This document shows positions 1 through 64,000 of a DNA stretch of 64,000 nt, piece by piece. Below the pieces are notes generated by a model that searched no databases, was not told the origin of the DNA, and saw only the letters and a list, made by a program, of their open reading frames with translations. Position 1 is the first letter of the stretch; the number at the start of each line of letters is the position of its first letter. The stretch is from Morinoia aosen (taxonomy: Eukaryota; Arthropoda; Malacostraca; Amphipoda; Talitridae). Position numbers and translations under genes: made by a program. The stretch lies in contig CM059556.1 of assembly GCA_030386875.1 (NCBI GenBank), positions 35,442,964 to 35,506,963 of the forward strand, written 5' to 3'.

Positions 1-829
1 CTATTTTTGGCATAACCATGTATTTTATGTGTGCGCTAACCAGGATGTTCATTTCATGTTTCTAATTTTCTTCTATTGAGTGAAATTCTCATAGGTTGAT
101 AGTTGCCAAGAAATTCTATGCAGCGGATGGAAGTGTTGGGTCGCAGATCTTTAGCATTTTGCCTGAGGGCACTGGTGCGCAATTATTGTGGCGATATATA
201 TATTTCCCTGTGCCAAAATCCACGTGTTCATCTTTAAAATAAAGGTGTTCAATCTTTCAATGCTTATTATTCTCCATGCTTATTTATGTGGGTAACGTGC
301 GAGCACAAAGGTGTACATTATATTTATTTGTGGAGGTTGCAATTCCTCATGCGTTACGTGCTTAACCAGCATTGTTTTCGCAACAACGGTAGGTATAAAT
401 TGAAAGATCATTAGTTAATACATTTATTAGAAAAGGCGTCACACGCATAAAATCTGGTCTGATGAGATTCAGTGTACCTAACTCTAGTGACTCGTTAGCT
501 AGAGAGCCGTACAATACTGATCACTCATTAGGAATGTCACATAAAACACGGAGTTCTACTTTAAGAAAATAGCTAAAAACTTGATAACATCTTGAAAAAA
601 TGCACATTCCTAAACGAACACTGCACTTTACTGCAAAAAAGGAGAAAAAATAAAAGTCTGACAACTGAACTAATGTATGACTAATTTCGAATAATACATA
701 AATATTGCAAAAAAACGCAGGGAATGACTCTTGAAGGCTCAAATTTAAAACTCTACTAGACACATAAGAACAATGAAGTAACAGTAAAAATTGTACTTCA
801 TGAGTGACGTTTCTCGCGACATCGAGTTT

Positions 830-1100
830 CCTCTGAAGGTGTCAGGAAAGTTGAAAGGAGTGGAGGTTCCTTACTAAGATTATGTTCGACAGTCGTATCC
901 AAGGTACCAAGTTGGATCTTTTTAATAGTCAGGAAAATTGTAAGGCATCGAGGTTCCTCACTAGCATCATGTTTGACAGTCATATCCAAGATACCAAGTT
1001 CGATTCTTCTCTCAAGATGTAGGGAAAATTGTAAGGCATGGAGGTCCACCACTAGAATTATGTTTGACAGTCGTATCCTAGATACCACCCAGCTCTCTTC
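830..1100 (+). repeat. About 89-bp tandem repeat, 3 units
   Basis: GTCAGGAAAATTG near 840, 928 and 1,018, each followed by GAGGTTCC-type and GACAGTCGTATCCAAG. Confidence 0.78.
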
Positions 1101-1514
1101 ATTACAATTTGAGCCTTCAGAAGTCTAATAACATTAGCGCTGATGATGACTCTCAAAAAGTGTTAAGCTTGGCCAACAGAAAACTCTGTTGTCTAGTTTA
1201 GTTTAGAATTTGAACCTTCAATATGAAGCCCAGATGCATAATATTTGATATACATACTGCAAACTGATTTTCCGAAAAAATCACAACTGCATTGATTCCT
1301 AAGCCGCTGAGTAGAGAGAACAGCAAAATTTCAAGGCAAAGCGTTAATGTTCCACTAAAATAAGGCTTACAGATAAAGCACAAATGAAGTGCAGAATGCA
1401 ACACAGAAGAAGAGGCGTGAGCCCAATAAGTCTGTACAAAGCGACGACTTCCACGACAACAAGAAGTCCCACAAGCAACAAAATCTGCAGCGAGTGCCAG
1501 TCGCATTAAACTGT

Positions 1515-1757
1515 GTTTACACGATCATTGAGTGCGCGTGTGAGCAGTGAAGAGAGGCGCAAGCCCGCCCACTTGCTCTCGCTTCAGGCTCATGTACTGC
1601 TCAATAACAGTGCAGACTATGCTTGTTTTCATGGCACTGGCCAGAGCTTGTCAGTGTCATTACAGACGCACTGTCATTGAGCAAGTAAATGAGCAAGTGG
1701 GCGGGCTTGCGCCTCTCTTCACTGCCCACGTGCACACTCAATGATCGTGTAAACAGG
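1515..1757. mobile_element. Short TIR element, about 240 bp
   Basis: Inverted ends GTTTACACGATCATTGAGTG. Arms continue for about 60 bp through GAGAGGCGCAAGCCCGCCCA. No ORF of its own. Confidence 0.72.
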
Positions 1758-1992
1758 CCTTTACGAACGCCTGCCGTGCGGCTTAACTCCTGCAGTGCTC
1801 ACGAATCGTAGGGATCACACGAAGCATTCAACGTATGTACAGCAACTCGGGGGATAGATTTTACTAGTTCTAACGGTTTACTTTTCTTCAAAGCAGAACT
1901 ATTCGCTAGTCTGTACAATTCTACTCCAAGTCTAGAATACGACCGTTTTAAAGGGGAGTAATAATTCTGACATCGCTAGGAAGAAGTGTGTA

Positions 1993-2360
1993 GATTAGAC
2001 TATGAGTTAGTTTCAGTCCCCCCCCCCCTAACCACATCGAAAGTGTTCCAAAGAGAGGAAGGATGAAGGCACCATTTAATATGGAGTTAAGGGAACGCGC
2101 TATCTATGCACAAGGTTCATAGAAACAGTTGTAAAGTTGGATAAAAATTTTTGGATCAAGATAAAAAATAGAAAAGAAAGTGATAGGTGCTTGAAAGCAA
2201 GACAGCAATGCACCGAAAAAACATGGCCTGTAACAAAACAAAGAATATATTCTACTACTCCAAAAATAAAGCTTGTCTAACCTTCAGCTGGGGACCTCAG
2301 ATCTTCCTCCTGGGAGCACTAATTTTCATTGCGATATTAGTACCCCCTAAGGAGACTGAA
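1993..2360 (-). mobile_element. SINE-like element, diverged
   Basis: Same family with a C-homopolymer expansion near 2,020 and several small changes. A chance ORF at 2,187-2,450 is antisense to it. Confidence 0.7.
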
Positions 2361-2459
2361 CTCGAGGAGAATTATTCTCAGAACCGCCATAGTAGTAAGT
2401 ATCTAAGCGAAACTCCGATGCTCTATAAAATATACTCGGGAATAGCCTAACCTGAAGAG

Positions 2460-3530
2460 AGCGCTTAGATGTAAGCCACATACCAGTACAAATCATGGTA
2501 TACGGAGAGTCCAATAAATAAGGATAAATTAAAATGTTTTAAAAAATAGTTTAAACTCATTTTGTTAGTCCTATTGAAGATATGCTACATAAAAAAGGGT
2601 AAATATGCCGCGATCACACACACAACCTCATCACGGCGACTACAACTCGCCCACGTAAGCAATACTTGAGAGGCTCGGTTATAATTAAAGAGGTCACCAT
2701 ATGTTCAATATGAGGTTGCCTAAATAATGTGACTAACCCGCTGGCAGGAGTCTCTTTGCCTCGAACTTAGTTTTATTGGTGACGCAGAAAAAAAGATTTC
2801 CGTCGCCTGCGATAAATTACACATTTATAATTTCCAAGCTGCTCAATCTTTAAAACTAAAATGCACAGATGGTTGCTGGTGCAGATAAGAAAATTCAGTA
2901 GCTCACTATTCATTACTCATTTCTACATTGCGAACTGCCTATCCCTAAAATAACAATGCACAAACTTTTTCTAAAATGTTCGTATTCACCATTCGATTTA
3001 CTCGGCTCAGTTCGCGATGATTCACCAAGTTCATCAGCAAGAGAACACATCACACGAACACAATATCATTCTTGAATACCTTAAACCATGTTCAGTAAAA
3101 AGAGCTAACACTAATCTTTGTTCATGGAACACGAGACTGTGCAAATCCTTCACAAAGAGTTAGACAATAGGATCTTAAGCCATTATGTGTGATTTATTAT
3201 TGCTTAAAGGTAGCCAATGTACTCACAAATAAAGACGTCACTGTGAAGGGGCGTGAGTATCATTCACTACAAACGCAAGCAAAATTCTAGGAAATAAGTG
3301 AAGAAGTGTATCGCTTGTGGCTGATAAGCGTGCAAATAAGACATTACGAGTATCATTCACTGCAAACCCAAATGATATTTCAAGCCATCAGTAACGTAGA
3401 TTGATTGGAATAAGGCAGTTTCTAACTTTCTCCTCCGATAATGAAATAAGAAACTAAAGTTACTTTCAACACGTAATGAGGTAAGGAATATTCACGCTAA
3501 CTCGATATATGTCAACATCTTGACTACTTG
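2460..3530. other. No gene seen
   Basis: AT-rich sequence with stops in all frames. Only short direct repeats (GAGTATCATTCACTAC/GC near 3,255 and 3,348). Confidence 0.5.
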
Positions 3531-3539
3531 GTGAGTCAC

Positions 3540-3745
3540 CAGTGGCCTCTGAGAGGATTTCCATCAAGAGGGAAATTTTGAGGGGCATTTCCAAAAAGAG
3601 GGGGGACCTCTGAGAGGGTGTCCATGAAGGGGAGGATTTCTGAGGGAATTCCGATAAAAATAAGAGTATCCCTGAGGGGATTTCTGAAAAAAGGTGTTCT
3701 CGGAGGGGATTTTTTATAAAGAGAGGGGACTTTGAGGGGATTTCT
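3540..3745 (+). repeat. GA-rich degenerate minisatellite
   Basis: About six units with CTGAGGGGATTTC and AAAAGAGGGG; spacing about 30-36 bp. Confidence 0.65.
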
Positions 3746-4074
3746 AAACTAAGCTTTTACATGTACGAAGTAAAAATCAATTGAAGGCACGTTCTAATTG
3801 ATATTTCGTTCATTTCTATGTTTAAAATCGAAAATGAGTTCAATTTGAATTGAATGCATATTGAACTTCGTTTAGCCCAAGCAGTTAGCGAGTTGATGAG
3901 GCCATTGCAGTTATTTCAGGTGAAAAACGCCATCATGACGGTAGAAATGGGCATTTCATTGAGTTGATATGGCGCTACAGAAGAAAAAAACTTGAATTTT
4001 TTTTCCGGATGAGACCGCCATGTTGTCAGAGTTTTACGGACGCAACATTAAAGAATAAAGATATGATTATTCGT

Positions 4075-4300
4075 TAGTTTTAGCCTCCCTACCCACAGCA
4101 ACAAATGCGATCCAAAGAGAGGAGAGAAGGCACCATTCAGTATGGAGTTAAGGAAACGCAAAAATGTGGAAATCTCTTGGAATTCGAGCGGAAATCTCTT
4201 TTATTGCAGAAGCCTGATCTTTCCAGTAAGAAATAGTCATCCACTTTCTGAGATGGTTGGAAAGGAACGTAAATCTCTTTCATCGCAGAAGCCTATCCAA
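4075..4300 (-). mobile_element. SINE-like fragment
   Basis: The tail half of the same family (GCCTCCCTACCC to GGCACCATTCAGTATGGAG on plus), followed by a locally repeated module containing AAATCTCTTT and GCAGAAGCC. Confidence 0.6.
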
Positions 4301-5024
4301 TTAATGACAGGGAAGCTTTCACCTATAGAGATACTTGGTATGAAGCAGAAATTTGTTCAATCAGAGAAGCCATATTATATCCGTATGAAAGGAGTTTTCA
4401 CCTACAGAGAGACTCTTGGCATCAAGAGAAAATTTGTAACCTAAGTAAGAGCAGCGTGATATGTATTTTTGTGATGAAACCCTGTTTTAATCAAATCTGC
4501 ACAAAGAAGAAAAACTTGTGCGTACAACAGAGTCTTTGCATTCCTAACGAAAGCACCGCCATCAACACAAAATAAAATTTATCATCAGAAGATCCTTTTC
4601 AGGTTCAATGCAATAGGGCCCAGGACGAACGTAACAAGAATTGTACAGTAAATAGTGACCTACAGCATAACTGACCTAACCTCTGAGGAGGCGTTCATGA
4701 ACGGTCACAGTGTGAAGTTCTCTGTAAAAACTAGAGAAAAAAATATATCGCAGTTGCTCAATGATATTCGTACTCTACACACTTAGTCAAATATTCTTCC
4801 GTGAACACTGGGTCTATGAAATAAGAAAGACAATATGACGAAAAATTCTGCGCGTCATCAGTTTTAGTCAAACCGAGTGACAGGAGCAAGCACGTAATCC
4901 CTGAAGTGTGGGGAGGAGAAGTAAATAAGTAGTCTTAACCAAGCCGGCTTCTACTGCAAGGCATCTCGAGGTAGACTGGAGCTGACGGCTGACAATAGCT
5001 TATTAAGATACGAACATAAGTTAG

Positions 5025-5150
5025 TTTATGCCTCCCTAACCCCAACAAGGGTGATGACAAGAGAGCCAAAGGTTTTACTCAGATTAAGCTTGTTAGTTAA
5101 AGCCTCCCTAACCATAACAAAGGTGATCCAAAGAGAGGGAAATGCTTCAC
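5025..5150 (-). mobile_element. Two short SINE-like tail fragments
   Basis: Two successive pieces, each starting GTTAGTTTA/GTTAGTTAA then GCCTCCCTAACC, are broken after about 50-70 bases. Confidence 0.6.
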
Positions 5151-5597
5151 TCATATAACGACGCGGTTGGTAGGCGAAACTTATACTTATCAACAAAGAA
5201 GGTAAGGAGGTTCATCATCAACTCATCCATTACAAAGCACGTGACTGTGAAGTCCAGAGCTAAAATTTCCGGCAAATAAGTAATGCGAGAGGGATCACAA
5301 AGCACAGTAGACTTTCATGTGTATAGCTGCAAACTTTTTGGATCTGCCACTCATTACCGAAGGTCTCATTCAACTATTCCATCATTTGCCTACACAAATT
5401 ATTCAAGTCAGATCCTGACAAATATTCGCTGGAATTTAAAAATAGGAAAAGTGCACGCATAGAAGACAAATTGCTACCAACTCCATTGAAAACGTTTCCA
5501 TTTCCAAGCCCCTTACTTATACCTGTTAGGTGAGGCAATGAACTGTGCAGCGAGTTTAAAAACAATTATCACTGTCAATGATAGCACAAGTCATTGA

Positions 5598-5957
5598 TTA
5601 TGGATTATAAGTTAGTTTAAGCCTCCCTAACCGCTGCAAAAATAGAGCGTATCGAAGAGAGGAAGGAGGAAGGCACCATTTAGTATGGAGATAAGAAAAT
5701 GAGGAATCTATGCAGAGCGGGCATAGAAACAGTAAGATGGGAAAGAAGTTCGTGAAATAAGATAAAAGTTAAAGAAGAAAGTCAGAGGTGCTGAAAAACA
5801 GGACAGTAGTGAACCGAAAAAAGTTGGTCCTTAACATAACAAAAAACATTTCATTTCAACAAAAAGAAGGCCTACCTAACTCTCAGCTCGGGCCCTGCCA
5901 TTTTTCCCCTAGGAGCGCTAATTCCCATAGATACAATAGTTGTATCCCCCTGAGGGG
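5598..5957 (-). mobile_element. SINE-like element with 14-bp duplication
   Basis: Same family, full length. GCACAAGTCATTGA is duplicated at 5,584-5,597 and 5,958-5,971. Confidence 0.85.
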
Positions 5958-5999
5958 GCACAAGTCATTGAATGAAATAAAATTCTAAATAAGAAAATT

Positions 6000-7370
6000 T
6001 TTAGTATTATATAAAAAATACAAGAAACACTTAAACCTGTAAGACAAAAGTTACCGCAAGCACTCAAACCTAAGCCTTTTGATGAATTTAGCATAATAAA
6101 ACACCTCAGTCATTTTAGAAAGAATTCCTTAAGACTTACAAAGGTCTGGTAAAAGCAGAAAAACACAAGAAATTTCCGATATGCTAGACCACACATAATC
6201 ACCACTGGATCCCATACTTAAGCTAAATTATTTTTTGCACGGCAAAATGGAAAATCCAATTTCTATGCTCATAACATCAGGAAAGGCGACGTCATCACGA
6301 AGGCGCTGTTATTTTACACTCATTACCCATCAATTAAATACTCAATGCCCTATTTCCGTTGTACATGACACTAATCTTAGATTGCCAATTTTCTCTAAAG
6401 GAAGTCATTCAGAACGCGATATTTATTCCTCTAAAAGATAACATATCTTGCTAGAAGAAAAGGTTGGCGTTTAAAATGAGTAATAACTCAAAAAAGAATT
6501 TCATTCTCCAACTGCACAGTGCATTTCTGGGACAAAGTAAGTCTCTCAGATAGCAGCAAACCTTCTTCAAGGAAACACTACGCTTAAAAGGTAAAAAAAT
6601 TTTGCAGGGGAAAACAGTAGGTGAACCTAAGTCAAGCATTTGTTCGACGAACAAGAAAACTGAAGTGTCTTGTACAAAAATAATAATAACAAAGTTAAAC
6701 GGTGTTGATGAAATCAATATTAAAGAAGGAATACGAGTCCTTTACTGCTCCCCTGCACGCATGCTGTCTGATCTTTTACATCTGAGACTTGAACACTAGC
6801 AAGTCTCGCGCACAGCTAAGTGACAAAAAAACTAACCCTCACGCCCCCATACATACGAGTTTAGAACTCAAGAGCACTAAAAACAAAGCAGAAAGATAAC
6901 ACTCTTTAAAATCAAATGAAGAACTCGATGCGACATTCAAGTGAATTGCTAAATTATTGCCCTCAATAAATCGCCTACATATAAGTATAGAACTCACGAA
7001 CACTTCAACAAACATGTATGAAATCACTCGTAAAAATTGTATGATGCACTCAGTGACAATTAAATAACGTTAAATAGATTGCCTTTATGAGTCTCATGAA
7101 TTAATTTGAACTATTGGGAACCAGACTTTACAACACTGCTATTTCAGAAAGCATCAAATCAATCGGAAGAATGGCAAAGTAAAATTTTGGATCCCACCCA
7201 CAGTTAAAGTAAAACTCACTGACTGTGCTGGGTAAATTTGCTGAAGTATTCAAAGGGGAAAATATCCAACATCTATTTTTCCCAATACAGGTTAAAAGAG
7301 TTTACCTTATATACCCAATTCATGTCCCGTACACAACATCTCTTTAGATGAAGTACACATTCTAAAAACT
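6000..7370. other. No gene seen
   Basis: Intergenic sequence downstream of Rab4. Short chance ORFs only. Rab4 3' UTR could reach the right end, but no clear poly(A) signal could be assigned. Confidence 0.45.
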
Positions 7371-7384
7371 ACACCCACGCTTAC

Positions 7385-7835
7385 ATCTAGAAAGAAAATA
7401 AAACTTTAATGTTTGATCTAGAAATAAAATAAATCTCAAGTGTTCGATCTACAAATAAAATCAATCTCACTTGTTCGATCTAGAAATAAAATAAATCTCA
7501 ACGCTCTCGATCTCGAAATTAAATCAATCTCAAGACTCTCGCTCTAAAAAGAAAATAAATTGCATGGCTAAAAAAACATACCTCAAGACTCTCGCTTTAA
7601 AAAGAAAATACATCGCAATGCTAGAAAAAAAACTTACCTCACGACTCTCGCTTTAAAAAGAAAATACATCGCATGGCTAGAAAAAAAAACATACCTCACG
7701 ACTCTCGCTTTAAAAAGAAAATACATCGCATGGCAAGAAAAGAAAACATACCTCAGGACTCTTGCTTTAAAAAGAAAATACATCGCATGGCTAGAAAGAA
7801 AACATACCTCAAGACTCTCGCACTTGAAAGAAAAC
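7385..7835 (+). repeat. Minisatellite downstream of Rab4
   Basis: First about 35-bp units (GATCTAGAAATAAAATAAAT), then five units of 52-58 bp with CATCGCATGGCTAGAAA, CATACCTCACGACTCTCGCT and TTAAAAAGAAAATA. Confidence 0.8.
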
Positions 7836-7934
7836 AAATCCCAAAAGTCTGGATCAAAACCAAATGTCAAGACTCTGAAGGCGCTGGGCCGCAAGGAGAG
7901 GGCGTGCGTCGGCAGGCAGATGCGGGTGACTACA

Positions 7935-19801
<11,867 letters not shown>

Positions 19802-20504
19802 GTCTGTGATATTAAAAAACTAACTTTATTGTAGTACAATATATTTACAAAGAGGTCATTTTAGAACTAAAGTCATTTACTGAACCATTAGTAAGACTCA
19901 ACATGGAAACACTGAAAAGAACATAAATTATTGGCTATAAAATTGAACATTAAATGGAATATCAGAGAATTGAATCTGAAAAAAATGTTGAAGAAATTAA
20001 GTTGAAAAATTTGCATGTCTATTAGTTAAAAGGATCAATTTAGACTATTCAAAGGCCCATTCAAATAGTATACCTGATGCTTATAATAACAGTAACAGAA
20101 TAGGAAACTATCAACCATAAGCAATGGCTTTAAAAATTCTCAAAGTAGAGGTTGTTATGTATCTACAAAATTTGACCAGCAGTACTTATTCCATTTATAT
20201 TTTTTGTTTTTACCAGCACTTTCTGTGATAAAATACTAACACAGATAGATGATACATTAACATATAAGTGATAGGATGTAAGTGTCTGAAATACCTAGTT
20301 AGAAACAAATATTCAAGTTTAAAGATAAGCTTTATCTTGTAAGTTCCATGCTTATTGAGGTAACTTTTTTAGTACTAGGTTCTGGTTGGAGAAGAAATGA
20401 TTAGCCCTATAGTTGCACTTATACAGAAAGCTAAATCTTCTATATTATCAAATCTATAATATGTGTTCCAAACTTGACAAATTACTGCTGCCAGCTCAAA
20501 AAAA

Positions 20505-21045
20505 TGGTCAATATTGAATATAATGTTGTCAACGAATTTCATAATTTCGTAGGTATAGATAGGTAATATAGTCAATTTTAAGACGTTTTACACGAATGAC
20601 AATGTGCCCGGAAATGCTTAGTTTAGGAGATATAGGATAAACAACGCCAGGTAAGAATAGCATAAACGGCAGTTTCGATATGGCTCTTCCGCGTTTTGCG
20701 GACGCGGACCTCGCCAAGTTTTTTGGCGGGAGTCATCGGCCTTGGTATGGTTGAATTAAATTAAGATATTTTAGGCTTACTTAGGTTAGGATACTTAACT
20801 AAATCAACTTTACCAAACCTAACCTTACCTATCGTTACGTCAGAACCGGATTTCTGCTTATTTACCTCTCCGTTTGTTTAATTTTATTAACGACGTTCCT
20901 ATAACTTCAAAGTTAAATATCTCCAAAAATAAGAATTTCCGGGCACATTGTCATTCATGTAAAACGTCTTAAAATTGACTATATTACCTATCTATACCTA
21001 CGAAATTATAAAATTCGTTGACAACATTATATTCAATATTGACCA
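20505..21045. mobile_element. Foldback element, 541 bp
   Basis: Arms of about 150 bp (20,505-20,660 and 20,885-21,045) start TGGTCAATATTGAATATAAT and include AATGTGCCCGGAAAT and its complement. A-runs flank both ends. Middle is non-coding. Confidence 0.78.
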
Positions 21046-21049
21046 AAAA

Positions 21050-23030
21050 AATCTCTTTATCTCTCAATAAAATTTTGAATACATGAAATCTAATTATTAA
21101 GTGTTCATGTATTTACTTCTTAGATAATAGTATTCATTATTACCAGCATAAAGCAATCAAGTCTAGTAGCTGATGTACCTACAGACTTTTTTTCAGATTG
21201 CTATCTTTTCCATAACTCAAGTCAGGTAATATAGGGCTAATTAATTCATGACGTGTTTGATCAATCAATAACTCAGCCAGGTTCCATGTTTTTTGACACA
21301 GCATTACGTACTCTAAAGCATAACGTGATTTTAGACTAAATAATAGCACATTTTAGAGGTTGTTTATTTGTAGTCTTTGTAGTCCATTGCAAATGATGGG
21401 GTATATAATACAGGGTTACAAATTCATTCACCACCTCATCAGTTGAAAAAGTCGTCCATAATGGCGAAAAAATATGACAATCCTAAAATGACTCATCAGT
21501 TACGCATATTGGGATATGAATAAATTGATAAACTGTCAAGATTGCTTCTGCCTTTGGTAAATCGCGTCAAGAAAACAGTGATAGGCAGTTTTTGGTGCCA
21601 CTGCAGGAGCTTATTAAATAGGAAATATGTCTCATAGCATCAACAGTGAATCGTTGTATAGACCCTGTGAGAGTTCAGTTGTTTTGTTGGCGGACGTACG
21701 AAAAATGTTGATGTCAAAGGTCGTGTACTCAAACGTTTTTGATTCAAGTTTAATAGAATACCATACTGAATTTTTCCAATGCCTCTTGATTTCTACGACA
21801 CAATTATGGTTAATTCCTAGTTAGCCGGTGCTCATTTCATATACATGGGTTGAATTGGGATTTATGACCAAGTTATTTCTTTTCCTAAGTGACGAAACAC
21901 TGAGTATGAGGTTGATTCCCGTAAAGCCTCTCTTGGCTTTTTGAAAGAATTGGAGTTAAAGTGATATGATCATTTAAGCATTTAAACTTTACAGTAAAAA
22001 AGATTCATATATGTGGCTTGGATTTCCCTTTAAATGTAGTAATCAGGTTCCACAACTCATAGGGGACCAAAAAATATGCAATAACCTCTAAACCGATCCG
22101 GACTCAGTCACATAAATCTTCCTGTACCGAATACTTTACGGGTGAAACTGAAAGACTAGTTCTTAAAATAAATAAACTGTTGAATCTATGGTACTCTTTG
22201 CCAACTGGAACTTAAAACCGATCCATTGAGTTCACTGATGGAATTTCTGCTAGAGCCCTAGCGGCCACGGTGCAAGAAAACTGCTGTACAAGCAGGCAAT
22301 GTGTCTGGTCGCGTTATATTGTTGCCATTGTACATTTAATACAGTGGCACAGCGTCGATAATCAACAGGGTAGAAAAACGAAGAAGCGAAAGCATGTGAT
22401 TCAAGAATTTTTGGCAGGGATGTTGGGCTACGTTAGGAACGCTCCAAATACTCCTCGGTGAGGTGATGGTGATTTTTTCAATAGTAATCGTTATGATTAT
22501 TTCAGTAATTATTCATAAATAAACACACGCTATATTTTTCGGCGTATTACTGCTCTCAATGAATTTTTCTATTGAGATAATCGATTATTCATGACAATTC
22601 CTTTCCAGAAATACTGCGTTCTCTTAAATGACATGATCGCTTAAAGATTTGAACGCAAACTTGAAGTATTTTTGCGCAGCGAGGTACGTGCTGCTTATCG
22701 AGGCATATTGACGAGCTCATATTAAAAAAATTGTTGTCTGTGAGTTTACCTAACTCACACTGTTAATGCTTTTCCCGTAACTTCTCTTGCGAAACTTTCT
22801 AAACAATGAAAAGAAAATTTTCAACAGTCGCTCGTGAGAGTTTACGTTGAGCACATACAACAGCCTCAATCTCCTTGAGCAAGTTCTTCCCACTCTGATG
22901 AGGGCTGAGGAAAAACTATTGCGTGATTTGCCAGAAGTTTTTTCTGGATTTTTTGGCATAGATGCAAAATGTCGTGCATATGTAAGCACAGCTAGCTATT
23001 ATTGCAGCTCAAATTGCCTAATAATTTCTA
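21050..23030. other. Rab4 to gene A intergenic region
   Basis: Divergent promoters are expected here (Rab4 reads left, gene A reads right). No TATA or other core element could be assigned, and ORFs are short and unsupported. Confidence 0.45.
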
Positions 23031-23036
23031 TGCAAA

Positions 23037-23147
23037 ATGTCCTTATTGTTACTCGCCCAGTTTGGTGTAGCTTTCTTCATTGGATCATTTCAAGTCTGTA
23101 GTGCCGATGATTGCATTGCTGCTCAGCCCAGCCCGACGTTCAAAGAA
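23037..23147 (+). CDS. Gene A exon 1, signal peptide
   Basis: Begins MSLLLLAQFGVAFFIG, a strong hydrophobic core, then SADDC as a likely cleavage region. It ends in phase 0 at a GTAAGT donor. Not similar in sequence to the exon 1 shared by genes B and C. Confidence 0.65.
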
Positions 23148-26100
23148 GTAAGTGAAAGCTTCACAAACGTTCTGAAACCTCGGCATGTTTATGTAAATTC
23201 CGTTTTTAGACGCGCAAAGGTTTTTAATGTTTGATATGTTTTCATTGTTTCACATCTTGAAGACAGATGAAGCATGAGTATTTCAGAGAAAGCATAGAGA
23301 AAAAACAACGGTATAATGATAAATTTCAGTTCTGCTTTCTGAGAAACTTTTTGATTGTGAATAACTTGGTCCCCTTATAAATTCTTGAAGTGTCATTCGT
23401 CCGATAAATTTTGTCCGTAGCATCTTTGTAGCTCTTCCTTTCACCTGGCAAAAATTAACCCTGAACAATTGGTATTCTTTAGATTTTGCAGGTATTGACA
23501 CTAGTTTACTCGATTGTTTACGTATATTTTGCCGTCGTTCACAACACCACGCACTTTCACAACTAATATTTATTCAAATGGTTCTCACAAACCACCATGT
23601 AATTTTGAAAGTATTTTTTGTGAGTGTAACGTCATAAAATCAAATTGAAGAACTTACGCATGTCTACTGAAATAATTTTTTGATGTATTATAGGTCTGCT
23701 TTTGAGCCTTGAAATGCTGGTACCATAGCTGAGTTATCGAGGTGCAACAGCTTTTGGCAGGAGTGCTGGTTTGGTTGCCTGCTTTTTGCAACTGTGGAAA
23801 GCGACAGAAATGAGGCGCCCTTTGTTCACTTACGATTACACTATGATCAAATTCTTCTGCAATTTGAGGAAATAGTCATACGCTCTCTCCAACGAATGGT
23901 GTATTTTGTCACGAAAAATGTCGTAATTCATTAGGCTTGATATTCAATTATGGCTTATCTATTTGTACACCTCGGATGGTTTGTCAATTAATACTCCTCG
24001 TATGGAACTTTTGTTTTAGGTCGTCTTATATTAAGAAACTTTTAAAAGCCAATATGTTGGCATGTATCTCATGTGGCAACTTGGAAATAAACGGTTTTGT
24101 TTGTTTGTTTGTTTGTTCAATCACGCACCATTGCTTGCTGTTTAAGTGCGTGTTGTGTCTTTCGACAGGACATAAAACACTTATTTCTTATTGATATGTT
24201 TTACACAGTAACCTAAAATTCACTCACTTTACTCGAACACAGTTACTGATGCTTCTTCTACTACTGTTTTTTTAATCTTTAATCTACTCACTGTAAAAAA
24301 CTATCAACTAAAGTAATAGCTCTCTTCCAGTTATGAATTCAGCTAATTGAGCATTTCTGTTACACACTGACACTACAATACTTCTTCAACCGTTGGTTTT
24401 CGAACCCCTTAACTACTTACAGCGCAACATCATCCACTGAAGTAATCGCTCTATTCCAGTAATAAACTCAGCTAATCGAGCATTTCTGTTTCAAGAAAAA
24501 AATGAAAGAAAAACAGTTTATTTCCAATAAAGTTAAAACATGAAATGGTTAACATTGTTTTTTTTTAAATATCTCAACATTAACAGTAGTGTCATACATT
24601 CAGTATACATACAATCGTAAAACAGTAGGAAGGAATTTTAGATCGCTTATTTCTGCGTGATCTGGATGGTAACTTTCTATTTTCTTATACTCAGGCGATG
24701 TTGAACGCGATGGAACACAGTGGTCTCAGTTTGTCCGTCATTTCCGAGTTCATCGTGACGTTTGCTCGACGGGATCCAGCTTTCGCTTGCGTGAGTGTCC
24801 GAAAGTAATTTGTCGGTAGCATTTGGATAGTGAAGCATTATAGATGACGTTGTGAAGTAGACAAGCAGTTAGGAAGAAAATGCAAAGAATACGCTAAGAA
24901 TTGGAACGATGTCGATTGCGAGTCTGTAAAAGATGTATACGGCCAAAGCTAGGAAGCAGGAAAATTGAACGAGCTAGCTTAATTTTTTGAATGCATTGCG
25001 GTGGAATTCGTCGTTTTAGATATCTCTTAATTTTATCAAAGCTCCATACTAAGACGGTGTATAACTTAGAGTTAAAGTCAACGTTTCTCAAAAGGATACA
25101 AACAAGATGCTAAAACTGGATTATCAAGGCCGTAGCACAATCTGAGGTGAGTAAGAAAGAAAAACAGTCAACGTGGAGTGCGCACACAGCTGTCTTTCGT
25201 TATACGAAACAATTCTGCAGCAAGCGTAGTGACTGTAAAGTGTGTCACGCAAAAGGACGACATAATAACGAGTAATTGAATTAGTATTTAATCCAAAATA
25301 CAGTACACGATGAGCTCACACGCACAGTTATTCGAATAGCGCTGAAGATGAAGATTTACAATTGACTCTGAACCATTTCGGGCGAGATGGTACCAGTGTG
25401 AACAACTTTCCTACAACGCGCTGAGGATACATAGAGATACAACGTAAAAAGAAAGCAAAAATTGCATGCGTCCTGATTAATTTCGTTACCGGTTTGCTTT
25501 GAGAGGTATTGAATTCAAGCTCCTATTGATTTATTCAGCCAACACTTATATCGGGATGCTGAGCATAATTTTTTTTTGAAACTGGTCAAACTCATGAAAA
25601 AGAAAACCTTTTAGGTAAAGTGCTCGGCGCAGTGTCTAGACCTGGATGGTGACTGACGTCAGTAGAGCTTGGATTGAATTGCAGCTCGTTACAGCGTCTA
25701 AACCTGGATGGCGCGTGGCGTCAATGAAGGCTTGGATTGAATGGCAGCTCTGTATATATTACAGTATATAGAAGTAGAATAATTTTCAGGTAGAATTCGT
25801 TTCGGTGACGTTTATTTTCTTTAATAAATCACTAGTATGAATTTTCCCCCAAGATCGTTTACTTGCCAATATGTATTGCACCAAAATGTGTTTTACCGTC
25901 AAAATACGTTTCACTCTCCAGAACACATCATCGCAGCCCCAGCGCTGGCCATCCGGTTTTATACCGTACGAAATCGGTGACGGATTCTGTAAGTTTAAAT
26001 GATTTATTTGATTGCGCTCATCAAAGGACGTAACAAGGTATATAACTAGATCCCAATTGACAGTCGTGTTTCACTGTACGGTACTCTATGCAAACGTTGT

Positions 26101-29100
26101 CGCTCATGCAAACTCTCTCAGTCATGAATAACTTAAATGGGTAGGCATATGAAATGATTCAGTTGAAGCTGAATGCGAGGGGGCGGTAACTCAAAAATAC
26201 AGATCAAAAAATAACTCTTGGTTATAGGTCTCTTTAAATCCTTCACCAAGTGGAGAATGTCTATGAAATTACCCCATTAAAAGTTTAGAACACTTTGGTA
26301 TGCGGTTCTTTACTCAAACATCGTGGAGTAAAACTCGAATCGTCTTCTCCGAACTGATTTACATTGAATTCTTGTTTTGATTTCTTGAAGCTAGTTACTG
26401 ATTCATCAGATAGCTCGTAGTAATTTCCTGTTCAATGTCTACATTTTCTCAGAAGGCCTATATCCTATTTTTAAACAGGTTCACCTGTTCTGTAGTTTCA
26501 TCAGATTGCTTGTATAAAATTTCGGCTCGATGTGCAAATTTTGTCAGCAAGGCCATGTTTCATCTAAAAATAAAAATATATTACTTGAAGAAATTCACAT
26601 TTCAGGTCATCTACATCTCATGCCATGCTGAAATAATAGCGACGAGAGTTTTTACGGTGTTATTTATGTCTATTCGATCAATTTCACTTAAAAAGCTGCC
26701 CAACGTTAATTGCAATTCAGCCTTGTATGAAAATGAAATTTACATCAAACAAAATAACTTGAGGGCTCCAATTTTAAGCGAACAGTCAAGAAACTGTTAA
26801 TTTTTATTTTTTCTCAAAGATTTTGTAACTGGAGCAGGGATGACAGCCCTGACATGAACCTGTAGCCAGAGTAGGTAGGATGACATCGACAAGAACCTAT
26901 AGCTAGAGTGGGTATGATAGCACCGACATGAACCTGTAGCCAGAGTAGGTACGATAACATCGACAAGAACCTGTAGCTAGAGTGGATATGATAACACCGA
27001 CAAGAGCCTGTTGCTAGAGTGGGTATGATAACACCGACGAGAACCTGTAGCTAGAGTGGGTATGATAACACCGACAAGAGCCTGTTGCTAGAGTGGGTAT
27101 GATAACACCGACGAGAACCTGTAGCTAGAGTGGGTATGATAACACCGACAAGAACCTGTAGCTAGAGGGGTTATGATAACACTGAAAAGAACCTGTCGCT
27201 AGAGTAGGTTTGATAGCACCGACTAATATTTTTGTTTGATGAATCGTACGTATCATTTTCCCGTGTTTGGCGAATCACAACCTGGCGACAGCGTCTAGTG
27301 CCCAGGCCATCATAGACGCAAACATGGAGGAGTTCAACAAAACTACGTGCCTCAAGTTCGTGCCTCGGAGCTCCCAAAAATTCTTCCTAAGGCTGACCCC
27401 TTCTCCTCCCGACTGCTTTTTTACCATCAGGGAAATGGAATTGATCTAGTGAGTACAAAATTTGAATTGTTCTCTTAGATAAATAACAACTGTTGCGAAG
27501 GAAAAGTGGTCTCTGATGTTCTCAAATTATCGGGACTCCAGCAACAGTTAATGGATTACATGAAATGACTTAAAGACGTCGCTAAAACATAAGGATTGAA
27601 ATGTTAGTCATGTTTGGATGGAGGTATATAAAATGAAAATTATTCGGCGATGGGGATATTAACAAATGTTTTCAAGATTTCCAAATAAGTTACGATGTTA
27701 TAAACACTTGTTCTAAACCAAGTTTGTCAGATGAAGCTCAAGGATCAGCATGTTACCTGAATTTGTTAATTCCAATTGAGTGTTATATTTATCAAGTTGG
27801 CCATTAACTGTATTGTGCACAACTTATGTTTAATTCGTCCACAGTAGTAGGACCCTGTCACTTGGATACGTGAAGCCAGAAGAACACTCTTTATTTGGAG
27901 CAGAAGAAAAGTCCGACACAACGGTGGTCGAAATTGAACTGCCTAACTCTTACGTCGAGAGAGAAGGGATCTTGCTGCACGTGATGCAGATCTTGGGCTT
28001 CTCGAGACAAGAAGTCAGGTACGACCGAGATGACCACATACACCTCATGTATCCCAGCACAGTCATCATCTTTCAGAACGCTTTTAAAAAGGTTAGATGC
28101 TCTCAGTTAATGGTTACAATTTGTGCGCTTTTCTTATACGATTACATCAGTTTCCTTTCATTAATGTCAAAAGGAAATGATATATTTGTAACCCGCATAA
28201 CATAAAGTAACGGATATTTTTTTCTATTGCGCTAGTGTAATATTAGTCTGCTATCCGGAGTTAAGATGTACTTTCACGTCTAGGAACAGAAATTAGGACA
28301 GATCAGAAATCAGGAACGAAAAATGGGACAGAAATTACCTTCAGGGAGATTGTCACTAGACCCGCTTCTTGAGCAGGCATCCAATGCGTGTTTACATATG
28401 ATAATATCAGAACCTGATGTACAGGCGTACTGTTTAATGTCTGAGTTTGAGAAATGAGAAAATTGCATATGAATATGCATATCTCTTCAAGTTGCCTGTG
28501 TGAGCCAACTTGACTTGGCATTGAACTGATGACTGGAACAATGAGCCTTATTCTCATCCGTGGCATGATCAAGCAGGTTTAAAGCATTCGAAGAAAAGAC
28601 TTCTAATATGAGAGTGCACTGAGTAATTAAACCCGGAAAAAACACTGATGTATAGAAGAAAGCGAGCGCTAATGTTCTGATCACGGTTATAATTTCTTCT
28701 GATTTTTGTATTAAGGTTCTCTGTACTATCATCACAGTGTTACAAGATTTTTTTTGCATTTCAGAAGCAAGTGTCGTTTTCCGAATTTTCCATTACAAAA
28801 TGATGAAAAAGTAAAATGTGCCTGTTAAATTTTGCTCTATGTGTATTTCAAAAGATTTTCACCCCTAAATATCAAAATTTTGCGGGGAAAGGGAGGGAAA
28901 GGAGGAGAGAGGGTGCAAATAAGAAAAAAATCATTAAGTATTTGTTGCAATTCTCAGAAGTATTTTAAATAGTGAGACTCTATGTGTATGTGGTTTAGTT
29001 TCAAATGAGAAATCGAAATATTTCCTTAACCAGTTTGCTTTTATCTCAGGACTCAAAAATGTGGTATCCACAAAAGTACTTTAAAGACTGTAATACCCTA

Positions 29101-31784
29101 TGCATGATCTAAAATCGAGTGAGAGTTCAAAAAACACTCCACATCAACAATAATTGTCATACCAACTCATGATCTCACATGGAATGCAAGTTTAAGAAAT
29201 ACTCCACTCGATCACTTCTCTCTTGCCTCAGAACTCAGAGAACCCCTTAGACAAACAGTTCCCGTACGATGCAGAGTCTGTGACGCAATTATCGTCCGAC
29301 GAGGCGAGCCACTGGAAAGTTACGCTCCAGTCCAGGCACGAGGACCAAAAGCTGCGAGATGGCTACACAGGCAGCCTGTCCAAGGCGAGTGAGGGTTCCG
29401 TTCATCCTCAAGTTGTGCGTCATCGTCTTTTGCTAACCTTAACTTATACGGATAAAAATTAATTCCACTTATGCAACGGTGCTTGGTTCGGGTTGGTTTT
29501 GGAGGTTAGCATAATACGGTGGTTAGTTCGGATAATTTATTGTGGTTGCATAATAGGGTGCTTGGTTAGGATAATTTTTGAAGTTTGCTTAATATGGTGT
29601 TTGGTTTGGATGATTTTTGAGGTTTGCATGAAACAATGTTTGATTTGGAAGATTTTTGAGGTTTGCATAAAACCGTGTTGGATTTGGATGATTTTTGAGG
29701 TTTGTATAATACGGTGCGTGATTTGGGTGATTTTTGAGGTTAGCACAATACAGTGCTTAGTTCGGATGATTTAATAAACCTTATTTGCGTTTGTTAAATG
29801 CAACCTGAACATTGTACGCTGTTTATCATTATATTATATTAAAAATTTGTTCAAGTCTCCATAACCACAGCAAAGGTGCTTCCATGAGAGAAAACAGAAA
29901 GGTTCAATTTACCATTGAATTAAACGAACGAGGAATATATGCACTAGAGTGTCCACACCCTTGATTCCGTGCGCATAAAAGCAGCTAAATCCAAATAAAA
30001 TTATGAAAAACGATAAAATTTAAAAAAGAAGCACCAGAAGAAAAAGAAAAACAGTTTATTTCTATTAAAATTCATAAAAGACATCATTGGTTCATGAGAT
30101 TGATTGACATTAAAATCCATAGTTGATTAACACACATGGGTATCGTAATACCAAAGTAAAATGTCTACCGAATGATTGAAAGAAAAACACGAGAAGATGC
30201 ATTCTCTTTGTTAGGTTATGCTACGTTTGATCATAAATGTGTAAATACAACTTGAAAAAATACAAAGAACTTAATGCCAGTGACGCATTGGTCAAAGCGC
30301 TCTTATTAGAGGGCACTTACATTGAAATACGAGCTGAAGAACTGATGATACAAGGGATTAATGTTAAAAATAGAATAGGTGGAGTGGAATAATTTTACGT
30401 CAAGACTGAGAGGTCGTCGAGCTTGCGAATCAACTAGTATGCCAAATAGCTTGCTCGGAGAAAATACTTTTCCTCATCACTCATATATGATATTTCCCAA
30501 GTAAAATATGCTTGTACCTAAGAGTTTTCCAGTCTCAGAAACGAGGAAAGGATTTGTTGTACAAAGTTAACCAAAACATCTTACAACACAATTGGAGCAG
30601 TTCATGAAAGTGACTACCTAAGTTATGCTGTCAAAATATACCCACGAGCGCCAGAGATTAAAAAGTACCGATCGCGGTTAAAAAAAGAATTGTACGACAC
30701 AAATTAGAGAAAATAGCTTCATGTATTCAGTACCTGCAACTCATGCAGTACCTCACATCGTGCTTCTAAGAGCACTTAGTCTTATACTGCAGGTGCAAAA
30801 ATTTGTATCTCCTTCTCGGGCGCACTGATTATTTAAAAATTTTACGCCGCATTTTTCTCTTGCAATGTTAACACACTATATTTAGAAACACGGAATATCG
30901 ATAAAATGGTCAAGAATACATCCTGAATTCTATTTTAGTCTTCCAGCCACGACAAATTCTAAAAAAAAGTTATTGGCCAAGTATTGTAAAGAAGTACGCA
31001 CTTATATTCTCTGCATATTAGGGTACAAGATATTCTTTATAATCATCAAAATCACGCACGCAGCATAACTTTTAAGCTTCACATGTCTTTAATTTATGAA
31101 AAATAATTTGTTCTTTTCAGAAGTTGACAAATATTGAAGACTATTTTCCACGCATTCTGTAACTACCAATAGAAAGCAATGATGATCACGGCCGTCGTTG
31201 AATTTCAAGCATCTTCATGAGTGAAACGGGGAAATTATGACTAACTTTATTCTTTCCCCAACGGAAGAAACGCCAGCTTAATACTACTTTGTTTGAACAC
31301 TCTACTTTCCCTTCAAAAGTTGAACGCTCTAACCACTACGCCACGGTGTTAACGTTTGTATTTCTAAACCTGGGGAAAGCGTCTTTCTTTTTACATAGCT
31401 CGGTTTGAGAGGTTATCCAAACGATTCTAGTCTAACTTTTTCGTCGGAGCATCTATGATTTTGGCCACTCATTGCAGAGGATATATTTCACCAGCTAAAA
31501 TCACAGATGCTCCTGCAAAAAAGGTAGATTGTAATACTGTTCTAGAAAGTTAAGATAAACGTCTCAAAGCCCTTCTAATGAATTCATCATCTCTTTCCTT
31601 GCAGATGGATATTCAGAAAATAAACTTCGTGTACTGCAATTCCAAAAATTCTGCAGTCAAGGAACAAAAAACTCCGATCACACCCTCAGGAATGAGCGAC
31701 AGAGACAACCCGGATAGCCCCATGCAAGGTGAGGCTTTCACTGAGGGAGAGAGGGAACTGGGTTCATATTTGTTAAAATTAAAA

Positions 31785-31815
<31 letters not shown>

Positions 31816-34800
31816 GATGGCATTATCAGATAATTCAGCTCAAGCCTGCCTGACCGTGACGTAGGCGTTACAATGAGATGAAGGAAGAAGACACCATTTA
31901 GTATGGAGTTAAAGGAACCGTATTTTCCCATTAGGAAGGGCAAATTTGGAAGAGTAAATGGCTAGCTATTCTGCGTAGCGTTAGTAATACGATGTATAGC
32001 AAAAGTGAATTATTCAAAGTTATTACGAATTGATCCAAAATTTAGTTTTACATTTTTAGGGAAAGAAGAGAAGCTTAAATACTGCTGAGCAAGATCAATG
32101 CAAATTAACTTGTTAAATTATTTATATATGACATGATAATCGCAAGAAATAATACGAGCGTTTGTATTCGTTTGAATGGAAAGAAACTATTATTTTAAAA
32201 AATTGACCTCATGAATGATAGATCACACAACAGTTTGCAGCGGGGCAAACTGATTAAACTCAACTCGTCTGATTTTTAGTCTCCTAATTTTTTAATTCTA
32301 GAACAGTTTGCAATGGGGCCTCATTGTTATTATGCCAAGGAGTTTTGTGGCAGGGAACACAATTGCTCACCTATTTTTGGTTTCAATTTACCAGCAGCGA
32401 CTAGCACGGATCGTAGCAAGCAAATAAAGCTGAAACATACACACGGCGGCGGAGACCAAGTAGAACCTCTAGACATCCGTGCGGGTAGTTCAGGTGAGCT
32501 TGATCGAGCTGCTTTCATGGGCCTAGTCAAATGTCGCTCACATTATCGGAAATAATGCATGAAATATGCACAGAACACATGCAGTGTATAGTGATGCATC
32601 GAACTACTTTAGCGCAATTACTGAAACCACGCTTTCATTATCGGAAATAATGCATGAAATATGCGCGACTCACGTGCAATTTGTAAAGATGTATCGAGCT
32701 GCTTTCATGCAATTACTGAAAACTCAATAACCTCGTTGTCGCAAAATATGCGGGGCGTACATACAGTCTAATGATGTATCGAGCTCATTCTTAGCACCCA
32801 CTCCAACCTCAATAAAATTGTCATCGGAAATATTGAATAAAATATGCGTGATAAGGATGTATAGATTCGTTTGTAACGCTAAATCTGAACTCACACACTT
32901 TGAATATCCCAGCAAATAGAGCGGTCAACGCAATATATATTTTGCAGAACACGTCAGTGAACGAAAATGCGGCGCATGAAGTCGATCCCATCATGTATTC
33001 CAGTGAGAATAATTTTCAATATAATGGTAACAGAAAACAATGACACACTCATGACCAAACGCCTGAGATTCTGTTTTGAAAAAAGTTTGCTCCAACCCAT
33101 ATCAGGAAATAATTTTAACTGCTTTCATAAATTAGAAGTTCGTTACGTGTTAAAATTCTCAGCAAATTGCTTATCATTTTACTAAATCACACTATAGTCA
33201 ATAGGTAAAATGCAACGTTTCAATGCCACTGGCATCATCATCAGGCTGAAAAGATGAAAAGAAAACTGGTCACTCAATAGAATTGAAACAATCATACAGG
33301 CAAAAACAAAGACCATTAATAAAATTAATGCAAAAAACACATGAATGTAAAATACCAAGACTAACTTTCTCAACACATGTTTATCAGTTTATTAGTTAGT
33401 TTAAGCCTCCCTATCCTCAACAATGAGATGTAAAGAGAGGAAGGAAGAAGGCACCATTTAGTATGGAGTTAAGGGAACGTGGAATCTATGCAGAAAGGGC
33501 ACAGAAACAGAAAGCTAAGAAAGAAGTTCATGAAACAAGAAAAAGTTGAAGAAGAAAGTGGTAGGCGGTGAAAAACAGGACAGCAGTGAACCGAAAAAAA
33601 GATGGTCCGTAACACAACAAAACCTATTCTATTTCAACAAACGAAAGCCTACCTAACCTTTAGCTCGGGCCCTCACATTGTCCCCCTGGGAGCGCTAGTT
33701 CCCATAGATACAATAATTGTATCCCCCTGAGGGGTCTCAACACATGTTCACTTAGCCGAAGAATAGAGCGAAATGGTGGACTGCAACGATTGTTCCAACA
33801 ATTTACGGCGCGGTTCTTTTAAACAATTTCAGAGCAAAAAAATCATTCATATTTTCATTGAGGGAAGGTTTGAGTTTATGGATATGTAAGGCTTCAATAA
33901 TGTGAATATGCTGTTTTTTACGGACATTATACAATACTTTAGTAGCTGGATAGAGATCTTCATTAGAGGGCTTGGAGCTGTGATGAATACGGAAATGGTT
34001 AAAAATTGAGCCTTGATACTTATTTGCATTTAACCGCTGCTTAAGGGTCATTCTAGTCAAGCCAATGTAACAGTTGTTGAGAGACATACATTCTCTCCTC
34101 ATACATTTAAATTGATAAATTACATTGGCCCTATCTAGATCCCCGACCGCAGGCATTGAAATATTGTTTTTCACAACAAGGTTACTGATTTTGCGATTTT
34201 TGTAATAAATAAAAATTTTTAGTCTGTTATTACTATCAACAGGCTTGACAAAAGTGCGTATTATATTCTTAAAGACTCTTTCATCTATTTTGTAGTTAGG
34301 GTGCATTTGATTTTCGTAAAAAATCTTGACGTAACTGGAACATACATTAGCATGGTTATAACCGTTTACTATTCTACTCAAAAAATTATTAATTTTGCAG
34401 TCAACAAGGGTATTAGGGAAATTATTGTTTACCAGTAACCGTTTTATTCTAAGTACTTCTATGTGAAAATTTGCCCAACTACTGCACACTTTGTAGGCTC
34501 TATTCAATAATGTAGAAATTACACCTTCCTTGTAAGTCTGTGGAGCTTCACAATCATAATTAATAGTTTCCCCTGCATGTGAAGGCTTAGTGTAAACTGA
34601 TCTCTGATAAGAAACTTCTGCTGCCTCAACAAGAACGTCCAAAAATGGCAGCTTCCCCTCTACACCGATTTCATATGTGAACGTCAAAACAGAGTTACCC
34701 ATCATCAAATCTCTTAGCGTTTCCAACTGATTAATACTATCCACCGCCACAAATATATCGTCAACATATCTACCATACACAAGCGGTTTCGTAGGCAAGG

Positions 34801-37800
34801 CGCTTAAGACCATGTTTTCCACAAAGCACATATAAAAGTTCGCAAACGTTGGTCCCAAGGGTGATCCCATAGCCACGCCATCCACCTGGCGGAACAAGTT
34901 GCCGTCAATGTGGCGAAACGGAGCTTCAGTTGTGCAAATGGTTAGAAGTTGCTTCATGAGATGACGCGGGAACTGACGAGGTGCAGGAAGATTTTCACTC
35001 TTATAGATGTAATCTAAAATTATTTCGATGGTAGCAGCAACAGGAACATTAGTAAAAAGAGATTCTACGTCCAGCGATGCTATCACTCCACTTGGCTTCT
35101 TACCGCGTAACAATGTAATAAATTCATCAGTTGACTTGAGAACGTAATCTTGTGGAAGATACGGTGTTATTATTCGGTTTAAAGTCTTAGCAACAGGATA
35201 GGTAACAGTAGGAAGTTGCGATATTATTGGTCTCAACGGTGGGTCATTCTTGTTTTTATGAATTTTAGCATTACCATAAATATAACCAGGTTGATAATGA
35301 CCTTCTAATTTCTTCAAGTCGAATTCGTTGGGAACAGCGTTAACAACAGAAATCAGTTCATTGAGTTTCTTCTTTAGTTTTTCTGTGGGGTCACGTTCCA
35401 ATTGTTCAAATTTAGTATTGTCAGCAAGTATTGCGTCCAACTTTGCCTTATAATCATTAAATTTAAGAAGAACATACATATTGCACTTATCCGCTTTCCT
35501 GATCACAATGTCTTTATTACTCCGTAAGTTGCGTATTGCCTGGCGCTGATCTTGAGTGATTCCGGAACGACTTCGCATGCTCCGATTGCGGGTGCTTTCA
35601 GCTATGAGGGCAGCATCAAAGTTAGGCTCCACCGAAACAGTCCCATCTCTACTGAGGCGGAGAATATTTTGGTACACTAATTCTAGTTCCAATTGTTTTT
35701 TGATCGGGTCAAAACGGCTACTTGTGTGATAATTCCAACCCAGGTTTAAAATACTTTTTTCAACGTCAGTTAGAGCCTGGTCAGTTAAATTTAAAAATCT
35801 GTCTTGTTTCTCGGGCAGGAGCAAATTTCCATTGTAGAGTTTATTCAGCTTACGGGAGATTGCTGCCAAGTTTTTTTCATTTTCACGATCTCTTGTGAAC
35901 TGCATAGCTTCGTCGAATAGAGGTAAAACTTCTTCATGGGCTGAAAAATGAAAATTCTGAATGGCATTTTTGAGTGCAGGTTCCAACTGATTCTTCAATG
36001 CTGTTTTCTGTTCCACTTCTTTGATGATGGGTAACTCTGTTTTGACGTTCACATATGAAATCGGTGTAGAGGGGAAGCTGCCATTTTTGGACGTTCTTGT
36101 TGAGGCAGCAGAAGTTTCTTATCAGAGATCAGTTTACACTAAGCCTTCACATGCAGGGGAAACTATTAATTATGATTGTGAAGCTCCACAGACTTACAAG
36201 GAAGGTGTAATTTCTACATTATTGAATAGAGCCTACAAAGTGTGCAGTAGTTGGGCAAATTTTCACATAGAAGTACTTAGAATAAAACGGTTACTGGTAA
36301 ACAATAATTTCCCTAATACCCTTGTTGACTGCAAAATTAATAATTTTTTGAGTAGAATAGTAAACGGTTATAACCATGCTAATGTATGTTCCAGTTACGT
36401 CAAGATTTTTTACGAAAATCAAATGCACCCTAACTACAAAATAGATGAAAGAGTCTTTAAGAATATACGAGGCCTGTCTAAAAAGTATCCGACCTTTGGC
36501 CAGAAAAAATATTTCGAATACCTGTCGGAGTTGGGACCCTAATCCCCTTCAAAGTATGCCCCTTGTGCTTGCACACACTTAGCCCACCGATCCTTCCACT
36601 GCTGGAAACACCTCTGGTAGTTTTTTTTTAGAATGGTGTTCAGCTCCATCGTCGCATTGCCTGTTTGACTCCTTCGATGCTGACTGTTTTCTTTGATGTC
36701 CGTGGAATTGTGCATCACGAATACGCACCGGAAGGACAAACAGTGACAAAGGAGTACTATCAGGATGTTCTCCGGCGACTTCGTGATGCAGTTCGGCGCA
36801 AAAGACCAGACATGTGGACTGCGAACAACTGGCACTTGCATCACGACAACGCGCCCGCACATTCATCCCATTTGATCCGCAATTTCTTGGCCAAACATGG
36901 AATTACGACCGTTCGCCAACCTCCCTACTCTCCAGACCTGGCTCCTTGCGACTTCTGGTTGTTTCCAAAATTGAAGACACCACTGAAAGGATCCCGTTTT
37001 GAGAGTAGAGAAGAGATAATGCGGAACGCGACGACAGAGCTGAACACCATTCCAAAAGAAGACTTCCAGAGGTGTTTCCGGCAGTGGAAGGATCGGTGGG
37101 CTAAGTGTGTGGAAGCACAAGGAGCCTACTTTGAAGGGGATTAGGGTCCCAACCCCGTCAGGTTGTTGAAGTATTTTTTCTGGCCAAAGGTCGGATACTT
37201 TTTCGACAGGCCTCGTAATACGCACTTTTGTCAAGCCTGTTGATAGTAATAACAGACTAAAAATTTTTATTTATTACAAAAATCGCAAAATCAGTAACCT
37301 TGTTGTGAAAAACAATATTTCAATGCCTGCGGTCGGGGATCTAGATAGGGCCAATGTAATTTATCAATTTAAATGTATGAGGAGAGAATGTATGTCTCTC
37401 AACAACTGTTACATTGGCTTGACTAGAATGACCCTTAAGCAGCGGTTAAATGCACATAAGTATCAAGGCTCAATTTTTAACCATTTCCGTATTCATCACA
37501 GCTCCAAGCCCTCTAATGAAGATCTCTATCCAGCTACTAAAGTATTGTATAATGTCCGTAAAAAACAGCATATTCACATTATTGAAGCCTTACATATCCA
37601 TAAACTCAAACCTTCCCTCAATGAAAATATGAATGATTTTTTTGCTCTGAAATTGTTTAAAAGAACCGCGCCGTAAATTGTTGGAACAATCGTTGCAGTC
37701 CACCATTTCGCTCTATTCTTCGGCTAAGTGAACATGTGTTGAGAAAGTTAGTCTTGGTATTTTACATTCATGTGTTTTTTGCATTAATTTTATTAATGGT

Positions 37801-40800
37801 CTTTGTTTTTGCCTGTATGATTGTTTCAATTCTATTGAGTGACCAGTTTTCTTTTCATCTTTTCAGCCTGATGATGATGCCAGTGGCATTGAAACGTTGC
37901 ATTTTACCTATTGACTATAGTGTGATTTAGTAAAATGATAAGCAATTTGCTGAGAATTTTAACACGTAACGAACTTCTAATATATCGTGATGCTGAGAAA
38001 TTAGTAAAGAAGCTTTCAAAGTGCGTGTCGGCTATACTGTTTAATGAGACGTGTCTGCGAGAAGGTTTTCTCCCGACCTATACCAATGTTCGCGTTTATG
38101 ATGAAGAAGTCAGACAGTCTAATTTGACCCACAACTTTAGGAAGAACTTGCTGCTGCATGAAGTGGAACAGAAAACAGCATTGAAGAATCAGTTGGAACC
38201 TGCACTCAAAAATGCCATTCAGAATTTTCATTTTTCAGCCCATGAAGAAGTTTTACCTCTATTCGACGAAGCTATGCAGTTCACAAGAGATCGTGAAAAT
38301 GAAAAAAACTTGGCAGCAATCTCCCGTAAGCTGAATAAACTCTACAATGGAAATTTGCTCCTGCCCGAGAAACAAGACAGATTTTTAAATTTAACTGACC
38401 AGGCTCTAACTGACGTTGAAAAAAGTATTTTAAACCTGGGTTGGAATTATCACACAAGTAGCCGTTTTGACCCGATCAAAAAACAATTGGAACTAGAATT
38501 AGTGTACCAAAATATTCTCCGCCTCAGTAGAGATGGGACTGTTTCGGTGGAGCCTAACTTTGATGCTGCCCTCATAGCTGAAAGCACCCGCAATCGGAGC
38601 ATGCGAAGTCGTTCCGGAATCACTCAAGATCAGCGCCAGGCAATACGCAACTTACGGAGTAATAAAGACATTGTGATCAGGAAAGCGGATAAGTGCAATA
38701 TGTATGTTCTTCTTAAATTTAATGATTATAAGGCAAAGTTGGACGCAATACTTGCTGACAATACTAAATTTGAACAATTGGAACGTGACCCCACAGAAAA
38801 ACTAAAGAAGAAACTCAATGAACTGATTTCTGTTGTTAACGCTGTTCCCAACGAATTCGACTTGAAGAAATTAGAAGGTCATTATCAACCTGGTTATATT
38901 TATGGTAATGCTAAAATTCATAAAAACAAGAATGACCCACCGTTGAGACCAATAATATCGCAACTTCCTACTGTTACCTATCCTGTTGCTAAGACTTTAA
39001 ACCGAATAATAACACCGTATCTTCCACAAGATTACGTTCTCAAGTCAACTGATGAATTTATTACATTGTTACGCGGTAAGAAGCCAAGTGGAGTGATAGC
39101 ATCGCTGGACGTAGAATCTCTTTTTACTAATGTTCCTGTTGCTGCTACCATCGAAATAATTTTAGATTACATCTATAAGAGTGAAAATCTTCCTGCACCT
39201 CGTCAGTTCCCGCGTCATCTCATGAAGCAACTTCTAACCATTTGCACAACTGAAGCTCCGTTTCGCCACATTGACGGCAACTTGTTCCGCCAGGTGGATG
39301 GCGTGGCTATGGGATCACCCTTGGGACCAACGTTTGCGAACTTTTATATGTGCTTTGTGGAAAACATGGTCTTAAGCGCCTTGCCTACGAAACCGCTTGT
39401 GTATGGTAGATATGTTGACGATATATTTGTGGCGGTGGATAGTATTAATCAGTTGGAAACGCTAAGAGATTTGATGATGGGTAACTCTGTTTTGACGTTC
39501 ACATATGAAATCGGTGTAGAGGGGAAGCTGCCATTTTTGGACGTTCTTGTTGAGGCAGCAGAAGTTTCTTATCAGAGATCAGTTTACACTAAGCCTTCAC
39601 ATGCAGGGGAAACTATTAATTATGATTGTGAAGCTCCACAGACTTACAAGGAAGGTGTAATTTCTACATTATTGAATAGAGCCTACAAAGTGTGCAGTAG
39701 TTGGGCAAATTTTCACATAGAAGTACTTAGAATAAAACGGTTACTGGTAAACAATAATTTCCCTAATACCCTTGTTGACTGCAAAATTAATAATTTTTTG
39801 AGTAGAATAGTAAACGGTTATAACCATGCTAATGTATGTTCCAGTTACGTCAAGATTTTTTACGAAAATCAAATGCACCCTAACTACAAAATAGATGAAA
39901 GAGTCTTTAAGAATATAATACGCACTTTTGTCAAGCCTGTTGATAGTAATAACAGACTAAAAATTTTTATTTATTACAAAAATCGCAAAATCAGTAACCT
40001 TGTTGTGAAAAACAATATTTCAATGCCTGCGGTCGGGGATCTAGATAGGGCCAATGTAATTTATCAATTTAAATGTATGAGGAGAGAATGTATGTCTCTC
40101 AACAACTGTTACATTGGCTTGACTAGAATGACCCTTAAGCAGCGGTTAAATGCACATAAGTATCAAGGCTCAATTTTTAACCATTTCCGTATTCATCACA
40201 GCTCCAAGCCCTCTAATGAAGATCTCTATCCAGCTACTAAAGTATTGTATAATGTCCGTAAAAAACAGCATATTCACATTATTGAAGCCTTACATATCCA
40301 TAAACTCAAACCTTCCCTCAATGAAAATATGAATGATTTTTTTGCTCTGAAATTGTTTAAAAGAACCGCGCCGTAAATTGTTGGAACAATCGTTGCAGTC
40401 CACCATTTCGCTCTATTCTTCGGCTAAGTGAACATGTGTTGAGAAAGTTAGTCTTGGTATTTTACATTCATGTGTTTTTTGCATTAATTTTATTAATGGT
40501 CTTTGTTTTTGCCTGTATGATTGTTTCAATTCTATTGAGTGACCAGTTTTCTTTTCATCTTTTCAGCCTGATGATGATGCCAGTGGCATTGAAACGTTGC
40601 ATTTTACCTATTGACTATAGTGTGATTTAGTAAAATGATAAGCAATTTGCTGAGAATTTTAACACGTAACGAACTTCTAATATATCGTGATGCTGAGAAA
40701 TTAGTAAAGATGCTTTCATAAACTTAAAATATTCTTTCTGCAAATCCGTTTTCATCAAGTCCTGAAGGAAAGAAAGACTACACATTTTAAAGAGTTATGG

Positions 40801-41073
40801 AATTTATTGAAAATGAATTAAGAAAGACACAAATCGCTTCTCATTCATCCAGTCAGTGAAATTAACTCTACACATTAGAGAGCCTGATTACGAATAGCAA
40901 CTCAATCCAATTATTTTTCATCACAGACAATACGTAATATATCCAATACTACGAAAAATGTTTTTTTTTTCACAGGGTCTGGAGAAGCTAACTCGACAAG
41001 AGGGGCGGTAATTTGGCTTCTGATTTGCGCGCTGCTCAGCTCGGTGCACCCTGCGAATTATCTGGACTTCTGA
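23037..41073 (+). CDS. Astacin-like pseudoprotease A, nine exons
   Basis: Exons: 23037-23147, 24695-24790, 25922-25988, 27292-27448, 27848-28091, 29232-29384, 31605-31728, 32302-32493 and 40976-41073. Joined in phase they give 413 aa. Residues 1-24 or so form a signal peptide. The astacin domain runs from RWPSGFIPYEIGDGF through ANMEEFNKTTCLKFVPR, ILGFSRQEVRYDRDDHI, QFPYDAESV and DIQKINFVYC. In active astacins the zinc site is HExxHxxGFxHExxRxDRD. Here the equivalents of the three His are Leu, Gln and Arg, and the Glu is His. The Met-turn SVMHY is SVTQL. So a secreted, catalytically dead astacin is inferred. A Cys-containing linker follows, then a hydrophobic C-terminus without charged residues after it, like a GPI signal. 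Intron 6 appears to use a GC donor. The final intron is 8.5 kb because of a transposon block. Neighbour gene B is a paralogue. Confidence 0.8.
23930..24118 (+). mobile_element. LINE 3' fragment
   Basis: Shares ATGTTGGCATGTATCTCATG, GGCAACTTGGAAATAAAC and an upstream CTCGTATGGAAC module with the LINE at 59,317-61,572. It ends in a TTTG-repeat tail. Only the last 190 bp are present. Confidence 0.75.
24236..24492 (+). repeat. 128-bp direct duplication, 2 units
   Basis: TCAGCTAATTGAGCATTTCTGTT and the unit start ACTACTTAC/CTACTCAC recur 128 bp apart in gene A intron 1. Confidence 0.7.
24695..24790 (+). CDS. Gene A exon 2, propeptide
   Basis: 32 codons in phase 0 between a CTCAG acceptor and a GTGAGT donor. 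It reads AMLNAMEHSGLSLSVISEFI and onward. The piece VISEFI recurs in two exon-like relics of gene B, which supports it as coding. Confidence 0.6.
25630..25755 (+). repeat. 61-bp direct duplication, 2 units
   Basis: GTCTAGACCTGGATGG and CTTGGATTGAATTGCAGCTC recur with a few changes in gene A intron 2. Confidence 0.7.
25922..25988 (+). CDS. Gene A exon 3, astacin domain start
   Basis: Reads NTSSQPQRWPSGFIPYEIG, the W-x-x-G-x-IPY strand that opens astacin catalytic domains. Acceptor CTCCAG, donor GTAAGT, phase 0 in and 1 out, identical to gene B exon 43927-44041. Confidence 0.82.
26843..27222 (+). repeat. 37-bp minisatellite, about 10 units
   Basis: Unit GACAAGAACCTGTAGCTAGA then GTGGGTATGATAACACC. 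In gene A intron 3, ending about 70 bp before exon 27,292. Confidence 0.88.
27292..27448 (+). CDS. Gene A exon 4, astacin N-terminal lobe
   Basis: Reads SAQAIIDANMEEFNKTTC then LKFVPRSSQKFF. It matches the astacin I..AM..f...TCI.FvpR block, including the first conserved Cys. Phase 1 in, 2 out. A 37-bp minisatellite lies immediately upstream in the intron. Confidence 0.85.
27848..28091 (+). CDS. Gene A exon 5, ruined zinc-site exon
   Basis: Contains LLHVMQILGFSRQEVRYDRD at the position of the astacin zinc signature. The GF and RxDRD elements are kept, but none of the three zinc histidines nor the catalytic Glu is at its place. Donor GTTAGA, phase 2 in, 0 out. Confidence 0.85.
29232..29384 (+). 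CDS. Gene A exon 6, Met-turn exon
   Basis: Reads QFPYDAESVTQLSS where active astacins have YDYxSVMHY. It ends TGSLSK in phase 0 and joins MDIQKIN. This requires a GC donor (GCGAGT). The nearby GT at 29,389 would break the frame. Confidence 0.75.
29490..29775 (+). repeat. 39-bp minisatellite, about 7 units
   Basis: Unit contains ATGGTGCTTGGTTTGGATGA then TTTTTGAGGTTTGCAT. It starts about 100 bp after gene A exon 6. Confidence 0.85.
29835..29965 (-). mobile_element. SINE-like fragment in gene A intron 6
   Basis: Diverged match to the family tail (CAAGTCTCCATAACC, then AGAGAAAACAGAAAGGTTCAA), beside an ATT-rich tail. Confidence 0.5.
31300..31360 (-). pseudogene. tRNA-like relic
   Basis: On minus: a D-arm-like GGCGTAGTGGTTAGAGC and a pairing anticodon-arm-like TTCAACTTTTGAA, but the T-arm is degraded (GTGTTCAAAC). 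A duplicated, further decayed copy is near 49,590-49,645. Unlikely to be a working tRNA. Confidence 0.35.
31605..31728 (+). CDS. Gene A exon 7, end of astacin domain
   Basis: Reads MDIQKINFVYCNSKNS, the astacin D...IN..Y.C terminal helix with the last conserved Cys, followed by a Pro/Ser/Asp-rich linker. Acceptor TTGCAG, donor GTGAGG, phase 0 in, 1 out. Confidence 0.82.
31786..31925 (-). mobile_element. SINE-like fragment with TTA microsatellite tail
   Basis: A TTA run (31,786-31,816) leads into CAAGCCTGCCTGACCGTGACG and GACACCATTTAGTATGGAG. Duplicated with its host segment at about 50,745-50,830. Confidence 0.6.
32302..32493 (+). CDS. Gene A exon 8, Cys-containing linker
   Basis: Reads EQFAMGPHCYYAKEFCGREH and on to DQVEPLDIRAGSSG. 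Three cysteines are spread over 20 residues; no domain was recognised. Acceptor TTCTAG, donor GTGAGC, phase 1 both ends. Gene B carries a decayed copy (51,2xx) that lacks this acceptor. Confidence 0.68.
32505..32915 (+). repeat. Roughly 105-bp tandem repeat after gene A exon 8
   Basis: Units contain ATCGAGCTGCTTTCATG, CAATTACTGAAA and TCGGAAATAATGCATGAAAT. The first unit overlaps the sequence just past the exon donor. A parallel array of about four units is at 51,420-51,800. Confidence 0.75.
33156..33252 (-). ncRNA. Hammerhead-ribozyme-like motif, inverted pLTR
   Basis: Reverse complement of the other two motifs, with core, stem I and stem III bases intact. It lies in the inverted terminal repeat before the SINE insertion. 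Confidence 0.55.
33382..33734 (-). mobile_element. SINE-like element inside the Penelope pLTR
   Basis: The surrounding terminal repeat is known from two intact copies, so the edges are exact. TCTCAACACATGTT is duplicated at 33,368-33,381 and 33,735-33,748. Read on the minus strand, the element starts CCCCTCAGGGGGATACAA (a small hairpin) and ends in a TA-rich tail. No ORF. A 14-bp duplication fits LINE-mediated insertion. Family not recognised; no clear tRNA boxes. Confidence 0.85.
33803..36022 (-). CDS. Penelope-like RT/GIY-YIG ORF, inverted and 5'-truncated
   Basis: Same protein as the plus copy but lacking its first roughly 78 residues. The frame happens to stay open for about ten unrelated residues across the head-to-head junction at 36,020, giving 749 aa. 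All RT and GIY-YIG motifs are present. Loss of the N-terminus and promoter repeat makes it probably inactive. Confidence 0.85.
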   Translation of the reverse strand, partial: KEVEQKTALKNQLEPALKNAIQNFHFSAHEEVLPLFDEAMQFTRDRENEKNLAAISRKLNKLYNGNLLLPEKQDRFLNLTDQALTDVEKSILNLGWNYHTSSRFDPIKKQLELELVYQNILRLSRDGTVSVEPNFDAALIAESTRNRSMRSRSGITQDQRQAIRNLRSNKDIVIRKADKCNMYVLLKFNDYKAKLDAILADNTKFEQLERDPTEKLKKKLNELISVVNAVPNEFDLKKLEGHYQPGYIYGNAKIHKNKNDPPLRPIISQLPTVTYPVAKTLNRIITPYLPQDYVLKSTDEFITLLRGKKPSGVIASLDVESLFTNVPVAATIEIILDYIYKSENLPAPRQFPRHLMKQLLTICTTEAPFRHIDGNLFRQVDGVAMGSPLGPTFANFYMCFVENMVLSALPTKPLVYGRYVDDIFVAVDSINQLETLRDLMMGNSVLTFTYEIGVEGKLPFLDVLVEAAEVSYQRSVYTKPSHAGETINYDCEAPQTYKEGVISTLLNRAYKVCSSWANFHIEVLRIKRLLVNNNFPNTLVDCKINNFLSRIVNGYNHANVCSSYVKIFYENQMHPNYKIDERVFKNIIRTFVKPVDSNNRLKIFIYYKNRKISNLVVKNNISMPAVGDLDRANVIYQFKCMRRECMSLNNCYIGLTRMTLKQRLNANKYQGSIFNHFRIHHSSKPSNEDLYPATKVLYNVRKKQHIHIIEALHIHKLKPSLNENMNDFFALKLFKRTAP
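36539..36662 (-). pseudogene. Inverted mariner transposase C-terminal fragment
   Basis: Reads RCFQQWKDRWAKCVQAQGAY then FEGD, the same end as the plus-strand fragment with a few changes. It occupies the place where the transposase 5' half should be. Confidence 0.82.
36683..37144 (+). pseudogene. Mariner transposase C-terminal half
   Basis: Reads FFDVRGIVHHEYAPEGQTV, then HHDNAPAHSSHL and PPYSPDLAPCDFWLFPKLK: the second and third Asp of the mariner DD34D triad. It ends AQGAYFEGD. The N-terminal DNA-binding domain and the first catalytic Asp are missing, so it cannot work alone. An inverted fragment of the same C-terminus lies at 36,539-36,662. Confidence 0.88.
37677..38018 (+). repeat. Penelope terminal repeat (pLTR), internal copy
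   Basis: About 340 bp, repeated at 40,377-40,711. It separates the truncated and full copies, and the ATG of the full ORF lies within it. A hammerhead-like fold sits at 37,860-37,956. Confidence 0.85.
37860..37956 (+). ncRNA. Hammerhead-ribozyme-like motif in the Penelope pLTR
   Basis: CTGATGA (37,868-37,874), a stem II hairpin GATGCC-AGT-GGCATT, then GAAA (37,891). Stem III is formed by ACGTTGC and GCAATTT (one mismatch, one wobble) with an inner CATTTTAC/GTAAAATG helix. Stem I is TTTTCAGC with GCTGAGAA, meeting at the expected cleavage site near 37,948. One extra U lies beside stem II. Hammerheads are known in Penelope-like pLTRs. The fold was done by eye. Confidence 0.6.
37935..40376 (+). 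CDS. Penelope-like RT with GIY-YIG endonuclease, intact
   Basis: 813 aa, uninterrupted. The reverse transcriptase shows SLDVESLFTNVP (motif A region), MGSPLGPTFANFY (from residue 459) and the catalytic YVDD (493-496). The C-terminal GIY-YIG nuclease shows VIYQF, CYIG (YIG at 726-728) and LKQRL then H. The start ATG lies inside the upstream terminal repeat. The protein copies element RNA at nicked genomic sites. The ORF has no stops or frameshifts, so this copy may still be active. Almost identical to the inverted copy, apart from one seen change (Asn-Ala-His-Lys here, Asn-Ala-Asn-Lys there). Confidence 0.93.
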   Translation: MISNLLRILTRNELLIYRDAEKLVKKLSKCVSAILFNETCLREGFLPTYTNVRVYDEEVRQSNLTHNFRKNLLLHEVEQKTALKNQLEPALKNAIQNFHFSAHEEVLPLFDEAMQFTRDRENEKNLAAISRKLNKLYNGNLLLPEKQDRFLNLTDQALTDVEKSILNLGWNYHTSSRFDPIKKQLELELVYQNILRLSRDGTVSVEPNFDAALIAESTRNRSMRSRSGITQDQRQAIRNLRSNKDIVIRKADKCNMYVLLKFNDYKAKLDAILADNTKFEQLERDPTEKLKKKLNELISVVNAVPNEFDLKKLEGHYQPGYIYGNAKIHKNKNDPPLRPIISQLPTVTYPVAKTLNRIITPYLPQDYVLKSTDEFITLLRGKKPSGVIASLDVESLFTNVPVAATIEIILDYIYKSENLPAPRQFPRHLMKQLLTICTTEAPFRHIDGNLFRQVDGVAMGSPLGPTFANFYMCFVENMVLSALPTKPLVYGRYVDDIFVAVDSINQLETLRDLMMGNSVLTFTYEIGVEGKLPFLDVLVEAAEVSYQRSVYTKPSHAGETINYDCEAPQTYKEGVISTLLNRAYKVCSSWANFHIEVLRIKRLLVNNNFPNTLVDCKINNFLSRIVNGYNHANVCSSYVKIFYENQMHPNYKIDERVFKNIIRTFVKPVDSNNRLKIFIYYKNRKISNLVVKNNISMPAVGDLDRANVIYQFKCMRRECMSLNNCYIGLTRMTLKQRLNAHKYQGSIFNHFRIHHSSKPSNEDLYPATKVLYNVRKKQHIHIIEALHIHKLKPSLNENMNDFFALKLFKRTAP
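40377..40711 (+). repeat. Penelope terminal repeat (pLTR), downstream copy
   Basis: Direct repeat of 37,677-38,018. It ends beside the presumed target duplication at 40,712-40,722. Confidence 0.85.
40560..40656 (+). ncRNA. Hammerhead-ribozyme-like motif, second pLTR
   Basis: Same sequence as the 37,860 motif, exactly 2,700 bp downstream. A transcript through both would carry two potential self-cleavage sites bracketing one full element. Confidence 0.58.
40976..41073 (+). CDS. Gene A exon 9, hydrophobic tail and stop
   Basis: After a T-rich tract and CACAG it reads GSGEANSTRG, then AVIWLLICALLSSVHP, then ANYLDF and TGA. A small-residue stretch followed by a hydrophobic run at the extreme C-terminus resembles a GPI-attachment signal. 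A short transmembrane tail is the alternative. Nearly identical to gene B's last exon. Confidence 0.75.
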
Positions 41074-41599
41074 GCACAGAGCTCGCGTGGTCCTAGTTCT
41101 CGTTGTGGTGTCTAACATCTTGTGTTATTCGGCAACCTTTCACATTGAAAGCATATGAGTACCATAATTAAAACCTAAAACAAATGCGAGGACGAATGTA
41201 CAGGTTTATGAATTTTAATACTATGTATTGGATACTCATTTGTGTTAAGCTAGTGGAGAACTTAGTCAAAGAAAATAAATGGTCTCATAGAAACATGTTG
41301 TTAGCAGTTGCAAACAAAATTAAAAATCAAAACACTGTTAAGTAGACACGCACGTGCTATTTGGCTCAAATACATCAATTTTCACTGCATATTTTAGTTT
41401 TTCTTCAAACCCAAACCTGCTTTAGCGTAAAACCCACCGGGCTTAAAAATCAAAATGCTCAAATTCTTGCAGTTCAGACGTGAACTACGAACACTTAAGA
41501 TCCTATTTTGGAAATGAATTGGCATACCCTTTGAGTTTTATCTTCAGCGAAGCAGCATTAGCCACTGTAAGGATTTATTGTAGTTGTCTGTCAAGAAAA

Positions 41600-42655
41600 T
41601 TAAATCAATCAATAATAATATTTCTGATAGGTTGATTCTTCCAGCATAGAAGATAGAATTTGGAATATTCCGAAACGTAAACAATAAATAATGCACACTT
41701 TAACCGTGGTCCTCATTTTCATCTTCGAACATGAGGAAATAAAAAAGGCACTATTTCTTCTCATAAAACTGAGTAAACTGAAAGAATTAAACGAGGTCAA
41801 AACTAGATTGTAACATTGCAATCACAGATAATCAGTGAAAAATTTATATGATTTTCGAAACTCAGACATTGACTGTGAGGTGACATACTTACGTAAGCAG
41901 GAAATAAATTAGCGAATTTTCTTCGTTACTTCTCAATACAAAAAGAAAAACTTCTGAGAAACTTTAATTATAAATTCAACATGTTGCTAAAAAAGTTAAC
42001 GCTAGTCAGTGTTGAGGAGTCAGATCCCAAGAAAGAGTGAAGTAAGAAGCTTGGTTTCATTTTTGTTTACTAATACAAAGCGCAATTGCCTGGAATGAGA
42101 GTGGATGTGTCAACACAAGGTAAACAGCCTCTCGGCCCCTGCGTGAGGTCTCGGTCGCATTCTGAGTCCGTGCGAGATCGAGAACGAAGTTGCAGTCGAC
42201 GTAACATGCTCTTTTATGCTGACTGACCGGAGTTTCGAGGTTTTTATCGAAGTTTTGTGCTACCAAACTGGGTCATTTACCTTTATCAATTGACCTAAGT
42301 TGCAAGGTTTTTAATGAAGTTTTTCACGAAAAAGTAACAGGGTATTTTAAGTCGATTAACCAAAGTTTCGAGATTTTCAGCCAAGTATCGCGACGAAACA
42401 GGTTTTTTTCAATGACTAGTAAACTTAAGTTCAATTTCACCAAAGTTTCATGCCTTTAGGAAAATAAAATTTTAATTTTCCTCGCCGGAATACATTTAGG
42501 AAAATAACATTTCGATTTTCCACGCCAGAAACATCAATTAGTTACCTGCAAAATCACTTAATCTAGAAAAAAAACAGAAAAAACGACCGGAGGTTTTACA
42601 CCCACGGTTGAACCCAAAATAAACACTCCCAAAACTACGTTATCAGTACGAGCTG
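41600..42655 (+). promoter_or_regulatory. Duplicated upstream region of gene B
   Basis: About 1.05 kb preceding the gene B start codon is closely repeated before gene C (55,640-56,815), including a minisatellite of about 60 bp units (42,222-42,480). It must contain promoter and 5' UTR, but no core element could be pinned down. Confidence 0.45.
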
Positions 42656-42799
42656 ATGAAGCAACCAAGGAACTCAGGTGTCAGGGTGTTGCTGGCGGTG
42701 ATACATCTGGTGATCTTGAGTGCCCGAGTTGGAGCAGCTGTGAAGATGCCCTACGTCATCACGAAGTCTGGACTGAAGCTGTACAGCATCGCTGAGGAG
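42656..42799 (+). CDS. Gene B exon 1, signal peptide
   Basis: MKQPRNSGVRVLLAVIHLVI followed by LSARVGAAV, a classical n-, h- and c-region, then KMPYVITKSGLKLYSIAEE and a GTGCGT donor in phase 0. A near-identical exon starts gene C. Confidence 0.78.
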
Positions 42800-44269
42800 G
42801 TGCGTCATCCTCAAGTCTGTTGGTAGACCCTTGAGTGTCTGAAGTGTTAGGAATAAGTCTCGAGTGTTAGAATTGTGTCTGAAAACTTAGAAATGAGTTT
42901 CGAGAGTGAGCAATAAATTAAATCAACCCTTAGACCGCAATTGGTAAAACTGAAGTTCAATATTCAATTCAAATATAAAGTCAATTTCAGTAAGCAATTT
43001 TGAAAATAGCAATCATCATGTGGATCATCCTCTCATTAAGCTTTAAGTGTTTTTGAAAATTAAGTTTATTACTACTGGTCGGTCAGCAGCATTATGAAAA
43101 TGCCCACCGTGGCCACCGGTGGTGCGCGTTGCAATCAATGTGATAAATTAAATTTAATTGCTCCTGAGATTATGCAATATGGCGCTGGAATTATTACCCC
43201 CAGACCTAAGCCTCATATTTGTTAATAAAAAAGACCAATTGGAATGTTAAAAATATATTTAGGTTAAAAATATCAGAAGGGGCCTGAAATAACTCCTTCT
43301 AACCATGAGACAAGAATTTATGGACTAGGAAACAAAGTATTATGACTCATGTGATGATCATTTATGAATAGTAGTGTGAACAATTTTTACATTCATTTTT
43401 AACTTTTAATTTCTTCTATTTCCTCTACCTCAGAACTTAATCCAAAAGGCAATGCAAACACCTGTGTCTGTAAATACCATATCTGAATTTATACGTATAC
43501 ATTCTATTGCCATCCTTAGAACTTGACGCAGGCGACACCGGCAACATCTGTGTCAATGAATGCCTTCTCTGAATTTACGTAAATACCTTATCTTAACCCA
43601 CGTTCATTTAGCAGTTCGAACCCTAGCAATGCTGCCCGGTGATTCTCCCCATTAGAAATGGGGAAAACTACGCCACAATCCCCACTCCACCCTGGTGTCG
43701 GAAATGGGTACTGGCTTCACCGAGGGTAACCGTCAAGGAGTCCTGGTGTTAGTTAGAAAGCAGTTGAAAAATCAATGTACAAGATGATATGTAACAGGCT
43801 TGGTTGGAATAAGGCATCTTTTATCCGTCCTGGTGTAAGTCATAAGGTATTTGAAAAACCATTGTACCAGATGATATGTTTCGGGCTTGATTGGAATAAA
43901 ACATCCTTTCTTTCTTCCAGCCCCAGAACTCGACGCAAGCAACAACAGCAAAGCCGGTGTCACAAAGAAACAACGTTCCCTGGCTGCCGCGCCCGTGGAC
44001 GAACAATCACATCCCAGTTCAGATCGACTATAACAAATACTGTGAGTCGAAATGCACGGCACGCTTTCGAGTGCTCCTGCTGATATATTAATGGTCACGA
44101 GCGCTGAGAAAACTTCTATTCTTCACGTTTCGTTTGCAACTTCTGACTTAAACGTCGTGTATGTACTGATAGGCCTTGAGTTTTGTGTCCTAATTTCAAT
44201 TTTACTGATTGAAATTTGTCCCAGTTATAGTCATAGCTTAACTCGTGAATAGTATTAGTTGAATAATTA

Positions 44270-44301
<32 letters not shown>

Positions 44302-44852
44302 TACTGAACAACAAGTTTTTTTTACTGGAGATGTGTAAATTGATATAGACTAATTCGGGTACGCTGATTTCAAAAATCATAACCGTTTTGCTGTATCACG
44401 TCAGGATTTTCAGTTACAGACATACTTTTCCTTCTGCTTTCAGTGTCGTCACTGAACGTGATACAGCAAAACGGTTATGATTTTTGAAATAAGCGTACCC
44501 GAATTAGTCTATATCAATTTACACATCTCCAGTAAAAAAAAATTTTTGAAATTTTTTAATTTCAAAAAGTCATTTAAAGTCATTGCTGAAGTAATTTGAT
44601 TTCTTACACACATAAAAGATAGTTTGTGTTTGAGCAAGACTAATTTGGGTACGCTGATTTCAAAAATCATAACCGTTTTGCTGTATCACGTTCAGTGACG
44701 ACACTGAAAGCAGAAGGAAAAGTATGTCTGTAACTGAAAATCCTGACGTGATACAGCAAAACGGTTATGATTTTTGAAATCAGCGTACCCGAATTAGTCT
44801 ATATCAATTTACACATCTCCAGTAAAAAAAATTTTTTGAAATTTGTTGTGCC

Positions 44853-44900
<48 letters not shown>

Positions 44901-47900
44901 ATTGGCACTTGCATTTAACCAAGCATTTCAGAGGTCAGTTTGGTCTCTGCGGATATGGTTTAGTTAGATTAGATTCTGCAAGTAAGGCCCAGCCATTTTT
45001 CAAATCAGCGTTCACTCTAAATATATAAAAAAAAATTCACACCTAAATATTTTGATACCTATAAAAAATGATAATTTTTTAAGATTTCAAGCCGCATTAT
45101 ATACCGGATAGTTAGCTTATATTTATATCGAACTATTATCGTTTTTTTAAGCGCACTTTTTAAGCCAGGAGTATAATTTTGTAATCGACGACCATGTTAA
45201 ACTTTCCGAGTTATCGCAACGTCAGTTTTATTGGGCTTGGGAAAAATAATAATACATACTTCTTTTCAGCTACTGAAGTTCAAGGTCGTATAAAGGAAGA
45301 TCTCACTAGCTTCAACAACCAATCCTGCGTGAAAGTGAAGGAAGGGAATTGCAGCCTCGAGCAACCAAGTCCGTGCATCAGAATCTGTCCGGCAGCTCCA
45401 CAAAACTTGGCAACTATGTGAGTTTCTAATTGGAAATACGAGGTTCCGAAAAATTACGGCTTATAATGTCTCAATGCTTTATTCGACTAACGCTTAACAA
45501 TTACAGAATATGATCGGTACGAACAGGTAGAGATGACGCAGTTCCGTGTAATAAATATATATGAACTTATTTAGTGTCAGATAGCTCCAAAACATAAATA
45601 TTTTGAGCGTGAGTAGCCCCTCTACGACCACTGGGGTGACTTCTAAAAAAGGCAACCAGTCAGGCACGAGAATGGGTTCATTTCTTACACGAAAAATTAA
45701 AATCCCTCTGTTCGATCAAATGCAAATTTCAAACATTAACCTTTTGTGCCTCACTTTATAAACTTCTATTTGATACCTCCATTTCGCAGCAAGCAAGTGT
45801 CTGAGCCCGGCATGCCCCCGAGTGCAGGAACGTGGTACTACATCATACAAAACATAGACATCAAAACGAACGGCTTCTTACGCCACGCCGCGGCCCTGGC
45901 AGGGCTCCCGAATGAGCACAACCGCTTCGACAGAGACGAGTTTCTCGTACTGAACACGACGGACAACAGCGACTTGACGATCTTCGCTAAGGTGAATTCG
46001 GGGTGTGAAACTTGATGTGACCATAGAATATGGTGGTGCGAATATGGTTGTATCAGTTGAAACTCAATGTGAGCATAAGAAAGGTGATGTGTGTATGGTT
46101 GCGTCAGTCGAAACTCTATGTGAGGATAAGAACGATGGTGAGTGTATGGTTGTGTCAGTCGAAACTCAATGTGAGCATATAAAGCATATAGAGGTGGTGT
46201 GTCACAACACGATGTATTTGCTAGGGGATGTGTGTATTATGGTGAGGCCTAACCCAAAGCGATGTGAGCATAGGCAAGGTGGTGAGTGTCTGGCAATGTG
46301 TGTCACAATACGATGTGAGGGTAGGAAAGGTGATGTGTGTGTGTGTGTGTGTGTGTATGGTTGCGTGTGTCGTAACGTGATGTGAGTATAGGCAAGGTGA
46401 TGCGTGATATATGGTGAGGTCCATCGCACCAGCAACAAAAAAGTACAGAGATGAAGATAAATCCCGATTGATTGCGTTGTCTAATAGCTTCAATAATAAA
46501 AAAACAGAATGTGTGAGGTATGGTGTGATGGAAATTATTCGCACATTACACATACAATATTGAGGAAAAAATGAAATTAAAAATTTAATGTTACTTTTTA
46601 CTGCCATCAAACTTTTGAAAGTACTCTTCAAGTAGATAATACAATAATCGCCTTATCAAAGTGAAATTGAAGAATTGAATGAAAGATTGTCTATCTCTTC
46701 CGCCACTACTTGCCAGTTTTGAAGCAATTTTTTTACTGCGCATCATTTGAAAAATGATGACGTACCCATCTATAAAGTGTTTTTTACCCTACATAGGACG
46801 AAGAATCGTTCCTCCGCGAGACCCAGTACGACTTCCACTCGGCAACACACATCCCGTTCGATATTGCCAAGAACATGAGCCAGGTCACCATGTCGCTGGT
46901 CAAAGCTGAGAGGACAACCTTGTTTGGGGGCAGCGTCCCGCTCACCATTGCGAGACGGCTGAGTGCTGTAAGTGAAGTATTAGGATAGCGTCCATGTAAC
47001 TATTGTAAGACGGCTGAGTGCTGTAAGTGAAGTATTGGGATAGCGAAGTCTTAGAGCTGTAAGTGAAGTATTAGGATAACGCGTACGTAACTTTCGCAAG
47101 ACGGCTTAGTGCTGCACGTTGAGTATGGGTAAAGCGTTCCTTTTACTATTGAAAGAGGGCTTAATTAATGTTGACATATTTTTAGTTTTATTTCGCAAGA
47201 CAATTTAGTGCTGCAACATAAAGTTTGAAGACAGCGTTCTTTTCACAATTGCAAGACGACTTAATGCTGTGTGTAAAGCATTTACTCAGCGACTCTCTAC
47301 CGCGGCTAATCGTCTTAGGGTTCTGGGTGAAATTTCTCTATTTACCGCAGTGATTTTTTTGACTAACATCCTTTGTTTTCACAAAATACAAGTTCACCAT
47401 ATGTTTTTCATAACGACCTAATTTTGAAAAACTTCACGCAGAAAGACATGAGCAGGATCGATAGCATCCACAACTGCACGGTTTACACCTCACCCCCTAC
47501 GATGGTCAACTCCACCGTCGTGGGTGGAGTTCAGAGCACAACCGGCAGGACAGTGAATGGCAGCCGGTGTCCAGTTTGTACCACGAGACGGTTCACAGTC
47601 TCAGTTGGCATTGGGCCCCCTAGGAGCAACGTTTTGAGTGCTATCGACACGAGTTCGGGTAAGCTTTTGTCGTATGTGTACAGGGTGTCCTGTACATCAT
47701 TCTTTGAATCTTTAATCAGTATTCTGTAATCATTCTTTGAGTGGTGACGATTTTTCAATAATTTTTTGTTTTTTCCTATGAAAGTGAATTTTATTAATTT
47801 AATTTTCTTGAGTTTAATGTTCGTTTGTTTGGTCTAACTTATTAGACTTGTCTCTGTGCCAAGACCTACATAAAAACAAAACACGTGAATACTGGGACAG

Positions 47901-50900
47901 CAACAGAGTGACTGCACGATTTTGGGACATAAACTCGGAATAATAGTGTATGTAATATTATAGTTCAATTTATTTCTTATGAATGGAAAGTTATCGTCGA
48001 TTTGCATAGAGCAAGCTAATGACGGTTGACTAGAAATGCATTTGGTACAGACGTGACTGATGTGATTTATGTTTTTTTTAATAAATATGCCTAGAGTTTC
48101 AAAATAATCGAATGCTAAAATTACTGGATGCGTCTATTTCGAAAGAGTGGCCAAAATATGAGTGCAACTGTCGTACTGCACGCTCAAATGGTCGGAATAT
48201 TTTCAACTTTTGAAGACTTTAAGCGAGTTATTTCTCGTGAGCGGTACATGAGTATAAACTTTAATCAGAAATATTACAAGTGAAAGGCTGAAAAATAAAT
48301 ATTTGCAGGCCCATATACTCGTATGTTACGTGATATCTAAAGCATCCTATGACACCCTCACACTAATGACTTTAAATTTATTTAATTTAAAACAGTTCTC
48401 CTGCACGTACGGTTGTTTAACGTTAGAAAATAAGAAATTATGTTGAATTTTCCATGCAAATTTATTTTAATATCCCAAAGAGACTGTTCAGTTAGTCTAG
48501 TAGGTTCTTCTCAACTTTTCTCATAGCAATAAACACAATAAGCATATAACTCCACATAATATTATGACCACGTAGAATTCGATGTTCTAGTCTACACCCC
48601 CTTTTTTAATCGAGCTTTCACCCTCACCGGAGAGTTACTCATACATTGTGGTTGTGTGCGTCCGATTTTTAGCACGCAATTACTAATTTGTTGTATATTT
48701 TCCAGGCTCGATTGTTGGGTTTGACTCGCTACTGTTGCCGGCTTTTGTAGCTCTCTGGACAGCTTGGTGCTTGCGATCAACGCAGAATATTCATCATTGA
48801 CTGCGAAGTAGGATCTTCAACACGGTCACGCTTGCAGTATAGGTCAATACATTGAATTTATATTCTGGAAAACTTGGTGCTCTACTTTGACAACGCCCTA
48901 AACCACTTATCGAGCTCGCAAGTATCTAAACGGTAGCATAAAATAAGTTGACAGCTCTGAATTTTCTATTGAAATCTACAGTAACTTTGTTTTTGAAATT
49001 GACCTTGTGCTTCACCTAACACGTTTAGAATTCGGTGTAGCGTTAACAACTCAAGAACTTAATTAGGACAATTTTATGGAATGTTTGCGAAAAAAGATAA
49101 TATTTTTATGCTATCATAATAGAAGCCCCATGCAAGGTGAGGCTTTTCTTCCAATGTTAGGACACTAAACATACAATCATGGAATATCGATATAATAGAC
49201 AAGAATATATTCTGTATTCTATTTTAGTCTTGCAGCCACGAAATATTCTAAGAAAAAATTGTTGGCCAAGTATCGTAAAAAAGTACGCACTTATATTCTC
49301 AGCTTATTGAAGTCTAAGAAATACTTTATAATCATCAAAATCACGCACGCAACATAACTTTTCAGCCTTACACATCTTTAATTTATGAAAAATAATTTAT
49401 TCATTTCAGAAGTTGAAAAATATTTAAAACTATTTTCCCCGCATTCTGTAACTACCAATAGAAAGCAATGATGATCACGGCCGTCGTTGAATTTCAGGCA
49501 CCTTCATGGGAGAAACGGTGAAATTATGACTAACTTTATTCTTTCCCAACGGAAGAAACGCCGGCTTAATACTACTTTGTTTGAACACTCAACTTTCCCT
49601 TTGAAAGTTGAACGCTCTAAGCACTAAGCCACAGTGTTTCCGTTTGTTATTCTAAACCTGGGGAAAGCGTCTTTCTTATTACATAGCTCGGTTTGAGAGG
49701 TTATCCAAACGATTCCAGCCTAACTTTTTTCGTTGGAGCATCTATGTTTTTGGCCACTTATTGCAGAGGATATATATGACCGGCTAAAATCATAGATGCT
49801 CCTGCAAAACAGTTAGATTAAGATACTGTTCTACATAGTCAAGGAAAACTTTGTAAAGCTCTTCTAATGAATCCATCTTCTCTTTCTTTGCAGATAGATG
49901 TACAGAAAATAAACTTAGTGTACTGTAATTCCGAAAATGCTTCCGTTAAGGAATAACAAAAACTAAAATCTCACCGTCAGGAATGAGCGACGGAGATAAC
50001 CAGGATAGCCCCATGCAAGGTGAGGCTTTTACTAAGGGAGAGAGGGAAACTGGATTCATATTTGTTGAAATCAAAGCATAATTATTAGATTATTATCTAT
50101 ACTAGTCCACCCCCTTTTATTAAAAATTAAATTCTCTCTGGCTACTCGATGTTGTCCAGCGTTATGCCGAAGAATTTCCTCGCTTCTTTCATGTGTTAAG
50201 GTCTCTGCTGCTACTCGCTGTTGCTCTGCACTATTCCGTAGAATTTCCAAACGCCGGTCAAGGGTCAATTTAGCTCTAGCCTCTCGGTGGCCAGCAGCAT
50301 TACTTCTTCTTGCCATTTCGCGTTGTTCATTCGATCGTCTTTGGCTTTTTCTTGCTGTCTAAGTCTTGCTACTTCTCTCTTGCGGTTGGACACATTTCTA
50401 TCCATGGTGGCCTTTTTTGTCGGAATTTTATTCTGAAATGTCGTCTATTATCTCTTCGACGCTTTTCAAGAAATGACAATTTCGAAAACAATAACTCAAG
50501 TTCCAAAATATAGTGCCTTAATACTAAGTGGTAGCCAGGTCAGCGGTCAAACGAATTTAAAACATTTCTTTTCGCATTTCAATTAAAAATATCAGAGCGA
50601 CATGATGAATTTCAACAGAGATAGATCCATAAAAAATTTATAGTTCTAAAAATAAGTCAATTGCGTATTGTGGATACCATAATCAAGAGGGGGTCACACG
50701 GACGGACGCGGCTACTTTTATAATAGTGATGATAGTGATCGATATCATTATAAGTTAGCTCAAGCCTGCCTGACCGTAACAAAGGCGTTGCAATGAGATG
50801 AAGTAAGAAGACATCATTTAGTATGCGGGAACCGATTTTCTCATTATGGAGGGCATTAAAAAAGTAAATGGCTAGCTTCTCTGCATAGCATTAGTAATAC

Positions 50901-52396
50901 GATGTAAAGAAAAGGTAGATAATTGATAGTTGTAACGAATTGATCCAAAATTTAGTTCTACATTTTTCAGGGAAAGAAGAGAAGCTTAAATACTGCTGAG
51001 CAAGATCAATGCAAATTAAATTGTTAAATTATTTATATATGACGTGGTAATCGCAAGAAATAATACGAGCGTTTGTATTCGTTTGAATGGAAAGAAGCTA
51101 TTATTTTAAAAAATTGAACTCATAAATGATAGAGCATATAACAGTTCGCAGCGGGGCAAACTGATTAAACACAAATAGTCTGATTTTTAGTCTCCTAATA
51201 TTTGGATTACACAACAGTTTGCAATGGGGCCTCATTGTTATTATACCAAGGAGTTTTGTGGCAGGGAACACAATTGCTCACGTATTTTTGGTTTTAATTT
51301 ACCACCAGCGACTAGCACGGATCGTAGCAAGCAAATAAAGCTGAAACATACACACGGCGGCGGAGACCAAGTAGAACGTCTTGACATCCTTGCGGGTAGT
51401 TCAGGTGAGCTTGCTCGAGCTGCTTTCATGCGCCTACTCAAAACTCACTTCTTCAAGTTATTGGAAATAATGTTTGAAATATGCGCGGCTTGCGTGCAAT
51501 GTAAAGATGTATCGAGCTGCTTTCAAGCAATTACTGAAACCAGAATAACATTGCTGTTGGAAATAATACGCAATAGATCCGTGGCTTACATGCAATGTAA
51601 TGATGTATCGAGGTGCTTTCAAGCATCTACTGCATGAAATCTCACAGACATCGAAAATAAAGCATGAAATACGGGCTGGATACATAAAGTGTAGTGATGT
51701 ATCAAGTTCTTTTAATGAAATAATTGAAACAACGCTAACCTTATCGGCTATAATACATAAGATATGAGCGGAATTCATGCCGTGTAATAATGTATAGATT
51801 CGTTCGAAACGCTAAATCTGAGCTCACACACTTTTAATATCTCGGCAAATACAGCGGTCAACACGATATTTTCTGCAGAACACGTAATGCGTTATGCGAC
51901 CTATGAGTTCAATCCCATCATGTTTTCCTGTGTCAATAATTCTCAATGCTGGCAGTGGAAAACAAAGACACACGCATGACAAGATGCCTGAGATTCTGTT
52001 TTGAAAAAGTTTGTGCAAACCCAAATCAGAAAATGATTCAATTAACTGCAAACGATACCTAAAAATAATCCATTCTCATAAAGTACTGTATAGGAAAGAA
52101 AGACTACGCATTTTCATGAGTTATGGAATTTAATGAAAAAGAATTAAGAAACACAAATCGTTTCTCATTCATCCAGTCAGTGAAATTAACTCTACACATT
52201 AGAGAGCCTGATTACGAATAGCAACTCAATCCAATTATTTTTCATCACAGACAATACGTAATATATCCAATACTACGAAATTTTTTTTTTTTTCACAGGG
52301 TCTGGAGAAGCTAACTCGACAAGAGGGGCGGTAATTTGGCTTCTGATTTGCGCGCTGCTCAGCTCAGTGCACCCTGCGAATTTTCTGGACTTCTGA
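42656..52396 (+). CDS. Astacin-like pseudoprotease B, seven exons
   Basis: Exons: 42656-42799, 43927-44041, 45270-45417, 45790-45991, 46797-46967, 47442-47658 and 52299-52396, giving 364 aa. Residues 1-28 or so form a signal peptide. Astacin landmarks are NHIPVQIDYNK, IKEDLTSFNNQSCVKV, LAGLPNEHNRFDRDEF, QYDFHSATHI and DMSRIDSIHNC. At the zinc signature the three His become Arg, Ala and Asn and the Glu becomes His. The Met-turn SVMHY is replaced by SATHI, so Met and Tyr are gone. Domain exons have the same phases as gene A (0, 1, 2, 0, 0, 1), so the two are tandem duplicates whose sequences have drifted far apart. A Ser/Thr-rich segment with several N-glycosylation sequons precedes the GPI-like tail. 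The 4.6-kb last intron holds pseudo-exons of gene A type and a Helitron-like element. Gene A exon 2 has no intact counterpart. Confidence 0.78.
42935..43145. mobile_element. Degraded piggyBac-type MITE
   Basis: Body matches 15,999-16,219 (AAAGTCAATT, TTTTGAAAATAGCAA, AGCATTATGAAAAT, CCACCGGTGG). Ends have drifted. Confidence 0.55.
43434..43576 (+). pseudogene. Two exon-2-like relics in gene B intron 1
   Basis: Two segments, each behind an AG, begin AACTT and read NLIQKAMQTPVSVNTISEFI (43434 on) and NLTQATPATSVSMNAFSEF (43520 on). Both resemble gene A exon 2 (VISEFI) and the start of gene B exon 43927 (NSTQATTAKPVS). Neither has a donor in a phase that fits the next exon, so they look like decayed or optional duplicated exons. 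Confidence 0.5.
43600..43915 (+). mobile_element. tRNA-derived SINE abutting a gene B exon
   Basis: Degenerate B box AGTTCGAACCCTAGC near 43,614, then the same body as 52,985-53,290. The tail module is present twice. The tail AATAAAACATCC runs straight into CTTTCTTTCTTCCAG, the acceptor region of the exon at 43,927. Confidence 0.7.
43927..44041 (+). CDS. Gene B exon 3 equivalent, astacin domain start
   Basis: Reads NSTQATTAKPVSQRNNVPW then TNNHIPVQIDYNKY. It aligns with gene A exon 25922-25988 and has the same phases (0 in, 1 out). The acceptor lies directly behind the 3' tail of a tRNA-derived SINE. Confidence 0.78.
44300..44850. repeat. Pair of palindromic modules flanked by TA runs
   Basis: Two modules (about 44,318-44,535 and 44,635-44,825). 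Each has inverted arms carrying AATTCGGGTACGCTGATTTC and GCTGTATCACG around a roughly 50-bp core. The core is in opposite orientation in the two modules. TA microsatellites lie at 44,274-44,301 and 44,857-44,900. It lies in gene B intron. Confidence 0.75.
45270..45417 (+). CDS. Gene B exon 4 equivalent
   Basis: Reads TEVQGRIKEDLTSFNNQSCV then KVKEGNCSLEQPSPC. It corresponds to the astacin helix and first conserved Cys. Acceptor TTTCAG, donor GTGAGT, phases 1 and 2 as in gene A. Confidence 0.82.
45790..45991 (+). CDS. Gene B exon 5 equivalent, ruined zinc-site exon
   Basis: Contains RHAAALAGLPNEHNRFDRD. The FDRD end and one internal Glu are kept, but Arg, Ala and Asn stand at the zinc-His positions. 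Acceptor TCGCAG, donor GTGAAT, phase 2 in, 0 out. GC content is higher than in the flanking introns, as expected for a maintained exon. Confidence 0.84.
46010..46420 (+). repeat. Minisatellite after gene B exon 45790-45991
   Basis: Units of about 55 bp contain GTATGGTTG, CAGTCGAAACTC and ATGTGAGCATA, drifting along the array. A GT run lies at 46,336-46,356. Confidence 0.75.
46797..46967 (+). CDS. Gene B exon 6 equivalent, Met-turn exon
   Basis: 57 codons in phase 0 reading RETQYDFHSATHIPFDIAKN, then a Ser/Thr-containing loop ending IARRLSA. Acceptor CATAG, donor GTAAGT. The donor region is repeated several times in the following intron. Confidence 0.78.
46950..47290 (+). repeat. Tandem copies of an exon end and its donor
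   Basis: The end of gene B exon 46797-46967 with its donor (GACGGCTGAGTGCTGTAAGTGA) recurs four to five times with decay (for example near 47,013 and 47,060), with linker GTATTAGGATAGCG. Confidence 0.75.
47442..47658 (+). CDS. Gene B exon 7 equivalent plus linker
   Basis: Reads KDMSRIDSIHNCTVYTSPP, the end of the astacin domain with its last Cys. It continues as a Thr/Ser/Val-rich linker with several Asn-x-Ser/Thr sequons, ending IDTSSG. Donor GTAAGC in phase 1 joins the tail exon directly. Confidence 0.78.
47700..49120. other. Gene B last intron, unassigned part
   Basis: No coding pattern or recognised repeat found between the 47,658 donor and the gene A-like pseudo segment. Confidence 0.45.
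50101..50733 (-). mobile_element. Helitron-like element with ORF remnant
   Basis: On minus it begins TCACTATTATAAAAGTAGCC, then GCGTCCGTCCGT, and ends AAAAGGGGGTGGACTAG. It lies in the decayed gene A copy inside gene B's last intron and is absent at the paralogous site near 31,770. Confidence 0.65.
50105..50405 (-). pseudogene. Helitron-type N-terminal coding remnant
   Basis: Starts MDRNVSNRKREVARLRQQ, shifts frame near 50,320, and continues REMARRSNAAGHREARAK, then two Arg/Glu-rich repeats (RLEILRNSAEQQRVAAE and RSEEILRHNAGQHRVARE). Such Arg/Glu/Asn repeats are common at the N-terminus of Helitron replication proteins. No Rep or helicase domain remains. Confidence 0.45.
50745..50830 (-). 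mobile_element. SINE-like fragment, duplicated copy
   Basis: Paralogous to 31,786-31,925 but without the TTA run. It lies just beyond the Helitron-like element. Confidence 0.55.
51420..51800 (+). repeat. Roughly 100-bp tandem repeat, duplicated copy
   Basis: Counterpart of 32,505-32,915 with a different unit number and sequence drift. Confidence 0.72.
52299..52396 (+). CDS. Gene B last exon, hydrophobic tail and stop
   Basis: Same as gene A exon 9 except for two or three bases (NFLDF for NYLDF). Open, in phase with gene B exon 47442-47658, behind an intact T-tract and CACAG. Confidence 0.76.
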
Positions 52397-52984
52397 GCAC
52401 ACAGCTCGCGTGGTCCTAGTTCTCGTTGTGGTGTCTAACATCTTGTGTTATTCGGCAACCTTTCACATTGAAAGCATATGAGTACCATAATTAAAAAATT
52501 GAATGAATGGGCGGACGAATGCAGAGGTTTTTATGGATTTTAATACTATGTATTGGATACTCATTTGTGTTAAGCTAGTGGAGAACTTAGTCAGAGAAAA
52601 TAAATGGCTTCATCGAAACATGTTGTTAGCAGTTGCAAACAAAATTAAAAATCAAAACAATGTTAAGTAGACACGCACGTGCTTCTTGGCTCAAATAAAG
52701 CAATTTTCACTTCATATTTTTGTTTTGCTTTAAGCCCAAACCTGTTTCAGGGTAGAACCCACCAGGCTTAAAAATCAAAAATGCCCAAATTCTTGCTGTT
52801 GAGACGTGAACTACAAACACCTAACATCCTATTGCAGAAATGAAATATCGTACCCTTTGACTTTTATCTTAAGTGAGGCAGCATTAGTCACTGTAAGCGT
52901 TTATTGCAGTTGTCTGTCAAGAAAATGAAATCAAGATGAAGTAACATCTGGGAGAGAGCCCTCAGGTGTTGCTTCATCTTGATT

Positions 52985-53290
52985 TCATTTTCCTTTCTGC
53001 TCGTCCTAGCCGTGCGGCTTTCGGACCCGCCTCCGTGCGGGCAAACCCGGGTTCGAGTCCCGGTGCTGGTGGCGATTTTCTCTGTTGGGTATAGGGGAAA
53101 AATTCCAAGCATAATACCCCAATCTAACCAAGGTGTCTGAAATGGGTACCGGTCTTGACTGGGGTAAAGCGTCATGGCGTCCTGGTGTTAGTTATAAGGC
53201 ATTTGAAAATCCATTGTACAAGGTGATATGTATCAGGCTTGAATTGGAAATAAAGCATCCGTAGGTGCCTTCATTATTATTATTATTATT
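52985..53290 (+). mobile_element. tRNA-derived SINE
   Basis: The head has a near-perfect pol III B box, GGGTTCGAGTCCCGG (53,049-53,063), about 40 bases behind an A-box-like stretch. A body with GTCTGAAATGGGTACCGG and TCCTGGTGTTAGTTATAAGG follows, then an AATAAAGCATCC tail and an ATT microsatellite. A second copy lies at 43,600-43,915. Confidence 0.75.
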
Positions 53291-53819
53291 CTTTCCTCAC
53301 GGCATTGGCTGTACACAGCGACGATTATCGATAGGGTTCCCAGGCCATGTTATTGGAGAGGTTTTCAAAATCCGGAGGACCACCGCGGCTCACAAACTCA
53401 GTTTGCATAAATACGGGTTGGAAATGAAAACTGAATCCATAAAACTTATTGCTTTTACAATTCAGATTGTGATTGTGAACGGAAATTGATTGTGAAAACT
53501 ATATGAAGAAAGCACAATTTAGTACTCTTTGTAACTTTCAAAACTTAATACTAAAAAACGACTAGTTCGAATCGAATAATGAATTTCGTTAGAACTCACG
53601 GGATATTAATTCAATTTTAGTTTTGATGTTTTTGTTTAAGTATTTATAGTCTCTCTCGCAGAGGATAAGAGAGACAAGTCACGAAGGAAAAATATGAACC
53701 TTTAGAAAGTGTAGCATAAAAAGTGGAAAATGAGGATTACAAAGGAAAAGATTCTTAAGCGCAGTTATAAATGCTTTTTTAATCCCGTACTTCAAACTAA
53801 AAAAATACTTATTCGGCAT

Positions 53820-53975
53820 TTGAGAACCATCAAAAAATATGCTACTTGAAGGTTTGGCTTTAACGTTCGAGAACATTTTTTGCTTCTTGAGCGTTCGAAA
53901 GCGTTCTTTGCTACTTAAGGTTTTGCTACTTGAGCTTTCGAAAGCGATTTTTGCTACTTGAACTAGGCTCGAGTG
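53820..53975 (+). repeat. About 45-bp degenerate repeat
   Basis: TGCTACTTGA and CGTTCGAAAGCG recur three to four times. Confidence 0.55.
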
Positions 53976-54599
53976 TTTGGTTCCGCTGTCGCTGGCTCTG
54001 TACTCGTTAACCTTGCTTCCTAATGACTTCGATTACGATATTCTACTTTGTATGATTTTCATGATTTTATGTACACATACATCGCGATAGAGTAAAATTT
54101 TCGTAACACGTCAAGGAATAAATCTAAGCAAAAATGATATTACCGTCATAAATTTAGGCAAGTAGCGTTGAAGCTGTTGCATATAATGCTGCGTAATGAA
54201 TTGGAATTTTCATGTCATGAAACGAGTTTTTAACTTCCCGGTATTTAGCTGACGGTTCACTGAAAAATCTGCATAGCCTTTAACCACGTATGTTCAGAGA
54301 AATTATCGTTTAAAAAATTAGAAATTATTGCTCTTCAACGGAACAACTAAATTGTTTCCGGAATTTTCATTTTAGAAGCATTACTAATGTGTAAAAAAAC
54401 ATTTCCGGAATCTAAAATAAACACACACAGCATATACGACAAACATGCAAGGGGTACGGGTTTCATTAATTGTTAACCGATGAAGGATAAAAGAGTTGAA
54501 TTAAACCTAAAATCGTTCCAAGAAAACAATTCAGTTGCTTCACCTTACAGCCCCCGCTGAGTATTTGAAGAACAATTTTATTTTCTTAAAACCCTATTG

Positions 54600-54900
54600 C
54601 CTAAAATGCTGGTGATATTAATATTAGTTAGATCAATATTCCCTGGCCGCAACTACGGTGATCTCAAGAGAGCGAAGAGAAGTGATCATTTTTTGAAAAT
54701 TGTTGAGACTATCACGCGCCGCGTGTGGTCCCACAGAGAACACCATACGCTTAAAAACAGCAAGTTGAGAAATGAAAGAAAGGAAAGGCAAAGACGCCAT
54801 AGCAGAAATGGCATGAAAATTGAGCGCAAAGTGAAAAGTCCCGAAGGCCTATCTATAACTAAGATAACCTAGCAGTATCCACATGGGACTGCCAGTCCCC
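54600..54900 (-). mobile_element. Decayed SINE-like element
   Basis: Weak match: CCCTGGCCGCAACTACGGTG, then ATCTCAAGAGAGCGAAG, in place of CCCTAACCGCAACAAAGGTG and ATCCAAAGAGAGGAAG. Confidence 0.35.
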
Positions 54901-55639
54901 TAACACAGAATTGGCATGCTTAACTAACCTGGGCCTAACTTAGAATAGGAAGAGAAATATAATAGGACCTGATGCCTCCTGAGAAGCAATGCTACAAGTC
55001 GATAAAATTATACTTACTCAATTAAATATGAATAACTGTTGATAGATATGTCTATGCCACGGACTTAGGGTCTCTTTTAAGATATTAAAGAGTGACCGGT
55101 CTCGAGGGAGGAATTTAAACCTCTGAAGAAAGAATAAAGGAACAGAGAAGTGAAAATATTAAGAGCACATCGAGGAAGGCAAATAGACACAGGGATGGGT
55201 ATGACACTCGTGGATAAATAACAACGTATCAAAAAGATTTTGAAAATTTTATTCGAAGAACAGTACGTAAAAATTACGAAAAATATCGTAATTTCGAGGC
55301 GAATATCCTTGAGTCGTAACCTGAAATTTCTGATATTGTGACATCTAAATGTACATGTCTTGTGTTTGAAACCACGTATTTGAAGAGTTTAAATCTCCCT
55401 TGGGAAACTACTAATTCATTTAGCTTCAGTGTCGGAGATTATTCGAAATCCTTTTTACTTTGCGAAGTGTTTTTATTTTTCTCGCAGACAAATTCAAATG
55501 GGAATAAGTATCGATGAACATACGTTTATACGTATCATTATTTTATTGACTGAAACTTGTACTATCAATCAGAATTAATTAATGGTCACATACGACGGAA
55601 ATAATCCATGAATAGTTCAAAAACAAAATTTAAAGTAGG

Positions 55640-56815
55640 ACTTGAAGTTGAACAGCAATATTTCTGATCGGTCAATTCTTTCAGCATAAAAGATGGAATT
55701 TGAAATATTCCGAAATGTTTGCAATAAATAATGCACACTTCAACTGTGATCTTCATTTTCATCTTCGAACATGATGAAATGAAAAAATGCACTATTTCGC
55801 CGCATACAACTGCGAAAACTGAAAGAATTAAACTAGGTCAAAACTAGATTGTAACATTGCAATCACAGATATTCAGTGAAAACCTTTATTTGGTTTTCGA
55901 AAGTTAGACATTGACTGTGGGGAGACATACTTACGTAAGCAGGAAAAAATTCAACGTTTTTTCTTCGTTACTTCTCACTACAAGGAGAAAAATTTCCGGG
56001 AAACTTTAATTAGAAATTCAACATGTTGTTCAAAAAGTTAACGCTAGTCTGTGTTGTGGAGTCAGATCCCAAGAAAGAGTGAAGTAAGAAGCTTGGTTTC
56101 ATTTTTGTTTACTGATACAGAGCGCAATTGCCTGGAATGAGAGTGGATGTGTCAACACAAGGTAAACAGCCTCTCGGCCCCTGCGTGAGTCTCGGTCGCA
56201 TTCTGAGTCCGTGCGAGAACGAGGTTGCAGTCGACGTAACATGCTCTTTTATGTTGACTGACCGAAGTTTCGAGGTTTTTTTCGAAGTTTCGTGCTACAA
56301 AAATAAGTTCTTTATGTCAACTGAGCGAAGTTTCTAGGCTTTTATCGAAGTTTAGTGCAAAAGAAACTGGGCTTTTATGTCAATTGACCGGAGTTTCGAG
56401 GTTTTATCGAAGTTTTGTGCTAACGAAACGGAGTCTTTTACCTTTATCAACTGACTTAAGTAGCAAGGTTTTTAATGAAGTTTTTGACGAAAAAATAACA
56501 GGGTCTTTTAAGCCGATTGACCGAAAATTCAAGGTTTTCAGCAAAGTATCGTGACGAAACAGGCTTTTTTAACGACTAGTAAACTTAAGTTCAATTTCAA
56601 CAAAGTTTCATGCATTTAGGGAAACAATATTTTAATTTTCCTCGCCGAAACACATTTAGGGAATTAACATTTTAATTTTCTATACCGGAAACATCAAGTA
56701 GTTACCTGCAAAATCACTTAATCTAAAAAAAAACCAGATTAATCGACCGGAGGTTTCACACCCACGGCTGAACCCAAAATAAACACTTCCAAGACCACGT
56801 TTTCAATACGAGCTG
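55640..56815 (+). promoter_or_regulatory. Duplicated upstream region of gene C
   Basis: Parallel to 41,600-42,655. The minisatellite (56,250-56,570) has more units than its gene B counterpart. Promoter function is inferred only from position. Confidence 0.45.
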
Positions 56816-56959
56816 ATGAAGCAACCAAGGAACTCAGGTGTCAGGATGTTGCTGGCGGTGATACATCTGGTGATCTTGAGTGCCCGAGTTGGAGCAGCTG
56901 TGAAGATGCCCTACGTCATCACGGAGTCTGGACTGAAGCTGTACAACATCGTTGAGGAC
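56816..56959 (+). CDS. Gene C exon 1, third astacin-like paralogue (partial)
   Basis: Differs from gene B exon 1 by a handful of codons (for example MLLAVIH for VLLAVIH, VITESG for VITKSG, NIVED for SIAEE). The GTGAGT donor is intact. About 1.1 kb upstream is also duplicated. No later astacin exon was seen before the window ends, because the following 7 kb is repeats. Either the rest lies beyond the window or this is an orphan exon. Confidence 0.6.
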
Positions 56960-56999
56960 GTGAGTCATCCTCAAGTCTACTGGTAGACCCTTGAGTCTG

Positions 57000-57140
57000 A
57001 AATCTAGAAATAAGTCTCAAGTGTTAGAATTGTGTCTGAATTGTTAGGAATGAGTCTTGAGTGTTAGAATTGTGTCTGAAGTGTCCGGAATGAGTCTCGA
57101 GTGTTAGAATTGCGTCTGAAATGTTAAAACTGCTTCTAAA
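57000..57140 (+). repeat. Short repeats after gene C exon 1
   Basis: GAGTGTTAGAATTGTGTCTG units of about 37 bp. A shorter array follows gene B exon 1 (42,830-42,910). Confidence 0.65.
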
Positions 57141-57952
57141 GTTTTGAATTGTGTTCGGAAATTAGAACTGGGAATATTAGGGTTATACCCGTAGCATTGC
57201 AGTTCGTGAAGTGTTAGAAATGTATCTGAAGAGGAAGAGATGCCTGAAGAGTTAGAATTGTTTGAAACATAGGAATTTTTCTAGAGTATTAAAAATGCGT
57301 CTGAGATTTTAGATTTGTGTCAGGGGTGATAAAATTGTGTCTGAAATGCGCCTGAAGAGAAAGAATTATGTTAGAAGCCTCACAATTGTATCTAACGAAT
57401 TTCATGTAACTGTCCGAGTACACCAAACTCGGCAGGCAATAGGAGGAATATAAAAGCTTTCAATCAGAATAGAAAACCGGCTCGAGCTGCACTAGTCAGA
57501 GAGAGGAAGGAGGAGGGCACTGATTTCTAATTTGTCGCCTCATATTTGCCAGGAATTGGATCAAGGAGTTAATGAGGCATTCAACGCAATGACGTCAGAA
57601 ACAATGCCTTGAAAATTAGAGTATTGAGATTATAACAGCGTATTGAACTGTTTAGAAAATGAAGAAAAGTGTAAACAAATATTTATATTAAAAAATTTAC
57701 CGCGCAAAAATTTAAGAGTATCCCATCAAGTACTTTTGACGTCATTTTGCTCCACCTGGAGGGATGCAAATGCTAAATTTAAACTAAAATAATTTCCTAT
57801 TTGTTAGCATTCAAGCCCTTTTCAATTAGATAATATAAAACAGCTGTAAAAATAATTACTGATGTGGAGTAGTTGTCAGCGTTTGCTCTGCGTTGACAAA
57901 TGACAAAAAAGTTGAAGTAGGGTGGTGTCAATGCCTCTTATGAGACGTAGGA

Positions 57953-58505
57953 GGCACTGGCGGTGATCACATTGGCGACAGCAGGCACTGGTTGTGCTCA
58001 CATTGGCGACATCAGGCACTAATTGTGCTTACATTGGCGACATCAGGCACTGGTTTGCTCATATTGGCGACAACATGCACTGGTTGTGCTCACATTGGTG
58101 ACATCAGGCACTGATCGTGCTCACATTGGCGACATCAGGCACTGGTGGGCTCGCATTGGCGACAGCAGGCACTGGTTGGGCTCACATTGGCGATAGCAGG
58201 CACTGGCGGTGATCACATTGGCGACAGCAGGCACTGGTTGTGCTCACATTGGTGACATCAGGCACTGATCGTGCTCACATTGGCGACATCAGGCACTGGT
58301 GGGCTCGCATTGGCGACAGCAGGCACTGGTTGGGCTCACATTGGCGATAGCAGGCACTGGTTGTGCTCACATTGGCGACAGCAGGCACTGGTTGGGCTCA
58401 CATTGGCGATAGCAGGCACTGGTTGTGCTCACATTGGCGACAGCAGGCACTGGTTGTGCTCACATTGGCGACAGCAGGCACTGGTGTGCTCACATTGGCA
58501 CTCTT
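57953..58505 (+). repeat. 31-bp minisatellite, about 18 units
   Basis: Unit GGCACTGGTTGTGCTCACAT then TGGCGACAGCA, with variants. A four-unit block (about 58,076-58,200) is repeated at 58,216-58,345, a higher-order repeat. No spacers, so not a CRISPR array. Confidence 0.9.
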
Positions 58506-58602
58506 TGTTTACGATTTTCAACCAATTTACGTCATTATTGCAGTACAGTTGACAGCGTAAGTTCAATCAACAAAACTTCAGTCAGATGAACCGTTACAAA
58601 AA

Positions 58603-58896
58603 TGTTGTTCATCCTTTTTAGGATATTATTAGTAGTAGAAATGGTGGCCTATCCACAGAACCTAGCAATCCCACACTAGGCTTCACCAAAGTGATAACAT
58701 ATCAATAGCACCCAATAGGTCGAATCCAACATAAATATAGCAACAAAGTAATCATTAATAGGCATAACAGAACATCAATAGTACATAGCAATGACACATA
58801 GAAATCGTATCACATAGGGTAAATAGTTCACTCACCTCATAAATATCTTCTAACTCTATATACTCAACTATCAGACATGTGGCCAGTGGGAGTAAG
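58603..58896 (-). repeat. Gypsy 3' LTR, truncated
   Basis: Same repeat, cut at CCAGTGGGAG, where it joins the RNase H coding region. The join is an internal deletion. Confidence 0.78.
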
Positions 58897-59311
58897 GTGA
58901 CACAGCACCGCTCCCACACCATACGCACTACTGTCAGCCACTACCACTATGGGTAGGTTAGGGTCAAAATGGATTAAGGTCTGGGAGTCTAGGAGGGCTT
59001 GTTTAGATTTCTGGAATGCCTTCTCCTGACTTGCATCCCATTTTCAATTATTTTTATCCCTCAGTAAGGCATTTAGGGGCTCCAACATAGTTGCAGATGA
59101 TTTTAGAAATTTTCTGTAGATGTTTAGCAACCCCAAATAAGCTCTCAGCTGAGTCACATTAGTAGGAGCTGGTGTATTCCGGATTGCAGATACCTTCTCT
59201 GCAGTGGGGTGCAACCCATCCATGTCGGTCTGATATCCGAGGTAGGATACCTGTGACACTCCTATTTGAAATTTATCCATTTTCAGTTTTAGCCCTGCTT
59301 CCTGTAGTTTG
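58897..59311 (-). pseudogene. Gypsy RT end and RNase H start
   Basis: Resumes FKLQEAGLKLKMDKFQ, SYLGYQTDMDGLHPT and LRAYLGLLNIYRKFL. After a stop it continues as an RNase H start (HFDPNLPIVVVADSSAYGVG) and runs into the LTR. Confidence 0.82.
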
Positions 59312-59316
59312 AATAA

Positions 59317-61572
59317 AAAAAAAATGTTTATTTCCAAGTTGTCACATGAGATACATGCCAACATATTGGCTATTAAAAGTTTCTTAAATATAGGGCATCC
59401 TAAAACAAATGTTCCATACGAGGAGTACAAATTGACAAACCATCCGAGGTGTACCAGTAGATAAGCCATACGAGGAATAATAATAAACAAACTATACGAG
59501 GTGTACTAATAGACAAACTGTCAGAGGTGTACAAGTAGATAGACCATACGAGGCATATTAATTGACAAAATATACGAGGCGTACTAATAGACAAACCATT
59601 CGTGGTGTGCTAGTAGTCTAACAAAAGTTCTATACTAGGAGTACTAATTGACAAACCATCCGAGGTGTACAAATAGATAAGCCATACGAAGCATAATAAT
59701 AATAGGCAACCTATACGAGGTGTACTAATAGACAAGCTATCAGAGGTGTACAAAATAGATAGACCATACGAGGCATATTAATAGACAAAATATACGAGGC
59801 GTACTAATAGACAAACCATACGTGGCTTGTTATAAAATATTAGTTAAAAAATACATATATAAGATAAAAGCTAGAAGCAACCTACCATCTACTACACAGA
59901 AAATGACAGCTGAGCTCACTGTAATCCTAAGAAATTAAAAAAAAAACTAAAAGGAAGAGAAGACTTCGAAAAACATAAAAATGAGCTGGTTTTTAATTTC
60001 TTCACAGAAATTTTTAAGAAAAATCAGGTTATAGTCAAGAAGCAACACAACTCTTCAGCATTATACGGACATGTGTACGTGGGATGAAATGGAGTAACAT
60101 TGTGGCCGGATATCACATCTGAGTGGAGAATATTCACAAAATTGGCACATATAGGAAGATTAGGCCTTGATCCAAAATGATAATTTTAATTACAGAAATT
60201 TAGAGTTTTTTCCGATTTGAAAGTTCAGTGCTAGTGTGCGCTGAACGCACGGAAAAAAATAAAAAGACTAAATGCAATGCTTAAATTACCCCTTTCCCCC
60301 CAGCTCAGCCGAAAATCGATTGAAAACATCTTCGAGAATGATTTTGAAATAGCGAGACAACGTTAGCCAAAAATTTAATTCATTATAAACTTTGCACAAC
60401 CCTCACATCTATAAACCTGTTTATTGGTGTACACACAAAATGTATTTCATGGTATATTCGTCATACGGACGTTAAATATTAATACAGAAAAGAGAAAGAA
60501 ATAACAAAATAAAGATGAGGAAATACTCCTAATTATGGAAAGAACGTTCGTTCTGCTGCACTGAACTGACGGCTGTGGTGCTCATTGTTGTCGATAGAAA
60601 TAAGTAAGATGAATATACGAATCGCTTAGCAAACGTAAAATGAAATAGTTTCTAAATTTCTAACAGAAATTTCAGGAAAAATTACAATTTCTGATAGATG
60701 GGAAGTTCATACCGAAATGCTGCAGGCCCTATGACAGAGATGCAAAATGACGTGACACATTTACTCTAAATTCTTTTCCAGTTTTCGAGTTTTTGATATG
60801 CTGGGGAAGCTTGTTCCACAAAAAAGCTCCAGAAACTGAGAGAGCTTTTTGTCCCACGTTAGATGAACGGTAACTGACTAAAACATCGTTCCTCCGGTTT
60901 GGTCTTTCGTTTAGGATATTAGATGGAAAAAATTTTACCACCTCTGCATTACTTTTGGGGAGGTACAGAGAGGAGAATACTCGTCGAGCTTTCTGGATCA
61001 TGAATCTGTTTGGTATTGGGATCCAGTCGAGTTTTCTTAAAAGAAGGGTGACATGATCGTATTTATTTAAATTTCCTTTGCATACCACTTTGGCGGCGAA
61101 GTTTACACATTTTTGCAACTCTTCCTGACGACATTTAGGTAAGTCTCCCCACACAAGACTGCAGTAGTCCAGACGCGATAAAACTAAAGACTGAATCACT
61201 AATAATCTAGATTTTTCGTCAAGTGTGTTCTTTATACGATGAAAGAACATTAAGGTTCCGTTAATTTTGTTGCACATTGTTTCGACGTGTGAATTGAAAG
61301 TCATATTTTTGTCAAACCAAACACCCAGATTTTTAACCTTATCGACTGGTTTAATTGTATCGTCTCCAAATGTTAGCTTGAATGGTGGTAAATTTTCAGT
61401 CGCATTCTGTGATCCAAAAATAATGCATTGCGTTTTACTTGCGTTAAGTTTGAGGCCATTATGGTCATACCACAATTTCAGATTTCTCAGACGGTTTTCA
61501 GCGTTGGCTTGTGTTTCTGTTAAATCCGCTGTTGAGCTTGTCATGGCAATTTGTACGTCATCAGCATACATA
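59317..61572 (-). mobile_element. 5'-truncated CR1/L2-like LINE inside Gypsy
   Basis: Starts at the RT catalytic box (FMYADDVQIAM) and keeps the RT C-terminus (NHNGLKLN-type thumb region, QSLVLSRLDYCSLVWG, GAFLWNKLPQHI), with its stop at 60,729. A 1.4-kb 3' UTR ends in AATAAACATT and an A-tail. AATAA is repeated at both junctions. The 5' half is missing, so it is dead on arrival. Clade by motif memory only. Confidence 0.8.
59440..59835 (-). repeat. LINE 3'-UTR minisatellite
   Basis: About a dozen or more variants of a unit containing AGACAAACCATACGAGG and TGTACTAAT (plus strand), roughly 25-31 bp each. Part of the LINE, since the 23.9-kb fragment retains related units. Confidence 0.7.
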
Positions 61573-62211
61573 AATAAGACTTGATGGAGACGCTTGAAGT
61601 GGTCTTGTTCATTAGTAGCACTGATGAGCACGTCATCCATGTAGCAAAACATTCCTGGAAGGCCCTGTAATAGTCCTTCCATGGCACGCTGAAAGATTCC
61701 GGGAGCGGAAGCTATTCTGAAGCTCAATCTGTTATGAGCGAACAGACCTCTGTGGGTGTTGATCACGGTGAGTTCCTTAGATTTTTCATAAAAAGGTAGT
61801 TGGGCGTACGTCTGAGACATGTCTAGCTTGGAGTATATAACTCCTCCGGCTAACCTGCTAAGTATCTTACCTAGTGGCACGGTTCACCGTCAACTTATAG
61901 TCCCCGCAGATTCGGGTGCTTTGATCAACCTTGAGCACGACAACAAGAGCCGCAGCCCATCTAGAGTACTGTACAGAGGTGAGGATACCTTCCTGTACCA
62001 GTCTATCTAGTTCTGCCTCCACCTTAGGTCTAATTGAGTAAGGCACATTCCTGGCCTTGAAAAATTTAGGTGTTAGAGTAGGGTCAATCTCAATTTTGAA
62101 AGTTCTTCCCTTAAAGCGACCTAGGCCTGGTTGAAAAAGGCTGGGAAATTTTTGTACTAATTCTTCTGGTTGGGCAACGAGCTTATGCACACTTCCCGCT
62201 ACTATAGTCAA
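61573..62211 (-). pseudogene. Gypsy reverse transcriptase, N-terminal and palm part
   Basis: Two pieces with a frame break near 61,870: FKARNVPYSIRPKVEAELD and QSTRICGDYKLTVN, then YSKLDMSQTYAQLPF, FRIASAPGIFQRAME and the catalytic CYMDDVLIS. Interrupted by the LINE right after HFKRLHQVL. Confidence 0.85.
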
Positions 62212-62401
62212 ACCTAAGGAATCAATCAGGTCTCTACCTACATATCAAGGCTGGCCCCTCCCTGTCTACTACTACAATAGTTACTAGCTGAGGAGCCCTA
62301 CCACCAGCTTCACACTGGATGTTAGTCCTAATCTCCCCACAAACTACTAGTTCAGCTCCACCATAAGTCCTAAGCTTAACATCGGAAGGTCTCAACTCAA
62401 C

Positions 62402-62902
62402 TCAACTTTCGGGTCTTGTCTTGGTGGGCAACCTTAAGTACGCAGGTTTAGAAAGAATAGACCTGGCAGCACCTGTGTCCACCTCCATTTCCAGGGGAAT
62501 ATTGTTTAGCAACATTTTTATTCTGATTGGGTGTTTCATTTCCTCGGCTACTGCAAATATCTCTCCATAGCACCCTTGATTAGAAACTGGGTAGTCTGCA
62601 CTGGTTGCATTGCTAGTTCTATTAGGGTTAGGGTGGTGTTCCCTCCCCCTTTTTACATGCATAGCATGCACAAAATTATTTTTGTTGCCTTTAGCAGATT
62701 TCTGCCCTTTTAGTTTAAAGCAACACTTTTTAAGTTTATCTTTTTGGCCAAAACCATGACAAACACTGTCTTTATACGGGCAATCTTTACGCCAGAGAAT
62801 GCAAATTACCACAGCCGCTGCACGCTGATTTGGGGCTAGCTTAAGCCTGAGTCTTGCCCTGAAGCTTGTTAACAGTTTGCTGTACTCTAGTCTGACCAAC
62901 AT
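62402..62902 (-). pseudogene. Gypsy zinc knuckle and aspartic protease remnant
   Basis: A Cys-rich piece (CPYKDSVCHGFGQKDKLKKC), a damaged knuckle, is followed by the protease core MEVDTGAARSILSK with the catalytic DTG. Reading stops near 62,402 before RT begins. Confidence 0.75.
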
Positions 62903-62979
62903 TCAAAATAGAGTAAGGTTGTCTCAACACCACTGTTTCTCTCAGTGTGGTTTCTTTGGCAGTGGCTAGATCCACGGCT

Positions 62980-63445
62980 TTTTGTCATTTCAGCCCAGCT
63001 TCATTGAGCAACCAATTTTGAATGTCATTACTGGCCACACACACAATATGAATCTATCCAGCAATATTTTTTCTAGCACTTCCTGTTTGAAATTACAGGT
63101 ACGTGAAAGGGCCTTCAAGCTAGCGACAAAATCAGCGATGCTTTCCCCTTGTTTCTGGTTCCTCTCATGGAACCTGAACCTTTCGAAGATTTGGTTGCGT
63201 GTGGGCTTAAAATGCCGCCTCAACACTTCCAAAATTTCGTCATAAGTAGCATCTACGGTTCTTTTTGGTGACAGTAGGTGTTTCACCAACCTAGCAATCT
63301 TTGGACCCACAAAGTGAAATAAGTGTGGGCTTTCTCACTGTCTCCTATTTTTTTTTATTTAAAAGTAGCAGTGCAACCTAGTTTCGTAGTCTACAAATTC
63401 TTCCTCTAAAGGAATAAACTCTTCCACCGAGCCTATCAACGGCAT
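62980..63445 (-). pseudogene. Gypsy gag remnant
   Basis: Starts MPLIGSVEEFIPLEEEF, hits a stop near 63,345 and resumes VPKIARLVKHLLSPKRT, then FRFHERNQKQGESIADFVAS and CNFKQEVLEKILLDRFILC, a typical Gypsy capsid region. Confidence 0.78.
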
Positions 63446-63561
63446 TTTGAAATTTTTTTATCAAAAAAAAAAAAATCACTAGGTAAATTCTGAGTTCCCT
63501 CACTAGTCATTACTACTTTGTCACTCCCAGTAGTTCTACCAAAATCCTCGTCGCCAATTTG

Positions 63562-64000
63562 TTATGTATACTTCTTAGGATATTATTCGCAGTAGAAATT
63601 GTGGCCTATCCACAGAACATAACAATCCCACACTAGACTTCATTAAAGTACTAACTTAGCAATAGCACCGAATAGGTTAGATCTAACATAGACGTAGCAA
63701 CATAGCAATCATCAATAGGCATAACATATCAATAGTACATAGCAATAGCACAACAATGGTATCACATAGAGTAAATAGTTCACTCACCTCTTAGATATCT
63801 TCTAACTCTATATACTCAACTATCAGACATGTGGCCAGTGAGAGTAGAGCAGAAAACAGATTGGAGTGTAGGAAAGAACAGAAGCAGAGTTAGAAGTAGG
63901 TAGTTAGAAATAATTAGAGTAAGTACTTAGCCACAACTGGGTAATAAATATACACACGCTTAGCCAACATTTACTGTTGTTGGAACAAAGACCAATGGGA
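63562..64000 (-). repeat. Gypsy 5' LTR (runs off the window)
   Basis: Starts TGTTATG on plus and shares several hundred bases with 58,603-58,896 (TAGGATATTATT, GTGGCCTATCCACAGAAC, CAACTATCAGACATGTGGCC). Confidence 0.8.

Follow-up and report, generated by a model that had tools for sequence, protein, structure and literature searches.

Astacin-fold genes without catalytic residues in the amphipod Morinoia aosen: a putative pseudoprotease lineage

RESULTS

Gene structure at the locus

The window, a 64,000-nucleotide stretch of contig C1 of Morinoia aosen, holds two genes that each encode a complete astacin (M12A) domain: gene A, of which we found five exons (25922-31728), and gene B, with six exons (42656-47658). 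A tandem copy of B, which we call B', starts at 56816 inside the window and ends outside it (Table 1). The preliminary description had given this pair the range 27848-45991, which reaches only from exon 3 of A to exon 3 of B. Sequence identity between the two genes is just 24%.

Table 1. Exons of genes A, B, and B' (positions are those of the window unless a contig is given)
Feature	Position	Strand	Remarks
Gene A exon 1	25922..25988	+	RWPSGFIPYEI, astacin domain N terminus; acceptor ctccag, donor gtaagt
Gene A exon 2	27292..27448	+	TTCLKFVPR; first Cys of the long disulfide kept
Gene A exon 3	27845..28091	+	One-time active-site helix, LHVMQILGFSR..RYDRDD
Gene A exon 4	29232..29384	+	FPYDAESVTQL, one-time Met-turn; donor GC
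Gene A exon 5	31605..31728	+	DIQKINFVYC; last Cys of the domain, polar tail after it
Gene B exon 0	42656..42799	+	Signal-peptide-like; 43/48 residues identical in the copy at 56816-56959
Gene B exon 1	43927..44041	+	Start at 43921 with alternative acceptor
Gene B exon 2	45270..45417	+	
Gene B exon 3	45790..45991	+	One-time active-site helix, RHAAALAGLPN..RFDRDE
Gene B exon 4	46797..46967	+	QYDFHSATHI, one-time Met-turn
Gene B exon 5	47442..47658	+	DMSRIDSIHNC, Thr/Ser-rich tail after it; phase 1 end
B' exon 0	56816..56959	+	
B' exons 1-5	C1:35508190-35511705 (L024 1227-4742)		Past the window end

Gene A is open through 249 codons over its five exons; the other two frames contain 10 and 9 stops, and none of 20,000 base shuffles of these exons stayed open. 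Splice phases are identical in A and B (0,1,2,0,0, with a phase 1 end possible for exon 5 in both), and the GC content of exons is 0.489 in A and 0.538 in B (exons 1 to 5), compared with 0.31 to 0.39 in introns. Earlier claims that open frames, splice sites, and phase pattern are kept and that exons are GC richer than introns therefore stand, with the qualification that one splice donor of A, that of exon 4, is GC and not GT. In exon 1 of B', the AG is kept before the start corresponding to 43927 and lost before that corresponding to 43921.

The phase in which B exon 5 ends leads us to expect further exons. Comparisons of downstream frames (X1 against X2, B', and A, and X2 against A; X1 and X2 are introduced below) gave nothing or weak matches. 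B and B' have downstream frames in common near 48687-49003 and, within a repeat, near 59270-59759; we took these for duplicated DNA rather than exons. A search for a first exon of A, besides exons 1 to 5, yielded two weak candidates, neither of which we accepted, and exon 1 of X2 was looked for and not found.

Further members of the family

We searched the whole genome with single-sequence queries (exon 3 of each of A, B, X1, and X2, plus exon 4 of the first three), a design that more distant members can have escaped. The catalytically dead members found are A, B, and B' on C1 and X1 and X2 on contig C18, the latter two each with a second copy (X1' and X2') ~850 kb away; the remaining listed matches are active genes on C8, C14, C18, and C23, plus one match on C10 (E 2.9). 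When A was the query, X1, X2, and their copies ranked ahead of any active gene, and when B was the query, only B', X2, and X2' appeared at E ≤ 10. Identity of A to the other dead members is 24 to 33%. In A, B, B', X1, and X2, every exon that we located has an open frame, and each of the five genes has a phase-0 intron after F-x-K, before the YD motif; we saw no such intron in those active genes whose open frames were read.

A whole-genome Pfam scan, in which only the best candidates were scored, returned 54 astacin matches, none of them on C1. The preliminary description had considered that a nearby exon might supply an intact HExxH motif; in the 164 kb around the genes (C1:35402964-35566963), six-frame segments contain seven HExxH strings, none of which continues as HExxHxxGxxH. 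Two active astacin queries likewise gave no match at E ≤ 0.01 in the same 164 kb besides the exons of A itself. Elsewhere, a mitochondrial-type stretch (L044), translated with genetic code 5, has frames recognizable as ND3, ND2, COX1, COX2, and ATP6, among others.

An astacin domain without its catalytic residues

All five spliced members exceed the Pfam gathering cutoff for PF01400 Astacin (22.5 bits), with scores of 77.0 (A), 30.1 (B), 30.7 (B'), 57.6 (X1), and 45.7 (X2) bits. A profile built from the five, searched against solved chains, matched 17 distinct sequences at E ≤ 0.1; 15 carry the name astacin, hatching enzyme, BMP1/tolloid-like, or meprin. The dead genes have the same whole domain order as known astacins (MEROPS M12A/PF01400; crayfish astacin 1ast, high choriolytic enzyme 3vtg, and BMP1/tolloid-like 3edh/3edi), including the W-x-x-x-x-I-P start, the C-(V/L)-x-(F/V) strand, R-x-DRD past the third zinc position, the YD turn, the final D-x-x-x-I/L...C, and the first and last Cys. 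They differ from astacins in lacking the zinc His residues, the catalytic Glu, the Met and Tyr of the Met-turn, and the inner disulfide pair, and from the active astacin genes read in the intron before the Met-turn.

The catalytic stretch, HELMHAVGFWH in an active astacin encoded elsewhere in this genome, is LHVMQILGFSR in A and RHAAALAGLPN in B. In place of the HExxHxxGxxHE zinc signature we found LHVMQILGFSRQ in A, RHAAALAGLPNE in B, GSLMRVLGFNRE in X1, and QTLMYILGVPRE in X2, so that the three zinc-His positions hold L/Q/R, R/A/N, G/R/R, and Q/Y/R, respectively. The catalytic Glu is replaced by His in both A and B. The Met-turn SxMHY, with its zinc-side Tyr, is replaced by SVTQL in A, SATHI in B and in X1, and SAAHM in X2. 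Substitutions held in common include Thr for the Met in A, B, and X1 and Arg for the third His in A, X1, and X2. These readings confirm that A and B are astacin-fold genes without catalytic residues, with the zinc-site replacements and the missing Glu, Met, and Tyr as first described; the claim that the two genes lost these residues by different changes holds for the zinc sites, but in both genes His has replaced the Glu and Thr the Met.

The outer Cys columns, invariant in all five members, would pair as the long disulfide, which we take to be Cys42-Cys198. The inner Cys pair of the second disulfide (presumably Cys64-Cys84) is absent from A, B, X1, and X2, whereas both residues are present in seven of nine active rows, one of the other two lacking the pair and one not covering the column. 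Exon 2 holds other Cys residues, three in B and one in A.

Signal-peptide-like first exons were recognized in B, B', X1, and X2 by a simple hydrophobicity and splice-donor scan, and family members are, on these predictions, probably secreted; the preliminary description had proposed the cell surface as their place of action. Their tails are Thr/Ser rich in B, Gly rich and more than 100 residues long in X1, and Gly/Ser rich in X2.

Purifying selection

Substitution patterns demonstrate purifying selection on B/B' and X2/X2' despite the missing catalytic residues. For exons 1 to 4 of B/B', dN/dS is 0.22 (12 nonsynonymous and 15 synonymous differences; P = 1.5e-4); it is 0.33 when the leader exon is included, which by itself has five nonsynonymous differences and no synonymous one. 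For X2/X2', over the compared stretches of exons 2 to 4, dN/dS is 0.02 (1 nonsynonymous and 13 synonymous differences; P = 6e-8). The pair X1/X1' was left out as too alike and as having a broken copy frame (a gap in exon 3), and A has no close relative; the case for selection on A itself comes from its open frame and splice sites.

Introns of B and B' differ by 13 to 26%, while exons 1 to 4 differ at 27 of 642 bases and 12 of 214 residues. The one-time active-site helix is identical in B and B', and exon 3 of X2 and X2' shows no residue change; the tails of B and B' become unlike from roughly residue 41 of exon 5 onward. Synonymous divergence of B/B' (0.09 to 0.11) is lower than intron divergence (0.13 to 0.26), so exon conversion may exaggerate how similar the two genes are. 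A dN/dS near 1 had been named beforehand as evidence against a preserved fold with a selected nonenzymatic role; ratios well under 1 answer this for B and X2, not for A.

DISCUSSION

One loss or several

The dead genes form one clade in all three of our trees, one of which was built without B. The trees set them against nine active rows (seven in the tree without B), all of one genome. Support for the clade drops to 83/95 without the catalytic columns and is 100/99 when B, a very long branch, is left out. The preliminary description spoke of convergent loss, in which A and B would descend from two different active ancestors and would each have lost catalysis independently. The zinc-His replacements do differ from gene to gene, A and B are distant in sequence, and the placement of long-branched B is unsure. 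The single clade, the intron before the YD motif at a common position unlike that of the active genes read, the replacements held in common at the Glu, Met, and third His sites, and the common absence of the inner Cys pair all argue against two losses, which we consider improbable. One ancestral loss is the simpler account of the clade, the intron position, and the common replacements, and a single loss followed by drift is our best reading.

A probable nonenzymatic role

At the level of sequence, the data establish a complete domain with two outer Cys, from which all catalytic residues are gone, a common gene structure, one clade, and selection on B/B' and X2/X2'. That selection keeps at least some members intact probably means that they have a nonenzymatic job. 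Decay in its early stages, which would make these genes pseudogenes, could be read from the GC donor and missing first exon of A, the broken frame of the X1 copy, and the differing tails of B and B'. This reading is very improbable given the dN/dS of 0.22 to 0.33 in B/B' and 0.02 in X2/X2', the open state of all exons found in the five members, the failure of every shuffle of A's exons to stay open, and a divergence of A from the others too great for recent decay.

We consider it likely that these genes represent a lineage of secreted astacin-fold pseudoproteases, with one ancestral loss and later diversification in which the fold was kept. Zinc binding and catalysis would have been lost by one ancestral astacin, whose descendants A, B, and B' (C1) and X1 and X2 (C18) would then have diversified with the fold intact. 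They would act as secreted binding or scaffold proteins in which the region of the dead cleft binds a partner, be it a former substrate, an active astacin, or a matrix protein, and in which the tail, rich in Thr/Ser or in Gly, serves as an extended extracellular linker.

Two more specific forms of this pseudoprotease reading deserve consideration. Dead domains might be dominant-negative regulators that inhibit proteolysis, either by pairing with active astacins or by occupying the substrates of these enzymes; this form is compatible with the broader reading. The kept fold and likely secretion, the many other astacin exons in the genome (the 54 Pfam matches), and the position of exon 3, with the old cleft, among the least changed parts of B/B' and X2/X2' are consistent with such a role, and regulation of active relatives by pseudo-members is a theme described in a 2024 review (PMC11266112). 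No inhibitor motif was recognized, however, and the present data do not separate inhibition from structural binding; we regard dominant-negative action as possible but doubtful. Alternatively, the tail may do the work and the domain be a passive knob, as in a structural protein of mucus, egg capsule, shell, or a similar matrix. The Gly- and Thr/Ser-rich tails speak for a matrix protein, but conservation between B and B' lies in the domain, and their tail ends are unlike; this form, too, is rather unlikely, if conceivable.

Relation to known pseudoproteases

According to the same review, the pseudopeptidase ADAMs (M12B: ADAM2, 11, 22, and 23 and UNC-71) have metzincin domains that are inactive and serve in binding or guidance (PMC11266112). 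The Met-turn is typically kept in these ADAMs according to that review (PMC11266112), whereas its Met is gone in the dead astacins. The two groups share an inactive metzincin domain; ADAMs, however, belong to another subfamily and carry disintegrin and membrane parts. In the Drosophila sperm leucyl aminopeptidases (S-LAPs), family expansion was accompanied by loss of catalysis. Like the dead astacins, S-LAPs (M17) are a duplicated family annotated as metalloproteases, as an excerpt of PMC3078892 describes, but their fold is unrelated and they are sperm proteins. Inactive relatives are described for ADAMs and carboxypeptidases, yet the consulted portion of PMC11266112 names none among astacins; in that portion, the M12 entries of Tables 1 and 2 are of the ADAM type and include no astacin. 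The consulted portion of PMC4826915 contains nothing on inactive astacins, and among the open-license papers listed by our searches none concerns inactive astacins as judged by titles or the starts of abstracts.

We are evenly balanced on the fuller proposal that the dead genes constitute a secreted, catalysis-free clade that lost zinc ligands, catalytic base, Met-turn, and one disulfide once and then, under selection, radiated across two chromosomes and gained new tails rich in Gly or Thr/Ser, an astacin counterpart of the pseudopeptidase ADAMs in which the dead cleft would bind. A family that lacks metal and base ligands and the Met-turn yet is under selection offers a natural test of what an astacin fold can do in the absence of zinc, and bears on whether the Met-turn has any importance in a metal-free domain.

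Identification of the dead astacin genes

Scanning the genome (1.99 Gb, 29 contigs; judged from its genes, an animal's) with the Pfam Astacin profile returned 54 matches, none of them on C1, the contig that carries the window (C1:35442964-35506963), and single exons of the tandem genes A and B were absent from the list. Against a cut-off of 22.5 bits, first-pass exon joins scored 36.8 bits (A) and 25.2 bits (B); in their final form, which includes exons 4 and 5 for A and exon 5 for B, the joins reached 77.0 and 30.1 bits, respectively. A profile built from five dead members, that is, genes without catalytic residues, matched 17 distinct solved-chain sequences at E≤0.1, 15 of which bear astacin-family names, the other 2 being named "LOC792177 protein" and "Metalloendopeptidase."

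Features of the dead astacin genes in the window and on C18
Feature	Position	Strand	Remarks
Gene A exon 1	25922-25988	+	AG acceptor, donor GTAAGT
Gene A exon 2	27292-27448	+	AG acceptor, donor GTGAGT
Gene A exon 3	27845-28091	+	AG acceptor, donor GTTAGA
Gene A exon 4	29232-29384	+	AG acceptor, donor GCGAGT
Gene A exon 5	31605-31728	+	AG acceptor, donor GTGAGG; closing DIQKINFVYC; located by pattern
Gene B leader exon	42656-42799	+	Signal-peptide-like
B' leader exon	56816-56959	+	Inside window
X1	C18 near 9.83 Mb	-	Found with A and B exons, extended by pattern
X2	C18 near 9.86 Mb	+	Found with A and B exons, extended by pattern

In the alignments, the HExxHxxGFxH columns read LHVMQILGFSR in A, RHAAALAGLPN in B, GSLMRVLGFNR in X1, and QTLMYILGVPR in X2 (the two dead genes on C18), and the SxMHY columns of the Met-turn read SVTQL, SATHI, SATHI, and SAAHM, respectively, bearing out the loss of catalytic residues that the preliminary description reported for A and B. 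The inner cysteines are missing from all four genes, but R-x-DRD, YD, both outer cysteines, and the LS..D motif at the end of the domain are shared; the scaffold of the protein thus survives without its chemistry. The open frame and splice sites claimed for gene A hold as well: its 249 codons contain no stop (0 of 20,000 exon shuffles were open, with a mean of 11.8 stops, a check on chance frames rather than selection), and all five acceptors are AG, with four GT donors and one GC. A leader exon of gene A and exon 1 of X2 were sought, the latter by pattern extension, and not found.

Exons 1 to 5 of gene B follow its leader, up to 47658. Its tandem copy, B', has the same six exons, all but the leader lying beyond the window; the AG preceding the upstream start of B' exon 1 is absent, and an in-frame AG six bases on is present in both copies. 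Intron 4 of B' holds a tandem repeat of ~55 bp (L024, the C1 stretch beyond the window, about 3660-4200) that by eye resembles the exon 4 end with its splice donor.

X1 and X2 each have a second copy ~850 kb away (C18:9.83-9.86 Mb versus 10.68-10.71 Mb). X1 and X1' are 99.4% identical over the longest match, and X2 stretches are 84-97% alike, pointing to a segmental duplication whose parts have diverged unevenly or, in part, to an assembly matter. A gap in exon 3 breaks the frame of X1'; haplotype differences, the assembly, or decay of this copy may account for it.

Neighboring and other sequences

Between A and B lie two inverted, near-identical reverse-transcriptase frames of 771 and 816 aa (33803-36118, minus strand, and 37926-40376, plus strand), which we take to be Penelope-like with a GIY-YIG-like end; the one scanned, 33803-36118, matches Pfam RVT_1. 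Between them is a mariner-type transposase fragment (36632-37144, plus strand; Transposase_1, DDE_3). Elsewhere, an active-type astacin exon (L038 7688-8329) continues in frame into tandem repeats of its Met-turn segment (unit, 90 bases; six SIMHY copies), and a nearly full-length, intronless active-type frame on C8 (C8:39728997-39729566), with one stop inside the match, is possibly a retrocopy. C27 carries several bacterial-looking COX1 genes that lack TGA codons; a COX1 in which TGA is translated as Trp occurs as two identical-scoring copies on C28 and one on C29. Non-nuclear DNA seems to be present among C26 to C29.

One loss or several

The preliminary description read the differing dead sites of A and B as convergent loss, a reading that the trees, a common intron, and several shared replacements do not favor. 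In unrooted trees whose nine active rows (seven in the smallest tree) all come from one genome, A, B, X1, and X2 fell on one side of a branch with support of 98/100 (13 rows, all columns); support was 83/95 without the catalytic stretch and Met-turn columns, and 100/99 for A, X1, and X2 after further removal of long-branched B and of two active rows that were gappy or long (10 rows). All four dead genes have a phase-0 intron after F-x-K, ahead of the YD motif. Read from open frames, the break in active genes falls after PYD (C23, C14) or after IQAG (C25); in those on C7 and C18 the open frame runs through the Met-turn, and the C8 gene is intronless there. Several catalytic-site replacements are identical between dead genes. 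On these sequence comparisons, A and B appear to have drifted apart following one shared loss of catalysis.

No dead astacin family of this kind was described among the matches listed in the open-licence literature. MEROPS, or genome papers beyond that literature, may well list inactive astacins. A 2024 review places M12 pseudopeptidases among the ADAMs and describes the Met-turn as typically retained in them (PMC11266112).

Selection and possible function

A complete, dead astacin domain is under selection in two gene lineages, B/B' and X2/X2', in keeping with the selected roles proposed in the preliminary description. Exons 1-4 of B and B' differ at 27 of 642 bases, 15 synonymously and 12 nonsynonymously (dS, 0.111; dN, 0.025; ratio, 0.22; Fisher P = 1.5e-4); the leader adds five nonsynonymous differences and no synonymous ones, bringing the ratio to 0.33 (P = 0.0024). 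Because synonymous divergence is below that of the introns (13-26%), exon conversion or codon constraint is possible. In the compared stretches of exons 2-4, X2 and X2' show 13 synonymous differences and 1 nonsynonymous difference (ratio, 0.02; P = 6e-8).

A simple scan for leaders predicts secretion of B, B', X1, and X2. The old cleft region would bind a partner; its helix and DRD stretch are unchanged between B and B', as are all 83 residues of exon 3 between X2 and X2', while exon 2 and the tail vary most between B and B'. The tails, rich in Thr/Ser in B, Gly in X1, and Gly/Ser in X2, would be fitting for a linker outside the cell or for a role in a matrix, and the dead domains may serve as decoys, inhibitors, or matrix binders.
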